Assembly: GCF_027214005.1 (NCBI RefSeq)
Contig: NZ_JAPWGY010000009.1
Location: 62,001-126,000, forward strand
DNA length: 64,000 nucleotides
Reading direction: 5' to 3'
From: Kiloniella laminariae
GTDB taxonomy: Bacteria; Pseudomonadota; Alphaproteobacteria; Kiloniellales; Kiloniellaceae
The stretch's first letter is position 1, and every line of letters starts with the position of its first letter. Shown here one piece after another: positions 1-64,000 of this stretch. Below the pieces are notes generated by a model. It saw only the letters and a list, made by a program, of their open reading frames with translations. It was not told where the DNA came from and ran no database searches. The translations under genes and the position numbers were made by a program.

Positions 1-1545
1 GAATATATGTGCAACGCCCACTGCGCTGATGCGGTCGTCTGTATCTCCAACTGCGACAAGATCACACCCGGCATGCTGATGGCTGCCATGCGCCTCAACA
101 TTCCGGCAATTTTTGTCTCTGGCGGGCCGATGGAAGCCGGAAAGATCATTCTCAACAACAAAGAACGCAAGCTTGATCTGGTTGATGCCATGGTTGATGC
201 TGCTGACCCTAACGTCAGCGATGAGGATGTCGCAGCGATCGAACGCTCCGCCTGCCCCACCTGTGGTTCCTGTTCCGGTATGTTTACAGCCAACTCCATG
301 AACTGTCTCAGCGAAGCCATGGGCTTGTCCCTTCCTGGCAATGGCTCTTTGCTCGCAACCCATAAACTGCGCGGTGAACTGTTCAAGGAAGCCGGTCGCC
401 GGATTGTCGACATTACCAAACGCTATTATGAACAGGGTGATGAAAGCGTCCTCCCCCGCGGGATTGCGACTTTTGAAACCTATCAGAACGCGATGGTACT
501 CGACATTGCCATGGGCGGCTCCACCAACACGATCCTACATATTCTGGCCATGGCCCAGGAAGGTGGTGTTGATTTCAAAATGTCTGATATAGACAATCTT
601 TCGCGCAAGGTACCACAGCTGGCAAAGGTTGCTCCATCGACAGCCAAATATCACATGGAAGACGTCCACCGGGCTGGTGGGATTATGGGCCTTCTCGGTG
701 AACTGGATCGCCTTGGCCTGATCCATCGGGACCGACCAACTGTACATGCAAAAACTCTCGGCGAGGCCATCGACAAGTGGGACATTGTCCGCTCAGATGA
801 CCCCGCAACCAAAACCTTTTATTCCGCAGCACCTGGCGGCGTCAGAACAACCCAGGCCTTCAGTCAGGACAGATACTATTCCTCACTTGATGATGATCGC
901 GCTAACGGCTGTATTCGTAATGGCGAACACGCCTTCAGTCAGGAAGGCGGTCTTGCTGTTCTATTTGGCAATATTGCTGTGGATGGCTGCGTCGTTAAAA
1001 CCGCTGGTGTTGATGATTCCATTCTCAAATTCAAAGGCACGGTGAAAATCTTTGAATCCCAGGAAGCTGCAGTTGCCGGTGTACTTGGTGGAGAAGTTGT
1101 CGAGGGCGATGTTGTCGTCATCCGCTATGAAGGCCCCAAAGGCGGCCCAGGCATGCAGGAGATGCTCTATCCGACCAGCTATCTCAAATCCATGGGACTT
1201 GGCAAAGCCTGTGCCCTTCTGACCGATGGGCGCTTCTCTGGCGGAACTTCCGGTCTTTCCATCGGGCACGTCTCTCCGGAAGCAGCCCAGGGTGGCGCGA
1301 TTGCCCTGGTGGAGGCTGGGGATGCCATTGAAATCGATATCCCCAATCGGACCATCAATGTGCTCCTCAGTGACGAGGAACTACAACGCCGCCGGGATGC
1401 CATGAATGCGCGGGGCAAAGCCGCCTGGAAGCCAGCCAAACCTCGTCCCAGAAAAGTCAGTGGTGCCCTCAAGGCCTATGCACACTTTACCACTTCGGCT
1501 GATCGGGGTGCATATCGTGATGTAAACCAGCATGACGAAGAATAA
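1..1545 (+). CDS. ilvD: Dihydroxy-acid dehydratase, 5'-truncated by window edge
   Basis: This enzyme dehydrates 2,3-dihydroxy-isovalerate and -methylvalerate to the 2-oxo acids in valine, isoleucine and pantothenate synthesis, in the cytosol, using an iron-sulfur cluster. The frame is open from base 1 and runs 514 codons; the family is about 610-620 residues, so roughly the first 100 are outside the window. Visible family motifs are [13 protein letters not shown] near residue 15-27 and [18 protein letters not shown] near 84-101, which carry the cluster cysteines, and GGPGMQEM with [10 protein letters not shown] in the C-terminal barrel. The first in-frame ATG (position 7) is internal to a conserved stretch and is not the true start. 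A strong terminator follows directly. Confidence 0.97.
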
Positions 1546-1566
1546 CCGTCACGCAGAATGACGTTA

Positions 1567-1606
1567 AAAAGGGCCGGTGCTTGATAGCATCGGCCCTTTT
1601 GATTTG
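1567..1606 (+). terminator. Rho-independent terminator after ilvD
   Basis: The arms AAAAGGGCCGgTGC (1567-1580) and GCAtCGGCCCTTTT (1587-1600) pair around a 6-base loop with one mismatch. The T run follows directly. The A-rich 5' side would let it act on the convergent TetR gene as well. Confidence 0.85.
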
Positions 1607-1628
1607 AATTCTTTATAGTCGGCAGGGT

Positions 1629-2288
1629 TTAGTCTGGAGTTGGGAAAGCACCGCGCACAATCCGGAGTAAAGCCTCCTGTCCTGCATCAAGCATTCTGGA
1701 ACGAACGTCACCGGATACCTGAGAAAGCGGTGCCACCTGTGCCCGCTCAAAATGGAAAAGCAACAACGCCAGATCATTCAGTTCCCTGTCAGGTATCGAA
1801 GCTCCCTGCTGCTTCATATATCCAGCCATACGTTCGGTCAGAACCTGGCTATGAATCAAATCAAGCTGTGCCAGGTCCTTGTTGGTTCCCATAGCCTTTT
1901 GCAAGCGATCCTTAACGATTGCGCTGGTCTTTGTGTTCGCTAAAGCCTTGAAGATATTTCCCCAGAAAAGAGCTATATCCGTTTTGTCAGGTGGAAAAGA
2001 ACCTTCAATCTCATCTAGAGCAGCTCCAACCTCATCAAGCCACTGCTCGTAGAGCGCCAGAATAATTGCTTCCTTGTTTGGGAAAAATTGATAGAGCGAG
2101 GCAATATTGACTTCGGCGACTTCTGCAATTCGACGTGTCGTCAGTCGGTCCAGGCTAATCGAGGTCAGAAGGCTTGCGCCCGCATCCAGAATACGCCGAA
2201 CACTTTCTCTCGAGCGCTGCTGAGTTGGCAGGCGTCTCTTGACCAGTTTTTTTTGCTTAACGAAGCTCGTTTTCAACTCTGTCATCAT
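1629..2288 (-). CDS. TetR family transcriptional regulator
   Basis: 219-residue regulator. The DNA-binding part lies at about residues 22-80 and has the TetR order: a helix starting at RRILDAGASLL, then the helix-turn-helix LTTRRIAEVAEVNIASLYQFF, then the NKEAIILALYEQW helix that follows the recognition helix. The C-terminal two thirds is all-helical and has no recognisable ligand signature. The N-terminus is strongly basic (KQKKLVKRR). Two consecutive ATG codons occur at the start and the first is used here. It stands alone, convergent with ilvD and with valS behind it, and an inverted repeat sits inside its apparent promoter, which suggests self-repression. Its target and effector cannot be told from the sequence. 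Confidence 0.9.
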   Translation of the reverse strand: MMTELKTSFVKQKKLVKRRLPTQQRSRESVRRILDAGASLLTSISLDRLTTRRIAEVAEVNIASLYQFFPNKEAIILALYEQWLDEVGAALDEIEGSFPPDKTDIALFWGNIFKALANTKTSAIVKDRLQKAMGTNKDLAQLDLIHSQVLTERMAGYMKQQGASIPDRELNDLALLLFHFERAQVAPLSQVSGDVRSRMLDAGQEALLRIVRGAFPTPD

Positions 2289-2315
2289 AACAGCAGGTTA
2301 GCGCTGACTGTTGAT

Positions 2316-2344
2316 AGATAAAATACGTAATAAAACGTATACAA
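2316..2344 (-). promoter_or_regulatory. Putative promoter and operator of the TetR gene
   Basis: On the minus strand a -35-like TTGTAT (2344-2339) and -10-like TTATCT (2321-2316) are 17 bases apart. The spacer holds a perfect inverted repeat, ATACGT (2323-2328), 6 bases, ACGTAT (2335-2340). This is a usual place for a TetR self-operator. Inference from sequence only. Confidence 0.5.
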
Positions 2345-2405
2345 CGCGGATTTTCCGGTACGCCTCCCTCGATTTCAGTGAAACAGCAACAAAAAGGCTG
2401 TGAAG

Positions 2406-2440
2406 GCCAAAAGAAAAAGCCGCTTCAGAAGCGGCTTTTT
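2406..2440 (-). terminator. Rho-independent terminator after valS
   Basis: Perfect 12-bp stem AAAAAGCCGCTT (2414-2425) with AAGCGGCTTTTT (2429-2440) and a 3-base loop. On the minus strand it is followed by CTTTTGG. It lies about 20 bases past the valS stop codon. Confidence 0.9.
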
Positions 2441-2461
2441 CATCACACAGAAGTCAGAATT

Positions 2462-5113
2462 TTACAGATCAGCCAAACGCTCTACTGCAGCATTCAACTC
2501 GTTCAATGTCGCCTGAAAATCATCACGGCGACTGTGCTGTTCTTTAACCACAGCTTCCGGTGCTTTCGAAATGAACTGTTCATTGGCCAGCTTCTTGTCG
2601 ATTTTTTCAATTTCCGAAAGAGTCTTTTCAATTTCCTTACTCAGGCGGGCTTTTTCCTGGGTAACATCGACAATCCCTTCCAGAGGCAGGGCAAACGTCG
2701 CATCATCCAGAACAATCTGGATCGCCCCTTTCGGCAGATCCCCTTCAATGGCATCAAGCGATGAAAGACGGGCAAGCCAACTGATCACATTCTCATAGCT
2801 TGCAATCCGCGCCTTGATCTCCTCGGTACCATCCTTGAGCAACAAGGGAGCTTTCAGGGCTGGCGGGGTGTTCAACTCAGCACGGGTTGCCCGGATATCT
2901 GTAATCAGGCGAATGACCCAATCCATCTCTTTTTCAACCGCGGCATCAATATACCGCTCGTCGAAAGTCGGCCAGACCGCAGAGATCAAGGGGCCAGCCC
3001 CCTCTCCGCCAATGGTCTCCCAAAGTTCTTCCGTGATATAAGGCATAATCGGATGCAACAGATGCAAAATCTGGGAAAGAGTCCAGGCAATCGTTGCTTT
3101 CGTCTCTTTTTCGACTTCGCTATCGCCGCTGGCGAGAACCGGCTTGGTAAATTCGAGATACCAGTCGCAAAATTCATTCCAGACAAACTTGTAGAGCGCA
3201 TTTGCCGCATCGTTAAAACGATAGTCGTCAAGGGCCTTGTCAACTGCAGCTGTTGCAGCAGCAACTTTCCCAACAATCCAGCGGTTAACAGGTTGTTTAC
3301 AGGTCAAGGGGTCAAAGTTGGGATCCAGGACAGCGCCATTCATCAGACTGAAACGTGCTGCATTCCAAAGCTTGGTCCCAAAGTTGCGATACCCTTCAAC
3401 ACGCGAAGACGCCAGCTTGATATCCCGCCCCGGCGCTGCCATCGCAGACAGGGTAAATCGCAACGCATCACAGCTGTATTCTGCAATTGTTTCAAGCGGA
3501 TCAATTACATTGCCCTTGGACTTGGACATTTTCTGGCCATTCTCGTCACGCACCAGCGCGTGGATATAAACGGTTTTGAAAGGAACATCGTCCATAAAGT
3601 GCATGCCCATCATCATCATCCGGGCAACCCAGAAGAAGATGATGTCAAAGCCGGTCACCAGAACATCACCTGGATAATACCGCTTCAGCTCTGCGGTCTG
3701 TTCGGGCCAGCCGATGGTAGAAAACGGCCAGAGGGCAGAAGAGAACCATGTATCAAGAACGTCGGGATCCCGGGTTAATTCAACAGCCTGACCGAGCTGA
3801 GCCAATGCGGCGGCCTGGGCTTCTTCTTCAGTCTCTTCAACGAAGATCTCGCCATCGGGGCCGTACCATGCCGGAATCTGATGCCCCCACCACAACTGTC
3901 GTGAGACACACCATGGCTGTATGTTACGCATCCATTCGTAATAGGTGTTTTCCCACTGTTTGGGCACGATCTGGGTTTTCCCCGTCTCGACAGCCTCAAG
4001 CGCCGGCTTGGCCAGCGTGGCAGCGTCTACGTACCACTGGTCCGTCAACCAGGGCTCAATCGGAACCCCGGAACGATCTCCATGTGGGACCGTATGCAGA
4101 TGGTCATCAATTTTTTCCAGTAAACCCTGTGCTTCAAATTCAGCGACAATTTTCTTGCGCGCTTCGAAACGATCCATGCCCTGATAGGCTTCAGGTGCAT
4201 TCTCGTTAATACGGGCATGTTTATCAAAAACGTTGATCATTTCCAGATTACAACGCCGGCCAACCTCAAAATCGTTAAAATCATGAGCTGGCGTAATCTT
4301 CACCGCGCCTGATCCTGTTTCAGGATCAGCGTATTCGTCTGCGACAATCGGGATCAGCCTGCCAACAATCGGCAAAACGACATTTTTGCCAATCAGATCC
4401 TTATAACGCTCATCTTCAGGATGAACCGCAACACCACTGTCGCCCAGCATGGTTTCCGGACGTGTTGTTGCCACAACAATATATTTACCGTCCTGACCTT
4501 CAAGAGGATAGCGGAAGTGCCAGAGATTACCATTGACCTCGTTCTGCTGGACTTCCAGATCGGAAATCGCCGTCAACAACTTGGGGTCCCAATTTACCAG
4601 ACGCTTGTCTTTATAAATCAGGCCTTCTTTATGCAGCTGGACAAAAACCTTGCGCACCGCAGCCGACAGACCTTCGTCCATGGTAAAGCGTTCGCGTGGC
4701 CAGTCAGCTGAGGCCCCAAGATGACGGAGCTGCTTGACAATTGTCCCGCCGGATTTTTCTTTCCAGTCCCAGACACTCTCAAGGAACTTGTCGCGCCCCA
4801 GATCATGCCGAGAAATACCTTTTTCAGCCAGCTGACGTTCGACAACCATCTGCGTGGCAATGCCTGCGTGGTCTGTCCCCGGCTGCCAAAGCACATCATG
4901 GCCGCGCATCCGTTTGTACCGGATCAGGACATCCTGAAGCGTAAAGGTCAGAGCATGTCCCATATGCAGACTGCCCGTCACATTTGGAGGCGGCATCATG
5001 ATGGTATAGGGGGTCGCCTGGGAATTTGGATCGGCCGCAAAAGCACCAGATTTTTCCCAACGTGCGTACTGCTTCGCCTCAACCTGGTCGGGGCAATAGG
5101 TTTTCTCCAGCAT
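2462..5113 (-). CDS. valS: Valyl-tRNA synthetase
   Basis: Class I aminoacyl-tRNA synthetase that charges tRNA-Val in the cytosol. The protein is 883 residues. The HIGH-type signature is in [15 protein letters not shown] (HMGH at residues 50-53), the large editing domain follows, and the KMSKS loop is [12 protein letters not shown] near residue 525. The anticodon-binding helical domain comes next, and a charged coiled-coil arm from about residue 815 ([20 protein letters not shown]) ends the protein, as in bacterial ValS. A TTG seven codons upstream keeps the frame open, but the ATG at 5113 (MLEKTYCP) is preferred because AGAGGAA sits 8 bases before it. It is the last gene of a leftward block. 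Confidence 0.97.
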
Positions 5114-5174
5114 TGCTGGGTTCCTCTTACTCAATAATTCAATGTGAAATAATGCTAGTTGTTGCTAGCAGTTC

Positions 5175-5218
5175 AAAAGAAAAAAGAAAAGACCGGGCCT
5201 TATAAATCTTCGGCCCGG
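5175..5218 (-). terminator. Probable terminator overlapping the end of the PopZ-like gene
   Basis: CCGGGCC (5193-5199) pairs with GGCCCGG (5212-5218) across the stop codon. On the minus strand the stem is followed by a pyrimidine-rich run, TCTTTTCTTTTTTC. Confidence 0.6.
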
Positions 5219-5946
5219 CGCACCATTTTCTTTATTTCTTCCCGGACAATGCGTTCGACCATAGGGCCAAGCCGCACATCGAGCCAGGCTTTAAGCTCTG
5301 GTACCAGTGCTTCGCGCACGATGTCTTCAAGCGTTTTTCCAGTACCAATCGCCAGTGATCGTTGGACAACCGCTGCACGCGCAATCTCGGATAGAGCAGA
5401 AGCCGCCTTATCCTGGGTTTCCTCCTGAAGAATGCTCACCGCATCAGATACATCCAGGTCGAGATCCAGATCATCGCCTTCTTCGTCAAAGTCGACTTCT
5501 ACCGATTCCTCAACAGGAGCTTCTTCTTCAAATGACAGGTCTTCTTCTGGCTCGGGCTCTGCTTCAGGCTGGCTTTCCTCTTCGAGAGACAGGTCCTCTT
5601 CAACCGCCTCAAAGGGATCCTCTTCCTCTATCTCTTCTTCAGGTTCTGGGTTTTCAAAGGTATTGCGGAAATCTTCTTCAATTGAGTCTTCTTCGGGCAC
5701 GGGCTCTTCGGCTGTTTCCTCTTCAGGTTCATCAGCCTCATCAGCGGCAAGCACTTCCTCTTCCTCGACAACCTCTTCGGTCAGGTCAAGAATATCATCT
5801 TCTGCCTCAGCCTCGGATTCTTCCTCTGCAGCAACCGCAGCTTTCGGGGCATCTTCACCCTCGGGACCATCCTCAGATATTATCCGGCGTATAGACGCCA
5901 GAATTTCTTCCATCGACGGTTCGCCCTGGGTTTCTTGATTACTCAT
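5200..5946 (-). CDS. PopZ-like polar organising protein (DUF2497 family)
   Basis: 248-residue protein with the three-part layout of alphaproteobacterial PopZ. A short N-terminal helix, SMEEILASIRRIISEDG (about residues 11-27), is the partner-binding part in PopZ. A long linker of about 140 residues is almost entirely Glu, Asp, Ala, Pro and Ser. A helical C-terminal part, EDIVREALVPELKAWLDVRL followed by VERIVREEIKKMV, is the oligomerising domain. In Caulobacter PopZ forms a polar matrix that anchors the chromosome origin and cell-cycle factors. The start at 5946 (MSNQETQG) is chosen because family proteins begin close to the SMEEILASIRR helix; the frame stays open 13 codons further. It sits between a TolC gene and valS, a common alphaproteobacterial order. 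The function is inferred from layout and family. Confidence 0.85.
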   Translation of the reverse strand: MSNQETQGEPSMEEILASIRRIISEDGPEGEDAPKAAVAAEEESEAEAEDDILDLTEEVVEEEEVLAADEADEPEEETAEEPVPEEDSIEEDFRNTFENPEPEEEIEEEDPFEAVEEDLSLEEESQPEAEPEPEEDLSFEEEAPVEESVEVDFDEEGDDLDLDLDVSDAVSILQEETQDKAASALSEIARAAVVQRSLAIGTGKTLEDIVREALVPELKAWLDVRLGPMVERIVREEIKKMVRRAEDL

Positions 5947-6051
5947 TGAAATGTTGTCCCACCGCTTCTTTCTCTGCCAACACACTATTCAGCTGACATT
6001 CAAGACAGACTGATCGCTAGATATTATTGAAAGAGAAAGGGTTTTGCACCC

Positions 6052-7449
6052 CTATTTTTCAATTTCAAGTCCAAACCACTTATCGCGGACCTTGTTATAA
6101 TCCGCTGCAGGATCAAACAGATTGACCGGCAAGCCCAGATATTGGGCCGTCAACTGCCCCATGGCCCCCAAAACCTGATAGGTCGCAATAACTTCATCTC
6201 GTTCGGCACTGACAAGATTTACCTGGGCATCAAGCAGTTCCTGTTCGGCATCCAGAACATCAAGAATCGTCCGCTCTCCAACTTCCTCTTCCTGCCTAAC
6301 TCCCTCAAGAGCAATTTCAGCTGCTTCCACTGCTGAGGTGAACGACTGGATCTGGGCTTGCGCAGTTACAAGATTCTCCCAGGAAGACACGCCCTGCTGT
6401 TCAATCGAACGAGATTGCTCGGCAATTTGAATTCTGCGCTGATTGGCATCCTGCTTTGCCTGACGCACGCGGCTGCTCACCAGACCTTGCTGGTAAAGCG
6501 GGACAGTAACCTGAGCAATAATCTCGCCCGATGTACTGTCCACATCCTTGGAAGAGGTTTCATCTGAACGACTGACACTCCCGACCAGAGCAACTTCGGG
6601 ATAGAGTTCACCTGTCACTTCCCTTACCTGCTTAATCGCTGCCAGCTCATTGTATTTGGCAGCAAGAACAGAAGGATTGTTCTCAAGAGCAACACCAAGC
6701 AACTCAGACTGGGATGCAGGTGGTGTACCAAAAGGATTTGGCCGTTCAAGCTGAATTGGCTCAGCGCCCACAATCTCGATATAAGCAGCCTTGGAAGTGT
6801 TCAATGTCCCTTCCGAGGCTATTCGTTTCGCTGTCGCTGTCGCCAGTCTCGACTCGGATTGGGCAACGTCGGTTCTGGTCAATTCGCCGACTTCAAAACG
6901 ATCTTTTGTCGCTTCAAGCTGACGTGCGAGAACCTTTTCGTTATTAACATTAAGTTCAAGTACGGCCTGATCCCGCCAGACAGAGGCATAGGCAGATACG
7001 GCTTTCAACAGAACATCCTGCTCAACAGCAACAACATTTGCCCGCTGGGCAAGAACAAGGTTTTCTGCCTGCTCGGTTGCAGCAACAGTACGGCCACCAC
7101 GGTAAAGAGATTGCGTAACCTGAAGCGTCGCATTGAGAGGCTGGGTTGTATCAGTCGAATCCCCTGACGGAGCATCAGTATCTGTTCGCCGAACACCCGC
7201 AGAGCCGGATAGAGTAACCTGGGGTCGCCAATTGGAAAGTGCCTGGGGAACAGATTCATTCACCGACTTCAAACCGGTCTGTGCACTGGAAAGGGTTGGA
7301 TTCGTTTCATAAGCTTTAACCAGAGCATCATTCAGACTTTGGGCATGAGCACTGAATGCAAAGACACTTACCCCACCAAAAGCGGCAAGACCAACAAGTG
7401 CACTTCTATTCAAGAGACTCTTTTTGGTTTTTTTTGTCTTACAGTTCAT
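6052..7449 (-). CDS. TolC family outer-membrane efflux protein
   Basis: 465 residues with a signal peptide at about 1-36 (basic KKTKKSLLNRSALV, hydrophobic core, cleavage near SAHAQS). The mature part starts SLNDALVKAYETNPTLSSAQ, the usual beginning of TolC-type type I secretion and efflux outer-membrane channels. Two tandem OEP repeats of paired long helices and beta strands follow, with the second at about residue 245 onward (ELLGVALENNPSVLAAKYNEL). The motif GERTILDVLDAEQELLDAQ near residue 395 is typical of the family. It forms the trimeric exit duct used by an inner-membrane pump or secretion ATPase that is not encoded nearby. The upstream neighbour is the methyltransferase-like gene, 230 bases away, and the downstream one is the PopZ-like gene. 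Confidence 0.93.
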   Translation of the reverse strand: MNCKTKKTKKSLLNRSALVGLAAFGGVSVFAFSAHAQSLNDALVKAYETNPTLSSAQTGLKSVNESVPQALSNWRPQVTLSGSAGVRRTDTDAPSGDSTDTTQPLNATLQVTQSLYRGGRTVAATEQAENLVLAQRANVVAVEQDVLLKAVSAYASVWRDQAVLELNVNNEKVLARQLEATKDRFEVGELTRTDVAQSESRLATATAKRIASEGTLNTSKAAYIEIVGAEPIQLERPNPFGTPPASQSELLGVALENNPSVLAAKYNELAAIKQVREVTGELYPEVALVGSVSRSDETSSKDVDSTSGEIIAQVTVPLYQQGLVSSRVRQAKQDANQRRIQIAEQSRSIEQQGVSSWENLVTAQAQIQSFTSAVEAAEIALEGVRQEEEVGERTILDVLDAEQELLDAQVNLVSAERDEVIATYQVLGAMGQLTAQYLGLPVNLFDPAADYNKVRDKWFGLEIEK

Positions 7450-7682
7450 TTTATTTCCAATTTTAGTCCGACCAGGTTCAAAAAAAGAGGTTCGCCAAAC
7501 TCAGGAACCAGAGAAATTTCGTTGTAAATCAAACAGAGTCGCGACAGGTAATCCCAGAGACAATTTCACTGGATATACGAAACCACAGCAAGTCCGAATT
7601 ATTCCAACAGATATCAACGATAGGTAGGCGCAAGCTCCTGAAGAACAAGCCCCAACAGTCAAAAAACCGGTTCAGCCCCGCT

Positions 7683-8357
7683 TCAGAAACTGAAAACAGC
7701 TTTGGGTTCAAAACCAGGTAACAGCGGAGTATTTGCATCAAACACAATACGGCTGGACACTTTCCCTGCATGTTTTTCAAACACAGTTACATGACCAAGG
7801 TCCTGCTTGTTACGGGCTTTGTTGTCCTGAACCACGGCGATCAAACGGCCTTTTTCTGCAAGTTGATCAAATAGCTGGGGAGAAATTTCAGCAACAGCCC
7901 CCCCAAGGACGATCAGATCATAAGCGGCTTGCTTGGCGTAGCCTTCGTTTAATGCTCCTGCAACAGCTACCGCGTTTTCGACTCCCAGCTGTGAGAAGGT
8001 CTCATTCATGCCCGTAACCAGGCTCTCTTCTGATTCCAGGGCAATAACCGCATTCACCAGCTTTGAAAGCACTGTAGCCGCATATCCCGTTGCAGCACCA
8101 ACCACCAATGCCGTTTCATGCGCCTGTGGCTCGATTATCTGGAGCATTCTTGCAAGAACCATTGGTTCCATTAAATAGCGCCCCTGACCGACGGCAAGAT
8201 CTTCATCAACATAGGCTACACTTCTTGAAGCCTCAGGAACGAACTCTTCACGTGCCACAGTTTCAAATGCATCCAGAACACCAGCGTGGGTGACTTTATT
8301 GGTGCGCAGCTGGCTGTTGACCATATTCACGCGAGCTTGTTGGAAATTGACCATCAT
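7683..8357 (-). CDS. Protein-L-isoaspartate O-methyltransferase-like protein
   Basis: 224 residues that follow the PIMT (Pcm) family: RVNMVNSQLRTNKV near the N-terminus, LDAFETVAREEFVP, then YLMEPMVLARMLQIIEPQ before the SAM-binding fold. True PIMT repairs isoaspartyl residues with S-adenosylmethionine. Here the glycine-rich SAM loop reads ALVVGAATGYAA, without the acidic residue that usually precedes it (EIGTGSGY type), and the post-II region is also loose, so catalysis is doubtful. Two ATG codons in a row start the gene and the first is taken. It precedes the TolC gene, an arrangement often seen in alphaproteobacteria. It may have another, non-repair role. Confidence 0.8.
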   Translation of the reverse strand: MMVNFQQARVNMVNSQLRTNKVTHAGVLDAFETVAREEFVPEASRSVAYVDEDLAVGQGRYLMEPMVLARMLQIIEPQAHETALVVGAATGYAATVLSKLVNAVIALESEESLVTGMNETFSQLGVENAVAVAGALNEGYAKQAAYDLIVLGGAVAEISPQLFDQLAEKGRLIAVVQDNKARNKQDLGHVTVFEKHAGKVSSRIVFDANTPLLPGFEPKAVFSF

Positions 8358-8600
8358 AGAAACAACCGATCATTAAGAATAAATTTCGGGGATCATACCC
8401 AAGAGTACGGATGCTTTCCAGATAAAGTAGTTCATTTTGTTACGAGAAAGCGGTTTTTTTTTATCCAGCAACTTCTACCGGTGAAATGAGGCAGTTCCCG
8501 GCCCGTATTATTGCGGCTGGAATCGACATTGCCCACTTGACCTCCTGCCCACTGATCACTATACATCCCGGCACTGCCAGCGAACAGAGTTCGTCCGGAC

Positions 8601-8674
8601 GGCCCGGTGGCAGAGTGGTTATGCAGAGGACTGCAAATCCTTGAACGTCGGTTCGATTCCGGCCCGGGCCTCCA
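8601..8674 (+). tRNA. tRNA-Cys (GCA anticodon)
   Basis: The acceptor arms GGCCCGG (8601-8607) and CCGGGCC (8664-8670) pair fully, and TCCA follows, so the CCA end is encoded. The anticodon loop is CTGCAAA with GCA. The T-arm GGTTCGATTCC is canonical. Confidence 0.95.
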
Positions 8675-8745
8675 AACATCAAATCCCCCCGACAAAAAAG
8701 CAGAACTAAAAATTACATAATCTTCGGATTGGCTGTCCTGCTTCC

Positions 8746-8765
8746 ATAAGAAGTCCCCTTCTTAT
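8746..8765. terminator. Small perfect hairpin downstream of tRNA-Cys
   Basis: ATAAGAAG (8746-8753), loop TCCC, CTTCTTAT (8758-8765). It lies 72 bases past the tRNA and is followed by a pyrimidine-rich stretch. It may end or process the tRNA-Cys transcript. There is no strong T run, so this is tentative. The rest of 8675-8890 holds nothing recognisable. Confidence 0.35.
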
Positions 8766-8895
8766 CCTTCCCGGATGTTTGAGCGATTCCAAAACTTGAG
8801 ACAGAATAAACAACCATAACCCTTTGACAAATTCACCAGACAAGACACTGTTTTTAAAAGAATAAAAAAAAATCAAAAAAAATACATAAAAGCCA

Positions 8896-8924
8896 TTGCC
8901 ACGTTAAGAGACCGCTGTTATAAC
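8896..8924 (+). promoter_or_regulatory. Sigma-70 type promoter of tRNA-Asn
   Basis: TTGCCA (8896-8901) and TATAAC (8919-8924) are exactly 17 bases apart, 36 bases before the mature tRNA-Asn. This is close to the consensus expected for a stable-RNA promoter. Confidence 0.75.
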
Positions 8925-8960
8925 CCAACCCGTCGCCAACGAGGCGGCCGAAAACACTGA

Positions 8961-9036
8961 TCCGCGATAGCTCAGTTGGTAGAGCAGGTGACTGTTAATC
9001 ACCTTGTCGCAGGTTCGAGTCCTGCTCGCGGAGCCA
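8961..9036 (+). tRNA. tRNA-Asn (GTT anticodon)
   Basis: The acceptor arms TCCGCGA (8961-8967) and TCGCGGA (9026-9032) pair, with GCCA following. The D-arm is GCTCAGTTGGTAGAGC. The anticodon loop CTGTTAA holds GTT. The T-loop TTCGAGT is normal. Confidence 0.96.
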
Positions 9037-9041
9037 TTTAA

Positions 9042-9079
9042 AAAACCCTGACCGGGAAACTGGTCAGGGTTTTGTTTTT
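9042..9079 (+). terminator. Rho-independent terminator after tRNA-Asn
   Basis: AAAACCCTGACC (9042-9053) pairs perfectly with GGTCAGGGTTTT (9062-9073) around an 8-base loop, and is followed by GTTTTTG. It starts five bases after the tRNA. Confidence 0.92.
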
Positions 9080-9213
9080 GTCGATCCTGTTTCTCCCGAG
9101 ACCTATTGATAAAACACCTTCCCCAGATCAGAGGCTTTGCATTTCCCTGCTGCCTTGGATAAACTCTGCCGACAAATTAACCATAGAATTTCAGCCCTGA
9201 CAGGGGCATCAAC

Positions 9214-10164
9214 ATGCAATTTACAAGATTATTTTTTGTACTCAGCCTTACAGCCTGTGTGACCCTGCATAATTTTTCTGCCGCAGCAGACGGAATCGTC
9301 TATGCGCGGGCTGCACAAGAAGCCGAAGATAACGGCGACTCCTCTCTTGCAATAAAATATTATAACCAGGCCCTGGCTGAAGGAGATCTCTCCGCAAAGC
9401 TCCAGGCTTACGTCCACAATAATCTGGGTCTATTGCATCTTGAACTGGGGAACAGCGCCGAGGCCGAAGCAGACTTCAGAGAAGCTGTCACACTCCTCCC
9501 CGCTTATGCCGATGCCTATCTCAATCTGACAAATCTCTATGCAGCACAGAATAACTTTGATGAAGCCTTGAATATCCTTAATCAGGCACTTTTACAGACT
9601 CCGGAAAATCCGGACCTGCTCCTGAATCGGGGTTTGATATTCAAGGAAAAGCAGGAAACAGCAGCGGCCTTACAGGACATCTCGCAATCTATATTGATAC
9701 AGCCTTCAATCGGGGAGAGTTTAATTCAGCCAGATAATGTATATCTGGGAAATTATATTGAACCCGCGACAATTGACCATTTTATCACCATTCTTTCGGA
9801 AGAACCCGACAGCCTTGATGCCTATGTAAAACGGGCACATGCGTATCTCTGTACAGGGTTTCTGGATCTGGCACTGACTGACACGGAATATGTCATTGAA
9901 CTGGAGCCACGCTCGTTCAAGGCCTATACAACAAAAGGGATTATCCTATACAGCCAAGGGGCCTATGACAAAGCCATCAGGGCCTTTGACAATGCACAGC
10001 GCCTCGCTCCAAACGACCCGGAGATCTTTTACCTTCGCGGAAAACTTTACAAAGGTCTGGGTGACAACAACAACGCTTCGTTTGATTTTCAGATGGCTTT
10101 CAGCATCAACCGCCAAGACCCGCGTTATAGAAAAGAACTGCAGGATCTCGGCCTGATCAAATAA
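9214..10164 (+). CDS. Exported tetratricopeptide-repeat protein
   Basis: 316 residues. The N-terminus (MQFTRLFFVLSLTAC) has a short hydrophobic core and could be a lipoprotein signal with LTAC as lipobox, Cys at residue 15. The alternative is ordinary cleavage near SAAA (about residue 25). The rest is made of TPR units of about 34 residues: AYVHNNLGLLHLELGNSAEA, DAYLNLTNLYAAQNNFDEA, DLLLNRGLIFKEKQETAA, DAYVKRAHAYLCTGFLDLA, KAYTTKGIILYSQGAYDKA and EIFYLRGKLYKGLGDNNNA. TPRs bind partner proteins, so this is probably an envelope adaptor or assembly factor. The start is supported by AGGGG 9 bases upstream. The real partner is unknown, and the gene has no operon neighbours. Confidence 0.88.
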   Translation: MQFTRLFFVLSLTACVTLHNFSAAADGIVYARAAQEAEDNGDSSLAIKYYNQALAEGDLSAKLQAYVHNNLGLLHLELGNSAEAEADFREAVTLLPAYADAYLNLTNLYAAQNNFDEALNILNQALLQTPENPDLLLNRGLIFKEKQETAAALQDISQSILIQPSIGESLIQPDNVYLGNYIEPATIDHFITILSEEPDSLDAYVKRAHAYLCTGFLDLALTDTEYVIELEPRSFKAYTTKGIILYSQGAYDKAIRAFDNAQRLAPNDPEIFYLRGKLYKGLGDNNNASFDFQMAFSINRQDPRYRKELQDLGLIK

Positions 10165-10206
10165 CGGCCTCAGGCCACTCGGCCCTAAGAATCCCGGTTA
10201 TTTTAC
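10159..10206. terminator. Possible bidirectional terminator
   Basis: AAATAAC (10159-10165) pairs with GTTATTT (10197-10203), enclosing GGCC-rich palindromic bases, between two convergent genes. The stem is short. Confidence 0.35.
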
Positions 10207-10245
10207 TTGGGTCTCTTCTGGGAATTTCTGGCAGCTGTTCAGGAA

Positions 10246-10863
10246 TCACTTTTTATCAAACAGTGCAGTAATGCGCCTTTGCTGGGTGACATTCAGAGTC
10301 GGCCAAATCTTGTCCATATTTTCCTTGGCTTCCTTCGCGCCGGAAAGATAAGCACGCCCGTACCAGATATAGGCAGCTTCCTTGGGATCCATATCCTGCG
10401 TCGTTTTGGGCATCATCCCCTGAACATACATCCAGGCCATCAGTTCCATAGCATCCTTGTCACCGGAATCGGCTTGCCTGGAAATCGCCTCCAGGTCCTG
10501 TTTGTACAAGACACCACTTTTGATATTTTTTGAGGCCCCGATTTTCTTTTCCAAAAGCTTAGCTGCCTCAAGCAACCGCTGGGCTTCGGCTTGCTTGTTT
10601 TGGGTAAGCGTATCCCTGTATTCAGAAAACGAATTCGCAACGTCTACCTGAACAGGCAAATCCGAGCACCAGGCCGGGGGTGTATAGTCCGCTCCGCATT
10701 GATCCCAGTGCTGAAGCCTTGCAGCATCAGCCCAAACCGCTGCCGGGGCTTCGACCTTTGCCTCTGCTTCAGTCGCAAAAGCACTGTTCACCTGATTCAA
10801 CATTAGAATCGAAAGCGACAGCAGGCACAACGTGCCGGAATATGAAAAAGACAACTTCCGCAT
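10246..10863 (-). CDS. Small exported protein, Sel1-like C-terminus, function unknown
   Basis: 205 residues from the ATG at 10863, which gives a clean signal peptide: MRKLSFSYSG, hydrophobic core, cleavage near AFATEAE (about residue 30). An upstream ATG at 10920 would add 19 residues (MNYFCCLHNL) and spoil the signal, so it is not used. The middle carries several Cys (CGADY, CSDLP) and a helical segment EAQRLLEAAKLLEKKIGA. The end, DAMELMAWMYVQGMMPK then DPKEAAYIWYGRAYLSGA, looks like one or two degenerate Sel1/TPR-type repeats. It is convergent with the TPR protein. No function is assigned. Confidence 0.75.
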   Translation of the reverse strand: MRKLSFSYSGTLCLLSLSILMLNQVNSAFATEAEAKVEAPAAVWADAARLQHWDQCGADYTPPAWCSDLPVQVDVANSFSEYRDTLTQNKQAEAQRLLEAAKLLEKKIGASKNIKSGVLYKQDLEAISRQADSGDKDAMELMAWMYVQGMMPKTTQDMDPKEAAYIWYGRAYLSGAKEAKENMDKIWPTLNVTQQRRITALFDKK

Positions 10864-11032
10864 GGTAGCTGATGATATCACGACAAACCTAAGATTATGT
10901 AAACAGCAAAAATAGTTCAAAATCAGTTGAATTACTGACCAGCCAACAGCTTAACACTTCCTCAGCGCCTCTAATAGCCTTACACTTGCCAGTGGGACGG
11001 CTTCACGACAAGCCAAGTGAACGGATTATTGA

Positions 11033-12367
11033 ATGAAGGATGAGCAGAAAGGCACACATGAGCGGGTCAACCAGATCTGGGTTGACGATGCCATTGCGCT
11101 CCACCGTAAATACCTGGATGGCAGAAATGGCGGCACCCGCCTTTTTCTTTCTTTCAAAAATGCCCGGAAATTAAAGTTTTCCGAACAGATCCTGGATACA
11201 GCCGAAATGGTCGGGGCTGAACTCGTAGAAGCCAATTTCCAAAAAACCAGCCTGGCGCGTGTCAACCTTTTTGGTGCCAATCTTGCGAATGCAAACATGA
11301 AAGGCTGCTCTCTGGTCAAAAGTGACCTGCGCGGCGTTTGCCTGGAGAATGCGGATCTCGAGAATGCGTCACTTGCTGCGGCAGATGTAAGAAATGGCTT
11401 TATCCTTATCCGCAAACCTGATGGAACCTACCTGCCGGTCAAGAATGACGAGGCAACCAGTTTCGATGGGATAAACCTTAAAGACGCAGATCTGAGCGAT
11501 GCAAAGCTGGGACGCGTAATCGGTCGAAGAACCAACCTGACCAACGTTAATTTTCGCAACGCTGATCTGACTGATGCTGTCATGTCTAATTCAGATGTAA
11601 GCGGTTCGATCTTTATTGGCGCCAACCTGACCAATGCAGATTTCAGTGGTTGTGTCTTTCATGGCGCCAATTTGAGTGGTGCAATGCTGAACAACACCAA
11701 TCTGGAAGGGGCAGATCTTACTGCCGCCCATTTCAGCAACAATGACCTGGGCTATGCGAACACGACCAATACAAGCCTCCCCCGCAGCCTGGAGACACTC
11801 GACCATACCTTGCGGGAACTGCTTGAAAGTCATCTGCTCTGGATCAATTCGCTTGGGCAAAAGGGCCGACAGGCTGATTTGACCAAATATGATCTGCAAG
11901 CAACTGACTTTGCCGGCATTAACCTGCAGGCCGCAGAACTGTCCTTTAGCAACCTGTCAAACTGTACCTTTCTTGCCAGTCGCCTCAATATGGCCAACCT
12001 GACCCATGCCATGGCCCTGAACAGCGATTTCAGCGACACTGACATGCGGGGCATCAAACTTGAAAATGCCAATCTGACCGGGGCCAGCCTGCGCCATGCC
12101 CGTCTTTCCCCCATGGTCATTCTTGGGACGCAGGGGCAAAAGGTTGCTGCTAATCTGAAAAACGCATGCCTTGATCAGGCAGACCTGGAAAACGCCGACC
12201 TCAGCCATGCGGATCTTTCTGGTGCCCGTCTTCGCCTTGCGAACCTCACCGATACCGATCTCTCTCACACCAGATGCCTGGATGTTGACTTCACCGGAGC
12301 AGATCTGCGCACGGCCAATCTCTCAGGCGCTGACTTGCGCGGATGCAAAGGATTAATTTTACCATAA
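11033..12367 (+). CDS. Pentapeptide-repeat protein
   Basis: 444 residues dominated by the A(D/N)LxX pentapeptide pattern, in at least three blocks: about 60-125 (LVEANFQKTSLARVNLFGANL), 145-250 (LKDADLSDAKL; GANLTNADFSGCVFHGANLS) and 285-440 (ADLENADLSHADLSGARLR). Such repeats fold into a right-handed quadrilateral beta helix. The two non-repeat interruptions, near residues 128-145 and 250-285, are likely loops or caps. Pentapeptide proteins range from gyrase-protecting DNA mimics to unknown membrane-associated proteins. No charge pattern or partner here allows a choice. There is no signal peptide, so it is probably cytosolic. It stands alone in its orientation block. Confidence 0.9.
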   Translation: MKDEQKGTHERVNQIWVDDAIALHRKYLDGRNGGTRLFLSFKNARKLKFSEQILDTAEMVGAELVEANFQKTSLARVNLFGANLANANMKGCSLVKSDLRGVCLENADLENASLAAADVRNGFILIRKPDGTYLPVKNDEATSFDGINLKDADLSDAKLGRVIGRRTNLTNVNFRNADLTDAVMSNSDVSGSIFIGANLTNADFSGCVFHGANLSGAMLNNTNLEGADLTAAHFSNNDLGYANTTNTSLPRSLETLDHTLRELLESHLLWINSLGQKGRQADLTKYDLQATDFAGINLQAAELSFSNLSNCTFLASRLNMANLTHAMALNSDFSDTDMRGIKLENANLTGASLRHARLSPMVILGTQGQKVAANLKNACLDQADLENADLSHADLSGARLRLANLTDTDLSHTRCLDVDFTGADLRTANLSGADLRGCKGLILP

Positions 12368-12452
12368 ACCAATAACAACACTAATTTTGTGTTAATAATT
12401 TATTTTCACACTACATCTTGTAATTTAATCTGCTAGGCCATAGTTTCATCCC

Positions 12453-13097
12453 ATGAAAACGAATGTGAAAACGAATGTTATTGAAACCGGAACAATGAAT
12501 ACAACGGGAACAATAGAGGTCATCGAGAAAACCACCCCTTTCCAGGGGTATTTTCGTATTGACCGCTATCGATTCCGTCACAGCCTGTTTAACGGCGGGT
12601 TATCCGGGGAAATCACCCGCGAAGTTTTTGAACGCGGTCATGCTGCGGCGGTTTTGCCTTTTGATCCCAAAACCGGTGAGATTATTCTGATCGAACAGTT
12701 TCGGGCTGGCGCGCTGGCTGCCTCCATGCCCCCCTGGTTGCTTGAAGTCATTGCCGGGATTATCGAGGAGAACGAAACGCCCGAAAACATGAGCCACCGT
12801 GAGGCTCAGGAAGAAGCTGGCTGTGACCTTGGCAGATTAAAGAAAATCGGAACTTTCCTGATGACGCCCGGCGGCAGTTCAGAGACAATTACCCTGTTCT
12901 GTGGAGAAACACTGCGACAAGAACAGCGCAGTTCCTATGGCCTGGAAGAAGAAGGTGAAGACATTCGCACCCACATGATAAAAGCAGAAGATGCGTTCCA
13001 GCTCATGCGGGAAGGAGCCATTACCAACGCCATCACGGCTATTGCCCTTCAATGGCTCGAACTCAACCAAAAACAGCTCGTCAAAGAATGGCAATAG
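12453..13097 (+). CDS. NUDIX hydrolase, ADP-ribose pyrophosphatase type
   Basis: 214 residues. The Nudix box is complete: G-IIEEN-E-TPENMSH-REAQEEAGCD at about residues 103-127, with the catalytic and metal-binding REAQEE core. Upstream, LIEQFRAGA and PWLLEVIAG are typical of the NudF/ADP-ribose diphosphatase subgroup, as is TPGGSSETITLFCG after the box. The likely reaction is ADP-ribose to AMP plus ribose 5-phosphate, a cytosolic recycling step. The first codons are a short tandem repeat (MKTNVKTNV), and a later ATG at residue 15 (MNTTGT) is a possible alternative start. The cysteine synthase gene follows 111 bases later, without clear coupling. Confidence 0.9.
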   Translation: MKTNVKTNVIETGTMNTTGTIEVIEKTTPFQGYFRIDRYRFRHSLFNGGLSGEITREVFERGHAAAVLPFDPKTGEIILIEQFRAGALAASMPPWLLEVIAGIIEENETPENMSHREAQEEAGCDLGRLKKIGTFLMTPGGSSETITLFCGETLRQEQRSSYGLEEEGEDIRTHMIKAEDAFQLMREGAITNAITAIALQWLELNQKQLVKEWQ

Positions 13098-13208
13098 AGT
13101 TTGACCAGCTGCACAGCAATGGCACATGAAAAAATACCAAGCCATGACAGACGTTAAGACGATAATCGTTTATAACAATTTGAATAAATCAATAACCCAT
13201 ACCAATGG

Positions 13209-14219
13209 ATGACAAAGATGGACATTCGCAACGGTTTTATCGAAAGCATCGGGAACACACCTCTTATACGCCTCAAGCGGGCTTCGGAAGAGACTGGCTG
13301 TGAAATCCTGGGCAAAGCCGAGTTTCTCAACCCCGGCGGATCCGTTAAAGATCGCGCCGCCTGGGCTATCGTCAAGGATGCGGAAGAAAAGGGCATACTC
13401 AAACCAGGCGGTGTCATCGTTGAAGGCACTGCAGGGAATACCGGCATTGGTCTGGCCCTTGTAGCCAGAGCCCGTGGCTATCGCTGCGCGATTGTTATTC
13501 CTGAAACCCAGTCTCAGGAAAAAAAGGACATGTTGCGTCTTTGTGGCGCAGATCTCTACGAGGTCCCGGCTGCCCCCTATAAGGATCCCAACAACTACGT
13601 TCACTACTCGCAGCGCCTGGCGCAAGAGCTGGCTGGCAGCGAACCCAATGGGGTGATTTGGGCCAATCAGTTCGACAATGTGGCGAACCGTCAGGGGCAT
13701 ATCGAAACCACCGCACAGGAAATCTGGAAACAGACAGACGGCAAGATTGATGGTTATGTCAGTGCGGTTGGGACCGGCGGTACACTTGCTGGCGTTTCCA
13801 TGGGTCTGAAAGAGCACAACAAGGATGTGGTGATTGGCCTGGCTGATCCTCATGGCGCAGCCCTGTTCAACTACTACAAACACGGTGAACTCAAATCCGA
13901 AGGCTCCTCTATTACAGAAGGCATCGGACAGGGACGCATTACCGCCAACCTGCAAGGTGCAGTGATTGACGAAGCCTTCCGCATCAGTGACGCCGAAGCC
14001 GTTCCTCTGATTTTCAAACTCTTTGAAGAAGAGGCCCTCTGCCTTGGCGGCTCCAGCGGCATCAACATTGCCGGGGCCATGGCGCTGGCACGTCAAATGG
14101 GACCCGGCCATACGATAGTTACGATGCTCTGTGATCTGGGAACCCGCTATACCAGCAAGCTCTATAATGCAGCCTTCCTGAAGGAACACGGCTTTCCAGT
14201 GCCCAAATGGGTCTCCTGA
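13209..14219 (+). CDS. cysK: Cysteine synthase (O-acetylserine sulfhydrylase)
   Basis: 336-residue PLP enzyme that makes cysteine from O-acetylserine and sulfide in the cytosol. The PLP lysine is in NPGGSVKDRAA (about residues 37-47). The substrate loop EGTAGNTGIG is at about 75-84, the phosphate-binding SAVGTGGTLAG is near 193, and CLGGSSGIN is near 277. The longer inserts (WANQFDNVANRQGHIETTAQ and the SSITEGIGQGRITANL stretch) match the CysK-like branch found in many alphaproteobacteria rather than the E. coli enzyme, so a cystathionine beta-synthase-like side activity cannot be excluded. A second ATG four codons in (MDIRNG) is an alternative start. A terminator follows. Confidence 0.92.
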   Translation: MTKMDIRNGFIESIGNTPLIRLKRASEETGCEILGKAEFLNPGGSVKDRAAWAIVKDAEEKGILKPGGVIVEGTAGNTGIGLALVARARGYRCAIVIPETQSQEKKDMLRLCGADLYEVPAAPYKDPNNYVHYSQRLAQELAGSEPNGVIWANQFDNVANRQGHIETTAQEIWKQTDGKIDGYVSAVGTGGTLAGVSMGLKEHNKDVVIGLADPHGAALFNYYKHGELKSEGSSITEGIGQGRITANLQGAVIDEAFRISDAEAVPLIFKLFEEEALCLGGSSGINIAGAMALARQMGPGHTIVTMLCDLGTRYTSKLYNAAFLKEHGFPVPKWVS

Positions 14220-14247
14220 TCAAAAAAATCATCACCCGACACCGCTT

Positions 14248-14283
14248 AACAAAGGCTGCATCATTGCAGCCTTTGTTGTTTCT
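14248..14283 (+). terminator. Rho-independent terminator after cysK
   Basis: AACAAAGGCTGCA (14248-14260), loop TCAT, TGCAGCCTTTGTT (14265-14277), then GTTTC. The 13-bp stem is perfect. Confidence 0.85.
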
Positions 14284-14442
14284 ACGGTGCTGGAAAGAAT
14301 AAAAACGCACCATTTTTTTGGGGATTAACGCTACACCTTCAGCAGATCGCATGATAACTTTTCCGCTTCTTATGTTGCCAACAGTATCCAACAGCTCTGG
14401 CTCGCGGATGTACTCATATCTTTTTACCTACCCGAGGAATCC

Positions 14443-15153
14443 ATGGAGCTTTTATTTTACAAGGATGCCTATCTGAAATCCTGCCGCGCCACAGTAACCT
14501 ACGCTCAGGAAGGTATTGTCCGCCTGGACAAATCCATTTTTTATCCCACAGGTGGGGGCCAACCTGGTGATCGCGGCTGGATCGAAACGGAAACAGGCGA
14601 TCGTATTGAGATCATCGAAGCCAGAAAAGGCGAAAGCCATGAGGACATCATCCTGATACTGAAGGAGGACGCTCCCCTCCCCGCTGTCGGAACAAATGTA
14701 ATAACAGAGCTGGACTGGGACTATCGTTACGGGCACATGAGAATACACAGCTGCCTGCACCTTCTCTGCGCGTCAGTTGTCGGTGATGTTACCGGTGGAC
14801 AGATCAGTGCCAGCAAAGGCCGACTGGATTTCAACCTGCCTGATACACAGATAGACAAGGAAAGCCTCGAGGCAAGCGTAAACAGACTGATAGAAGAAGA
14901 TCATCCGATCACCCAGGACTGGATCAGTGATCAGGAGCTTGATGCCAATCCTTCTCTGGTACGAACCATGTCTGTTGCCCCACCAAGAGGGTCTGGAAAG
15001 ATTCGTCTGGTCAAGATTGGTGCATCTGTCGATCTTCAGCCCTGTGGTGGAACACATGTGAAAAGTACCGGAGAGATAGGTCTGATCAAGATCGGCAAAA
15101 TTGAAAACAAGGGCAAACAGAACCGCCGCATCAACCTGACTTTTGCGGACTAA
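14443..15153 (+). CDS. AlaX-type alanyl-tRNA editing protein
   Basis: 236 residues homologous to the editing and C-terminal part of alanyl-tRNA synthetase, stand-alone AlaX form. It would hydrolyse Ser or Gly wrongly attached to tRNA-Ala. The N-terminal barrel has FYPTGGGQPGDRGW (about residues 31-44). The zinc site is built from HMRIHSCLH near residues 98-106 and CGGTHVKSTGEIG near 203-215; the usual HxxxH and CxxxH zinc ligands are present. Its stop lies 39 bases before sseA, so the two are probably co-transcribed. Confidence 0.92.
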   Translation: MELLFYKDAYLKSCRATVTYAQEGIVRLDKSIFYPTGGGQPGDRGWIETETGDRIEIIEARKGESHEDIILILKEDAPLPAVGTNVITELDWDYRYGHMRIHSCLHLLCASVVGDVTGGQISASKGRLDFNLPDTQIDKESLEASVNRLIEEDHPITQDWISDQELDANPSLVRTMSVAPPRGSGKIRLVKIGASVDLQPCGGTHVKSTGEIGLIKIGKIENKGKQNRRINLTFAD

Positions 15154-15192
15154 CCTCTCGCCAGCACGAATTAAGAATAAGGAACAACAAAA

Positions 15193-16044
15193 ATGCACGA
15201 CGGCCTGTCGCCCCTGGTTTCAACACAATGGCTACAAGATCACCTCTCTGCCCCGGATGTCAGAGTTGTCGACGCGACCTACTACCTCCCCAACGAGAAC
15301 AAAAATGCCCGGGAACTCTACCAGGCCAGTCATATAGAAAAGGCAGTCTTCTTCGATATTGATGATATCTGCGCAGACGACAGTTCTCTGCCCCATATGC
15401 TGCCTTCAGAAATAAAATTTGCTTCCAGGGTACGAAAGCTTGGGCTGGGTGACGGCAACCGGATTATTGTTTATGACCAGCGGGGGCTCTTCAGTGCAGC
15501 ACGGGTCTGGTGGATGTTCAAACTGTTTGGACACCGGGATGTCGCGGTTCTTGATGGTGGCCTCCCCAAATGGCTCAAGGAATTCCGGCCTGTCGACGAC
15601 AACAGAGTTTACCCGGAAGAACGTCATTTCACCCCCCGATTCAATAACTTCCTTGTCCGTGACAAGGAACAAATCCTGCGCAACCTGACAACAGGACGAG
15701 AGCAGGTTCTAGACGCCCGCGCAGCTGAACGCTTTAGCGGCTCAGTAGCAGAGCCGAGAGTCGGTCTGCGCTCTGGCCATATCCCGGGAAGCCTGAACCT
15801 GCCTTTCACCCGTCTCCATCAGGAAGACGGCAGCCTCAAGGCCGTGAGCGAATTGAAAGAGTTATTTGAAAAGGCCGGTGTGGATTACAGCAAACCCGTC
15901 ATTACCTCTTGCGGATCCGGCGTCACCGCAGCGGTGCTTTCCCTCGGGCTGGAACTTACCGGACACAAAGCGGTCTCCCTCTATGACGGCTCCTGGTCCG
16001 AATGGGGGCTCGAAGGAGAAACACCTGTCGAAACCAGACCGTAA
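15193..16044 (+). CDS. sseA: 3-mercaptopyruvate/thiosulfate sulfurtransferase
   Basis: 283 residues with two rhodanese domains. The inactive N-terminal one spans about 1-140 and the catalytic one about 160-280. The active-site loop is TSCGSGVTA at about residues 236-244. CGSGVTA is the form typical of 3-mercaptopyruvate sulfurtransferases, as opposed to the CRKGVT type of thiosulfate enzymes. It transfers sulfur from mercaptopyruvate to a thiol or cyanide acceptor in the cytosol. A hypothetical role is cysteine-derived sulfur handling, which fits with cysK about 1 kb upstream. The DxRxxxRF stretch (DARAAERFSG) is also present. Confidence 0.93.
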   Translation: MHDGLSPLVSTQWLQDHLSAPDVRVVDATYYLPNENKNARELYQASHIEKAVFFDIDDICADDSSLPHMLPSEIKFASRVRKLGLGDGNRIIVYDQRGLFSAARVWWMFKLFGHRDVAVLDGGLPKWLKEFRPVDDNRVYPEERHFTPRFNNFLVRDKEQILRNLTTGREQVLDARAAERFSGSVAEPRVGLRSGHIPGSLNLPFTRLHQEDGSLKAVSELKELFEKAGVDYSKPVITSCGSGVTAAVLSLGLELTGHKAVSLYDGSWSEWGLEGETPVETRP

Positions 16045-16098
16045 GATTTTTTCTACGTCTCCTTCGATCGTTTTGTCCGTCCGCACTATCGGTTACTT

Positions 16099-17562
16099 AT
16101 GAAACCTGCCTCCCCACAGCAGCCCCAGACATTAAGCGCCCGTTTTATCTCCGGGAGCATCCTTCGGCATGTCATTTCCATGACCGCAGCAACATCAATT
16201 GGCCTGATGTCAATTTTCTTTGTCGAGCTGGCAGACATGTATTTTATTAGCCTTCTGGGGGAGGAAGCTCTTGCCGCTGCTGTTGGTTTTTCCGGGGCCA
16301 TTACCTTCTTTGTTTTTTCCATCAGCATCGGCCTCTCCATTGGTCTGGCGGCCGTGGTGGCCCGTGTAATCGGTGAAGGCCGGAGCGATCAGGCCAGGCG
16401 GACAGTTTTTAACGGGCTTGCTGTTTCTTTTATACTGATGGGCCTTATCGCCCTGCCCGTGTTCTTCTATACCAAAGAACTTCTGATGTTGGTCGGGGCA
16501 GAAGGCCAGGCCCTCGACTACGGCATCAGATACATGCAGATCATTGTGCCATCCCTTCCCGTGATCGCCATTGGTATGTCTATGGGGGCTGTGCTCCGCG
16601 CTATTGGCGAGGCCAAGGCTTCGATGATCTCCACGGTTGCTGCGGGTGTTATAAATGCACTGCTCGACCCTTTTCTGATCTTTACATTGGATATGCATAT
16701 CGAAGGTGCGGCCACCGCCACCTTGATTGCTCGCTTGGTGATGGTCGCAATCGCTGCAGTAAATCTGAGTCGATATATGGGAGCCTCTGTTTTCTGGCCA
16801 CAGGGAGGATTGTATAGTGATATCCTTGCCATTAGCAGAATAGCCATCCCCGCCGCTCTCACCAGTCTGGCAACACCCTTTGCAAACTCCTACGTAACCA
16901 CATCTGTTGCCCACCATGGCTCAGATGCCGTTGCTGGCCTAGCGATCATAAGCCGGATCATACCTTTCGCTTTTGGGGCAGTATTTGCCCTCTCGGCAGC
17001 GATAGGCCCCATCGTCGGGCAAAATATAGGTGCAGGCGCTACAAGTAGGGTGCAGGACTCTCTCAAAAGCTCTCTGTTGGTTATCACAGTTGTGGTTTTT
17101 GCCACCTCGATCCTGATGGCTCTTTCTGCTAGTCAGATTGGCGAACTGTTCAGCCTCACTGGATCAAGCGCTGAACTGGTAACATTTTTCTGTATATTTG
17201 TTTCCTGGAGCTTCATCTTTACTGGCGCTCAGTTCATTGCCAATGCAACCTTCAACAATATAAATTTGGCCACCTGGTCAACCTTTGCCAATTGGGGGAA
17301 AGCAACACTTGGTACGGTTCCCTTCATCTGGTTAGGTGACTATTATGCCGGAGCCAAAGGCATAATTGCCGGTCAGGCCATGGGAGCTGTGATCTTTGGT
17401 ACGATAAGTTTCATTGTGGCCTATCGGGTGGTTAACCGCCCCGTAAAAGAAAGAGGTCCCCAATATTTTGGCGCCATGCTTCCTGCCGTATTATCACAGT
17501 TTGGCTGGCAAAGGTTTCTTGAAGAGCGCTGGCGTGCCGAAGAGAAAAAGCGTGACAAATAA
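16099..17562 (+). CDS. MATE family multidrug/cation antiporter
   Basis: 487 residues with about twelve hydrophobic segments in two halves, the MATE layout. The first half starts ISMTAATSIGLMSIFFVELADMYFISLLGEEALAAAVGF, where the VELADMYFIS region matches the conserved first helix. The second half begins near residue 250 with ISRIAIPAALTSLATPFANS and includes IGPIVGQNIGAG, matching the typical MATE second-half motif. Such proteins export drugs or other organic cations across the inner membrane using H+ or Na+. The C-terminal tail is charged and cytosolic (EERWRAEEKKRDK). The ribosome-binding site is weak. Substrate is unknown. Confidence 0.92.
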   Translation: MKPASPQQPQTLSARFISGSILRHVISMTAATSIGLMSIFFVELADMYFISLLGEEALAAAVGFSGAITFFVFSISIGLSIGLAAVVARVIGEGRSDQARRTVFNGLAVSFILMGLIALPVFFYTKELLMLVGAEGQALDYGIRYMQIIVPSLPVIAIGMSMGAVLRAIGEAKASMISTVAAGVINALLDPFLIFTLDMHIEGAATATLIARLVMVAIAAVNLSRYMGASVFWPQGGLYSDILAISRIAIPAALTSLATPFANSYVTTSVAHHGSDAVAGLAIISRIIPFAFGAVFALSAAIGPIVGQNIGAGATSRVQDSLKSSLLVITVVVFATSILMALSASQIGELFSLTGSSAELVTFFCIFVSWSFIFTGAQFIANATFNNINLATWSTFANWGKATLGTVPFIWLGDYYAGAKGIIAGQAMGAVIFGTISFIVAYRVVNRPVKERGPQYFGAMLPAVLSQFGWQRFLEERWRAEEKKRDK

Positions 17563-17621
17563 TTTTGCCATACCATTTTCATAAACAGTGACAATAGCTG
17601 ATCAGGCAAAGCGAGTTTAAG

Positions 17622-18215
17622 ATGCCCCCCAAAAAAATCACCCCAGGAAGTACAGCTGATGGGTTTCTTGATGTAACAATCACCTATCTTGAAATGCATA
17701 CTCGCCCACAGCAATTGATGCTCAATTCCCCCCACAACAACAAGACATCGCTGCTCAAAGCCTGTAAACCTACCACCTCGTTTTATCGCTATCTCTATAA
17801 TACAGTTGGCTCTCCCTGGCTCTGGTGGGAACGCCGCGTCATGTCAGACGAGGAATTAAAACGCATTATCACCGATGAAGCTGTAGAGATATATGTGCTC
17901 TATTTTGAAGGCGTTCCTGCAGGCTATGCAGAACTTGATCGCAGAAAAGAACCCGTAATTGAACTTGCCTATATGGGGCTCATCCCGGAATTTACCGGCT
18001 GCAAGCTGGGACCCTATCTTTTGTCTGCCGTGATTGATATCGCCTGGAGTTATGCGCCGGAAAAACTGATCGTCAACACCTGTACGTTAGACCATCCCAA
18101 AGCTTTGGGACTTTACCAGCGATGTGGATTCACGCCCGTTGAGCAAAAAACAAAATCAATCTCGGATCCCCGACTGATATCTCTTCCTTCTTTTCAACCG
18201 GGAACTGACGGATAA
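17622..18215 (+). CDS. GNAT family N-acetyltransferase
   Basis: 197 residues with the GNAT core at about 75-170. VPAGYAELDRRKEPVIELAY forms the central strands, MGLIPEFTGCKLGPYLLSAVI is motif A (the Q/RxxGxG/A acetyl-CoA loop appears here as FTGCKLG, so one glycine position is changed), and CTLDHPKALGLYQRCGF is motif B. The likely action is transfer of an acetyl group from acetyl-CoA to an amine; the acceptor is unknown. The first 40 residues are specific to this protein. It ends just before a convergent gene. Confidence 0.85.
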   Translation: MPPKKITPGSTADGFLDVTITYLEMHTRPQQLMLNSPHNNKTSLLKACKPTTSFYRYLYNTVGSPWLWWERRVMSDEELKRIITDEAVEIYVLYFEGVPAGYAELDRRKEPVIELAYMGLIPEFTGCKLGPYLLSAVIDIAWSYAPEKLIVNTCTLDHPKALGLYQRCGFTPVEQKTKSISDPRLISLPSFQPGTDG

Positions 18216-18222
18216 ATCTGTA

Positions 18223-19227
18223 TTAAAGCCGCGGAGCCGTTAACAGGCTTTCGTCATTCAACAACTCTTCGGATTTCTTGTCCAGGACAAGCCCTTTGCC
18301 GTCTCCAAGATAACGGTTATAAATTTCGCCATAATTACCGTGGCTCTGGATGACCCGATATGCCCATTGTCGATCAAGTCCAAGTGAGCTTCCCAAATCC
18401 CCTTCCATCCCCAGCATGGTCAGAAGCACCGAATTCCGTGTAACGGCAGCTGTATTGTCAACATTGTCGGCTGTCAGACCAAGAACTTCGGCCTGCAATA
18501 AGACATACCCGAACGAACGGGCAATATTGAGCCACTCCCGATCTTCTGTATCAACGACAATACCCAGAGATCCGCCAGATAAAATTGTCTCCCAGACATG
18601 GGGACGGGGAAATGTTCTGCGAATAGCTTTGCGCAAATCGGCCAGCTCAACAGCAGGGAGTGCAACTGCAGTACAACCGAGTTTCAAGATGGAATCTTGA
18701 AGTTCAGCAGCTGTCTTATAGGCAACAACACTAAAACTAATCTGCTGTTTTTGGCTAAACACAGCCAAGCCGCTCCGGTACTCTGGCCGAGACAGGGTAC
18801 AGATACGTTTACCGGCAAGGGCTCCTGCTGTTTTTTGCCCAAACAGACTCATCACCGTCAACCGGTTACCAATCAGTGGTGCCGCCATCAGCTGGGCTGG
18901 TTTTTCTTTCTGGCTCGGGGACAGCATCAAAAGATCGACCCGTTGCCCCTGCAGATAAGCTTCTCCTTCTCCTGCAGGGATCGTCACGCTTTTCAAGGCA
19001 TCTTTATCCCTGAAAAGCGCAAGTGCAAATGCCTGGCACAATTCCTGGGCAAAATCAGCCAGATGATCTTTTTTTGAAAAGGGGAGTATTTTCTTTTCAT
19101 ACCCGCAGCGCAGATATCGCCTGTCTTCAACGTCATCTCGGATCTCGCCAGCGAATGCAACTTCAGAAGCAAGGAAAAAAGCAGCGATTAAGGCTGCCCA
19201 AAAGCCCGGAAGATGGATATTTTTCAC
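18223..19227 (-). CDS. AapJ-like periplasmic amino-acid-binding protein, orphan
   Basis: 334 residues of the family-3 solute-binding fold. A signal peptide fits best from the GTG at 19227 (VKNIHLPGFWAALIAAFFLA, cleavage near AFAG), which has AGGG 8 bases before it; a TTG 14 codons upstream also keeps the frame open. The C-terminus, WAYRVIQSHGNYGEIYNRYLG, is clearly related to AapJ of the nearby operon (WAYNIVKQVGNYGESFKRNL), and GSLGIVVDTEDREWLNIARSFGY matches its mid region. The ligand pocket is poorly conserved: the AapJ Trp-Thr segment (TTWTFSRD) is absent. It may serve the Aap permease as an alternative receptor or act as a sensor. No permease is coupled to it. Confidence 0.8.
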   Translation of the reverse strand: MKNIHLPGFWAALIAAFFLASEVAFAGEIRDDVEDRRYLRCGYEKKILPFSKKDHLADFAQELCQAFALALFRDKDALKSVTIPAGEGEAYLQGQRVDLLMLSPSQKEKPAQLMAAPLIGNRLTVMSLFGQKTAGALAGKRICTLSRPEYRSGLAVFSQKQQISFSVVAYKTAAELQDSILKLGCTAVALPAVELADLRKAIRRTFPRPHVWETILSGGSLGIVVDTEDREWLNIARSFGYVLLQAEVLGLTADNVDNTAAVTRNSVLLTMLGMEGDLGSSLGLDRQWAYRVIQSHGNYGEIYNRYLGDGKGLVLDKKSEELLNDESLLTAPRL

Positions 19228-19322
19228 GATAGAACCCTGATCAAGATACAGATTATAGCCATCCTTCAATGAGAAAGGCCCAAGAATATACTACAGGAAC
19301 ATGTGGCAACAGATAATCGGAA

Positions 19323-19351
19323 TAAAAAAACGGCTGCCACCGGCAGCCGTT
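19323..19351 (-). terminator. Rho-independent terminator of the aap operon
   Basis: AACGGCTGCC (19329-19338), loop ACC, GGCAGCCGTT (19342-19351). On the minus strand it runs into seven T residues. It lies 26 bases past the aapP stop. Confidence 0.93.
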
Positions 19352-19376
19352 CTACTTGAAACAACCGAAAGATTGT

Positions 19377-20150
19377 CTAGTGGGCCAAAATCTGGCTCAG
19401 GAACTTTTTCGTCCGGTCAGATTGCGGATTGTTGAAGAACTCTTCCGGTTTGTTTTCCTCAATGATCTCGCCTGCGTCCATAAAGATGACCCGGTCAGCA
19501 ACCTTGCGGGCAAAGCCCATTTCATGGGTTACACAAATCATGGTCATGCCGGTATCCGCCAGCTCGATCATTGTATCAAGCACTTCAGCAATCATCTCTG
19601 GATCAAGTGCAGATGTTGGCTCATCAAACAACATAACGCGCGGGTTCATACACAATGAACGTGCAATTGCAACGCGTTGCTGCTGCCCACCGGACAGCTG
19701 GCCAGGATACTTGTCTGCCTGCTCCGGAATCTTCACACGCTCAAGATAATGCATCGCGATTTCTTCTGCTTCTTTCTTCGGCATCTTGCGCACAAAAATC
19801 GGCGCAAGTGTGCAGTTTTCCAAAACAGTCAGGTGCGGGAAAAGATTGAAGTGCTGAAAGCACATTCCCACTTCGCGACGGATTGCTTCGATATTTTTAA
19901 GGTTCCCCGTCAGTTCGATATTATCAACAATAATATCGCCCTGCTGGTGTTCCTCGAGACGGTTAATACAACGGATCATCGTTGATTTCCCTGACCCGGA
20001 AGGTCCACAAATCACGATGCGTTCCCCGCGACCAACAGTCAGGTTGATGTTCTTAAGGACATGAAACTGGCCATACCACTTGTGAACACCCTTTAACTGG
20101 ATAGCCACTTCATCTGTTTTCTTTGAAGTTTGGACATTCGTGTTGCTCAT
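19377..20150 (-). CDS. aapP: General L-amino acid ABC transporter, ATP-binding protein
   Basis: 257-residue ATPase. Walker [10 protein letters not shown] is at about residues 48-56, the Q-loop follows, signature [15 protein letters not shown] is near 152, Walker [14 protein letters not shown] is near 173, and the switch His is in CVTHEMGFA. The closest family is the polar-amino-acid importers (GlnQ/AapP). It energises the permease pair encoded just upstream, at the cytosolic face. The start is preceded closely by the aapM stop (16 bases). Last gene of aapJQMP. Confidence 0.95.
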
Positions 20151-20165
20151 GTTAACACGCGCTCC

Positions 20166-21278
20166 TTATCTTTTATGGCCAGTGTGCAGTTTATTCTCAA
20201 GCCAGAGGCTGTAGCGCGACATTGAGAAACAGGAAATGAAGAACAACAATGCAATAAAGGCATAGGTCTCTGGCGCAAGACCGCGCCATTTGACATCGGC
20301 AACAGCAACCTGCGCAATACCAAGCAGATCGAAAAGACCAATGATTGAAACCAGCGTTGTATCCTTGTAAAGACCGATGAAGGTATTCACGATTCCTGGA
20401 ATAACAATGCGCAGGGCTTGAGGAAGGATAATCAGACGCATGGACTGCCAGTAACTCAGCCCCATCGCATCAGCACCTTCGTACTGCCCTTTGGGAATAG
20501 CCTGCAAACCGCCACGAATAACCTCTGCCATATAGGCAGAAGAGAACAAAGCCACACCAATCAGGGCACGTAACAACTTGTCGAAGTTCACACCTTCGGG
20601 CAGGAACAGCGGCAACATGTTTGATGCCATGAACAGAATGGTGATCAAAGGCACACCACGAATGAATTCGATAAAACAAACACAGAGTGTTCTGACAATC
20701 GGCATGTTTGACCGACGCCCCAGTGCCAGTAAAATACCGATCGGCAAAGAGGCAACAATTCCCGTAATACCAAGTACGAGCGTCAGGAGCATCCCGCCCC
20801 AGTTCGCGGTATCAACCGTTTCAAGTCCCCAGCCACCACTCAACAGATAGAATGCTGCGAAGGGAAACAGGGCGGAAAAGATCAGAAACATTCCGCGATG
20901 CGGAAGTTTATCAAACAGCAGTGGTGCGATAGCAAAAACCATCAGGACAAAAACAATATTAGCGCGCCAATATTCTTCTTGTGGATAAAGTCCATACATA
21001 AACTGATGGAAGCGATCTCCGATCACCAGCCAACAAGCGCCACCCTGGGTACAGGCATCCTGAGTATCACCCGTAAAGGTCGCCCCTGTGAAAACCCAGA
21101 AGATAACCGCATTGCCAACCTTGTATAGAAAAAAGAAGGCAAGGATTGTGAGGATTGTATTGCCAACACTTGAAAACAATCGGTGCCTCAACCATCCAAC
21201 CACGCCGATAGAGCCAGGTGGAGGCGGAAGATCCGGATGCTCACCAGGAGCATATTTTTGGTCAGTTAAACTACTCAT
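20166..21278 (-). CDS. aapM: General L-amino acid ABC transporter, permease AapM
   Basis: 370 residues, with a long cytosolic N-terminus (MSSLTDQKYAPGEHPDLPPP) and one extra hydrophobic hairpin before the usual permease core. The core begins near residue 165 (LVLGITGIVASLPIGILLALGR), and the coupling loop AEVIRGGLQAIPKGQYEGADAMGL is near 250-273, matching the EAA motif of polar-amino-acid permeases. It pairs with AapQ in the inner membrane. Nine bases separate it from aapQ. Confidence 0.94.
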   Translation of the reverse strand: MSSLTDQKYAPGEHPDLPPPPGSIGVVGWLRHRLFSSVGNTILTILAFFFLYKVGNAVIFWVFTGATFTGDTQDACTQGGACWLVIGDRFHQFMYGLYPQEEYWRANIVFVLMVFAIAPLLFDKLPHRGMFLIFSALFPFAAFYLLSGGWGLETVDTANWGGMLLTLVLGITGIVASLPIGILLALGRRSNMPIVRTLCVCFIEFIRGVPLITILFMASNMLPLFLPEGVNFDKLLRALIGVALFSSAYMAEVIRGGLQAIPKGQYEGADAMGLSYWQSMRLIILPQALRIVIPGIVNTFIGLYKDTTLVSIIGLFDLLGIAQVAVADVKWRGLAPETYAFIALLFFISCFSMSRYSLWLENKLHTGHKR

Positions 21279-21287
21279 CTGCCCCTC

Positions 21288-22481
21288 CTATCTTTCCACC
21301 AGGCGAACACGGCTGTTGTACCAGTTCATAAATGCCGAGATTACCAGACTGATTGTCAGGTACACCAACATCGTAATGAAAATAACTTCAATAGCCTGCC
21401 CTGTCTGGTTTAACGTCACCCCACCAAATGACTGGACGATATCGGGATAACCGATAGCAACAGCCAAGGAGGAGTTTTTTGTAAGGTTGAGGTACTGGCT
21501 GGTCATTGGTGGAATGATCACCCGCAAGGCCTGCGGCAGTATTACCAGTCGCATAGTCCAGCTGGGTTTCAGCCCGAGAGCTTCAGAAGCCTCAGTCTGC
21601 CCATGGGAAACAGACTGAATCCCGGAACGAACTGTCTCTGCAATAAAGGCCGCGGTATAAAGCGTCAGCGCAAACCAGAGGGCCGTAAATTCAGGCTTGA
21701 TTGAAAGACCACCCTGAAAATTGAAACCTTTGAGCTCTGGATAGGAAAACTCGAGAGGAAAGCCGGCAACAATAAACGCCAGTATTGGCAACCCAAGGAT
21801 TGACACGATACTGGTCATCAAAACGGGATAGATTTTACCTGTTTCATCCTGCTTTTTGTGAGCCCATTTTGAAAAGAGGAAACTGCCGACTATGGCAATG
21901 ACCAGACAAATTGGAACCAGCATAAAGCCTGCTGTTGGGATCGGTTCAGGTACAATCAGGCCGCGCTGGTTGAGAATAAAGGTATCCCAGATAGAGATGC
22001 TCTGCCGTACTGATGGCAACCCAAGAAAGATTGAATACCAGAGCAGGATCTGCAACAGCAGCGGTACGTTCCGTGTTACTTCGACATAACAGTAGACAAT
22101 TCGGTTGATAAGCCAGTTTGGAGAAAGCCGAAGCACCCCGAGAATAACCCCCAGGATCGTCGCCGCAAATATCCCCAGAATGGAAACCATTAGTGTGTTT
22201 AAAAGCCCCACCCAGAAAACCGTGCCATGGGTATCTGTCGCCTTGAATTCAAAGAATGGGGAAATGGCGATATCGTATCCAGCAGGCACTCCAAGAAAAT
22301 CAAAACCGGTACTGATACCGCGTTTTTCAATATTTGTTGCAGTGTTGAGGATGATGAATAACAGAAAAGCGCCAAACAGACCTATTACAAGAGCCTGAAA
22401 GAAAAGCGATCTGAATCGCTGATCCGATAGGAGCGAAGCTCCACCCGACCCACGGGCATTTTGTGCAGTTTCAGCCGACAT
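21288..22481 (-). CDS. aapQ: General L-amino acid ABC transporter, permease AapQ
   Basis: 397 residues, inner-membrane permease. The HisM-type first helices with the coupling region (TVFWVGLLNTLMVSILGIFA, near 85-105) are followed by a long insert characteristic of AapQ and the C-terminal core. The EAA loop is AETVRSGIQSVSHGQTEASEAL. It forms the heterodimeric channel with AapM. It is separated from aapJ by a large nested hairpin, so the two are probably expressed at different levels from one promoter. Confidence 0.94.
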   Translation of the reverse strand: MSAETAQNARGSGGASLLSDQRFRSLFFQALVIGLFGAFLLFIILNTATNIEKRGISTGFDFLGVPAGYDIAISPFFEFKATDTHGTVFWVGLLNTLMVSILGIFAATILGVILGVLRLSPNWLINRIVYCYVEVTRNVPLLLQILLWYSIFLGLPSVRQSISIWDTFILNQRGLIVPEPIPTAGFMLVPICLVIAIVGSFLFSKWAHKKQDETGKIYPVLMTSIVSILGLPILAFIVAGFPLEFSYPELKGFNFQGGLSIKPEFTALWFALTLYTAAFIAETVRSGIQSVSHGQTEASEALGLKPSWTMRLVILPQALRVIIPPMTSQYLNLTKNSSLAVAIGYPDIVQSFGGVTLNQTGQAIEVIFITMLVYLTISLVISAFMNWYNSRVRLVER

Positions 22482-22518
22482 ACTGCCTCCTAAATGCTTA
22501 TTTTTATTTTATAAAATT

Positions 22519-22583
22519 AAAGCCTGACTATCTGTAGCAGGGCTGCAACAAGGCAGCCCTGCATCCAGATATAATCAGGCTTT
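22519..22583 (-). terminator. Nested hairpin in the aapJ-aapQ gap
   Basis: The outer arms AAAGCCTGA (22519-22527) and TCAGGCTTT (22575-22583) enclose an inner perfect 10-bp stem, GCAGGGCTGC (22537-22546) with GCAGCCCTGC (22553-22562). It begins 12 bases after the aapJ stop. A similar hairpin after a binding-protein gene commonly protects that part of the mRNA or partly terminates transcription; which of these applies here is inference. Confidence 0.75.
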
Positions 22584-22594
22584 AATATCTCGAC

Positions 22595-23602
22595 TTAGCG
22601 CATTGGAGGAGCGTAAAGCAGACCACCATCTTTCCACTGAGCGTTGATACCACGCTCGATGTTCAGAGAGTCGGTAAGGTTTCTCTTGAAAGATTCACCA
22701 TAGTTACCAACCTGCTTGACGATGTTGTATGCCCATTTAGCATCCAGACCAAGCTGCTCGCCCATGTTACCTTCAGCACCGAGAAGACGCAGGATTTCTG
22801 GGTTCTCGGAAGAAAGCATTTCATCAACATTCGCAGATGTAACACCAAGTTCTTCAGCAATGATCATTGCGTTCAGAGACCAGCGGGAAATATCGCCCCA
22901 CTGTTGATCGCCATGACGTACCAGAGGACCGAGAGGCTCTTTGGAAATAATTTCTGGAAGAACGATCTGATCAGCTGGTGCTGACAGCGTCGAACGCAGT
23001 GAGTAAAGGCCGGAAGCATCAGTTGTGTAAACGTCACAACGACCTTCATCATATACTTTTGCGCCTTCTTCAGCAGTAGCTACAGGAACAGTCTCGTAGC
23101 TCATGCCTTTGGAGCGGAAGTAATCGGCAAGGTTCAGCTCGGTTGTTGTACCGGTCTGAACACAAACAGAAGCTCCGTCGAGTTCAGTCGCGCTGGAAAC
23201 ACCGAGACTTTTGTTAACCATGAAGCCCTGACCGTCATAATAGTTCACACCAGTGAACTCGAAGCCAAGGTTGACATCACGGGAGAATGTCCAGGTGGTG
23301 TTACGGGAAAGCATATCAACTTCACCAGCCTGAAGAACGGTGAAACGCTCTTTAGAAGTGGTAGGAGTATATTTTACTTTGGAAGCATCACCAAAGACAG
23401 CTGCTCCAACGGCGCGGCATACGTCAACGTCAAGACCTTCCCACTCGTTCTGAGCGTTAGGAGCAGCAAAACCAGGCAATGGTGTTGCTACGCCACACTG
23501 AAGGAAGCCTTTTGCTTTGACGTCATCTAGAGTACCAGCCTGAGCTGCTGTGGACATCGCTGTGGCTGCTGCAGCCGCAAAAAGGACTTTTCCGAATTTC
23601 AT
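22595..23602 (-). CDS. aapJ: General L-amino acid-binding periplasmic protein
   Basis: 335 residues. The signal peptide is at about 1-22 (MKFGKVLFAAAAATAMSTAA, cleavage near AQAG). The mature protein starts TLDDVKAKGFLQCGV, and ligand-domain landmarks of the AapJ type follow: GLDVDVCRAVGAAVFGD, RNTTWTFSRDVNLGFEF, and GQGFMVNK. It is the periplasmic receptor that hands a broad range of L-amino acids to AapQMP. First gene of the operon, probably the most strongly expressed. Codon choice is noticeably uniform (many GCT, GTT and AAC), consistent with high expression. A 491-base gap upstream separates it from the divergent metC. Confidence 0.95.
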   Translation of the reverse strand: MKFGKVLFAAAAATAMSTAAQAGTLDDVKAKGFLQCGVATPLPGFAAPNAQNEWEGLDVDVCRAVGAAVFGDASKVKYTPTTSKERFTVLQAGEVDMLSRNTTWTFSRDVNLGFEFTGVNYYDGQGFMVNKSLGVSSATELDGASVCVQTGTTTELNLADYFRSKGMSYETVPVATAEEGAKVYDEGRCDVYTTDASGLYSLRSTLSAPADQIVLPEIISKEPLGPLVRHGDQQWGDISRWSLNAMIIAEELGVTSANVDEMLSSENPEILRLLGAEGNMGEQLGLDAKWAYNIVKQVGNYGESFKRNLTDSLNIERGINAQWKDGGLLYAPPMR

Positions 23603-24093
23603 TTTTTGTGTCTTCCCTGCTGTTTAACACGTTTATTTTTGTTTAATGCGTCAGGATCTAGTTGCCCCGATTTTGTTCGTTACCGGCATACGACTTGATC
23701 GCCGACGTAATAAACATACCCATACCAGTAACCTAAACAAGCCTTTCCGAAAACCGCCTTTTTTGCTTTGTCAGGATACAATTTTTTCTTGATTTCATTT
23801 TTTTATTAAAAATCAAAAGACTAGAGACAAAACCAGATAATTATCTTTAAAATTTTCTTTTCCTGAAAATCTTTTTCGCGCCCCAGTTATGGTTAATTTC
23901 TTCTATTAGAGACCTTTTTATGTCTAACACCACCATCTGAGGATTCCCGCATCAGCCACTTTTTCAGAGATAAAGACTCTGATATTTTTGCAAAACGGGG
24001 CGCAAAAAAACGACACAACGCTTGCCAAGACCGATGCCAGAAAGGATGCTGCATCAAAATGACTCCCCTTAGTATATTCTCCCGAGAGCACGC
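23603..24093. other. 491-base divergent intergenic region aapJ / metC
   Basis: AT-rich control region between two divergent genes. It should hold both promoters. A weak minus-strand candidate is TTGTTT-N16-TATGTT around 23715-23745. On the plus strand a very short frame (MSNTTI then stop, ATG at 23921) lies here but has no clear ribosome-binding site. I looked for S-adenosylmethionine riboswitch features because metC follows and recognised none. Confidence 0.4.
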
Positions 24094-25299
24094 ATGACTG
24101 GTACAGCTTCATCAAAAGACCCCTCCAAAAAATTTTCCCAAACGACCCGAGTGACACAGCTTGGACGTGATCCTCAACAGAACTACGGCGTGGTTAACCC
24201 CCCTGTATATCATGCATCGACCATCCTCTTTGACACCGTCGAGGAAATGGAGACACGGGCGGCAATCAAGTTTGAAAAGGGAACGCTCAATTATGGCCGC
24301 CAGGGGACGCCTACTATTTTCTCCCTGGAGAATGCAATTGCAGAACTGGAAGGGGGGTACGGCGCTTTTGCCGTTTCCTCAGGCCTTGGGGCAATAACCA
24401 CAGCCATTCTCAGTGTTGTTCAGTCTGGCGATCATATACTGGTTACAGATTCTGTTTATGCTCCGACCCGCTTCTTCTGCAACGATGTACTTAAAAGAAT
24501 GGGCGTAGAAACGACATATTATGATCCGCTGATCGGAGGAAATATATCGTCTCTCATCAAAGAAAATACTCGACTTATCTTTACCGAAGCTCCAGGTTCG
24601 CACAGCTTTGAAATGCAGGATATTCCTGCAATTTCACAGGCTGCACATAACAAAGGCATCCTTGTTATGATGGACAACACCTGGGCGACACCTCTGTTTT
24701 GCAAATCCTTTGATCTCGGCGTGGACATCTCTGTTCACGCGGGAACCAAATACATCGTCGGCCATTCCGATGCGATGCTTGGGCTGATTGTAACGACAGA
24801 ATCCTGTTACCAGAAAATAAAGGAAACCACCTTTCATCTCGGCCAATGTTCTGGCCCGGATGATGTTTATCTGGCACAACGCGGCTTGAGAACAATGGCT
24901 GTACGCCTTCGCCAGCATCAGGAAAGCGCGCTTGAGATTGCCAGATGGCTTCAACAGCGCCCCGAAGTTTCCCGCGTTCTCCACCCTGCCCTTCCTGAAG
25001 ATCCTGGTTATGCTCTCTGGTCACGCGACATGACCGGTGCCTCGGGTCTCTTCAGCATTATCCTCAATCCAGTAGATAAAGCTGCGGTCAATGCCATGGT
25101 AAATGATCTGGATCTATACGGTATCGGATATAGTTGGGGCGGGTACGAAAGTCTGATACTGCCAAGTAATCCAAGTTCAATTCGTACAGCAACCAAATGG
25201 TCAGCAGAAGGCCCCCTGCTCCGGCTTCATATCGGCCTTGAAGACACAGACGATCTTATTCGCGATCTCGAAGCCGGCTTTAAAAGAATGGTCAGATAA
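24094..25299 (+). CDS. metC: Cystathionine beta-lyase
   Basis: 401 residues, PLP-dependent Cys/Met metabolism enzyme that cleaves cystathionine to homocysteine, pyruvate and ammonia. The N-terminal landmarks PPVYHASTILFD and LNYGRQGTPTIFSLENA form the substrate and cofactor arm (the Tyr and Arg of YGRQGTPT). The aldimine Lys is in SVHAGTKYIVGHSD (near residue 220). The length and the GYSWGGYESL and RLHIGLED C-terminal motifs are those of MetC rather than MetB. metC beside aapJQMP is an old alphaproteobacterial arrangement, known in rhizobia. Confidence 0.94.
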   Translation: MTGTASSKDPSKKFSQTTRVTQLGRDPQQNYGVVNPPVYHASTILFDTVEEMETRAAIKFEKGTLNYGRQGTPTIFSLENAIAELEGGYGAFAVSSGLGAITTAILSVVQSGDHILVTDSVYAPTRFFCNDVLKRMGVETTYYDPLIGGNISSLIKENTRLIFTEAPGSHSFEMQDIPAISQAAHNKGILVMMDNTWATPLFCKSFDLGVDISVHAGTKYIVGHSDAMLGLIVTTESCYQKIKETTFHLGQCSGPDDVYLAQRGLRTMAVRLRQHQESALEIARWLQQRPEVSRVLHPALPEDPGYALWSRDMTGASGLFSIILNPVDKAAVNAMVNDLDLYGIGYSWGGYESLILPSNPSSIRTATKWSAEGPLLRLHIGLEDTDDLIRDLEAGFKRMVR

Positions 25300-25369
25300 C
25301 AAGGATTTGGTCAAAGATCCCGTTAGAATGATCTGGACCCAAAGGTCCGAAACTGAAGGATAACAACTT

Positions 25370-25786
25370 GTGCCGACAAAAATAGACGACGCTACACTGG
25401 TAACAATTCTTGCCCAGATCAAATTTGATGAGCAGGGACTTGTTCCTGCCATTGCACAAGATCATGAAAAAGGGGATGTCGTCATGATGGCCTGGATGAA
25501 TGCCGAGGCCATACGTGAAACACTCCAGAGTGGCAGAGTTTGCTACTGGTCCCGCTCCAGGAAAAACCTATGGAAAAAAGGGGAGACATCAGGACAGCAT
25601 CAGGATCTGGTGAATTTCCTGATTGACTGCGACGGTGATACTATTCTGGTTAAAGTCAGGCAGCACGGAGTTGCTTGTCACACAGGCAGACGCAGTTGTT
25701 TTTATAGATCCGTAGATGCCAAAGGTACGATTAAAGAAATCATGGGCGTCACGGTTTCTCCGGAAACTCTTTATTCCGGTTCTTAA
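25370..25786 (+). CDS. hisI: Phosphoribosyl-AMP cyclohydrolase
   Basis: 138 residues with a GTG start at 25370, AAGGA some 9 bases upstream. It opens the adenine ring of phosphoribosyl-AMP in histidine synthesis. The family signature is seen in order: AWMNAEAIRETLQSGRVCYWSRSR, LWKKGETSGQ, then the metal-binding DCDGDT and the Cys pair in GVACHTGRRSCFYR. The last seven residues run past the usual end. It stands 70 bases after metC; the rest of the his genes are not in the window. Confidence 0.95.
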   Translation: MPTKIDDATLVTILAQIKFDEQGLVPAIAQDHEKGDVVMMAWMNAEAIRETLQSGRVCYWSRSRKNLWKKGETSGQHQDLVNFLIDCDGDTILVKVRQHGVACHTGRRSCFYRSVDAKGTIKEIMGVTVSPETLYSGS

Positions 25787-25820
25787 TAAAGTTCTTAATA
25801 AAGGCAAAGACAGTTTCCCA

Positions 25821-25862
25821 AAAACAGGCTGGCATCAATGAAGTATGGCAGCCTGTTTTTTT
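25821..25862 (+). terminator. Rho-independent terminator after hisI
   Basis: AAAACAGGCTG (25821-25831) pairs with CAGCCTGTTTT (25849-25859), with an additional CAT/ATG pairing inside the loop, then further T residues. Confidence 0.85.
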
Positions 25863-26042
25863 ACGAAGCATCAGTATCTCCCCGCCCCAGATATGCAAAC
25901 GCGCCTTTTCCCTGGAGTTGTAAAAATTAAAGAAGCCCGGTCTTCTTAAAAAATCTAGCCAGATCAAGGTATTTTAGCAGAGCATTAACCCATTGGGGTT
26001 ATCTTGTGCTGGAAATATTATGAATATTTAGGTGGTAGATTG

Positions 26043-26828
26043 ATGAGTAATAAATCAGGTTCAGTGATCAGCGAAGAAGAAGCAGACAAACTTGCCGAAA
26101 GCGAAATGCTTGATGAAGCAAGGGATGTCGCCTCCAATCTCGAGCTTACACTTCAACAGGTTCGGACCGGTCATATCGATGGCAAGAAGGCGGCTGAAAA
26201 ACTGGTCCAGGATTCGTCGAACCTGCGCTTTAAAGCAAAGTCAGTAAGTATTCCCGGTTTTGCAGCCATAACCCATCGTCTGGATGAGTATCTGGGCGGG
26301 GTTACGGAACTCCAGCCACAGCACATTAAAGATCTCCAGACTTATAGCGACCGGATTCTTGCTCTGCTGGATGGCGAGGATCTCCCGCAGGCAACCATTG
26401 CCGAAGTTGTGCGGAGTATGCCGCACAAAAGTACATTCAATGTTGAAGACATTGAAATCACCAACACTGAGGTCCTTCTGGTCATTCCCCAGAAAACAGC
26501 AGGGAAAGTCGTTGCAAGAGAGCTGGAGGCCTGCGGATACCGTGTAACTTCGCTAACCGACCCTCTTGAAGCCATCACAATGGTACTGGATACGCGCCCC
26601 GATCTGATTATCACCTCCATGGTTATGCCCCGACTGGGCGGCGCTGATCTGGCTTGTGCGCTCAAGGCAATGCCATCAACCAGGAATACCCATGTTGCGG
26701 TTCTCACCAGCCTGACACCGGATCACCCGGACATGCAGGCCCTGCCCATGAATGTCGGAGTCATCCGTCGGGGGAACACTTTTGGTGACGATCTCGCCGA
26801 TGTTCTGCACAAATTTAATATAACATAA
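26043..26828 (+). CDS. Receiver-domain-like protein lacking the phospho-acceptor Asp
   Basis: 261 residues from the ATG at 26043, which has AGGTGG 8 bases upstream; an ATG-less extension upstream is open but has no such site. Residues about 1-115 are helical and acidic (EEEADKLAESEMLDEARDVASNLELT) with an HPt-like look but no clear His motif. Residues about 140-255 fold as a receiver: VLLVIPQKTAGKVVARELEACGYRVT, then RPDLIITSMVMPRLGGADL, then HVAVLTSLTPD. At the phospho-acceptor position Ser replaces Asp, the acidic pair near strand 1 is missing, and the final Lys-Pro is RRG. It is therefore probably phosphorylation-independent. It lies near PilZ and CheZ genes, so a role in motility or surface signalling is possible. 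Confidence 0.82.
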   Translation: MSNKSGSVISEEEADKLAESEMLDEARDVASNLELTLQQVRTGHIDGKKAAEKLVQDSSNLRFKAKSVSIPGFAAITHRLDEYLGGVTELQPQHIKDLQTYSDRILALLDGEDLPQATIAEVVRSMPHKSTFNVEDIEITNTEVLLVIPQKTAGKVVARELEACGYRVTSLTDPLEAITMVLDTRPDLIITSMVMPRLGGADLACALKAMPSTRNTHVAVLTSLTPDHPDMQALPMNVGVIRRGNTFGDDLADVLHKFNIT

Positions 26829-26855
26829 TTTAAAGTCACCATTGATCATTGAGAT

Positions 26856-26906
26856 CCGCACGTTATGTTCAGGGCATCGTCCCCCGCCTAACGTGCGGTT
26901 TTTTTT
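26856..26906 (+). terminator. Rho-independent terminator after the receiver-like gene
   Basis: CCGCACGTTA (26856-26865) pairs with TAACGTGCGG (26889-26898) around a 23-base loop that itself contains a CGGGG-like stretch. Eight T residues follow. It ends 14 bases before the next gene's start. Confidence 0.85.
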
Positions 26907-26919
26907 ATGGAGAAAAATT

Positions 26920-27240
26920 ATGTCTGACCAGGTACGCGCATCTCACATCCTCCTCATGTACGAAGGATCAATGCGTTCTACTGCTACCCGCACAAAAGCC
27001 GAAGCTGAAAGCTTGATGACTGATCTGAAAAACCAGATCGATAATGGCGCTGCTTTCGCCGAGCTCGCAAAAGAAAATTCAGATTGCCCCTCTTCCCAGG
27101 AAGGCGGAGATCTCGGTCATTTTGGCCCAGGTATGATGGTTCCCGAGTTTGAAAAAGCTACCTTTGCTATGGAACCTGGCCAAACAAGTGATCTGGTAGA
27201 AACTGCTTTTGGCTTTCATCTGATCCAGCGGACAGAATAA
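26920..27240 (+). CDS. Parvulin-type peptidyl-prolyl isomerase
   Basis: 106 residues, one parvulin domain filling the protein: VRASHILLMY at the start (the conserved RASHIL), then FAELAKENSDCPSSQEGGDLGHFGPGMMVPEFEKA, and the closing GFHLIQRTE. It catalyses cis-trans isomerisation at proline bonds. There is no signal peptide, so this is a cytosolic single-domain form, like PpiC of E. coli. The start at 26920 (MSDQ) has GGAG 7 bases upstream. Monocistronic between a terminator and the PilZ gene. Confidence 0.92.
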   Translation: MSDQVRASHILLMYEGSMRSTATRTKAEAESLMTDLKNQIDNGAAFAELAKENSDCPSSQEGGDLGHFGPGMMVPEFEKATFAMEPGQTSDLVETAFGFHLIQRTE

Positions 27241-27322
27241 GAAAATTAACCAGTAGCAAACCAAAATCAGGTTATAAGCAGGACAAGCAAGAAACAGATT
27301 TAAGCCATACAGGAGGGAGAAG

Positions 27323-27646
27323 ATGGAACCAAACGCAGCAGATCGCCGCGACTACACCCGCCATCCCCGGAAACTGAAGGCTCTTGTTCTTCTTGACGAT
27401 TCCTGGCAACCAGCGGAATGCAAAGATATATCCGGAAGCGGAATACGCTTTAAAACAAAGGCGCGACCAGAAACCGAGAAGATGATCGAGATTCATGTCG
27501 ACAGTCTTGGACGTTTCGAGGGTCGGGTAATCCGGCATGTAGCAGATGGTTTTGTTGTTCAACTGAGCTCATCGCCCATCATCAAAGAGCAGCTGGATGA
27601 AGAACTGGGCGAGCCCCAGGAAACCAGAATTACAGATAAAACCTGA
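27323..27646 (+). CDS. PilZ domain protein (c-di-GMP effector)
   Basis: 107 residues, single PilZ domain. The binding motifs are RRDYTRHPR at residues 8-16 (RxxxR) and DISGSGIRF at about 38-46 (D/NxSxxG). Both needed for binding cyclic di-GMP are present. The protein ends in an acidic tail, EQLDEELGEPQE. The start has an excellent ribosome-binding site, AGGAGGGAG. Single-domain PilZ proteins usually act by binding another protein, often of the flagellar or exopolysaccharide system. The CheZ gene is convergent next to it. Confidence 0.93.
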   Translation: MEPNAADRRDYTRHPRKLKALVLLDDSWQPAECKDISGSGIRFKTKARPETEKMIEIHVDSLGRFEGRVIRHVADGFVVQLSSSPIIKEQLDEELGEPQETRITDKT

Positions 27647-27656
27647 TTTATAGATG

Positions 27657-27690
27657 CGAGAAAAGCGGCATTTCTGCCGCTTTTCTCGTT
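27657..27690. terminator. Bidirectional terminator between PilZ gene and cheZ
   Basis: Perfect 14-bp stem CGAGAAAAGCGGCA (27657-27670), loop TTTC, TGCCGCTTTTCTCG (27675-27688). Convergent genes lie on both sides. Confidence 0.85.
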
Positions 27691-27762
27691 TCCGGAAGAC
27701 ATTTCAGACAAAATCTCTGACTTCAGAAGCAGTCCGCCAGGCCTTCTATTTCTTATATCTCT

Positions 27763-28488
27763 CTAATCAAACAACGCATCAATATCGTCCTGGGTAATCC
27801 CCTCGTTGGCTGCAGCCGGACCATTCATGAGCTGATCATCGCCATCGCGTCCATCCTCGACCCCTACTGGCAAATCAACAAAGGCTTCAACACCCCAGAT
27901 ATTGATCATGGCAACGATACGATCTTCGATAAAACGCAAGGTATTGATGATTTTGGTCATCCTTTGACCGGTAATATCCTGAAAGTTTGATGCCTCAAGA
28001 ATCGTGATCACGTTACCGGCAATTTTTTCGCAAGCCGTCTGCACATCAGTATCATCGTGCAACAACCCGGAAAGTTCATTGACAATATGTTCAATCTTCT
28101 CGTTTGCATCCAGGATTGCGTTTGTCGCCGACTCTGTCGCCATGACGATTGCATCAAGCTCATTAGTTGACTTGGCAAAAGGATTGTCGACATCATCAGG
28201 ATGCTTGATTGCCGCAATTTCTTTTTTTGTCTTGCCGATCATTCTGACCATCTGCGCGATTTCAAGACGCACATCTTCGGCATCGTTGAAACTTTTTGTT
28301 GCTGCAGCGGTCTCTGCTGTTGGACGCACGGCCACATTGGACTGCTTAAGCGCAGTTATTTCCTGGCGAAGTTCGTTGATCGCCTCAAAAAGGTGCATAT
28401 TCGAAATAGCGGCATCAGGTGGCAGTCCCCTGCGGAGACGAACCCCCCGTTCAGCTGCATATTCCTTCTTAGGCTCAATTTTATTCAT
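27763..28488 (-). CDS. cheZ: Chemotaxis protein phosphatase CheZ
   Basis: 241 residues, mostly one long helical hairpin. The catalytic segment NFQDITGQRM (Gln about residue 170) matches the NFQDLTGQ region of CheZ, where this Gln positions water to remove phosphate from CheY-P. The C-terminal helix GITQDDIDALFD is the CheY-binding tail. A central helical section (IVNELSGLLHDDTDVQTACEKIA) forms the dimer bundle. The middle has two short inserts not found in E. coli CheZ (214 residues). It lies alone and convergent with the PilZ gene; the che/fli genes are elsewhere. Confidence 0.93.
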   Translation of the reverse strand: MNKIEPKKEYAAERGVRLRRGLPPDAAISNMHLFEAINELRQEITALKQSNVAVRPTAETAAATKSFNDAEDVRLEIAQMVRMIGKTKKEIAAIKHPDDVDNPFAKSTNELDAIVMATESATNAILDANEKIEHIVNELSGLLHDDTDVQTACEKIAGNVITILEASNFQDITGQRMTKIINTLRFIEDRIVAMINIWGVEAFVDLPVGVEDGRDGDDQLMNGPAAANEGITQDDIDALFD

Positions 28489-28740
28489 ATTCAGGCTCCA
28501 ACAAATACCCCCAAAATCGTTGCTTACCTTAAATCAACAAACTTAATGATTTATTGAATAGCGACAAAATAGTGCAATTAAACCAATAAAAATTTTGACC
28601 AACTGAACAAATTTTTATCCTGTACGAGAACGATTGGTTGAATATTCCGGTCTTTTAGATCAACATATTCGCCGGACTCCGGTGTGAATCCGGTAACGAC
28701 AACTTTTGAAATGAAAAATAACAGGGATGGGACTCTCACA

Positions 28741-29742
28741 ATGAAGAAGCTGTTCCAGACGGCTGCTGCGTCACTCATTGCTATGGCTGCGGCAACCTCT
28801 TACGCAGATGAAATCAAACCTGCCGTTGTCTTTGACATGGGCGGCAAGTTCGACAAATCCTTTAACGAAGGCGTCTACAACGGCGTTGAAAAATTCAAAT
28901 CCGAAACCGGTATTGAATACAAAGAATTTGAGGTTACAAACCCCTCACAGCGCGAACAGGCCATTCGTAAAATGGCCCAACGTGGCTCCAACCCGATTAT
29001 TGGCGTTGGCTTTGCTCAGGAAGCAGCGATTGCAAAGGTTGCTCAGGAATACCCTGATATCCACTTTACAATTATCGATGCTGTCGTCGATCTTCCCAAT
29101 GTGCAGTCCGTTGTCTTTAAGGAACACGAAGGATCTTTCCTTGTTGGTGTTCTAGCTGCAATGGCTTCGGAAACCAATACAGTAGGCTTTATCGGCGGCA
29201 TGGATATTCCGCTGATCCAAAAATTTGCCTGTGGATATGCGCAAGGTGCAAAATATGTCAAAGGCGATGCCAGTGTCCTGAGCAATATGACCGGAACAAC
29301 GCCCTCCGCCTGGAATGACCCTGGTAAAGGCAGTGAACTGGCCAAGAGCCAGTTTGACCGCGGGGCAGACGTCATTTTTGCTGCAGCCGGAGGAACTGGA
29401 ATTGGTGTTTACCAGGCAGCCAAAGATGCCGGGAAACTGGCAATCGGTGTCGATTCAAACCAGAACCACCTTCAACCCGGCACGATGCTGACCTCCATGA
29501 CAAAACAGGTTGATGTTGCGGCCTATAATACTTTCAAGACCGCAATGGAAGGCACATGGAAACCGGGAATTCTTTCTCTTGGTCTGGCTGAGAACGGCGT
29601 GGATTGGGCTCTTGACGAGAACAACAAATCTTTGATCACCGATGAAATGACAGCCAAGGTGAAAGAGGCACGCGAAGAAATTGTCGCCGGTAAAATCTCT
29701 GTTCACGATTATATGGAAGACAATAGCTGTCCTTCCTTGTAA
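28741..29742 (+). CDS. BMP family nucleoside-binding periplasmic protein
   Basis: 333 residues from the ATG at 28741. The signal peptide is at about 1-22 (MKKLFQTAAASLIAMAAATS, cleavage near YADE). The BMP/Med fold follows: VVFDMGGKFDKSFNEGVYNGVEKF near residue 30, FKEHEGSFLVGVLAAM near 125, FIGGMDIPLIQKFACGYAQGA, and the binding-site GVDSNQNHL near 242. BMP receptors feed purine or pyrimidine nucleosides to NupA/BmpB-type importers. It heads an eleven-gene operon of uptake and breakdown. The start was moved from an upstream in-frame ATG because only this one gives a normal signal peptide. Confidence 0.93.
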   Translation: MKKLFQTAAASLIAMAAATSYADEIKPAVVFDMGGKFDKSFNEGVYNGVEKFKSETGIEYKEFEVTNPSQREQAIRKMAQRGSNPIIGVGFAQEAAIAKVAQEYPDIHFTIIDAVVDLPNVQSVVFKEHEGSFLVGVLAAMASETNTVGFIGGMDIPLIQKFACGYAQGAKYVKGDASVLSNMTGTTPSAWNDPGKGSELAKSQFDRGADVIFAAAGGTGIGVYQAAKDAGKLAIGVDSNQNHLQPGTMLTSMTKQVDVAAYNTFKTAMEGTWKPGILSLGLAENGVDWALDENNKSLITDEMTAKVKEAREEIVAGKISVHDYMEDNSCPSL

Positions 29743-29779
29743 TCGCTGATTTATCCGTAACCATAATATTAGGTTTCGC

Positions 29780-31423
29780 ATGACTGTTGAACAGATCGCG
29801 ACCAGCAGGTCTGATGTGGCGGGGGGGCAAGCAGCCCCCCCAACCACAAGTAAAACCCCCGCTATCGAACTCAAGGGTATAAGCAAGAGTTTCGGTCCGG
29901 TAAAAGCCAATCAGGATGTTGACCTGAAAGTTCTCCCGGGAACCATCCATGGCATCATCGGCGAAAATGGCGCCGGAAAATCGACACTGATGAGCATTCT
30001 CTATGGCTTTTACGAAGCCGATTCCGGGGATATCTTCATTTGCGGAAAAAAACAGGATATTCGTTCTTCTAAAGACGCAATATCTGCTGGAATCGGTATG
30101 GTTCACCAGCATTTTATGCTTGTGGAAACGTTTACTGTTCTCGAAAATGTGATGCTCGGCGCCGAAGGCGGCAGCCTGCTGAACAAAAGCAGTACTCTAG
30201 CCAGAAATGAACTGCTCAGGCTCTCGCAAGAATATAGTCTCGCAGTTGATCCTGACGCATTGATAGGTGAACTTCCTGTTGGCCTGCAACAGCGTGTAGA
30301 AATTCTCAAGGCACTCTATCGGGGAGCCGAAATTCTTATCCTTGACGAACCCACAGGAGTTCTCACCCCACAGGAAACAGAACAGCTCTTCAAAATCCTG
30401 GATATTCTCCGCAGCCGTGGGGTCAGTATTATCCTGATCACCCATAAACTGCAGGAAATCATGGCGATCACGGATCGGGTATCCGTTATGCGCGCAGGCA
30501 CTATGGTTTCGGAAAGAGAAACCAAAGACACGTCAAAGAACGAGCTCGCAGAACTGATGGTTGGCCGGAAGGTATTGCTTGAGGTCACCAAAGACGAGGC
30601 CACTCCCCAGGAAACCCTGCTTGAAGCAAAAGAGATTAGTTACAGGGATGAAGATGGCATTCTGCGACTGGACAATGTGTCACTTACCCTGCGTGCCGGA
30701 GAAATCGTCGGGATCGCCGGTGTTTCCGGTAATGGCCAAACAGAGCTTCTAGCAGCCCTGAGTGGTATCTGTGCCCTCCATCAGGGCAGTATTACCATTG
30801 GGGATCGTGAGATTACCCCCGATTCCCCCAGCTCGGCCAAAGAAATCAGAGAGTTTGGTGTCGCGCATGTCCCGGAAGACCGCCATCGAATGGGTATGGT
30901 CACCGCTTTTGACGCCAAAGAAGTGGCCATCATGGGTTACCATGAAGACAGCGCCTATAATGGCGCCTTTCTGATGAACGAGAAAGCAGTCGAAAACCAT
31001 TGTCGCCAGCTAATGCAGGAATACGATGTTCGCCCCGAAGATCCCAACCTGAAATCAGCCAACTTCTCTGGTGGTAATCAACAGAAGCTGGTATTGGCCC
31101 GGGAAATGGACCGCGCCCCCAAAATCTTGCTGGTTGGTCAGCCCACCCGTGGAGTAGATATTGGCGCGATCGAGTTCATCCATAAAAATCTGATAAAAAT
31201 GCGGGATGCTGGCAGCGCCATTCTTCTGGTTTCAGTCGAACTGGAAGAAGTCCTTTCCCTCAGTGACCGCATTATCGTGATGTTTGAAGGCCGAATTGTT
31301 GGTGAGGTTACCGCCAAGGATGCTGATGCCTGCCAGTTGGGTTTGTTAATGGGCAATGCTGGCGCGGAAGAAAAAAGAAATTCCTCAAATAACACAATAA
31401 TGACCGGGGAGCTTTCTGAATGA
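29780..31423 (+). CDS. Nucleoside ABC importer, tandem ATP-binding protein
   Basis: 547 residues with two ATPase domains, like NupA/YufO and RbsA. In domain 1, Walker A GENGAGKST is near residue 67, the signature is the degenerate LPVGLQQRVEIL, and Walker B ILILDEPTGVLTP is near 190. In domain 2, the P-loop GVSGNGQTEL lacks the usual Lys-Ser/Thr pair, the signature FSGGNQQKLVLA is intact, and Walker B (ILLVGQPTRGVD) has no Glu. One site is therefore probably catalytic, as is normal in this branch. A G7 tract and C7 tract form a hairpin 42 bases into the gene. It overlaps the first permease by 4 bases. Confidence 0.93.
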   Translation: MTVEQIATSRSDVAGGQAAPPTTSKTPAIELKGISKSFGPVKANQDVDLKVLPGTIHGIIGENGAGKSTLMSILYGFYEADSGDIFICGKKQDIRSSKDAISAGIGMVHQHFMLVETFTVLENVMLGAEGGSLLNKSSTLARNELLRLSQEYSLAVDPDALIGELPVGLQQRVEILKALYRGAEILILDEPTGVLTPQETEQLFKILDILRSRGVSIILITHKLQEIMAITDRVSVMRAGTMVSERETKDTSKNELAELMVGRKVLLEVTKDEATPQETLLEAKEISYRDEDGILRLDNVSLTLRAGEIVGIAGVSGNGQTELLAALSGICALHQGSITIGDREITPDSPSSAKEIREFGVAHVPEDRHRMGMVTAFDAKEVAIMGYHEDSAYNGAFLMNEKAVENHCRQLMQEYDVRPEDPNLKSANFSGGNQQKLVLAREMDRAPKILLVGQPTRGVDIGAIEFIHKNLIKMRDAGSAILLVSVELEEVLSLSDRIIVMFEGRIVGEVTAKDADACQLGLLMGNAGAEEKRNSSNNTIMTGELSE

Positions 31424-32544
31424 GCAGCCCAAACAAGAACCTGCCTGGCTGGATTGATGTTGGCTTGATCCCGCTGATCAATATCTCTCTGGCTTTTCTG
31501 GTTTCAGGATTTGTCATCTGGCTTATTGGGGAAGATCCCATTGAAGCCGTCAAAATTATGATTAATGGTGCTTTTGGATACGATGAAGCCCTTGGCTACA
31601 CGCTGTATTACACCACAAACTTTGTCTTTACCGGTCTTGCTGTTGCCGTGGCTTTCCATGCCAGCCTGTTCAATATTGGTGGCGAAGGGCAGGCCTATAT
31701 AGGTGGTCTGGGCGTTGGCTTGTTATGCCTTTTGCTTGATCAGTATTTTCCCTTGTGGTTGATTTTGCCGCTTGCCATCATTGCCTCTGGTCTCTTTGGT
31801 GCGGCCTGGGCCTACATCCCGGCCTATCTCCAGGCCTATCGTGGCAGTCACATTGTTATCACCACCATAATGTTCAACTTCATCGCCGCAGCGTTGATGA
31901 ACTATCTTCTGGTCAATATCCTGATCGCTCCCGGATCCGGATCACCAGAAAGCCGTGTCTTTGAAGAGACCGCCTGGTTGCCCTTCATGCACGAGATTTT
32001 CGCCTGGTTTGGGGCTGAAATTACTCGGAGTCCTCTCAATCTTTCAATTGTTCTGGCTGCAATTGCCTCTGTTTTTGTATGGTTTTTTATCTGGCACACC
32101 CGTTGGGGTTACGCCATCCGTATGCTCGGACACAATGAAAACGCCGCGCAATATAGCGGCATAGATACCAAGCGGGTTATTATCGGCACCATGTGTCTTT
32201 CCGGGGCCCTGGCCAGCTTTGTCGGTATAAACGAAATCATGGGTGTGCATCATCGCATCCTGCTTGAATTCACAGCAGGATACGGCTTCACCGGGATTGC
32301 CGTTTCGCTAATGGGGCGGAACCATCCGATAGGTATCATCATAGCAAGTCTTCTGTTTGGTGCCCTCTATCAAGGAGGCGCAGAACTGGCCTTTGAAATA
32401 CCAACGATCCAAAAAGAAATGATAACGACAATTCAGGGCCTTGTTATTCTTTTTTGCGGTGCGCTTGCTCTTATGATCAGACCGACACTGGAACGGCTGT
32501 TTAGCAACTTTACTCAAAACAACAAGACAGCAGTAGTGGAGTAA
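31420..32544 (+). CDS. Nucleoside ABC importer permease 1
   Basis: 374 residues of the NupP/YufP type (BPD_transp_2 fold), about ten membrane segments, for example GGEGQAYIGGLGVGLLCLLL and MFNFIAAALMNYLLVNIL. The conserved GGEGQ in the N-terminal third and RMLGHNENAAQYSGI with LSGALASFVGINEIMGVHHR in the C-terminal third match the BMP-dependent permeases. The start overlaps the ATPase gene by ATGA (31420-31423). It forms the channel with the second permease. Confidence 0.93.
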   Translation: MSSPNKNLPGWIDVGLIPLINISLAFLVSGFVIWLIGEDPIEAVKIMINGAFGYDEALGYTLYYTTNFVFTGLAVAVAFHASLFNIGGEGQAYIGGLGVGLLCLLLDQYFPLWLILPLAIIASGLFGAAWAYIPAYLQAYRGSHIVITTIMFNFIAAALMNYLLVNILIAPGSGSPESRVFEETAWLPFMHEIFAWFGAEITRSPLNLSIVLAAIASVFVWFFIWHTRWGYAIRMLGHNENAAQYSGIDTKRVIIGTMCLSGALASFVGINEIMGVHHRILLEFTAGYGFTGIAVSLMGRNHPIGIIIASLLFGALYQGGAELAFEIPTIQKEMITTIQGLVILFCGALALMIRPTLERLFSNFTQNNKTAVVE

Positions 32545-32548
32545 GATA

Positions 32549-33523
32549 ATGGACGATTTCTTTCTCCTTTCCCTTTCCACCCTTGATTCCACTCTGAGGC
32601 TTTCCACGCCACTTATCCTCTGTGCCATGGCCGGGATTTTTTCAGAGAGATCAGGCATCATCGACATCGGCCTGGAAGGAAAACTGCTTGCCGGTGCTTT
32701 TGCAGCTGCAGCAGCGGCGGCCTACAGCGGATCGGCAATGCTTGGTCTCACAGCAGCCATTTTCACTTCTATAGCTATGGCTTTACTCCATGGCTTTGCC
32801 TGTATCACGCATAAAGGCAACCAGGTCGTCAGTGGACTAGCCATCAATATACTGGCCTCTGGACTGACTGTTACCTTTGGTATTGCCTGGTTCCACCAAG
32901 GCGGACAAACACCTAATCTCAGCGGTGACGCCCGTTTTTCTCCTGTCACCCTCCCGGGAGCAGAGATCATCAGAGAAGTTCCCTTTCTCGGCCCGATCTA
33001 CACGGAATTGCTGAGCGGTCACAATCTTCTGGTCTATGTTGCCTTCCTTGCTGTCCCCCTCACCTGGTGGATACTCTACAAGACACGATTTGGCTTGCGA
33101 CTACGGGCCGTCGGCGAAAACCCTCAAGCTGTTGATACAGCGGGGATCTCGGTGACGTTTCTCCGTTACAGGGCAGTAATTTGTGCCGGAATTCTCTGCG
33201 GTATTGCAGGGGCCTATCTCTCCACGGCTCACAACGCTGCTTTTGGCCGTGAAATGTCTGCCGGACAAGGTTATATCGCCCTGGCAGCGATGATTTTCGG
33301 CAAATGGCGTCCGGTTCCGGGGCTTTTAGCCTGTCTTCTCTTTGGCTTTCTTAATGCTCTCGCCTTTCGTCTGGAGGGTGTTTCTGTCCCCGGCATTGGC
33401 CAAATTCCAGTACAGTTGATGCAATCACTCCCCTATGTGTTAACAGTGATTCTTCTGGCTGGCTTCATCGGCAAAGCCATTGCGCCCAAAGCCATTGGCC
33501 GCCCTTATGTCAAGGAACGATAG
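32549..33523 (+). CDS. Nucleoside ABC importer permease 2
   Basis: 324 residues, the shorter partner of the BMP-type permease pair (NupQ/YufQ). FSERSGIIDIGLEGKLLAGA near residue 30 is the typical N-terminal segment, and FGLRLRAVGENPQAVDTAGI and GAYLSTAHNAAFGREMSAGQ lie in the second half. It is mostly hydrophobic. It begins 4 bases after permease 1, and its stop precedes the cdd start by one base, so translation of transport and catabolic genes is coupled. Confidence 0.93.
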   Translation: MDDFFLLSLSTLDSTLRLSTPLILCAMAGIFSERSGIIDIGLEGKLLAGAFAAAAAAAYSGSAMLGLTAAIFTSIAMALLHGFACITHKGNQVVSGLAINILASGLTVTFGIAWFHQGGQTPNLSGDARFSPVTLPGAEIIREVPFLGPIYTELLSGHNLLVYVAFLAVPLTWWILYKTRFGLRLRAVGENPQAVDTAGISVTFLRYRAVICAGILCGIAGAYLSTAHNAAFGREMSAGQGYIALAAMIFGKWRPVPGLLACLLFGFLNALAFRLEGVSVPGIGQIPVQLMQSLPYVLTVILLAGFIGKAIAPKAIGRPYVKER

Positions 33524-33524
33524 A

Positions 33525-33926
33525 ATGACCAAAGACGACATTCTCTCTACCCTCACCGAAACCATGAAGCGGGCTTACGCTCCCTACTCAAAATTCCATG
33601 TCGCGTCAGTCATCCTCAGCAAAAGCGGGAAAAGCTATAGCGGCTGTAACGTCGAAAATGCGGCTTATCCTCTGGGGACCTGTGCTGAAGCTGGTGCCAT
33701 AGCCTCCATGGTTCAGGGCGGCGACAGAGAGATAAACGAGATTTATGTTATGGGATCAGGGGATGCGCTTGTGACGCCTTGCGGCGGTTGTCGACAGAAA
33801 ATCCGGGAGTTTGCCACACAACAAACCCGGATCCATGTCTGTGGCCCCGAAGGCATTCGTAAAAGCTATACGATGGACGACCTGCTTCCTGATTCATTTG
33901 GCCCTCATAATCTGACACATGACTGA
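33525..33926 (+). CDS. cdd: Cytidine deaminase
   Basis: 133 residues, the small homotetrameric zinc type. It deaminates cytidine and deoxycytidine to uridine and deoxyuridine in the cytosol. The zinc site is NVENAAYPLGTCAEAGAI (Cys and the catalytic Glu near residues 53-56) with PCGGCRQKI (Cys pair at about 86-89). The start at 33525 is chosen because the true family N-terminus (LSTLTETMKRAYAPYSKFHV) follows shortly, and the stop of the permease lies just before it. It overlaps the phosphorylase gene by 8 bases. Confidence 0.95.
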   Translation: MTKDDILSTLTETMKRAYAPYSKFHVASVILSKSGKSYSGCNVENAAYPLGTCAEAGAIASMVQGGDREINEIYVMGSGDALVTPCGGCRQKIREFATQQTRIHVCGPEGIRKSYTMDDLLPDSFGPHNLTHD

Positions 33927-34737
33927 TATTACAAAATCAACAGAAATTATCCGCTCAGCCCTGCAGGGAACCAAGCCCCAGGTTGCAATTGTCCTTGGAT
34001 CCGGCTTGGGACCTCTTGTCGAAGCTGTTGAGAACCCGACGACTCTGTCGTACGAAGCTCTCCCCGGGTTCCCGCGCCCTTCAGTCGAAGGCCACAGCGG
34101 GAGTCTGACACTGGGACAGATCAATGGCGTTGATGTGTTGGTTTTTCAAGGTCGGAGCCATTATTATGAAAATGGTAACGCAAGTGGTATGCTGACCGTG
34201 ATTGAAGTGATCCGTGCGCTTGAATGTCCTCAGTTGATACTGACCAACGCCGCAGGCAGTTTAAATAAAGACGCTGGCCCTGGCAGTCTGATGCTGATTA
34301 CCGATCATATTAATTATTCAGGGTTATCACCCCTGATTGGCGCCAGAGGCAATGACCGCTTTGTCGATCTGACGGATGCCTATGATCCTGCAATCAGAAA
34401 ACGCCTGAAGCAAACGGCCCGGGAACAGCACCTGACCCTGCATGAAGGGGTTTATATGTGGTTCTCCGGTCCTAACTTTGAAACTCCGGCAGAAATTCGT
34501 GCCGCAGGAATTCTGGGCGCCGATGCTGTCGGGATGTCAACAGTACCGGAAGTCATTTTGGCTCGCCGGGCCGGGATCCCGACCGCAGCTCTTTCGATTA
34601 TCACCAATTATGGTGCAGGTATGAGCGACACGGCGCTGACCCACGAGCAGACAATGCGCAATGCGAAAATCGCAGCAGATAATCTGATCAAGCTGATACG
34701 CTGCTATCTTGAAGATTTAGGAAACACACATGACTGA
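33919..34737 (+). CDS. punA: Purine nucleoside phosphorylase
   Basis: 272 residues of the trimeric PNP family. It splits inosine and guanosine with phosphate to base plus ribose-1-phosphate. Family landmarks are IVLGSGLGPLVEAV at about residues 25-38, PGFPRPSVEGHSG, LVFQGRSHYYEN, ILTNAAGSLNKDAGPGSLML (near 110) and the base site FETPAEIRAAG. This is the trimeric type, which prefers 6-oxopurines, unlike hexameric DeoD. It follows cdd in the catabolic part of the operon and overlaps deoC by 8 bases. Confidence 0.94.
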   Translation: MTDITKSTEIIRSALQGTKPQVAIVLGSGLGPLVEAVENPTTLSYEALPGFPRPSVEGHSGSLTLGQINGVDVLVFQGRSHYYENGNASGMLTVIEVIRALECPQLILTNAAGSLNKDAGPGSLMLITDHINYSGLSPLIGARGNDRFVDLTDAYDPAIRKRLKQTAREQHLTLHEGVYMWFSGPNFETPAEIRAAGILGADAVGMSTVPEVILARRAGIPTAALSIITNYGAGMSDTALTHEQTMRNAKIAADNLIKLIRCYLEDLGNTHD

Positions 34738-35485
34738 TACTGCAAAACTTGCCCTGAGTCTGCTTGATCTCACCAGCCTCTCTGAGAGCGACACAAAAGA
34801 GAGTATCCGTACACTCTGTGCAAAAGCCGTTACTCCTTTTGCACATGTTGCCGCCGTTTGTGTCTACCCGCAGTTCCTTTCGCTATGCCGTGAAACCCTC
34901 GATAATACCGGCGTTAATTTTGCTGCAGTCGCAAACTTCCCCGCCGGAAACGAAGGGCTGAAAGCCGCAATCCAGCAAACCCGGAAAATTATCGAATTGG
35001 GCGGCAACGAAGTTGATGTCGTTGTGCCTTATCAAGAGTGGATTGCCGGAAACAAAACCAGTTCTCCTGACCTGGTAAAAGCTTGCAAAGACGTTTGTGG
35101 TGCCAATGTTTCCCTCAAGGTTATTCTCGAAAGCGGGGCTTTTGCCAACCAAGCCGAGCTTTATGAACTAAGCCAGGCCAGTATTTCTTCCGGTGCCGAT
35201 TTCATCAAAACCTCGACGGGTAAAACAGATGTATCAGCAACATTGGAAGCCGCACAAACAATGCTTGAGGCCATCCGCGACAGCGGGAAAGCCTGTGGCT
35301 TCAAGGCATCTGGCGGCATCCGCACCCATGCACAGGCTGTAGAATATATGGAACTGGCATCAAAAATCATGGGGGAACATTGGATTTCGCCAGAAACTTT
35401 CCGCTTTGGTGCCAGTGGCCTCCTGAATGATCTGTTGTCAATCCTTGGCCACAAGGAACTGGCGGCTGAACAAGGCGGATATTGA
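34730..35485 (+). CDS. deoC: Deoxyribose-phosphate aldolase
   Basis: 251 residues, TIM-barrel aldolase that cleaves 2-deoxyribose-5-phosphate to acetaldehyde and glyceraldehyde-3-phosphate. The Schiff-base Lys is in FIKTSTGK (about residue 163) and VSLKVILESGA carries the catalytic Lys-relay position. The C-terminal KASGGIRTHAQAV holds the phosphate loop. It acts on the product of the phosphorylases and the mutase encoded around it. The stop overlaps the deoA start (TGATG). Confidence 0.96.
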   Translation: MTDTAKLALSLLDLTSLSESDTKESIRTLCAKAVTPFAHVAAVCVYPQFLSLCRETLDNTGVNFAAVANFPAGNEGLKAAIQQTRKIIELGGNEVDVVVPYQEWIAGNKTSSPDLVKACKDVCGANVSLKVILESGAFANQAELYELSQASISSGADFIKTSTGKTDVSATLEAAQTMLEAIRDSGKACGFKASGGIRTHAQAVEYMELASKIMGEHWISPETFRFGASGLLNDLLSILGHKELAAEQGGY

Positions 35486-36807
35486 TGTATCTTCCCCAAG
35501 AGATCATCCGAAAAAAACGGGAAGGCGAAAAACTTACCCCGGAAGAAATCTCTTTCTTTGTACAGGGAATTACCACAGAAACTGTCAGTGAAGGGCAGAT
35601 AGCCGCACTGGGCATGGCAATTTTTTTCAAGGGGATGTCTCTTCCGGAAACCATTGACCTGACTAAAGCCATGATCGCGTCCGGCCAGACGATTACCTGG
35701 CAAGAACTTTCAGATCTGGGACCCGTTCTCGACAAGCATTCAACCGGTGGGGTCGGCGATAAATTAAGCCTGATGCTTGCCCCCATTATTGCTGCCTGTG
35801 GCGGTTTTGTTCCCATGATCTCGGGACGTGGACTTGGTCATACGGGTGGAACACTGGACAAACTGGATTCCATTCCCGGGTACAAAACCGACATAAGTAT
35901 CGAGCACTTCAAGAAAGTTACCCGAAAGGCAGGCTGTGCCATTGTCGGGCAGACTGCGAATCTTGCACCGGCAGACAAGCGATTCTATGCGATCAGGGAC
36001 ATCACTGCCACAGTGGAATCCATTCCCCTTATCACGGCTTCAATTCTCTCCAAAAAGCTTTCCGCAGGTCTGCAGGGACTGGTGATGGATGTCAAAACGG
36101 GAAGTGGTGCCTTTGCCAAGTCATTCGAAATGGCAGAAGCCCTTGCCCAGAGTATTACAGATGTTGCGGCTGGCGCCGGATTACCGACCTCTGCATTGAT
36201 CACTGATATGAACCAGGTTCTGGGTACAACAGCAGGAAATGCCCTCGAAGTTCAGGAGGCCGTGACGTACCTTTCCGGAGAAAATCATCATGGTCACCAG
36301 CATGAGATTGTTAAGGCCCTCTGCGCTGAACTCCTCCTGATTGGTGGTTTGGCCCGATCTCCTCAAGAAGCCGAAGACAAGATCAAGGAAGTGCTGGAAA
36401 CAGGCGCAGCTCTCGCAAAGTTTGACGAAATGGTTCTCGGTCTGGGAGGTCCCAAAAATTTCTGCGCTACAGCAGATAAACATCTGACCAAAGCAGCCGT
36501 AGAAATAGATGTATTCATGAATGCAGAAGGCTATCTTGGCGCTATGGATAGCCGGAAGATCGGGCTTGCCGTCGTCTCCCTCGGTGGAGGTCGAACCGCA
36601 GCTGGGCAACAGATAGATCACTCGGTTGGCTTCAGCCATATTCAACCTGTCGGAACAATAATTGACCCGCGACAACCATTGGCCCGGGTACATGCCAAAA
36701 CAAGGGAAGCAGCTGAAACAGCGGCTCGTAATTACTGCTCCTCAATTACGGTATCGGATACTTGCCCCGCGATAACAGCACCTGTTTTGAACAAGATACA
36801 GAGTTAA
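35485..36807 (+). CDS. deoA: Thymidine phosphorylase
   Basis: 440 residues, the same length as E. coli DeoA. It converts thymidine and deoxyuridine with phosphate to base plus deoxyribose-1-phosphate. The phosphate loop is KHSTGGVGDKLSLMLAPI near residue 84, and VMDVKTGSGAFAK holds the Lys-Ser pair near 190. The ATG at 35485 is used: it overlaps the deoC stop by one base. A TTG one codon before it also keeps the frame open but is less likely. It is followed by deoB after 3 bases. Confidence 0.96.
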   Translation: MYLPQEIIRKKREGEKLTPEEISFFVQGITTETVSEGQIAALGMAIFFKGMSLPETIDLTKAMIASGQTITWQELSDLGPVLDKHSTGGVGDKLSLMLAPIIAACGGFVPMISGRGLGHTGGTLDKLDSIPGYKTDISIEHFKKVTRKAGCAIVGQTANLAPADKRFYAIRDITATVESIPLITASILSKKLSAGLQGLVMDVKTGSGAFAKSFEMAEALAQSITDVAAGAGLPTSALITDMNQVLGTTAGNALEVQEAVTYLSGENHHGHQHEIVKALCAELLLIGGLARSPQEAEDKIKEVLETGAALAKFDEMVLGLGGPKNFCATADKHLTKAAVEIDVFMNAEGYLGAMDSRKIGLAVVSLGGGRTAAGQQIDHSVGFSHIQPVGTIIDPRQPLARVHAKTREAAETAARNYCSSITVSDTCPAITAPVLNKIQS

Positions 36808-36810
36808 AAA

Positions 36811-38034
36811 ATGGCCAGAGCATTTATCCTTCTACTCGACTCCTTTGGTATTGGCGGCGCTCCGGACGCCAGAAACTTTGGTGATGAAGGAGCTGACACC
36901 CTCGGCCACATTGCAAAAGAATGCGCGGCGGGCAGAGCAGACAAGGCAGGCGTGAGATCTGGGCCTCTGGCATTACCTATTATGGAATCTCTCGGGCTTG
37001 GTCTGGCAGCCCAAACCAGTACAGGTCTTCTGCCGGAGGGTTTTTCCTCCACAATATCTCCTCCCAACTCTCTTTATGGATGTGCCAGTGAAACCAGTAA
37101 CGGCAAGGACACGCCGAGTGGTCATTGGGAAATAGCTGGCGTCCCCGTTACCTTCGACTGGGGATATTTCCCCAACAAACGCCCCTGCTTTGACCAGGAT
37201 CTGATCACCGACATTATTACCAGGGCTAAACTCCCCGGCATTCTGGGGAACTGCCATGCCTCCGGGACAGAGATCATCGAAGAATTCGGTGCAGAACATA
37301 TGGTTAGTGGCAAACCGATCCTCTACACCTCTGCAGATAGCGTTCTTCAGGTTGCAGCACACGAGGAAAGCTTTGGCCTGGATCGTCTGATGGAACTTTG
37401 CCTGACCATACGGGATCTGGTTGATGATCTGAATATCGGCCGCGTCATTGCCCGCCCCTTTATTGGCAATGATTCAAAACCCTTTGTCCGGACCGGAAAT
37501 CGCCGGGACTTTAGTGTTCTCCCCCCTGCCCCGACGTTGCTAAATCATGTCAGGGATGCCGGGCGCGAAATGATCGCCATTGGCAAAGTTGGAGATATCT
37601 ATGCACATCAAGGTCCGACACAGGTGATCAAAGCCAGTGGGCATGATCAATTGTTCGAGAAAACCATGATCCAGGTTCGTTCAGCTCCCGAAGGGTCATT
37701 AACCTTCACAAACTTCGTCGACTTTGACAGCCTCTATGGCCATCGACGGGATGTGATTGGCTACGCTGCTGCTTTGGAAGATTTTGATCATAAACTCGCG
37801 GTTTTGATGCCTGAACTGAAAAGTGGCGATCTGGTTGTACTTACTGCCGACCACGGCTGCGATCCGACTTGGGCAGGAAGTGATCACACCCGAGAGAATA
37901 TCCCCGTCCTGGCATTTGGTCCGGGCTTGCCCACAGGAAATATCGGGCGACGCAGCACTTTTGCTGACATCGGACAATCTGTCGCCAGCTTCTTGGGCGT
38001 GCCCCCCCTAACAGCCGGACAGTCTTTTATTTAG
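36811..38034 (+). CDS. deoB: Phosphopentomutase
   Basis: 407 residues, matching E. coli DeoB. It isomerises (deoxy)ribose-1-phosphate to the 5-phosphate, with two Mn ions, in the alkaline-phosphatase fold. The metal ligands are seen in FILLLDSFGIGGAPDA at the N-terminus, GNCHASGTEI near 148, and at the C-terminus DHGCDPTWAGSDHTRENIP. The phospho-acceptor Thr is in SNGKDTPSGHWE (about residue 97). It bridges the phosphorylases to DeoC. Confidence 0.96.
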   Translation: MARAFILLLDSFGIGGAPDARNFGDEGADTLGHIAKECAAGRADKAGVRSGPLALPIMESLGLGLAAQTSTGLLPEGFSSTISPPNSLYGCASETSNGKDTPSGHWEIAGVPVTFDWGYFPNKRPCFDQDLITDIITRAKLPGILGNCHASGTEIIEEFGAEHMVSGKPILYTSADSVLQVAAHEESFGLDRLMELCLTIRDLVDDLNIGRVIARPFIGNDSKPFVRTGNRRDFSVLPPAPTLLNHVRDAGREMIAIGKVGDIYAHQGPTQVIKASGHDQLFEKTMIQVRSAPEGSLTFTNFVDFDSLYGHRRDVIGYAAALEDFDHKLAVLMPELKSGDLVVLTADHGCDPTWAGSDHTRENIPVLAFGPGLPTGNIGRRSTFADIGQSVASFLGVPPLTAGQSFI

Positions 38035-38074
38035 GCTTTAGCAGTTCCCCCCAACAGATGAACAAGAGAAAAAC

Positions 38075-39049
38075 ATGGTTTTAAAAGCAGAAATCCACAG
38101 CCATCTTGAAGGTACGGCCTCTCCTGCTTTGGTCAGGAAACTTGCCAGCCGACATGGCATGACACTTCCGGACAACCTTTTCACCAGTGACGACAACTTT
38201 CGCTGGACCACCTTTCTCGAGTTTCTCAAGGCCTATGACATGGCCAGTGCTGTGATCAGAGTTCCTGAAGATTATCGTGATGTAACTTATGATTATCTTA
38301 AACGCTGTGCAGCTGAAGACACACTCTATGTCGAGGTCATGTCTTCCCCGGATCATGCTGCTATGGCCGGAATGACATATCAGGATCACCTCGAGGGGAT
38401 TACCCGGGGCATTACAGATGCAACAAACGACTTCGGGATAGAAGCCCGGATTATTGTTACCTGCGTTCGACACCTTGGCCCTGCTCAGGCAGAAAAGGTA
38501 GCCCTACAGGCCGTTGCCAATCCTCACCCCCTTGTGGTTGGTTTCGGCATGGGAGGAGATGAGAATGCTCATCATCCCTCTGATTTTGCCAAAGCCTTTC
38601 ACATTGCCGATGAAGCAGGGTTACAGTGCAACGTCCACGCAGGAGAAATGGCGGGTCCAGAAAGTGTCATAGCTGCCCTTGACCATTTACCCGTTAAACG
38701 GATTGGCCACGGCGTAAGGTCGATTGAAGACCCGGATCTGGTCAAAAGACTGATTGATGAGGAAATTACTCTTGAAGTTTGCCCCGGCAGCAATATTGCC
38801 CTTGGCGTTTTTACCAGTTTTAACGAACACTCTTTTCTTAAACTCCAGGCTGCAGGGGTCAAGGTAACCTTGAATTCTGACGATGCCCCTTATTTTGCGA
38901 CTTCAATCGGGAAAGAATATCTTATAGCACGCGAGCATTTCAAACTTTCAGATGACGAACTGCTGCAGCTGACCCGAACATCAATTGAAAACTCTTTCGC
39001 AGATCAAAAGACCAAGTTAAAACTGCTGGCTCGTGTCCAAAGTGCTTAA
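38075..39049 (+). CDS. add: Adenosine deaminase
   Basis: 324 residues, TIM-barrel zinc deaminase converting (deoxy)adenosine to (deoxy)inosine. Zinc ligands are in EIHSHLEGTA (the HxH pair), NVHAGEMAGPE (His and the catalytic Glu) and LNSDDAPYF near residue 268. GHGVRSIEDPDLV carries the catalytic His. The usual SDDP motif is SDDAP here, a small change. This group also contains adenine deaminases; operon context favours the nucleoside. The product feeds PunA. There is a 40-base gap after deoB. Confidence 0.9.
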   Translation: MVLKAEIHSHLEGTASPALVRKLASRHGMTLPDNLFTSDDNFRWTTFLEFLKAYDMASAVIRVPEDYRDVTYDYLKRCAAEDTLYVEVMSSPDHAAMAGMTYQDHLEGITRGITDATNDFGIEARIIVTCVRHLGPAQAEKVALQAVANPHPLVVGFGMGGDENAHHPSDFAKAFHIADEAGLQCNVHAGEMAGPESVIAALDHLPVKRIGHGVRSIEDPDLVKRLIDEEITLEVCPGSNIALGVFTSFNEHSFLKLQAAGVKVTLNSDDAPYFATSIGKEYLIAREHFKLSDDELLQLTRTSIENSFADQKTKLKLLARVQSA

Positions 39050-39076
39050 ATAATTCCGAACACAGGTTTCCTGCGA

Positions 39077-39673
39077 ATGGCAAAACTCTATTTCTATTAC
39101 TCCTCCATGAACGCCGGGAAATCAACCGTCCTGCTCCAATCAAGCTACAACTACCAGGAACGCGGTATGGGAACGTTGCTTTTCACCGCCGCTCTGGATG
39201 ACCGATACGGTATTGGCAAAATTTCATCCCGTATTGGCCTTCAGGCAGAAGCACTTATATATGGCCGAAAGGATAATTTGTTTGAAATGGCACGGACAGA
39301 AGTTGCCAAACGACAAATCAGCTGTGTTTTTATAGATGAGTCTCAGTTCCTGACCAAGGAACAGGTATTTCAGGTCAGTGAAATTGTCGATTGCCTGGAC
39401 ATACCTGTCCTGGCTTATGGCCTTCGCACAGATTTTCAGGGCAACCTGTTCGAAGGAAGCGAACGTTTACTGGCCTGGGCTGATGTTCTTCACGAACTCA
39501 AAACGATTTGTCACTGTGGTCGCAAGGCCACCATGGTTATGAGGGTTGATGAACAGGGAGAGCCGATCCGGGAGGGCACCCAGGTAGAAATTGGTGGGAA
39601 TGACCGCTATGTACCAGTCTGCCGGAAGCACTTCAAAGAAGAGGTGCTCCAGCTATCACAGACAGCTCTTTAA
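39077..39673 (+). CDS. tdk: Thymidine kinase
   Basis: 198 residues, type II thymidine kinase, cytosolic. P-loop SSMNAGKST is at about residues 9-17. The catalytic Glu is in [15 protein letters not shown]. Lasso-region ligands for the sugar lie in [17 protein letters not shown]. Structural zinc is bound by CHCGRKATM and CRKH. It phosphorylates thymidine and deoxyuridine for salvage, so the operon both salvages and degrades. Last gene of the nucleoside operon; no clear terminator follows. Confidence 0.94.
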
Positions 39674-39856
39674 CAATCCTGACGATTAGGTTCACCTGCA
39701 GGAATTACTAACCGGAAGTAGAGCTTTGAATTTATTTTTCTCATTTAGCTAAAATTAACAACTGGCTCTCTAATCTATATCTCCAATAGGTTCCTAAGCT
39801 CTTCTTTTCATTACGAAGGGCCTCGCATTATCGTATCAAAGGTCAGAAAAACAGGC

Positions 39857-42433
39857 ATGAGCATCGTGGTTCAAAGCTCTTTGAAAAGGTTTGCTCGAAG
39901 TACGGCTCTGCTTTATGCCACCCTCGCCTTTCTTCTGGTTTTCTTTTTTGTCGGTATCACCTTCAAACTTGAACAGCGTGCAGTTCTCCAGCAGGAACAG
40001 ATTTTTAATGAACAGCAATTCCTGCAAACACAAATTGCAGCTCGGGCTTTTCAGCAAATTCTGGATGATATCACCCGCTTCTCTCTTCAACTCGAAAGTC
40101 ATTTCGACATCGATCGCCTGGATAAGTCCAGAACAGCTGAGCAGCTCAACTCAGGCCTTTTACAGACACAAGATTTTCAACAGGAGATCCTCGGCGTCCT
40201 GATTTACAATGCTCAACAGACTCTTCTCCTAAGCACTCTGGATGAGAAAAAAAATAACAACCTCTCTCTCATCTATGGAACAGTTAATGCGTGGATACAA
40301 CAAAACTGGGTAGCGCTTGCCTCCCCGGAAATCACATCAATCGTTCCCGTTTTTCATGTCACAGAAAACGAACAGTTTTTTGCTATTCTGCGGCCTATAC
40401 GTCGATCAGGTATCTTCACAGCGGTTTCGGTAACGGTCGCCGATCTCTCCTATCTGTCCCAACAATACATAAAACCCTTACGTTCAGGAGAATATGGCGC
40501 AGCATTTATGCTAAATGAACAAGGGGTTGTGATTTATGACCATGAAACAGAAATCATTGGTCGCAGTGTTTTTGATGATTTGCACAAATCCTATCCAGAT
40601 CTTCAACGCATAGACCAACGTCTAGTTACTGAAACATCTGGCCAGGACGAATACTATTTTTCTGCTTCACGTCTGGATAGCCAGAAAACCGTCAGAAAAC
40701 TAATTTCCTGGCACAGCATCAAAATCGATACGCGTCGACTTGTCATTGCCCTTTCCGCGCCTGATACAGAAATTACCCGCCCGATTGAAAAATTACGCCA
40801 ACAGGCCATTATACTCGCCCTCCTCCTTGCCTTTGGATTAATGGTAATTACCGCTCTGTTTTTTAAAAAAGATCTCTACTCATTGCGGAGGACAGCAAAA
40901 CAGCTTGAAACAGAATTAACCCTGCGTGACCAGGCACTGAGCAAGGCGGAAAAAAATTACAGCGAGATGATTGAAAACGCGGCCATCGGGATATACCGAA
41001 CCACGCCAGATGGACGCCTTCTCCAGGCAAACCCATATCTTGTACGGCTAAATGCCTGTGAGAGTGAAGAGGAACTGATTCTTATTGCCAATTTCAATGA
41101 CGACCGCTGGTATAAAGAGAATGACAGACGCCTTGAATTTAAAAAGAAAATGGAAAAAGAAGGTTATGTCGAAGGTTTTGTTTCCCAGATCAAAAGCCTG
41201 AAAAACCGGGAAGACAAATGGGTCAGTGAAACGGCCCGTGCTGTCAGGGACGAAGAGGGAAATATACTTTTTTATGAAGGAACCATGCTGGATGTCACCC
41301 ATTTGGTTCATACCGAAGAAGCCCGAAACAAAAGTGACGCCAACCTGCGGGCTCATATTACGGCCATGCCCGATCTGGGAATCATCTATTCGCGCAAGGG
41401 AGATGTCATTGATATCTACGGCGATCAAAAACTGCTCTTCCTCAACAAAGAACAGATGATCGGGCGAAACCTGAAAGAGATGGCTGGCAGCAAGGCAGTC
41501 GAACTCTGGATGGATATCATAGGCAAAACCATCGCGACTGAGAAGGTGCAGAACCTGGAATATTTTATGCCCATGGATGGGGCTCCACGATGGTTTGAGG
41601 CTCGTTCAGCGCTGATCATTGACAAGGAAAATACCTGCCCCAGTGTCGTCATTTTAATACGTGACATAACCCAACGTCATCTTGATCAGGAAGCCCTGAT
41701 CACCGCTCTGGAAAATGCCGATCTGGCGAACAGATCAAAATCTGAATTCCTGGCAAACATGAGCCACGAATTAAGAACCCCCCTGAATGCGATATTGGGC
41801 TATTCAGAGATTATGGAACAGCAGTTGCTCGGCCCGCTCGAAAACAAAAAATACCTCGGCTATGTCTCTGACATTCACAGCAGCGGCGCACTTTTACTTG
41901 AGATCATAAATGATATTCTCGACCTCTCTAAAATCGAGGCCGGGCGCTATACCCTCGAAGAAGAAAACATCAATCTTGCCGAAGTGGTTGAACAGACCAA
42001 CCGTATTATCAAAGGAACCGCAGCAGAAAAAAACCTGGAGTTCGATATAAACCGTATCCCTGCCTTTATCCTCTATGCTGACGCCAGAGCCCTTAAACAA
42101 ATTCTTTTAAATCTCTTGTCCAATGCCATCAAGTTCACGCCAGCAGGCGGCAAGGTCATCCTTTCAGCCAGCCAGGAAAATTCCGGTATCCAGATAAAGG
42201 TAACCGACACAGGAATCGGAATGGAACCCCATGACCTTGCCAGAATCTTTGAACCTTTCTTCCGCGTAGGGCAGACAATGACGACAGAAGTCTCCGGCAC
42301 AGGAATTGGCCTGGCCCTGACCAGAAAACTGGTGGAATTTCATCAAGGTACTCTGGAGATACAAAGCACAATTGATGAAGGAACCACCGCAACTGTTACG
42401 CTGCCCCTCGCCCGATTGATCGGAAGGGGATAA
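39857..42433 (+). CDS. Membrane-bound PAS sensor histidine kinase (orphan)
   Basis: 858 residues. TM1 lies at about residues 16-36 (LLYATLAFLLVFFFVGITF), followed by an extracytoplasmic sensor region to about 312 with dCache-like character, then TM2 at about 313-334. Two PAS folds follow at about 360-480 (IENAAIGIYRTTPDGRLLQAN) and 490-610. The HisKA domain has phospho-acceptor His637 in NMSHELRTPLN. The ATPase domain has N box NLLSNAIKFTP, G1 DTGIGME and G2 SGTGIGLALT. No receiver domain or regulator gene is adjacent, so its partner is elsewhere. Ligand unknown. Confidence 0.9.
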   Translation: MSIVVQSSLKRFARSTALLYATLAFLLVFFFVGITFKLEQRAVLQQEQIFNEQQFLQTQIAARAFQQILDDITRFSLQLESHFDIDRLDKSRTAEQLNSGLLQTQDFQQEILGVLIYNAQQTLLLSTLDEKKNNNLSLIYGTVNAWIQQNWVALASPEITSIVPVFHVTENEQFFAILRPIRRSGIFTAVSVTVADLSYLSQQYIKPLRSGEYGAAFMLNEQGVVIYDHETEIIGRSVFDDLHKSYPDLQRIDQRLVTETSGQDEYYFSASRLDSQKTVRKLISWHSIKIDTRRLVIALSAPDTEITRPIEKLRQQAIILALLLAFGLMVITALFFKKDLYSLRRTAKQLETELTLRDQALSKAEKNYSEMIENAAIGIYRTTPDGRLLQANPYLVRLNACESEEELILIANFNDDRWYKENDRRLEFKKKMEKEGYVEGFVSQIKSLKNREDKWVSETARAVRDEEGNILFYEGTMLDVTHLVHTEEARNKSDANLRAHITAMPDLGIIYSRKGDVIDIYGDQKLLFLNKEQMIGRNLKEMAGSKAVELWMDIIGKTIATEKVQNLEYFMPMDGAPRWFEARSALIIDKENTCPSVVILIRDITQRHLDQEALITALENADLANRSKSEFLANMSHELRTPLNAILGYSEIMEQQLLGPLENKKYLGYVSDIHSSGALLLEIINDILDLSKIEAGRYTLEEENINLAEVVEQTNRIIKGTAAEKNLEFDINRIPAFILYADARALKQILLNLLSNAIKFTPAGGKVILSASQENSGIQIKVTDTGIGMEPHDLARIFEPFFRVGQTMTTEVSGTGIGLALTRKLVEFHQGTLEIQSTIDEGTTATVTLPLARLIGRG

Positions 42434-42594
42434 AATACAACAACTGTATTTCTGGAAACTTTCTGGAAAGGATTTAATGCAATAATAGAATCCAGATCAG
42501 AAAGAAACTGATCCCAGCTCACACACAGTGTTAGAGCCCCAATTTACACTAAAGAGTTTAACCCGTTAATTTTAACTTCGGGAGAATGACAATC

Positions 42595-42708
42595 ATGGAA
42601 TGGCTGGCCCTCTTACCCATCATCTGTCTTTTGAGCTATCTTGTGCTTTTTATGCAAAAAGAACCCATTCCCTGTCGGATCAAAACCCGACCTTCTTCCC
42701 GAAAATAA
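42595..42708 (+). CDS. Small single-pass membrane protein (37 residues)
   Basis: Open frame too short for usual gene callers. The sequence is a hydrophobic helix of about 18 residues (WLALLPIICLLSYLVLF) followed by a basic tail rich in Arg and Pro (CRIKTRPSSRK). A GGGAG ribosome-binding site at 42580-42584 lies 10 bases before the ATG; another in-frame ATG at 42586 is too close to it. The predicted topology is inside-positive. A terminator-like hairpin follows 26 bases after the stop. No family is recognised. Small hydrophobic proteins with a basic tail can be regulators of membrane enzymes or toxins, but nothing here decides. Confidence 0.5.
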   Translation: MEWLALLPIICLLSYLVLFMQKEPIPCRIKTRPSSRK

Positions 42709-42733
42709 GGTAAACTTATTTTGTATACTCTGC

Positions 42734-42779
42734 GGGACCACCACTTCGACAGGAAGTGGCTTGGTCCCGTTTCGTTTGT
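42734..42779 (+). terminator. Terminator after the small membrane ORF
   Basis: GGGACCA (42734-42740) and CCACTTC (42741-42747) pair with GAAGTGG (42753-42759) and TGGTCCC (42762-42768), with a 2-base bulge. A T-rich tail GTTTCGTTTGTATTT follows. Confidence 0.75.
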
Positions 42780-42866
42780 ATTTCCCAAGTTTGTTCTTAA
42801 AGAAAAATCCGACCGAACCCTGAAGATTTTTATATAAGTTCCCTCTGAATTTTTGTTCATGGGATC

Positions 42867-42894
42867 TTGACTTTTTTATTGATTCACCTAAATA
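42867..42894 (+). promoter_or_regulatory. Candidate promoter and long leader of the cold-shock gene
   Basis: TTGACT (42867-42872) and TAAATA (42889-42894) are 16 bases apart. The leader from about 42901 to 43037 is about 137 bases, with a small hairpin CGTG...CACG (42990-43007). Long structured leaders are usual for cspA-type mRNAs. The rest of the 329-base gap holds only the hairpin listed above. Confidence 0.5.
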
Positions 42895-43037
42895 CGGCTC
42901 ATCGTTTTACATTTGTTATGTGTTACTTCAATAGCCGACAGGCCGATTTGCTGAGTTATCCCCTGACAGTGTGAGCGCTACCCAAAGCGTGGTGAAACTA
43001 TCACGCACGCAGATACTAACCTCCTGTTAGAGGAATT

Positions 43038-43253
43038 ATGACTATGACTATTGGTGTCGTTAAATTTTTCAACCCGACTAAAGGCTACGGCTTCATCGAA
43101 CCAGAAGATGGTTCCAAAGATGCATTCGTTCACATTTCCGCAGTTGAACGTGCCGGCCTGAGCACTCTTAACGAAGGTCAGAAAGTTTCCTATGAACTGG
43201 AAACCGGCAGAAACGGAAAAGCTTCAGCTGAGAACCTGTCCATCGTAGAATAA
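43038..43253 (+). CDS. CspA-family cold-shock protein
   Basis: 71 residues, a single cold-shock domain. RNP1-like KGYGFIEP (about residues 15-22) and RNP2-like VFVHISA-type DAFVHISAV (about 30-38) are present, with conserved GVVKFFNPTKGYGFI at the start. It binds single-stranded RNA and DNA and melts mRNA structure; induction by cold is likely but not shown. Two ATG choices are two codons apart; AGAGGAA (43030-43036) is best spaced for the second (43044), while the first is also usable. Confidence 0.95.
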   Translation: MTMTIGVVKFFNPTKGYGFIEPEDGSKDAFVHISAVERAGLSTLNEGQKVSYELETGRNGKASAENLSIVE

Positions 43254-43279
43254 GTTCTGTACAAGAACCTGTTTTATAA

Positions 43280-43320
43280 AACAACGGCCTCTGATTTCAT
43301 CAGAGGCCGTTGTTGGTTTT
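43280..43320. terminator. Terminator between cold-shock gene and Rid-family gene
   Basis: Perfect 16-bp stem AACAACGGCCTCTGAT (43280-43295), loop TTC, ATCAGAGGCCGTTGTT (43299-43314). T residues occur on both sides, so it could end both convergent units. Confidence 0.9.
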
Positions 43321-43344
43321 AGGAAATTTGATTTGTAAAACAGG

Positions 43345-43755
43345 TTAATCGGGAATAACAGCCGTTGTTTCGATTTCGAGTTTTGCCCGATCTTCCATAA
43401 ATGCACTGACTTCGATCACCGCCATGACAGGATAATGGCGACCGATAATCTCCCGGTAAGCCTCTCCTACGGCCTTCAGTGATGAAAGATACTCCTGCTT
43501 GTCCCGGATAAACCAGGTCATACGCACAATATGCTCAGGTTTAGCCTCGGCTTCTTCAAGAATCGCAACAATATTTAGAAGTGCCTGACGAAACTGGGCA
43601 GCAAAATCATCGCTCTCGAACTCTTCTTTCTCATTCCAGCCGATAATTCCCGCGAGATAAACAGTTTGTCCTCGTGCGGCAATAATTCCGTTGCTATAGC
43701 CTTTGGCCACCGGCCATCCCGGAGGTTGAAGTTGTCGGTGTGCAGTCCCGGTCAT
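43345..43755 (-). CDS. Rid-family (YjgF/YER057c/UK114) protein, non-RidA type
   Basis: 136 residues from the ATG at 43755, which overlaps the thioesterase stop by ATGA. The fold is Rid: VYLAGIIGWNEKEEFESDDFAAQFRQALLNI, then HIVRMTWFIRDKQEYLSSLKAV, then YPVMAVIEVSAFMEDRAKLEIETTAV. RidA proper uses an Arg in the (P)ARSxVEV segment to hydrolyse enamines and imines; here that segment reads PVMAVIEV, so the Arg is Met. The Azoarcus anthranilate cluster also carries a member of this family ('translation inhibitor' in the old naming). A plausible role, not proven, is handling of the amino or imino intermediate. Last gene of the leftward unit. Confidence 0.9.
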   Translation of the reverse strand: MTGTAHRQLQPPGWPVAKGYSNGIIAARGQTVYLAGIIGWNEKEEFESDDFAAQFRQALLNIVAILEEAEAKPEHIVRMTWFIRDKQEYLSSLKAVGEAYREIIGRHYPVMAVIEVSAFMEDRAKLEIETTAVIPD

Positions 43756-44168
43756 TTGGTTTCCTCTAAATACTTTTTCATCGAAGACAAGATATGCTGA
43801 GGCCAGCTTCTGGCCTTGCTGATGGTCATATCCACACAAACAAGAGTGATATTGCTTGTGCAGCGTAATTCATTGTTACAAACAGCCTCTATGGTGCAAT
43901 CCATACTGCTTTTACCAATCGCAGTAATCCTGAGGTTAAAAACCACGATATCTTCCAGCCTGCTCATGGCCCGGAACTCGGTCTCCATTCGAACAGTTGG
44001 AACAGCAATCTTCTGATGAAGATGCAACTGATGAAAACTGCTGCCAATAACCTGCTCGAACCACTCTTCAATGGTCAGGTTAAACATCTCGAAATAGCGG
44101 GGATAAAAGACGATTCCAGCAGGATCACAATGCTGAAAACGAATGGTAACCGGAAGTTCAAAAGTCAT
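43752..44168 (-). CDS. 4-Hydroxybenzoyl-CoA-thioesterase-like hot-dog protein
   Basis: 138 residues, single hot-dog fold. The signature TIRFQHCDPAGIVFYPRYFEMF (split here as TIRFQHCDP and AGIVFYPRYFEMF) at about residues 8-29 carries the catalytic Asp of the 4HBT family. The C-terminal half (FRAMSRLEDIVVFNLRITAIG) continues the fold. It would hydrolyse an aromatic or alicyclic CoA thioester, perhaps to recover CoA from a dead-end product in the anthranilate pathway. It begins one base inside the ATPase stop (TAATG) and is co-translated with the Rid gene. Confidence 0.88.
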   Translation of the reverse strand: MTFELPVTIRFQHCDPAGIVFYPRYFEMFNLTIEEWFEQVIGSSFHQLHLHQKIAVPTVRMETEFRAMSRLEDIVVFNLRITAIGKSSMDCTIEAVCNNELRCTSNITLVCVDMTISKARSWPQHILSSMKKYLEETK

Positions 44169-44851
44169 TATACCCCCAGATACTGATCACGAAGATCACC
44201 AGAAAGTGCAGAAGGACGCCCGGTCCAGACACTGCGACCCTTCTCCAGAATGACACAGGCATCTGCAATCGGCAGCAGTTCGGAAAGCGTCTTGTCGACC
44301 ACCAGCAAAGACTGTCCAGCGTCCTTCAAACGACGGATAGCAGCCCAGATTTCCTGACGGATAACAGGTGCCAACCCCTCGGTAGCTTCATCCAGGATCA
44401 ACAGTTTAGGGTTGGTCATTAATGCCCGACCGATTGCCAGCATCTGCTGTTCCCCGCCAGAAAGCGTATCAGCCATCTGCCCTGCACGCTCCCCCAGTCG
44501 AGGAAACAGGGATACTACCTTTGTATAATCCCAAACACCCGGGCGTGCCGTCGCTATCAGATTTTCTTGAACAGTCAAACTGGCAAAACAACGGCGTCCT
44601 TCCGGAACCAGCCCAATTCCTAGGCGGGCAGCCTGAAAACTGCGAAGTCCAGCCAGATCCTGTCCATCAAAAACAATATGCCCTCTTTTCGCAGGCGTCA
44701 GACGGCAGATCGAACGAATAGTCGTGGATTTCCCCATACCGTTACGCCCCATCAAGGCAACCAGCTCGCCGGTATCCACAGAAAGGTCCACACCAAACAA
44801 TGCTTGGGACGGCCCGTAATAAGTCTCTATCTGAGAAACTTTCAACATCAT
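44168..44851 (-). CDS. LivF-type ABC transporter ATPase
   Basis: 227 residues. Walker A MGRNGMGKST is at about residues 34-43, signature LSGGEQQMLAIGRAL near 127, Walker B LLILDEATEGLAP near 151, and the end VILEKGRSVWTGRP. Of the two branched-chain-type ATPases this is the LivF branch. It energises the LivHM-type channel encoded just upstream. The gene overlaps the LivG-type gene by ATGA. Confidence 0.93.
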   Translation of the reverse strand: MMLKVSQIETYYGPSQALFGVDLSVDTGELVALMGRNGMGKSTTIRSICRLTPAKRGHIVFDGQDLAGLRSFQAARLGIGLVPEGRRCFASLTVQENLIATARPGVWDYTKVVSLFPRLGERAGQMADTLSGGEQQMLAIGRALMTNPKLLILDEATEGLAPVIRQEIWAAIRRLKDAGQSLLVVDKTLSELLPIADACVILEKGRSVWTGRPSALSGDLRDQYLGV

Positions 44852-45597
44852 TCTTCCGTCCCCAGATATGCTTCCCGAACAAGCGGATCCTGACGGATCA
44901 TATCTGCACTGCCCTGGGCAATGATCTGCCCGTAAACCAGAACCGAAATACGATCCGCTAGGCGGAATACAGCATCCATATCATGCTCAACCAACAAGAT
45001 TGGTACTTCCAGTTTGAGTTCTTCCAAAAACCCGGTCAGTCGCTCTGATCCCCCGGCCCCCATTCCCGCCATAGGCTCGTCAAGAAGAAGTACTTTCGGC
45101 TTTAAAGCCAGAGCACAGGCCACCTCGACCTGGCGCCGTTCACCATGTGAGAGCTCTGCAACCGGAACATCAGCTCGAGGTTCAAGCCCAACCCGGGCAA
45201 GAACTTTTTCTGCCGCCTCCAGTAGCTTCTGATCATTGTCTGTCTGTTTCCAGAAACTGAAACTGGTCCCCGTAACGGCCTGACTGGCCATCATCACATT
45301 GCGACGGACTGACAGTGGCATAGCCAGGGAAGAGATCTGAAAACAACGTCCAAGTCCTCTCTTTGCCCTGGCAGCAATACTCAAGCCAGTTACATTTTCC
45401 TGACCGAGGTAAATATTACCGGAATCAGGAGATAATCCACCGGATATCTGTGCAATCAGCGTCGATTTACCTGCTCCGTTTGGTCCGATTAGCGCATGAA
45501 TTTCACCAGGTTTGAGATCAAGGGTTACATCATCTGTTGCCTTCAATGCACCAAAGTTTTTTTGCAGTTTTTCAATCCGTAAGACGGCTTCAGTCAT
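44848..45597 (-). CDS. LivG-type ABC transporter ATPase
   Basis: 249 residues from the ATG at 45597, which has GGGAGG upstream; a TTG six codons before is less likely. Walker A GPNGAGKSTLI is at about residue 36. The signature is LSHGERRQVEVACAL, where SHG replaces SGG as in many aromatic-acid transporters of this family. Walker B VLLLDEPMAGMG. The Asp-box DRISVLVYGQIIAQGS closes the domain. Overlaps the LivM-type gene by 8 bases. Confidence 0.93.
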   Translation of the reverse strand: MTEAVLRIEKLQKNFGALKATDDVTLDLKPGEIHALIGPNGAGKSTLIAQISGGLSPDSGNIYLGQENVTGLSIAARAKRGLGRCFQISSLAMPLSVRRNVMMASQAVTGTSFSFWKQTDNDQKLLEAAEKVLARVGLEPRADVPVAELSHGERRQVEVACALALKPKVLLLDEPMAGMGAGGSERLTGFLEELKLEVPILLVEHDMDAVFRLADRISVLVYGQIIAQGSADMIRQDPLVREAYLGTEE

Positions 45598-46570
45598 GGC
45601 GAGGCCTCCCGGCAAGAAGTCCGATCAATCCACCATTGGCAAACAACACGACACTTAACAGGATCAGCCCAAGAAAAAATTGCCAGTGTTGGGTAAATCC
45701 GCCAATAAATGTCTCAAGCAACACAAAAACGACAGCACCAGCCACGGGGCCAAAGAGTCTGCCCACCCCACCGAGAATGACAATGACCATAAGTTCTCCC
45801 GAATGGTGCCAACTCAACATGCTCGGACTGACAAAGCCGTTCAGATCAGCGAATAACGCCCCGGCTCCGCTGGTAATCATTGCGGACAGCACAAAGGTCG
45901 TCAGGCGGATAGGGAAAGGTTCCACCCCAGAAGTTGCCAAGCGTATATCATTCAGCCGTGCCATGGTCAGGGCGGCACCAAAGCGTGATCCCATTATTCT
46001 CCGGGTGACAAAAATAGAGAGCATGAGAGAAAAGAAACAGATGCCAAAAAAGATCAGAGGATCAGAAGTATCAAGAGAGAACAAACTGTTGCGAACGTAA
46101 ATTGACAGCCCATCCTCTCCACCATAGGTGGGAAAGGAAATGGCAAAATAATAGATCATCTGGGCAAATGCCAAGGTGATCATGATGAAGTAGACCCCCT
46201 GGGTGCGAAGGCTGATCACACCAATAAAGGTTGCAGCAAGTCCTGCGACAAGAACAGCGACCAGCCATATGACGGGCATCTGGTCACTGCCGGGGATGAC
46301 CCCAATGAAGTAAGAGCCATCAAACGCGTGATAGGCAGCAACACCAGCAACATAGCCTCCAAGGCCAAAAAAAGCCGCATGGCCAAAACTGATCAGCCCC
46401 CCGAAGCCCAAGGCAAGGTTAAGGCCGACTGCAGCCATGGCAATAATAACCACGCGGGAAGCCAGGTTTACATAATAAGGCTCATCAAGCAGGCTGGCGC
46501 ATAATGGGGCCAGAGCCAGCAACAACACCAGGGAAGAGTTGATCCAGCTTTCACGAGTGAGTTTACGCAT
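45590..46570 (-). CDS. LivM-type ABC transporter permease
   Basis: 326 residues with about nine hydrophobic segments, LivM fold. NLALGFGGLISFGHAAFFGLG (about residues 50-70; split motif NLALGFGGLIS and FGHAAFFGLG) is the conserved permease signature, and VILGGVGRLFGPVAGAVVF is near the C-terminus. It pairs with the LivH-type protein in the inner membrane. The start overlaps livH by 8 bases. Confidence 0.93.
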   Translation of the reverse strand: MRKLTRESWINSSLVLLLALAPLCASLLDEPYYVNLASRVVIIAMAAVGLNLALGFGGLISFGHAAFFGLGGYVAGVAAYHAFDGSYFIGVIPGSDQMPVIWLVAVLVAGLAATFIGVISLRTQGVYFIMITLAFAQMIYYFAISFPTYGGEDGLSIYVRNSLFSLDTSDPLIFFGICFFSLMLSIFVTRRIMGSRFGAALTMARLNDIRLATSGVEPFPIRLTTFVLSAMITSGAGALFADLNGFVSPSMLSWHHSGELMVIVILGGVGRLFGPVAGAVVFVLLETFIGGFTQHWQFFLGLILLSVVLFANGGLIGLLAGRPRHD

Positions 46571-47483
46571 TTGCAGGGAACAATCCTTTTGGCTTTACCG
46601 CAAGAACCACGGCCATAAGAAGATAGATCAGCATCGATGCCAGGGCAGAACCGACACTGGTTGCATCGGCATTATCCAAAACCAGGCTGAACAGACCAGG
46701 CAAGAAAATCCGCCCCAGAGTATCGACGACACCAACAAGCAGAGCACCAACCAGCGCTCCTTTGATCGAGCCGATGCCTCCGATAACAATCACGACAAAG
46801 GCCAGGATCAGCATCGGTTCCCCCATTCCAACCTGTACGGATTGTAATACCCCCAGCAAAGATCCGGCCAATCCGGCAAGGACAGCCCCAACCGCAAACA
46901 CAAACGTATAAAGAGCGGAAATATTCACCCCAAGGGCACCGATCATCTCCCTGTCGTTTTCACCAGCCCGGATCCGCATGCCAATCCGCGTACGGGAGAT
47001 CAGCAGATACAGTCCAATAGCGATAACAATGCCGACACCGATAATCATCAAACGATAGAGCGGATAGGTTACCCCTCCCGGAAGAGATACAGACCCACTG
47101 AGCAGATCAGGCATATCAAGCCAGAGAGGTGACGCGCCAAAAATCCAGCTGGTACCCTCGGAAAAAATCAGGATCAATGCAAAGGTCGCCAGAACCTGAT
47201 CGAGATGATCCCTGTCATAAAGCCGTCGGATCACCACCAGTTCGATGATAGCGCCCATTACTCCTGCCCCAAGAGCACCAGCCAAAAGACCGATCCAGAA
47301 AGATCCTGTAATCCCGGCAACGTAAGCACAGATAAAGGCTCCCATCATATAGAGAGACCCATGGGACAGATTGATCAATCCCATTACTCCAAAAACCAGT
47401 GTCAGACCTGAAGCCATTGTAAAAAGCATGACTCCCAGCTGGACACCATTCAGGAGTTGTTCCAAAACCAGCGCAATATTCAT
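46563..47483 (-). CDS. LivH-type ABC transporter permease
   Basis: 306 residues from the ATG at 47483, chosen because GGGGAG lies 6 bases before it; the frame is open 18 codons further upstream. Early motifs are LVFGVMGLINLSHGSLYMMGA and the C-terminal VIVIGGIGSIKGALVGALLVG. It forms the channel with the LivM-type protein. The importer as a whole is of the branched-chain family, which in aromatic-acid clusters carries benzoate-like substrates, so the substrate here is probably anthranilate or a relative (inference). Confidence 0.93.
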   Translation of the reverse strand: MNIALVLEQLLNGVQLGVMLFTMASGLTLVFGVMGLINLSHGSLYMMGAFICAYVAGITGSFWIGLLAGALGAGVMGAIIELVVIRRLYDRDHLDQVLATFALILIFSEGTSWIFGASPLWLDMPDLLSGSVSLPGGVTYPLYRLMIIGVGIVIAIGLYLLISRTRIGMRIRAGENDREMIGALGVNISALYTFVFAVGAVLAGLAGSLLGVLQSVQVGMGEPMLILAFVVIVIGGIGSIKGALVGALLVGVVDTLGRIFLPGLFSLVLDNADATSVGSALASMLIYLLMAVVLAVKPKGLFPANA

Positions 47484-47547
47484 AAAACTCCCCTTTGGGA
47501 TGCGTTCTCCCGCTCTGTTTGCAGAGCGGGAGAGCACTCACCAGTGC

Positions 47548-48690
47548 TTACATTTTGCACTCGGATACATAAGCATCCTGAAGGTTTTCAATAGCAATTC
47601 CGGCCAGTTTGTTGGTCGGTTTTCCATCCGCACCAGCGACAACTTCCCGAATATAGATATTCTGGATCGGATGATTGTTTGACCCAAATTTAAAGGCACC
47701 GCGTACTGATTCAAACTCAGCCGCTTTCATGGCTGCCCGGAATGCTTCCGCATCAGAAGGGGCTGCCTTGGCAAGCGCTGACAGCATCAAATTTGCTGTA
47801 TCAAACCCCTGAGAAGCATAGAGTGTTGGTGTCCGGCCATATTTCTCTTTGAAACTCTTAACGAAGGCCACATTGGCCGCGTTATCCATATCATAAGCCC
47901 ACTGGGACGTATTTTTCACGCCAATGGCGGCATCACCAACCGCACCAAGAATCACCTCATCAAACGAGAAAGCAGGACCGAACACAGGTAAACCTACCTC
48001 CGCACCACCATACTGTTTCATGAAAGAGATCCCCATCCCGCCAGGCAGGAAGAAGAAAACACTATCCGCTTTGGATGCTTTTATCTGGGCAATTTCCGCG
48101 GCATAATCTGTCTGGCCAAGCTTAGTGAACAGCTCACCTTCAACTTCACCAAAATAAGATTTGAATCCCGTCAGGGCATCCACACCAGCAGGATAATTCG
48201 GGGCAACAATGAAGGGGGCTTTCAAGCCTTCCTTCTTCATGTATGCACCCATAGCCTCATGCAGATTATTGTTCTGCCAGGCTACGTTGAAATAGTTCTC
48301 ATTACAGAGCTTCCCTGCCAAGGCAGAAGGTCCGGCATTGGGAGAAAGATAGACTGTACCGCCTCGAACCACCTCTGGAATAACCGCCATTGCCAGATTG
48401 GACCAGATAATGCCAGTTAGGATATCAACCTTTTCTTTCTGTAGCATTTCATTCGCCAGCGATTTGGCCAGTTCAGGTTTGCGGGCATCGTCACGGATTA
48501 TAACCTCGACATCACTTTTTGACTGTTCGATTGCCAGCATAAAACCATCACGCACATCGATACCAAGATGAGATCCCCCACCAGACAAGGTCGTGATCAT
48601 ACCAACTTTGGTTTCGGCAAAAGCAGGTAGCGCTGTCATTGACGTTGCTGCCATAAGGGCAAAAGCCCCCGCACTCACAAATTTCTTCAT
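47548..48690 (-). CDS. Branched-chain-type ABC transporter substrate-binding protein
   Basis: 380 residues. Signal peptide at about 1-26 (MKKFVSAGAFALMAATSMTA, cleavage near AFAE). The mature part is a periplasmic-binding-protein type I fold of the LivK family: MITTLSGGGSHLGIDVRDGFMLAI, SLANEMLQKEKVDILTGII, and VFGPAFSFDEVILGAVGDAA. The Azoarcus anthranilate cluster also encodes such a receptor. Located between the CoA ligase gene and the permeases, it is likely the uptake receptor for the pathway substrate. Confidence 0.93.
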   Translation of the reverse strand: MKKFVSAGAFALMAATSMTALPAFAETKVGMITTLSGGGSHLGIDVRDGFMLAIEQSKSDVEVIIRDDARKPELAKSLANEMLQKEKVDILTGIIWSNLAMAVIPEVVRGGTVYLSPNAGPSALAGKLCNENYFNVAWQNNNLHEAMGAYMKKEGLKAPFIVAPNYPAGVDALTGFKSYFGEVEGELFTKLGQTDYAAEIAQIKASKADSVFFFLPGGMGISFMKQYGGAEVGLPVFGPAFSFDEVILGAVGDAAIGVKNTSQWAYDMDNAANVAFVKSFKEKYGRTPTLYASQGFDTANLMLSALAKAAPSDAEAFRAAMKAAEFESVRGAFKFGSNNHPIQNIYIREVVAGADGKPTNKLAGIAIENLQDAYVSECKM

Positions 48691-48760
48691 TCTCGTCTCC
48701 CTAAGAGCTCCTGTTGAGATAAACTGGTACTTTCCGTACTCATTTTTGTTGAAGCATCGT

Positions 48761-50383
48761 CTACGATTTTTGCTTCAATTTAAACCGTTGAATTTTTCCG
48801 GTTTGGGTTTTTGGCAATTCTTTCAGAAACTTGACCACCCGCGGATATTTATAAGGTGCAATGGTTTTTTTTACGTGGTTTTTTAGTATTTCCGCTGTGT
48901 CATCATCTTCGCGAACACCTTCGCGTAATACGACGTGCGCTTCAACAACCATCCCTCTGATTTCATCAGGCGCCCCAACAACAGCACATTCCAGAACACT
49001 TGGATGAAGCAACAAGGCCTGTTCGACATCCGGCCCCGCAATGTTGTAACCAGAAGACACAATCATATCATCGGAGCGGGCAACAAAATGAAACTCCCCC
49101 GTTTCATCCTGATAGAAACTGTCTCCCGTTAAATTCCAGCCTTTGCAGACATAATCCTGCTGTCGGTTATCTGCCAGATATCTACAGCCCGTCGGACCTT
49201 TGACGGCAAGGCGGCCAACTTCCCCGCGTGGAACTTCATCCATGTTTTCATCCACAATCATCGCCTTATAGCCTGTCAGTACACGCCCGGTACTACTGGC
49301 CTTGGCGTCCCCCAGCCGATTGGAGATAAAGATATGCAGAAGTTCTGTCGCCCCTATGCCATCCAGGATAGGTTTCCCGGTTTTGGTAACCCATTCATCG
49401 AACACAGCTGCAGGCAACGTTTCCCCGGCGGATACAGCACAACGCAAGCTTGAAAGATCTGCACCTTCATCCATTGCTTTGAGCATCACCCGATAAGCTG
49501 TTGGTGCAGTAAAACAGATCGTGGCCCGATAGGTTTCAATGATCTTGATCATTTCAGGAGGTGAAGCATTTTCCAGCAACGTCGCGGTAGCACCGAAACG
49601 AAGCGGAAATACTGCCAGGCCTCCCAGGCCAAAGGTAAAGGCCAGCGGAGGAGATCCAACAAAAACATCCTCTGGCGTTACCTGCAACACTTCCTTGGCA
49701 TAAGCATCGGCAATGGTCAGCAAATCGCGATGGAAATGCATGGTCGCTTTTGGATTTCCAGTCGTCCCGGAAGTAAACCCCAGCAATGCAACGTCATCTC
49801 GTCCGGTTTGAACAGCAGAGAACTGAACAGATTTTCCAAGAGCAACCCGGTCAAGTTCAGCATCATGATTTGCCGTGCCATCAAAGCCGACAACTTTTTT
49901 GAGATAGCGACTTTCCTTGGCACAAAGAACAAGCTCATCCATCAGTCGGGTATCACAAAGCGCCAGGGCAATCTCGGCCTTGTCGACAATCTTGCTCAGC
50001 TCGCCCATCCGCAACATAGGCATGGTATTAACGACGACAGCACCTGCCTTGGTCGCCGCAAGCCAACAGGCCACCATCGCCGGATTGTTGGCAGAACGGA
50101 TCAAAATGCGGTGCCCGGGCTTCACTCCAAAGTCCTCAACAAGGGCATGAGCAATGCGATTGGTCCAGTCCGTGAGTTCCTTGTAAGTACGCTGACGTCC
50201 GTTGCCAATCAGGGCCGTATGGTCGCCAAATCCTTTATCAACCATATCATTGGTCAGACAAACAGCCGCGTTGAGATATTCCGGGTACTGGAAGTTTTCC
50301 CTCAGATATTCCGGCTGGCTTTCCGGAGACGGCAAATTATCGCGGGTAAAGCTATCAACATGAGCAGATGGTCCCAACATCAT
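48761..50383 (-). CDS. abmG: 2-Aminobenzoate (anthranilate)-CoA ligase-type enzyme
   Basis: 540 residues, adenylate-forming superfamily. The ATP-binding P-loop is GFTSGTTGNPKATMH near residue 185. LDGIGATELLHIFISNR is near 315, where GIGATE is the A5-type motif of benzoate and aminobenzoate ligases. The closing KTQTGKIQRFKLK carries the catalytic Lys. It would turn anthranilate, ATP and CoA into anthraniloyl-CoA, AMP and PPi. The symbol rests on the flanking fused flavoprotein; related aryl ligases (benzoate, 3-hydroxybenzoate) cannot be excluded from sequence alone. The start overlaps the acyl-CoA dehydrogenase stop by ATGA, with GGAGAG before it. Confidence 0.85.
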   Translation of the reverse strand: MMLGPSAHVDSFTRDNLPSPESQPEYLRENFQYPEYLNAAVCLTNDMVDKGFGDHTALIGNGRQRTYKELTDWTNRIAHALVEDFGVKPGHRILIRSANNPAMVACWLAATKAGAVVVNTMPMLRMGELSKIVDKAEIALALCDTRLMDELVLCAKESRYLKKVVGFDGTANHDAELDRVALGKSVQFSAVQTGRDDVALLGFTSGTTGNPKATMHFHRDLLTIADAYAKEVLQVTPEDVFVGSPPLAFTFGLGGLAVFPLRFGATATLLENASPPEMIKIIETYRATICFTAPTAYRVMLKAMDEGADLSSLRCAVSAGETLPAAVFDEWVTKTGKPILDGIGATELLHIFISNRLGDAKASSTGRVLTGYKAMIVDENMDEVPRGEVGRLAVKGPTGCRYLADNRQQDYVCKGWNLTGDSFYQDETGEFHFVARSDDMIVSSGYNIAGPDVEQALLLHPSVLECAVVGAPDEIRGMVVEAHVVLREGVREDDDTAEILKNHVKKTIAPYKYPRVVKFLKELPKTQTGKIQRFKLKQKS

Positions 50384-51537
50384 TTGTTCTCTCCTTGTTT
50401 TCTGCTGATTTCCTGCCGCGCAATAACTATTTTCTGAACATCTGAGGCCCCTTCGTAAATACGGAGGGCGCGTATTTCCCGATAAAGGCTTTCCACGACG
50501 CTGCCCTTCCTTACACCGTCGCCACCGTGAATCTGTACCGCCTTATCGATAACACCCTGGGCCTGATCCGTGGCAAAGAGCTTGGCCATCGCAGCTTCTC
50601 GGGTCACTCTTGCGGCACCAGTGTCCTTGGTCCAGGCAGCGCGATAAACCAGCAAGGCAGAGGCATCAATATCCACGGCCATTTCAGCAATATGCCCCTG
50701 GATCATCTGTAATTCATGCATGGGTGCACCAAACAACTGGCGATCAGCACAGCGGGTCAGGGTTTCCTCCAGCGCACGACGGGCAAAACCCAGTGCTGCA
50801 GCACCAACGGTTGAACGGAAAACATCCAGAACAGACATGGCAATCTTGAAACCGCTGCCAGCATCCCCAATCAGTGCCGCACGAGGGAGTTTAACCGCCT
50901 TGAACTTCAAACGTGCCAAGGGATGCGGCGCAATAACCTCCAGCCGTTCCTCCACACTCAAACCCGCCGTTGTGGCAGGCACCAGAAAAGCTGACAGGCC
51001 TTTGGCGCCAGCCGCCTCCCCTGTCCGGGCAAAGACAACGTAAAGATCCGCAATACCTCCGTTTGAAATCCAGGTTTTCTCTCCATCAAGAACAAAATCA
51101 TCATCTGTTTTTTTTGCCATCATCTGGATATTCGCGACATCAGATCCCGAGGCCGGTTCCGTCAGGGCAAAGGCTGAAATCGCCTTGCCTGCCCGGGTCT
51201 GTTTCAGCCATTCGCGCTGTTCCTGGGAACCGAACAGGGAAACAGCCCCCATACCCAGCCCCTGCATGGCGAAAGAGAAATCAGCCAGGCCATCATACCG
51301 GGCCAGAGTCTCGCGGATCAGACAGAGAGAACGCACATCCAGGCGTTCCTGCCCGGTCGTTCCAGAATGGGTTAGAAACCCCGCTGCACCCAAAGCCGAA
51401 ACCAGACCACGACAAGCAGCATCAACATCGCTGTGATCAACAGGGAGGTTACCTTTGCACCACACTTCAAGCTGTTCGGCCAGTTCTCGGTGGCGGTTCT
51501 CAAAAAAGGGCCAGTTTAGAAATGATGTATCAGCCAT
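50380..51537 (-). CDS. Acyl-CoA dehydrogenase
   Basis: 385 residues, FAD-dependent, ACAD fold. FALTEPASGSDVANIQMMAKK is near residue 128 (FAD- and substrate-binding strand), DGEKTWISNGGIADLYVVFA near 155, and the catalytic base Glu lies in IYEGASDVQK near 368. The substrate is probably an alicyclic or dicarboxylic acyl-CoA from the ring-cleavage stage. It begins one base inside the enoyl-CoA hydratase stop (TGATG). Confidence 0.9.
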   Translation of the reverse strand: MADTSFLNWPFFENRHRELAEQLEVWCKGNLPVDHSDVDAACRGLVSALGAAGFLTHSGTTGQERLDVRSLCLIRETLARYDGLADFSFAMQGLGMGAVSLFGSQEQREWLKQTRAGKAISAFALTEPASGSDVANIQMMAKKTDDDFVLDGEKTWISNGGIADLYVVFARTGEAAGAKGLSAFLVPATTAGLSVEERLEVIAPHPLARLKFKAVKLPRAALIGDAGSGFKIAMSVLDVFRSTVGAAALGFARRALEETLTRCADRQLFGAPMHELQMIQGHIAEMAVDIDASALLVYRAAWTKDTGAARVTREAAMAKLFATDQAQGVIDKAVQIHGGDGVRKGSVVESLYREIRALRIYEGASDVQKIVIARQEISRKQGENK

Positions 51538-52349
51538 CAATTTCCCTCAAATACAGGTTTTTTCTTGGCGACAAAGGCATGATAGGCACGCTCAAAATCC
51601 CGCGTCTGCATACAGATTGCCTGGGCTTGAGCTTCTGCTTCGATCGCCTGATCCGGCGACATGTTCCATTCGTGATTTAACTGGGTCTTGGTAATCCCGT
51701 TGGCAAAGGTAGGTCCGGATGCAATACGCTTTGCCAGTATCAAGGCCTGTTCTTCCAATTCCTCAGCAGAATGCAGGGCATTGAAATAGCCCCAGTCATG
51801 GCCTTCTTGTGCAGACATGCTGCGCCCGGTATAAAGCAGATCAGCGGCTCTCCCTTGCCCGATAATCCGTGGCAAAATGGCACAAGCCCCCATATCACAA
51901 CCGGCCAGCCCAACTCTTGTAAACAGGAATGCGGTCTTGGCTTCCGGGGTTGCCAACCGCAAATCCGAAGCCATGGTAATAATAGCGCCCGCGCCAACGC
52001 ACACACCGTCCACAGCCGAAATAATCGGTTTACCGCAGTTTAGCATCGCCTTGACCAGGTCTCCGGTCATCCGGGTAAAGGCAAGAAGCTCCTTCATGTC
52101 CATACCGACCAGCGGTCCGATGATGTCATGAACATCCCCGCCAGAGCAGAAATTCCCGCCATTGGAGGCAAACACCACGGCATTGATGTCTTCTGCATAA
52201 ACCAGATCCCGGAAAGTATCCCTGAGTTCTGCATAGCTTTCAAAAGTCAGCGGGTTTTTACGTTCGGGACGATCAAGCTGTATTACGGCGACGCTTTCTT
52301 CCATGCGCCACTTAAAATGAACTGGTTTAAGATCTGCCATTGTCGTCAT
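51537..52349 (-). CDS. Enoyl-CoA hydratase/isomerase family protein
   Basis: 270 residues, crotonase fold. The oxyanion-hole segments are [15 protein letters not shown] (about 64-78) and [20 protein letters not shown] (about 113-132). The first catalytic Glu position of hydratases is in [11 protein letters not shown], where Gly and Cys appear instead of the usual E-E pair of a true hydratase. It may therefore be a hydrolase, isomerase or ring-cleaving crotonase and not a hydratase. The neighbours suggest work on the cyclic CoA intermediate. Overlaps MarR by ATGA. Confidence 0.88.
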
Positions 52350-52816
52350 GATTTTTTGTCCTCTATAGCTTTCAAACGGCTGAGAACCGGCACCAGTTCA
52401 TCAAGATCTTCGCCATCAAGATCAGCAAAAAGATCGTTGATAAGGGCTTCATGCTCCCGGGCCATCTCTTCAAATACCTTGCGTCCTTGATCAGTCAGGC
52501 ACACCAGCATCGCCCGGCGATCCCCTTCAACATTCACCCGAAGGACAAGAGCATCCGTAACCAGACGTTCTATAATACCGGTAACATTACCGTTCGAGAC
52601 GAGCAGAAGTTTTGACAATTCGCTCATCTTCAGGCCGTCTGCGCTGCGATAAAGTGCAGCCATCACGTCAAATCTTGGCAAGGTCGTGTCGTATTTATCT
52701 CGTAGAAACTCGCGCAGCCGGGCCTCGACAAACCGTGTTGTCCGCAACATGCGTATCCACATGCGCAAGCGCCGCTTGTTCACCGACATATCGCTCTTGC
52801 TGGACAACAAAGTCAT
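52346..52816 (-). CDS. MarR family regulator of the anthranilate cluster
   Basis: 156 residues from the ATG at 52816, which overlaps the SDR stop by ATGA and has GGAGGAG upstream. The winged helix-turn-helix covers about residues 60-120: [29 protein letters not shown], then [27 protein letters not shown] (a typical MarR wing with the DRR turn). The rest is the dimerising helix pair. Regulators of this family in aromatic pathways usually repress and are released by a CoA-thioester. It lies inside the operon it may control; a likely site is the symmetric element at 55.96 kb. Confidence 0.92.
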
Positions 52817-53559
52817 ATCTCTCCTCCGGAAAGGGCGATCGCCTGCCCGTTTATCGAACTTGCGCCATCCCGACATAACCAAAGGGCCGTCTCAGCAACC
52901 TCTTCAGGTTTAATCAAACGTTTTTGCGGATTATAACCAGCCAGGCTTTCTTTCGCCTTTTCCGGGGTTAACCCGGTTTTTTTGACGATATTCTCGATAG
53001 ATCGCTCGGTCATCTCTGTATCCAGAAATCCCGGACAGATGGCATTGACCGTGGTGTCTGATTTCGCAACTTCCAGAGAAAGAGCACGGACCAGCCCGAC
53101 AACACCATGCTTGGCGGCGGCATAGGGGGCAACATAGGCATATCCCTTCAAGCCAGCAGTGGAAGCAACCGCAATCAGACGCCCCCCCTGTTTCGGCATC
53201 TGCAGCAACCCGTCGCGAAAGGTTAAAAATGTCCCGGTCAGATTAACCGCAAGAGTATTTTGCCAGTCTTCAAAGCTGGTTTTATGCAGTGGCGCACTCC
53301 CCGACACTCCCGCGTTGGCAATGACAATGTCGACCTGACCTGTTGTCGCATAGATATTGGCGACAGATTTTTCATCCGTCACATCAGCCACTACATAGGA
53401 AATAGCCGGGTCTTTTGCTGCTACGGCCTGTAGCTTGTCTTCTTTACGCCCGGCAATCCAGACCCTTGCTCCCGCTGCCGCAAAGGTAAGGGCCATCACG
53501 GCACCAACACCGCTGCCGCCCCCAGTGATCAAGACACTTTTGCCAGCTAATTCCGTCAT
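52813..53559 (-). CDS. Short-chain dehydrogenase/reductase (SDR)
   Basis: 248 residues, classical SDR. The cofactor loop is [13 protein letters not shown] (about 10-22), NAGVSGSAP near 80, and the catalytic site is Ser in [10 protein letters not shown] with APYAAAKHG, the YxxxK motif near 148. The C-terminal half carries DTEMTERS. It probably reduces or oxidises a hydroxy- or oxo-acyl-CoA in the ring-cleavage stage. The C-terminus overlaps MarR by 4 bases. Confidence 0.92.
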
Positions 53560-55850
53560 GCCCGAACCACCATAGCTTCGGCTTTTTCTGCAAGACGATA
53601 GAGCTGGTCGCGTCCTGCCAGATAGGGATCAGGCCATTTCAGGCTTTTCTCTCCAAGGCTCGCCCCGGCATGCAGGGTCCAGTAAGGATCAGCAAGATGG
53701 GGGCGCGCCATACAAACCAGATCAGCCCTCCCCGCCATCAAAATAGAATTGACATGATCGGGTTCATAAATATTGCCGACCGCCATGGTCGCAATCCCCA
53801 ACTCGTTGCGAATACGATCGGCAAAGGGCGTCTGGAACATGCGTCCATAAACCGGCTTTGCCTCTTTCGAAGTCTGTCCGGCAGAAACATCAATAATGTC
53901 TACGCCAGCCTCGTGGAACAGACGGGCGATTTGCACGGCATCGTCCTGTGTGATGCCAACATCATCAACCCAGTCCACAGCGGAGATACGGACAGACATT
54001 GGTTTGTCGGCAGGCCAGACCGCCCGCATTGCCTTGAAGACTTCCAAAGGATAACGCATCCGGTTTTCAAGGCTGCCACCATATTCATCCTCACGGATAT
54101 TCGACAGCGGCGATATGAAAGAAGATATCAGGTACCCGTGCGCAGCATGAAGTTCAATCATATCAAATCCGGAACGCGCCGCCATCTCCGTCGCATTCAC
54201 AAATTGATCCCGCACCCGTGTCATATCTTCACGGTCCATTGCTTTAGGGACGGCATTATTTACGGACCATGGTATGGCTGAAGCCGAAAGCAATGGCCAG
54301 TTCCCCTCGGCCAGCGGGGCATCCATTTCTTCCCAACCGAGTTGCGTTGAACCCTTGCGCCCGGCATGGCCAATTTGGCAGCAGATTTTTGCTTCCGTTT
54401 CCCTGTGGACAAAATCCACAAGCCTCTTCCAGCCCGCTTCTTGTTCCGGGCTGTACAAGCCCGGGCAGCCTAGCGTGATCCGGGCATCGGCGCTGACACA
54501 GGTCATCTCGACATAAACCAGTCCGGCACCTCCCTTGGCCCGCTCGGCATAATGAACAAAATGCCAGTCGCCGGGAACACCATCGACAGCTTTATACTGG
54601 GCCATGGGTGAAACCACGATCCGGTTTTTCAGTTCAAGATTCCCGATCTTGAACGGTGTAAACATCGGTGCCTTGCCAGAACCTGAGGGTTGCCCTGCCT
54701 GGATCTGGAACCAGTCCTCGGCAGATTCCAGCCACTCCTTGTCGCGAACCCGAAGGTTCTCATGACTGATCCGCTGTGATCTTGTCAGCAGGGCATAGTT
54801 GAACTGCACCGGATCAAAATCGACATAGCGTTCGACATTCTCGAACCATTCAAGCGAGTTTCTTGCAGCAGATTGCAATCGCAGGACTTCAACGCGACGT
54901 TCTTCCTGATAGCGTTCAAAAGCCGTCTCCATTGAAGATTCACTATCAAGATAATTCGCCAGAGAGATTGCGCTGTCAAAAGCCAGCCGTGTGCCAGAGC
55001 CAATGGAAAAATGCCCTGTTGCCGCCGCATCCCCCATCAACACCACATTGTCATGGTGCCATTTTTCGCAAATCACCCTTGGGAAATTCATCCAGACCGC
55101 TGAGCCGCGCAGATGATCGGCATTGGACATCAGGGCATTGCCGTCAAGGTATTTGGCAAAGATCCTCTCACAAGTCGCGATGGTTTCTTCCTTGGACATA
55201 TCGGCAAAGCCGAAATTGTTCCAGGTCTCATCCGTGCATTCGACAATCACCGTGGCGGTATTGTCGTCGAATTGATAGGCGTGTACCCATACCCAGCCAT
55301 GCTCGGTCTCTTCAAAGATAAAGGTAAAGGCGTCATTGAATTTCTGATGGGTGCCGAGCCAGATAAACTTGCATAGCCGGACATCGACATCGGGTTGGAA
55401 CTGCTCTTTATATTCATTGCGCACAGCCGAATTGATGCCGTCAGCGGCGACAACCAGATCGAATTCCCTTTTATAATCCTCGACCGGGCCGAACAGGGTC
55501 GCAAAGCGCAGGTCCACGCCCAACTCGCGAGCTCGGGCCTGCAGGATGATCAGCATCTGCTTGCGGCTGATCCCGGCGAAACCGTGACCGCCGGAGACGG
55601 TGCGCGCGCCCTTGTGATGCACAGCGATATCATCCCAATAGGCAAAGTTCTCGCGGATCTGCTCGGCGCTTTTCGGATCATTTTCCAGCATGTTACCCAG
55701 CGCGTCGTCCGAGAGAACAACACCCCAGCCAAAGGTGTCCTCGGCGTTGTTACGTTCAATCACCACGACTTCATGCGTGGGATCCTTAAGCTTCATGCTG
55801 ATGGCAAAGTAGAGCCCGGCTGGACCGCCTCCAAGACAGACAATCTTCAT
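53556..55850 (-). CDS. abmA: 2-Aminobenzoyl-CoA monooxygenase/reductase-type fused flavoprotein
   Basis: 764 residues with two flavin domains. Residues about 1-370 are a PHBH/salicylate-hydroxylase-type monooxygenase: FAD loop [23 protein letters not shown], and [18 protein letters not shown]. Residues about 395-760 are an Old Yellow Enzyme domain: [39 protein letters not shown] and EYGGSLENR. This fusion, of about 86 kDa, matches the Azoarcus enzyme that hydroxylates and reduces 2-aminobenzoyl-CoA to a non-aromatic amino-oxo-cyclohexene carbonyl-CoA. Salicylyl-CoA 5-hydroxylase relatives share the first domain only. First gene of the leftward unit. Codon use in the last third is more GC-rich. 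Confidence 0.9.
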
Positions 55851-55938
55851 TTGCGCGTCCTCCCGCAGAATACATACCTGAATGCAAGTCAGAATTTTTG
55901 GTTATTCTTTTACTGACTGTTTTATTGCTTGTTACCCA

Positions 55939-56013
55939 ATCATAGACCCAAGTGAATTTTTATTTCAAGCATAAAATATTTAAGCTTGAAATGTTTTATG
56001 CTGGCGCTATTCT
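55939..56013. promoter_or_regulatory. Symmetric divergent promoters with overlapping inverted repeats
   Basis: Two interlocked inverted repeats occupy the centre: ATTTCAAGC (55962-55970) with GCTTGAAAT (55984-55992), and AGCATAAAA (55968-55976) with TTTTATGCT (55994-56002). The arms double as -35 elements. Rightward: TTGAAA (55986-55991), 16 bases, TATTCT (56008-56013). Leftward: TTGAAA (55968-55963), 18 bases, TATGAT (55944-55939). A dimeric repressor bound here would block both promoters. MarR is the obvious candidate (inference). Confidence 0.7.
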
Positions 56014-56109
56014 CAAAAGAAAAACTTTAAGGCTATGCCTGCAAAGCAGGTTAGTCAGAAGACAGGTACAATAGTATTTTGCGATGATACTTATCGAGAG
56101 GCGATTAAA

Positions 56110-57255
56110 ATGAATGACGGCACAGTCATCGGTGTAATTGGCGCAGGAGCCATGGGGCGGGGAATTGCCCAGATCATGGCGACTGGCGGTTACAGGGTCG
56201 TGCTGGTCGATACCAATGAGGTCGCACTTGAGACGGCCCTACAAGCCATTGCCACGACCCTGGACAAAGCAATCGCCCGCAATCTGATGACACCAGAAGA
56301 TAAAACCGCTGCTCTCGCCCGGATCACGCCTGAACTGGCGCTGGAGAGCCTGGCGTCTGCGGATCTGGTGATCGAAGCCATCGTCGAACAGCTGGAGGTC
56401 AAGGCCGGGCTGTTTGCCAGACTGGAGACCATCTGCCGCAACAACACCCTGTTTTGCACCAATACCTCTTCGCTGTCGGTTACAAAAATCGCCGCCGGGC
56501 TGGTCCATAAATCCCGGCTTGTTGGCATGCATTTTTTCAACCCGCCACATATCATGAAACTGGTCGAGGTGATCGAGACACCCGAAACCCCGGAAGATGT
56601 CATCACGACGGTTATGCAGCTTGCGCGGAAAATCGGCAAACAGCCAATCCGGGCCAAGGACCGTCCTGGTTTTGTCGTCAACCGCTGCGCCCGCCCCTAT
56701 TACGGCGAGGCACTCTGTATTCTGGAAGAAGGTAATTTCACTGCGGCCCAGATCGATACCGCCCTGCGCAGCGCAGGCTATCGCCTTGGTCCCTTCGAAC
56801 TGATTGATCTGGTCGGGGCTGACATCAACTATGCCGCCACACTGAGCGTATGGGAAGCGCTGGAACGCCACCCGCGCTATCAGCCCTTTGACCGCCTGAA
56901 ACAGCAGGTGGAGGCTGGCAAGCTCGGTCAGAAATCCGGCGAAGGCTTCACCCTGCCCAAGGTTCCGGTTACAGAACTTCCCCCCGAAGCCGCCGCCAGC
57001 ATTGTCGCCCGGATCGAGGCCACCCTGATCAACGAGGCCCATTTTGTCGAGGCCGAGGGCACGGCATCGCGGGCAGATATTGACCAGGCACTGCTGTTGG
57101 GGTTGAATTTCCCCCGCGGTCCTTTTGCCATGGCAACAGGTGACAAACGCAACGCCACGATTGCCCTCCTTGAAGAGCTGTACCACTCAGCGCCTGACCA
57201 TTTAAAAGAGCGCTATACCATCGCTCCAAACCTTACAGGTAGCCATCATGACTGA
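56110..57255 (+). CDS. 3-Hydroxyacyl-CoA dehydrogenase
   Basis: 381 residues from the ATG at 56110, which has AGAGG 9 bases before it; the frame is open 25 codons upstream but that part is unlike the family. The NAD loop VIGVIGAGAMGRGIAQ is at about residues 6-21. The catalytic His is in GMHFFNPPHIMKLVEV near 136. NRCARPYYGEALCILEEG is near 190. A second HCDH-like half follows, with DRLKQQVEAGKLGQKSGEGF, as in PaaH/PimF-type enzymes. It oxidises a 3-hydroxyacyl-CoA with NAD+. It opens the rightward unit and overlaps thiolase by 8 bases. Confidence 0.93.
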   Translation: MNDGTVIGVIGAGAMGRGIAQIMATGGYRVVLVDTNEVALETALQAIATTLDKAIARNLMTPEDKTAALARITPELALESLASADLVIEAIVEQLEVKAGLFARLETICRNNTLFCTNTSSLSVTKIAAGLVHKSRLVGMHFFNPPHIMKLVEVIETPETPEDVITTVMQLARKIGKQPIRAKDRPGFVVNRCARPYYGEALCILEEGNFTAAQIDTALRSAGYRLGPFELIDLVGADINYAATLSVWEALERHPRYQPFDRLKQQVEAGKLGQKSGEGFTLPKVPVTELPPEAAASIVARIEATLINEAHFVEAEGTASRADIDQALLLGLNFPRGPFAMATGDKRNATIALLEELYHSAPDHLKERYTIAPNLTGSHHD

Positions 57256-58450
57256 ACTCAAGCAGGTTTTCATTTGCCGGGGTAAACGCACCCCGATCGG
57301 CAGATACGGCGGCGCCCTCAGCAGCCTTCGCCCGGATGACCTCGCCGCCGGGGTGATCAATGCGGTGCTTGAAGACCAGCCGGAACTTCCGATTGATGAG
57401 GTCATCTTTGGCTGTGCCAATCAGGCCGGTGAAGACAACCGCAATATCGCCCGCATGGCGGTGCTGCTGTCATGTTTGCCTGAAAGCGTCCCGGCCCTGA
57501 CAGTCAATCGGCTCTGCGCCTCGGGTCTGGATGCGGTTATCGCTGCCGCGCGCAGCATTCAATGCGGTGCCGCAGAGCTGGTGATTGCCGGGGGCGTCGA
57601 AAGCATGTCCCGCGCGCCCTTTGTCATGCCCAAGTCCGAAACCGCCTTTGGTCGCGCCCCGGAAATATTTGACACCACCATCGGCTGGCGCTTTGTCAAC
57701 AAGGTCCTTGCCAGCCAGTACGGTATCGATGGTATGCCGGAAACAGCAGAAAACGTCGCTGAAGCCCATGGCATTTCCCGCGCCGATCAGGATGCCTTTG
57801 CCCTGCGCAGCCAGCAGCGTACCGCTCGCGCCCAGGCAACCGGTTATTTTGATAGCGAAATCAGCCCGGTTTCCATCGCCCAGCGCAAGGGAGCTGCCCT
57901 GATCGTCAAGCACGACGAACATCCACGCGAAACCAGCCTCGACAAGCTCGCCAGCCTGCCCACCCCCTTCCGTTCCCCCGGCAGCGTTACCGCGGGCAAT
58001 GCCAGTGGCGTTAACGATGGTGCTTGCGCCTTGCTTCTTGCTTCGGAAGCCGCCATCAAGGCTCACGGGTTGATACCTCTGGCACGTTTTACCGCTGCGG
58101 CAAGTGCCGGCGTTGCCCCACGGGTGATGGGCATTGGCCCGATTGCCGCACTGGATAAGCTCACCAGCCTGACCGGGCAGACCGCCGCGTCCTTTGATCA
58201 TATCGAACTGAACGAAGCCTTTGCCGCCCAGGCGCTGGCCTGCCTGCGCGCCTGGAAACTGGCCGATGATGCGGCGACAGTAAATCCGAATGGCGGTGCC
58301 ATTGCCCTGGGACATCCCCTGGGAATGACCGGGGCGCGTCTTGCCCTGTCGGCTGCCCGTGCCATCGGCGAAGGCAAAGCCCGAACAGCCCTTGCAACCC
58401 TCTGCGTCGGTGTCGGCCAGGGCGTTGCCCTTTCTCTTTCAAAAGTCTAA
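57248..58450 (+). CDS. Thiolase (acetyl-CoA acyltransferase)
   Basis: 400 residues, thiolase I fold. The nucleophile Cys is in [14 protein letters not shown] near residue 88. The other catalytic residues are His in [20 protein letters not shown] near 348 and Cys in [11 protein letters not shown] near 386. The gene reads PaaJ/PcaF-like: [20 protein letters not shown] at the start. It would release acetyl-CoA from a 3-oxo(dicarboxylic)acyl-CoA. Its start overlaps the dehydrogenase gene. The GC content is higher than in the surrounding genome, about 70% in one 60-base line I counted. Confidence 0.93.
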
Positions 58451-58463
58451 CGGAACCCAGCCC

Positions 58464-59669
58464 ATGACCCCGGAACAAGCCCGTAAAAAACCAGAAACCC
58501 TGAAATGGGAAGATCCTTTCTTGCTGGAAGATCAGCTGGAAGAAGAAGAGCGCATGATCCGCGACAGTGCCGCCGCCTACTGTGCGGACAAGCTTGCGAC
58601 CCGCGTCCTTGAAGCCAATCGGCATGAAAAATTTGACCGGGAGATCATGTCGGAAATGGGTGCATTGGGGCTGCTGGGATCAACCATCCCCGAAGAATAC
58701 GGCGGGGTCGGCGCCAACTATGTTTCCTATGGACTTGTCGCCCGCGAGGTCGAACGGATCGACAGCGGCTATCGGTCGGCCATGTCGGTTCAATCCAGTC
58801 TGGTTATCCACCCGATCTTTGCCTATGGCACCGAAGAACAACGCCTGAAGTATCTGCCCAAACTGACCGCCGGGGAATGGGTTGGCTGTTTTGGCCTGAC
58901 TGAACCGGACCACGGTTCCGACCCCGGTTCAATGATCACCCGTGCCAAAGCAGTGGACGGCGGCTATCTGGTTTCCGGTGCCAAGAACTGGATCACCAAT
59001 TCACCGATCGCCGATGTTTTTGTCATCTGGGCCAAGTCAGATAAACACGACGGCAAGATCAAGGGATTCATTCTGGAAAAAGGCATGCAGGGACTGGCTG
59101 CACCAAAGATCGAAGGCAAATTTTCATTGCGGGCCTCGATCACCGGCATGATCCAGATGGATGAGGTTTTTGTCCCGGAAGAAAACCTGCTGCCGCATGT
59201 ACAGGGGCTGGCCGGACCTTTTGGTTGTCTGAACCGCGCTCGCTATGGCATTGCCTGGGGCGCTATGGGTGCGGCGGAATCCTGCTGGCACGCTGCCCGC
59301 AGTTACACGCTGGATCGCAAGCAGTTTGGACGGCCTTTGGCCCAGACCCAGCTGGTACAGAAAAAGCTGGCCGATATGCAAACTGAAATCAGTCTCGGCC
59401 TGCAAGGAGCCCTGCGACTGGGACGTCTGTTTGACCGCAACATTGCCCCGGCGGAACTGATCAGCCTGATGAAGCGCAATAACTGCGGCAAGGCACTGGA
59501 TATCGCCCGGGTTTCCCGAGACATGCACGGCGGCAACGGGGTTTCCGATGAATATGGCGTGATCCGTCATGTGATGAACCTTGAAGCCGTCAATACCTAT
59601 GAAGGCACACACGATATCCACGCCCTGATCCTGGGGCGGGCCCAGACCGGATTACAGGCCTTTCAATGA
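58464..59669 (+). CDS. gcdH: Glutaryl-CoA dehydrogenase
   Basis: 401 residues from the ATG at 58464 (MTPEQARK), 13 bases after the thiolase stop. It oxidises and decarboxylates glutaryl-CoA to crotonyl-CoA. Characteristic parts: the acyl-binding [30 protein letters not shown] near 140, the Arg in [16 protein letters not shown], and the catalytic base Glu in [20 protein letters not shown] near residue 385. The [16 protein letters not shown] ending is typical for GcdH and not general ACADs. In this cluster it suggests that ring carbon ends up as glutaryl-CoA. The gene overlaps the hydrolase by ATGA. Confidence 0.93.
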
Positions 59670-60538
59670 AGAAAGACCTGCCGATCTTTACCGACTGGAA
59701 TGATGCCTATGACAACGCCGGACATATCGACGGGGCCAGAGAGTACCCGCCGCGCTGGAATGCCCTGGCCTGGTCGTTCCGGGAGGAAATGAGCGCAGCG
59801 GGCCGGGCAGAGCTGGATCTGGTTTATGGGACAGGCCCGCGCAACAAACTGGATCTGTTTCTGCCCGCTGCCCAGTCCACTGCCCAACCCCATGTCCCCC
59901 CTAAAGGGCTGGCCGTTTTTGTCCATGGCGGTTTCTGGAAAGCTTTTGACAAGTCAAGCTGGTCGCATCTGGCCAGAGGGGCGGTCGAACAGGGCTGGGC
60001 GGTTTGCCTGCCCAGTTACAGTCTCGCCCCGGACGCAAGAATATCTGTCATGACACAGGAAATTGCCGCAGCGATTGCCTGTGCCGCAGAGAAAATTTCC
60101 GGCCCCCTGCATCTGGCGGGACATTCTGCGGGCGGACATCTGGTATCACGCATGGTCTGTGCGGACAGCCCGCTGCCACCCGCGATCCGGCAACGACTGG
60201 GTCATGTGCTGTCGATCAGTGGCCTGCATGACCTGCGCCCGCTGCTCCACGCAGATATGAACCAGATCCTGCAGCTGGATGAAGCCGAAGCAACCGCCGA
60301 GAGTGCCGCTTTGCAGCGCCCGCTCGAAACCTGCCCGCTGACCTGTTGGGTTGGCGCAGAAGAACGCCCGGCTTTTCTGCTGCAAAATGACCTGCTGGCA
60401 ACGGTCTGGGCCGGATTGGGTCAGCCGACAAGCATTGTCCACGACGCCGGGAAACATCATTTCAATGTTATCGATGCACTGGCGGATCCCCGATCAGAAT
60501 TGACTCGCTGTTTTCTTGGTAAAAGATCAGGAACCTGA
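59666..60538 (+). CDS. Kynurenine-formamidase-like alpha/beta hydrolase
   Basis: 290 residues. The oxyanion-hole motif [15 protein letters not shown] is at about residues 83-97, the nucleophile elbow is [10 protein letters not shown] near 154, and the catalytic His is in [10 protein letters not shown] near 272. The HGGxW plus GHSAGGHL combination and the FNVID end match arylformamidases of the BNA7/KynB-like alpha/beta group, which hydrolyse N-formylkynurenine. It could also open an N-formyl or N-acyl anthranilate to give the pathway substrate. No tryptophan dioxygenase or kynureninase gene is in the window. Overlaps gcdH by 4 bases. Confidence 0.85.
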
Positions 60539-60543
60539 AAGAC

Positions 60544-61779
60544 ATGAACACGGCTTCACCTTCGCCCCTGCCCGCCGGTCCGGTATCCTTGTCGCGCGAG
60601 GGTAAAATTGCCCTCGTCATTCTGGATAATCCCCCGGTCAACGCCACATCCGAGGTGGTGCGCGCCGGGCTGATGGCCGCGATCGAACTGGTCGATCAGG
60701 ACCAGAGCCTGGAGGCCGCCCTGTTGATCTGTGCCGGGCGCACCTTTATCGCCGGGGCGGATATCACCGAGTTCAACAAACCCCCTGTTGCTCCCCTGTT
60801 GCCCGATGTCATCACCCGGCTGGAACAGGCGACAAAACCCTGGATCACCGTGATTCACGGGGCCGCGCTGGGGGGCGGACTGGAAGTTGCCCTGGGCTGT
60901 CATTACCGTCTGGCCGACACCACAGCCAAGCTGGGATTCCCCGAGGTCAATCTGGGACTGATCCCCGGGGCTGGCGGCTGCGTGCGCCTGCCCCGCCTGA
61001 TCGAAACCCGCCATGCCATGACGATGATTGCTGGCGGGAAAACCATCGGCGCAGAACAGGCCCTGGATTGGGGACTGGTTGATCTGCTGCTCTCGCCCAC
61101 AGCTGAAGAAAGTCTGCAGGATCAGGCTCTTGCTTTTGCCCGTGATATCCTGGTCAAACCTCTGCCCCAGCCCCTGTCAAAACGTCCCACCTCCGCTCCG
61201 CTTTCAGCCGGGGATCTGGACGTTCTGATCAAAGAGACCCGGAAAACCGCACCGGGACAGCTTGCGCCGCATGAGGCGATTGCCGCAGTTCAGGAAGCGA
61301 CAAACACCCCCGCAAGCACCGCGCTTGTCCGTGAACGGGAACGCTTTACCCGATTGAAACAGGGCGATCAGTCCAGGGCCTTACGCTATATCTTTTTTGC
61401 AGAAAAAGCCTTGCTTAAAAAACTGAAACAACAGGGCATTACCCCATTGCAGATCAGTAATCAGGTGGTTGAAAAGGGCGTGATCGGACAGCGCCTGTTG
61501 CAGGCCTATAATCAGGAAATCCGACAACTTGTGCAAGACGGCATTCCCTTGCCAGATCAGCGTCGGGAAGAACAACAGGATCTTGTCATTCTGTCCGATC
61601 TGATGGCAGCAGCCGAACTAAATCTTCTGAAGGCGCTTCAGGTCGCAGGGGAAACCCTGCTTGCTGACTTCCCCTACTTAACACCTGAAGATATCGACGC
61701 GGTGCTGGTCAACTGCTTCGCGTTCCCGCGCTGGCGCGGCGGTCCAATGTATCTGCGCACCCCGCAGGAGATTGCCTGA
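60544..61779 (+). CDS. Enoyl-CoA hydratase joined to remnant of FadJ-type C-terminus
   Basis: 411 residues, longer than a lone hydratase and shorter than FadJ (about 700). Residues about 15-200 are a crotonase domain: AGRTFIAGADITEF, HGAALGGGLEVALGCHYRLA and the catalytic Glu pair in FPEVNLGLIPGAGG. The linker SRALRYIFFAEKALLKKLK at about 275-295 is what FadJ-type enzymes show just before their NAD domain. Here no GxGxxG follows. The closing part, EDIDAVLVNCFAFPRWRGGPMYL, is the end of the FadJ dehydrogenase domain. The NAD domain and catalytic His are thus absent; the separate dehydrogenase at 56110 may supply this step. Last gene of the rightward unit. Confidence 0.88.
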   Translation: MNTASPSPLPAGPVSLSREGKIALVILDNPPVNATSEVVRAGLMAAIELVDQDQSLEAALLICAGRTFIAGADITEFNKPPVAPLLPDVITRLEQATKPWITVIHGAALGGGLEVALGCHYRLADTTAKLGFPEVNLGLIPGAGGCVRLPRLIETRHAMTMIAGGKTIGAEQALDWGLVDLLLSPTAEESLQDQALAFARDILVKPLPQPLSKRPTSAPLSAGDLDVLIKETRKTAPGQLAPHEAIAAVQEATNTPASTALVRERERFTRLKQGDQSRALRYIFFAEKALLKKLKQQGITPLQISNQVVEKGVIGQRLLQAYNQEIRQLVQDGIPLPDQRREEQQDLVILSDLMAAAELNLLKALQVAGETLLADFPYLTPEDIDAVLVNCFAFPRWRGGPMYLRTPQEIA

Positions 61780-61823
61780 TTTTTCTTTTGTGGTCCGGGA
61801 GTTAGCCAGAACATATAAACAGA

Positions 61824-61857
61824 AATCAAAACAGGAGAAGCCAAAGACTTCTCCTGT
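61824..61857 (-). terminator. Rho-independent terminator of the small AsnC-domain gene
   Basis: ACAGGAGAAG (61831-61840) and CTTCTCCTGT (61848-61857) form a perfect 10-bp stem with a 7-base loop. On the minus strand it is followed by TTTGATTTC. It lies 40 bases past the stop at 61898. It could also slow the rightward operon, whose stop is 51 bases before it. Confidence 0.7.
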
Positions 61858-61897
61858 CAGAACTGTGGTGTTCTCGTCAGGTCAGATTTCTTCGGAT

Positions 61898-62143
61898 TTA
61901 ACCGGAAAAAGCCTTGAACCCGACAATCGAATAGGTGTCGCGGATACCGGGAATGGTCTGGACCTCGCTGGTGATAAAACGCCCGACATCAATCTCGGAA
62001 TCAAGATGAAATACCAGCATCAGATCGTACTCGCCAGAAATCGAATAGGTCGCAGGCGGCGGATCAACCCGGTCGGCAATATCAGCGGCAACGTCATAAA
62101 CCTTGCCCAGTTCACACTTAACCATCACGAATGTCGTATTCAT
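61898..62143 (-). CDS. Stand-alone Lrp/AsnC effector (RAM) domain protein
   Basis: 81 residues from the ATG at 62143, with GGGAAAG before it. The fold is the ligand-binding RAM domain alone: MNTTFVMVKCELGKV at the start, YSISGEYDLMLVFHL (the ligand loop), and QTIPGIRDTYSIVGF at the end. There is no helix-turn-helix. Such stand-alone domains occur in archaea and bacteria and may bind amino acids and modify Lrp-type regulators by mixing. An open frame extends 27 codons upstream without a start signal. It is convergent with the rightward anthranilate unit. Confidence 0.85.
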   Translation of the reverse strand: MNTTFVMVKCELGKVYDVAADIADRVDPPPATYSISGEYDLMLVFHLDSEIDVGRFITSEVQTIPGIRDTYSIVGFKAFSG

Positions 62144-62266
62144 CTTTCCCAGCCCGGATTTGATTTTATTTACAATGCAGTATAGCCAGAAACAGCAATG
62201 ACCTACCAGTATTATAAACGGCATTTGATCAGATTACACGTTTATACAAACCATTCAAAACAACAA

Positions 62267-62294
62267 AGGCCCTAGCATTTATTTGCTAAGGCCT
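62267..62294 (-). terminator. Terminator of tRNA-Arg
   Basis: AGGCC (62267-62271) and TAGCA (62273-62277) pair with TGCTA (62284-62288) and GGCCT (62290-62294) around a 6-base loop, with one C/A mismatch. On the minus strand a T-rich stretch follows. Confidence 0.75.
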
Positions 62295-62303
62295 CGTTCT
62301 GTT

Positions 62304-62380
62304 TGGTGCGCCCGGCAGGATTCGAACCTGCGACCTACTGATTAGAAGTCAGTTGCTCTATCCAGCTGAGCTACGGGCGC
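62304..62380 (-). tRNA. tRNA-Arg (TCT anticodon)
   Basis: On the minus strand the acceptor GCGCCCG pairs with CGGGCGC, with ACCA encoded at the 3' end. The anticodon loop is CTTCTAA, anticodon TCT, reading AGA and AGG. D-arm GCTCAGCTGGATAGAGC and T-arm GGTTCGAATCC are normal. Confidence 0.95.
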
Positions 62381-62401
62381 GAAACTTGGGTTAAGGTCGG
62401 G

Positions 62402-62707
62402 TTAGTGTGTCCAGCGGCCCAGACGGGTGGTGCTGAAGTTATCACCGTAGCCTTTGGGGACCGTCTTGCGTTCTCTGGGTTCTTCGACCGTGTACATCAC
62501 GCCCTGACGCTGTGCGTAGGCGACGGCTTCTTCCTTGGTCTCGAACCACATACGCAACTGACCCTGGGTATCGCGGCTGGAAGTCCAGCCCATCAGCGGG
62601 TCAATCTCGCGCGCTGATTCCGGCTCAAATTCAACAAGCCACTGCTTGGTATTTGCGCGGCCAGACTGCATGGCATTTTTTGGCGGCTGATAGATACGAA
62701 CCTGCAT
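62402..62707 (-). CDS. NADH dehydrogenase accessory subunit (NDUFS4-like, ETC complex I conserved region)
   Basis: 101 residues from the ATG at 62707 (MQVRIYQPPKNAMQSG). This is the alphaproteobacterial relative of mitochondrial complex I subunit NDUFS4 (18 kDa): RIYQPPKNAMQSGRANTKQW at the start, then the conserved DPLMGWTSSRDTQGQLRMWF with ETKEEAVAYAQRQGV in the middle, and GYGDNF near the end. It sits on the cytosolic arm of complex I and is only found in alphaproteobacteria and mitochondria as far as I know. It lies between tRNA-Arg and tRNA-Pro, all on the same strand. Confidence 0.93.
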   Translation of the reverse strand: MQVRIYQPPKNAMQSGRANTKQWLVEFEPESAREIDPLMGWTSSRDTQGQLRMWFETKEEAVAYAQRQGVMYTVEEPRERKTVPKGYGDNFSTTRLGRWTH

Positions 62708-62771
62708 GTTTAAGTCGATCCTCAAGAAATCAGCTTTAGTATTTCGGTCTTGGTTTTATTCTTAATTTCAG

Positions 62772-62848
<77 letters not shown>

Positions 62849-63024
62849 TATCCACGGTCTTCGTATAGGACAGAGAATAGCACAAGGCAACAGTCTTTTT
62901 TGAAAAGAGTTGTAATTTTTATCTAAAAAACACATTGTCCGAATCAGCTTTACAAAGCCTTAAAGGGAAAGGGTATTTGTGTTTTCTTTTCCCGCTTTCC
63001 CAATTGATAGCCGGAGCTGTGACA

Positions 63025-63050
63025 ATGGATAATGCTGATGGATAATGCTG
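63025..63050 (+). repeat. 13-bp tandem duplication at the start of the DUF1491 gene
   Basis: ATGGATAATGCTG occurs twice back to back (63025-63037 and 63038-63050). The first copy's ATG has GGAG (63013-63016) 8 bases before it but reads into a stop after six codons. Confidence 0.85.
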
Positions 63051-63376
63051 ATCTTTCAGCAGATCTCTGGATTATGGCGCAGGTGCGCCAGTGTAACCAG
63101 CGCGGCATCCCGGCGATGATCCTGCACAAGGGTGACAAGGACCGCGGCAGCCTGCTGCTCAAAATCAACTTGCTCGGCCCCGGCTGTCAGGTCCTGAGCC
63201 AGACCCGTGATCTGGATGGCAATCTGGCCTGGCTGGCGGCCAACAAGGGCGCATTGATGAGCGAGCCGGATGCCGATGAATACGTTGCCCGCGCCCTGAA
63301 GCGCGATCCGGATCTCTGGGTGGTCGAGCTGGAAGACCGCAAGGGCGAAAACCCCTTTGGCGGGACGCTGCTGTAA
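63038..63376 (+). CDS. DUF1491 family protein
   Basis: 112 residues from the ATG at 63038 (MDNADLSADLW); an in-frame ATG two codons earlier (63032) is possible. The family is small, alphaproteobacterial and of unknown function. Recognisable stretches are IMAQVRQCNQRGIPAMILHKGD, RGSLLLKINL, and DPDLWVVELEDRKGENPFGG near the end. A 13-bp duplication has moved the ribosome-binding site away from this start, so initiation may depend on the upstream six-codon frame or be weak. It lies between tRNA-Pro and prfC, opposite to prfC. Confidence 0.85.
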   Translation: MDNADLSADLWIMAQVRQCNQRGIPAMILHKGDKDRGSLLLKINLLGPGCQVLSQTRDLDGNLAWLAANKGALMSEPDADEYVARALKRDPDLWVVELEDRKGENPFGGTLL

Positions 63377-63403
63377 GCTGTTGCCCAGGGTAAGTAACAC
63401 AAA

Positions 63404-63438
63404 AAAAGGCCCTGGGAGTGTCCCCAGAGGCCTTTTAT
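63404..63438 (+). terminator. Rho-independent terminator after the DUF1491 gene
   Basis: AAAAGGCC with TGGG (63404-63415) pair with CCCA and GGCCTTTT (63422-63435), with small internal loops, then ATTG. Confidence 0.8.
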
Positions 63439-63464
63439 TGTCAGTGCCAAGTTGAGAGCGATTA

Positions 63465-63514
63465 AATTGCAGGTGCCGCTGGCACACCCCTTGAATTGCA
63501 GGTGCCGCTGGCAC
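63465..63514. repeat. Pair of 21-bp direct repeats next to the prfC stop
   Basis: AATTGCAGGTGCCGCTGGCAC occurs at 63465-63485 and 63494-63514, with start points 29 bases apart. Each contains the hairpin-forming GGTGCC-GCT-GGCAC(C). The second copy abuts the prfC stop codon. Possibly a small repeat element or part of a terminator for prfC. Confidence 0.7.
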
Positions 63515-64000
63515 CTAGCGTTCGCGGGTGGCGGTAAAGCGCAGTTTCGGATTGTCCTCCTGAATACGTCCCATATCCCAGAGGTTCCGCGCCATATAGA
63601 CCGGACAGCCGTCGCGGTCTTCGGCCAAGGCGCCCTTGTTGCGATCCAGAAAGTGTTTCATGGCCAGCGCATCATCGGATGAAACCCAGCGCGCCGTGAC
63701 GAAGGGGGCCGCTTCGAAACCGACGTTGATGCCGTATTCATGTTCAATCCGGGTCAACAACACATCAAGCTGCAGGCGACCGACCACACCGACAATATAG
63801 CTGGAACCGATCACCGGGCGGAAAACCTGGGTTACCCCCTCTTCCGCCAGCGAGTCCAAAGCCTTGGACAGATGCTTGGCCTTCAACGGATCGTCGAGAC
63901 GTACACGCTGCAGAATTTCCGGTGCGAAGCTCGGGATGCCGGTAAAGCGGATCTGTTCGCCCTCGGTCAGGGTATCGCCGACGCGCAAGGTGCCATGGTT
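63515..64000 (-). CDS. prfC: Peptide chain release factor 3, 5' part outside the window
   Basis: The 161 C-terminal codons of RF3, a GTPase that removes RF1 and RF2 from the ribosome after peptide release. The frame runs off the window end at 64000. Visible pieces: NHGTLRVGDTLTEGEQIRFTG (split here as NHGTLRVGDTL and TEGEQIRFTG), IPSFAPEILQRVRLDDPLKAKHLSKAL, EEGVTQVFRP and VGVVGRLQLDVL, then EYGINVGFEAAPFVTARW. These are domain II-III features of RF3 and not of EF-G. Full-length RF3 is about 525-530 residues, so about 365 are missing here. Confidence 0.96.
   Translation of the reverse strand, partial: NHGTLRVGDTLTEGEQIRFTGIPSFAPEILQRVRLDDPLKAKHLSKALDSLAEEGVTQVFRPVIGSSYIVGVVGRLQLDVLLTRIEHEYGINVGFEAAPFVTARWVSSDDALAMKHFLDRNKGALAEDRDGCPVYMARNLWDMGRIQEDNPKLRFTATRER

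Follow-up and report, generated by a model that had tools for sequence, protein, structure and literature searches.

An 18-gene locus in Kiloniella laminariae raises the question of which compound its products degrade and at which metabolite the lower pathway ends. Publications on the 2-aminobenzoyl-CoA route go back to the early 1990s. On its lower steps the relevant passage of a review states only that β-oxidation comes after the first ring product (PMC4539516), and tryptophan degradation via 2-aminobenzoyl-CoA was omitted from GapMind for want of knowledge (PMC9007349).

Organization and conservation of the locus

The locus occupies positions 43345-61779 of the window, the stretch of 64,000 nucleotides that was analyzed (GCF_027214005.1, contig NZ_JAPWGY010000009.1, positions 62,001-126,000, forward strand). 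Its 18 genes, all long ORFs with strong family matches in profile searches, form two divergent units. Unit 1 runs on the minus strand from 55850 to 43345 (fusion, SDR, MarR, ECH1, ACAD1, ligase, SBP, LivH, LivM, LivG, LivF, thioesterase, Rid) and unit 2 on the plus strand from 56035 (likely start 56110) to 61779 (HAD, thiolase, ACAD2, hydrolase, ECH2).

43345-43743 (mechanical ORF to 43839), minus: Rid-family protein, 132 aa from the likely start; PF01042, 1.7e-21
43752-44168, minus: 4HBT/YbgC-type acyl-CoA thioesterase; PF13279, 4.6e-11
44168-44851, minus: LivF-type ABC ATPase; PF00005; best NCBIfam matches UrtE and LivF, both below their cut-offs
44848-45615 (likely start 45597), minus: LivG-type ABC ATPase; PF00005, PF12399
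45590-46570, minus: LivM-type permease; PF02653, 2.9e-33
46563-47537 (likely start 47480), minus: LivH-type permease; PF02653, 3.3e-33
47548-48690, minus: periplasmic substrate-binding protein (SBP) of the importer; PF13458, 9.3e-72
48761-50383, minus: aryl-CoA ligase, likely anthranilate-CoA ligase, 540 aa; TIGR02262, 350.4 bits, below the cut-off of 375.25
50380-51540, minus: acyl-CoA dehydrogenase 1 (ACAD1); PF00441, 1.3e-43
51537-52349, minus: crotonase-fold protein ECH1, PRK08258 family; NF006107, 476.9 bits, cut-off 330
52346-52882 (likely start 52813), minus: MarR-family regulator; PF12802, 1e-08
52813-53559, minus: short-chain dehydrogenase/reductase (SDR); PF00106, 4e-48
53556-55850, minus: monooxygenase-Old Yellow Enzyme fusion, 764 aa, 2-aminobenzoyl-CoA monooxygenase/reductase type; NF006101, PF01494 and PF00724
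55962-55992, no strand: candidate MarR operator in the divergent promoter, an inverted repeat with 14-nt arms around a 3-nt gap
56035-57255 (likely start 56110), plus: 3-hydroxyacyl-CoA dehydrogenase (HAD); PF02737, 3e-63, and PF00725
57248-58450, plus: thiolase, PcaF type; TIGR02430, 602.4 bits, cut-off 597
58461-59669 (mechanical ORF from 58341), plus: predicted glutaryl-CoA dehydrogenase (GCDH, ACAD2), second copy of the genome; 648 bits to 3gnc
59666-60538, plus: alpha/beta hydrolase (HSL); NF058665, 369 bits, cut-off 320
60544-61779, plus: ECH2, FadB-like enoyl-CoA hydratase without NAD-binding dehydrogenase domain; aligned with six full-length FadBs

The true starts of the Rid (43743), LivG (45597), LivH (47480), MarR (52813), HAD (56110) and GCDH (58461) genes are probably later than those of the mechanical ORFs. 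Every gene named in the preliminary description proved to be a long ORF with a strong family match, and the two divergent units recognized there recur in the same order in a second species of the genus; the hydrolase at 59666-60538 had been left out. Two acyl-CoA dehydrogenases and two enoyl-CoA-type enzymes had also been counted. Both pairs are present, but the second dehydrogenase matches GCDH, and, of the two crotonase-type proteins, ECH1 is unlike an ordinary hydratase and ECH2 is FadB-like without the NAD-binding domain.

Proteins of the two Kiloniella species are 63-98% identical, all 18 genes are open and pairwise dN/dS lies between 0.013 and 0.247, the highest values being those of ECH2 (0.247), the hydrolase (0.179) and HAD (0.175). 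The inverted repeat is identical in the second species, although the whole stretch there is 98% identical anyway. The fusion occurs in only 2 of 9 genomes of the genus, and the cluster looks horizontally acquired. Fusion genes were found in 71 of the 398 Pseudomonadota genomes sampled, and an SDR lay close to the fusion in 75 of 80 relatives; the core of the cluster is ordinary.

Fusion, ligase and substrate

The hallmark of the abm pathway, a flavin monooxygenase fused to an Old Yellow Enzyme reductase, is present in the cluster. The fusion scored 1304.6 bits against NF006101, the NCBI family for this architecture (cut-off 1078), and in a PDB search its C-terminal half matched Old Yellow Enzyme proteins and its N-terminal half VioD. 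The best PDB match of the ligase was anthranilate-CoA ligase 4wv3 (1.1e-78), benzoate-CoA ligase 2v7b being almost equal (7.8e-77).

Compared with an adjacent pair on plasmid pAL1 of Arthrobacter sp. Rue61a, the ligase was 52.7% and the fusion 50.5% identical. This pair is probably ARUE_113p00220/00230 of PMC3534580, in which the passages on these genes demonstrate anthranilate-CoA ligase activity for the ligase but do not demonstrate the activity of the fusion. According to the same account, CoA esters of acids C7H7NO3 and C7H8O4 were found only in anthranilate-grown cells and were read as presumably hydroxyanthraniloyl-CoA and perhaps cyclohexanedione-carboxyl-CoA; a plasmid-free mutant still grew on anthranilate, which was ascribed to paralogues (PMC3534580). 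For Cupriavidus metallidurans CH34, the pertinent part of another report gives abm genes, yet no growth on anthranilate (PMC8879955), so that carrying the genes does not guarantee growth.

Genes for tryptophan 2,3-dioxygenase (TDO) and/or kynureninase (KynU) lay near the fusion in the loci of 20 of the 80 relatives, and kynureninase within 10 kb of it in 4 of 53 sampled carriers. Profile searches of the K. laminariae genome gave no match to TDO (PF03301) or kynureninase (TIGR01814). The absence of antABC noted earlier holds for the whole genome, in which the two Rieske alpha subunits scored 108 and 86 bits against an anthranilate dioxygenase cut-off of 672; one of them reached 662 bits against the glycine betaine monooxygenase cut-off of 670.

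NCBI names the family of the fusion 'salicylyl-CoA 5-hydroxylase/oxidoreductase'. Gene contexts suggest that this name misleads for many members; by the same token the family is not restricted to anthranilate, since the fusion adjoins a gentisate-dioxygenase-type cupin in 3 of 108 loci examined. The NF006101 match, the TDO/KynU neighbours and the Rue61a identities keep the CoA-dependent anthranilate route proposed at the outset the best-supported reading, with anthranilate the best-supported predicted substrate.

A second glutaryl-CoA dehydrogenase

By overall sequence and key residues, the second acyl-CoA dehydrogenase of the cluster is a predicted decarboxylating GCDH, and its identification is the new point here. 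It scored 648 bits against Burkholderia GCDH 3gnc (E 3.9e-194) and 578 bits against human GCDH. Arg105, Ser106 and Glu381 (402-aa numbering), which we take from the human enzyme to be the Arg-Ser and catalytic Glu positions, were present in 15 of 15 linked GCDH copies aligned. The other GCDH of the genome, on another contig, is 78% identical, and the pairwise dN/dS of the cluster copy (0.013) is the lowest of the 18 genes.

A GCDH was linked to the fusion in 12 of the 80 relatives; a thirteenth (L077) has a fragment of 133 aa where its contig ends. Among 116 sampled fusion carriers, K. laminariae included, 6 had a linked GCDH. The other 110 had none at a distance of 3 kb or less, and in 11 of the 116, some of them incomplete genomes, no GCDH at all was found at E 1e-140; a dedicated copy is therefore not required. 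When 12 linked genomes were searched, a GCDH match was obtained in 11, and 10 of these had a second, unlinked copy. Of the 105 sampled carriers with GCDH, K. laminariae among them, 7 had several copies and 98 had one; linkage was seen in 5 of the former and 1 of the latter (Fisher p 1.3e-6). On a tree of 55 GCDHs, which cannot separate gain from loss of linkage, 7 linkage label changes were needed, 6 of them forced, and 0 of 500 shuffles gave as few. Since several lineages have a GCDH next to the fusion, in most cases in addition to another copy, we infer that the lower pathway exits via glutaryl-CoA. The repeated placement of GCDH suggests the end of the route, short of proof, and would give a half-understood route a specific, testable end product.

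Proposed pathway and alternatives

We consider it probable that the cluster is a horizontally acquired set for aerobic anthranilate degradation via 2-aminobenzoyl-CoA, with much of the lower pathway alongside and an exit via GCDH. The ABC importer would bring in anthranilate or a close analogue, and the ligase would form 2-aminobenzoyl-CoA, as published for its 52.7%-identical counterpart. The fusion would act on this ester as in Azoarcus evansii. The MarR protein probably acts at the repeat at 55962-55992.

Enamine hydrolysis to dioxocyclohexane-carbonyl-CoA could follow, perhaps by the variant Rid. This protein lacks the essential Arg (105/107) of RidA imine deaminases and has Met instead, which in alignments with 7zs6 and 1qd9 takes the place of their RidA Arg; Met stands there in 73 of 73 aligned Rid rows (window included) and in 72 of 73 matches of a looser scan. 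The lost Arg would be the binder of a carboxylate that a CoA thioester does not have. In the section concerned of PMC4433059, the RidA Arg is tied to imine hydrolysis, and its loss speaks against this step.

Ring opening may be carried out by ECH1, in which Ala122 and Arg145 replace the catalytic Glu pair of enoyl-CoA hydratases, at positions placed by eye, and Asp152 is invariant (90 of 90 rows). SDR, ACAD1 (84 of 85 aligned rows have the Glu of its YEG motif, the remaining one a gap), ECH2, HAD and thiolase might then convert the C7 chain to acetyl-CoA and glutaryl-CoA, a step in which removal of the C5 oxygen is unaccounted for; we know of no reaction series by which the cluster enzymes alone would turn the 5-oxo ring product into glutaryl-CoA. 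ECH2 was matched by peroxisomal bifunctional enzymes at residues 21-315 and, weakly, 378-404; domain search and FadB alignment detected no NAD-binding 3-hydroxyacyl-CoA dehydrogenase domain of the FadB alpha subunit, and the architecture is the same in the sister species. Finally, as the recurrent gene neighbourhood suggests, the cluster GCDH would yield crotonyl-CoA, which ECH2, HAD and a thiolase could take to acetyl-CoA.

The hydrolase matched 2pbl (5.3e-75) and, distantly, kynurenine formamidase 4e11 (9.5e-13), and shared 48% identity with the hydrolase next to TDO in R. pomeroyi. As far as sequence tells, it is related to TDO-linked hydrolases and, more remotely, to kynurenine formamidase. 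A role as the formamidase of a kynurenine pathway is not supported, the genome having no PF03301 or TIGR01814 match.

Anaerobic benzoyl-CoA degradation has a known lower route via glutaryl-CoA. More tentatively, and with less than even confidence, we suggest that the lower half of aerobic 2-aminobenzoyl-CoA degradation leads to glutaryl-CoA and joins that route, that a dedicated GCDH has repeatedly been installed for it and that the Met-for-Arg Rid deaminates a CoA-bound enamine.

The same anthranilate pathway would end at the level of 2-oxoglutarate or 2-hydroxyglutarate, with GCDH a bystander for another substrate, if the C5 oxygen of the known fusion product were kept: by this reasoning ring opening would give 4-oxo- (or 4-hydroxy-) pimeloyl-CoA, and one β-oxidation round with thiolysis would give acetyl-CoA and 2-oxo- or 2-hydroxyglutaryl-CoA, freed by the thioesterase. 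ACAD1, hydratase, HAD, thiolase and thioesterase are all in the cluster, and a thioesterase is found in 30 of the 80 relatives against 12 for GCDH. We regard this exit as unlikely, because it leaves unexplained the second GCDH beside the fusion in several lineages and its strong conservation.

GCDH is also a general enzyme of lysine and tryptophan catabolism, and the linked copy could serve there, placed by chance or along with kynurenine genes. Although TDO/KynU genes are present as well in 4 of the 12 relatives with linkage, the other 8 have none in the flanks covered, and K. laminariae lacks both genes yet has another GCDH. At least 5 or 6 linkage label changes are forced on the trees, and at least 5 such neighbours among 104 genomes would arise by chance with a probability of about 8e-6 (simple Poisson, ignoring relatedness), making this origin improbable.

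Following the NCBI name, the fusion could be a salicylyl-CoA 5-hydroxylase in a salicylate cluster, and a gentisate-dioxygenase-type cupin and an FAH hydrolase do lie by the fusion in Cupriavidus taiwanensis, Caballeronia sp. SBC1 and Novosphingobium humi. These three gentisate-type rows fall elsewhere in the fusion tree, however, and neither gentisate dioxygenase nor a fumarylpyruvate-hydrolase-type gene was found among the scanned ORFs of the window or, at 45% identity or more, in the covered flanks of the 80 nearest relatives (an FAH-family match in L022 is 36% identical). With Rid, β-oxidation and TDO/KynU neighbours suiting an amine, salicylate is very unlikely.

Least likely is a decaying import that no longer supports growth on anthranilate, despite the domain loss of ECH2, a hydrolase without a kynurenine pathway, the highest dN/dS falling on ECH2 and the hydrolase and the fusion's presence in few genomes of the genus, since all 18 genes are open and under the dN/dS values given above.

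Comparison with known systems

The A. evansii clusters of Schuehle et al. 2001 reportedly also hold a MarR regulator, a substrate-binding protein, Rid and β-oxidation genes. Relative to that description, Kiloniella adds a full ABC importer, SDR, thioesterase, thiolase, GCDH, alpha/beta hydrolase and a FadB without dehydrogenase domain. Common to both are the ligase and monooxygenase/reductase, as in the portions of PMC4539516 and PMC8388817 on the aerobic abm clusters.

Plasmid 1 of Paracoccus denitrificans PD1222 and p1 of Gemmobacter fulvus both share with Kiloniella the fusion, SDR, MarR, ECH1, ACAD1, thioesterase, Rid, ligase and ABC importer, giving a near-identical unit 1. A divergent HAD is found in Paracoccus but not in Gemmobacter, the Paracoccus alpha/beta hydrolase is just 35% identical to that of Kiloniella, and neither cluster has GCDH or a FadB-like hydratase within 12 kb. 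On Rue61a pAL1, ligase (52.7%), fusion (50.5%) and Rid are shared, whereas a cupin, an FAH-family hydrolase and a TesB-type thioesterase replace the β-oxidation genes within 12 kb.

Roseobacter sp. HKCCD6576-2 (L025) and two further genomes (G252, G678) resemble Kiloniella in having FadB and a linked GCDH of the same clade as the Kiloniella copy; the hydrolase is shared with L025 and G252, and the thiolase with L025 and G678. Their FadB is full-length, unlike ECH2, and two of the three (L025, G252) have TDO and kynureninase in addition, unlike Kiloniella. The preliminary description had singled out the extended set and its layout. The abm-type core is known and its layout common, but the extra genes stand, and the GCDH among them, which had gone unidentified there, is the most interesting point of the locus.

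Gene content and conservation of the cluster

The cluster (window positions 43345-61779) consists of 18 genes in two divergent units. The preliminary description had this gene set and its layout right, except for the alpha/beta hydrolase gene, which it had overlooked.

Genes of the cluster in order of transcription
Unit 1, minus strand: fusion (monooxygenase-Old Yellow Enzyme (OYE) protein, 764 residues, 53556-55850), SDR, MarR, ECH1 (crotonase-type), ACAD1 (acyl-CoA dehydrogenase), ligase, substrate-binding protein, LivH, LivM, LivG, LivF, thioesterase, Rid
Unit 2, plus strand: HAD (3-hydroxyacyl-CoA dehydrogenase), thiolase, ACAD2, alpha/beta hydrolase (59666-60538), ECH2 (crotonase-type)

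In another species of the genus (G307) the identical 18 genes occur in unchanged order, every one open, with dN/dS values of 0.013 to 0.247 by a simple pairwise count in which dS is high for several genes. The set is therefore real and maintained. Synonymous divergence between the two species is 0.147 for HAD and 0.364 for the fusion, the other 16 genes giving 0.436-1.201; these low values and a 98% identical promoter could reflect recent recombination across the stretch (53556-57255). The divergent promoter contains a 14-nt inverted repeat (55962-55992) identical in both species, which is weak evidence by itself since the entire 271-bp stretch is 98% identical. A histidine kinase of 858 residues with PAS and Cache-like domains (39857-42433) adjoins the minus-strand end of the cluster. 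The small ORF at 61772-62185 gave no match in family searches and is probably not a gene.

Substrate of the fusion enzyme

The fusion scores 1304.6 bits (cut-off 1078) against NF006101, named bifunctional salicylyl-CoA 5-hydroxylase/oxidoreductase. Among the best 60 of 141 matches in the PDB the full fusion enzyme was absent, the matches being of OYE or VioD type. Salicylate was rejected as the substrate because gentisate genes are absent nearby: in the examined flanks of the closest relatives (the best 80 out of 581 confirmed fusion matches in genome contigs) no gentisate-dioxygenase-type cupin reached 45% identity. Such a cupin adjoins the fusion in three of the 108 loci of the fusion tree, a few of which are counted twice, e.g. 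L048 and L160 (Cupriavidus taiwanensis, Caballeronia sp. SBC1 and Novosphingobium humi), so that the family is probably not uniform throughout.

Genes for tryptophan 2,3-dioxygenase (TDO, KynA) and/or kynureninase (KynU) lie in the flanks of 20 of these best 80 of 581 relatives (TDO in 20, KynU in 15). Neighbours were called at fixed identity and coverage limits, and such counts are lower bounds because 27 of the 80 loci do not reach 20 kb; five plasmid records had no annotated features in the compared stretch, and genes there were placed by tblastn only. Thalassospira marina has the genes in a single row, fusion-SDR-MarR-ECH1-ACAD1-ligase-KynU-KynA-thioesterase-Rid, with a FadB and a hydrolase resembling that of the window on the divergent side, and in Ruegeria pomeroyi DSS-3 TDO and a hydrolase are divergent from the fusion. 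In the class sample KynU occurs in 33 of 53 fusion carriers, but only four (G029, G160, G252 and G267) have it 10 kb or less from the fusion. A search of the whole genome of the window revealed no anthranilate dioxygenase above the cut-off, extending the earlier observation that antABC genes are absent. Gene context argues for anthranilate as the probable substrate.

The alpha/beta hydrolase is 48% identical to the TDO-linked hydrolase of R. pomeroyi and distantly related to a solved kynurenine formamidase, presumably that of Drosophila. TDO and kynureninase were both not found in a search of the window's genome, and a role as a working kynurenine formamidase there was rejected on that ground. 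TDO/KynU occur in the examined flanks of six of the nine hydrolase-bearing relatives among the best 80 of 581, and not in the other three. The hydrolase may act on another anthranilate derivative or be a relic.

A glutaryl-CoA dehydrogenase beside the fusion

ACAD2 had been listed simply as an acyl-CoA dehydrogenase; its sequence is that of a glutaryl-CoA dehydrogenase (GCDH). It matches 3gnc with 648 bits and 1siq/1sir with 578 bits (which we take to be the Burkholderia and human GCDH, respectively) and three more GCDH-labelled chains with 313-369 bits, the next acyl-CoA dehydrogenases scoring about 220. On another contig the window's genome carries a further GCDH, which is 78% identical to the cluster copy.

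GCDH lies near the fusion ("linked") in 12 of the best 80 of 581 relatives; locus L077 additionally has a 133-residue GCDH fragment at the contig end. When the genomes of these 12 were searched, 11 gave a GCDH match, 10 of them with two copies. GCDH was also searched in all 116 carriers of a fusion census (53 from the class sample and 63 more from a phylum sample): 105 have it at E 1e-140, and in six (G000, G193, G252, G622, G678 and G680) it is within 3 kb of the fusion. Linked copies were found in five of seven multi-copy carriers vs one of 98 single-copy carriers (Fisher p 1.3e-6, own genome included). In G622 the gene sits mid-way within the anthranilate gene set. Sphingomonas leidyi DSM 4733 (L081) is one strain in which the cluster comes with a linked GCDH.

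A GCDH tree was built from 55 rows picked by hand, 18 linked (all found except G307 and the L077 fragment) and 37 unlinked (part of those found). The label "linked" needs seven changes on it, at least six forced by starred branches, counts that do not separate gain from loss of linkage; label shuffles gave a mean of 15.3 changes, with 0 of 500 as few as seven. An earlier 43-row tree gave six changes, five forced. Linked copies neighbour different unlinked relatives, and G296 (locus L073) has a near-identical pair, one copy linked and the other unlinked, which looks like a recent duplication. Between the window species and G307, dN/dS is lower for GCDH (0.013) than for any other gene of the 18, and TDO/KynU are absent from the examined flanks of eight of the 12 GCDH-linked relatives among the best 80 of 581. 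From these comparisons we conclude that in these lineages GCDH and the pathway are probably functionally tied, and infer that the pathway would form glutaryl-CoA.

The lower pathway and its enzymes

The known product of the fusion bears an oxygen at ring C5. By our own reasoning, amine loss and hydrolytic ring opening of this product would give 4-oxopimeloyl-CoA. Its isomer 3-oxopimeloyl-CoA splits by thiolysis to glutaryl-CoA and acetyl-CoA; a glutaryl-CoA exit would therefore need a carbonyl shift from the 4-oxo to the 3-oxo compound, a step without a candidate enzyme. Of the various sequences of steps that we considered for handling the C5 oxygen, none gave glutaryl-CoA using only cluster enzymes. 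Straight beta-oxidation of 4-oxopimeloyl-CoA would instead yield 2-oxo- or 2-hydroxyglutaryl-CoA, the pathway leaving at 2-oxo- or 2-hydroxyglutarate, an exit that on the same reasoning follows directly. Since the carbonyl shift has no step to match and 110 of 116 sampled carriers lack a GCDH within 3 kb of the fusion, we favour anthranilate degradation with a glutaryl-CoA exit with moderate confidence, somewhat above even.

According to PMC4433059, an Arg of RidA is essential for imine hydrolysis and also binds carboxylate oxygens; the cluster Rid has Met in its place in 73 of 73 aligned rows. A looser scan including actinobacterial copies gave Met in 72 of 73, the exception being Asn in a 34% match from the gentisate-type locus of Novosphingobium humi, and an alignment with solved RidA-type proteins was in agreement. 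Since a thioester offers no carboxylate oxygens for Arg, one might expect this substitution for a CoA-thioester substrate; it equally takes away the tested basis for naming Rid a deaminase.

ECH1 has Ala and Arg at the two places, set by eye, that we take to be those of the hydratase Glu residues. Its Asp152, present in 90 of 90 aligned rows, aligns with an Asp of the PaaG-type isomerase 4fzw_C, and ECH1 is likelier to be a hydrolase or isomerase than a hydratase. Aligned with six full-length FadBs, ECH2 wholly lacks the NAD-binding domain and keeps both presumed hydratase Glu; the G307 copy has the same form. A pseudogene was rejected, ECH2 being open in two species with a pairwise dN/dS of 0.247. 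The domain loss is covered by the separate HAD heading unit 2, which is 45-49% identical to the HADs that Paracoccus and its relatives carry divergently to the fusion.

Origin of the cluster

The window's genome (4.38 Mb, completeness rated 100%) is one of two with the fusion among nine of the genus; of the seven without it, one is 77% complete. Four family-mates from another genus (G301-G304) have unit 1, with about 70% fusion identity, and no unit 2 genes were seen in 20 kb per genome (about 7 kb past the fusion on the divergent side). On the fusion tree, a quick one without a mixture model, the window and G307 group inside a 38-row clade of mostly Rhodobacterales and Hoeflea (99 SH-aLRT), apart from G301-G304. 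Together these findings point to the cluster having been acquired horizontally. Two tRNA genes (62307-62380 and 62775-62848) directly past the cluster end are a possible integration point of an imported block.

Comparison with known systems

PMC13141888 and PMC8271443 list the aerobic route and glutaryl-CoA apart, or assign glutaryl-CoA to the anaerobic route. In the open-access literature searched, in which few subscription papers figure and Schuehle et al. 2001 does not, terms of the aerobic route are rarely found together with glutaryl-CoA, and no statement of a glutaryl-CoA exit was found. PMC9007349 reports that GapMind left out tryptophan degradation by this route, knowledge being insufficient. 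The cluster's GCDH offers a testable answer to the open question of the pathway's lower half.

Indolepyruvate ferredoxin oxidoreductase genes lie near the fusion in seven loci (L129, L187, L010, L018, L022, L023 and L026), L129 having a styrene/indole monooxygenase-type gene as well, neighbours that hint at anthranilate also arising from indole or indolepyruvate compounds. A haloarchaeal homologue of the fusion, 40.5% identical, on a Natronosalvus halobius plasmid (L190, 2430-14867) lies amid genes for Rid, a reductase, two acyl-CoA dehydrogenases, a thiolase and an enoyl-CoA hydratase, possibly an archaeal version of the pathway.

The neighbouring pair on plasmid pAL1 of Arthrobacter sp. Rue61a, which we infer to be the pair of PMC3534580, is 52.7% (ligase) and 50.5% (fusion) identical to that of the window. 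PMC3534580 reports that a mutant lacking the plasmid grows on anthranilate all the same, which implies that chromosomal paralogues take over. Loci of a second type (L122, L126, L127, L129 and L186) have a small cupin and an FAH-family hydrolase in place of the beta-oxidation genes, accompanied by Rid; since this type includes the Rue61a locus, there may be a second lower route for anthranilate. The pathway of the window is of a known kind with an ordinary core, present here as an extended variant.
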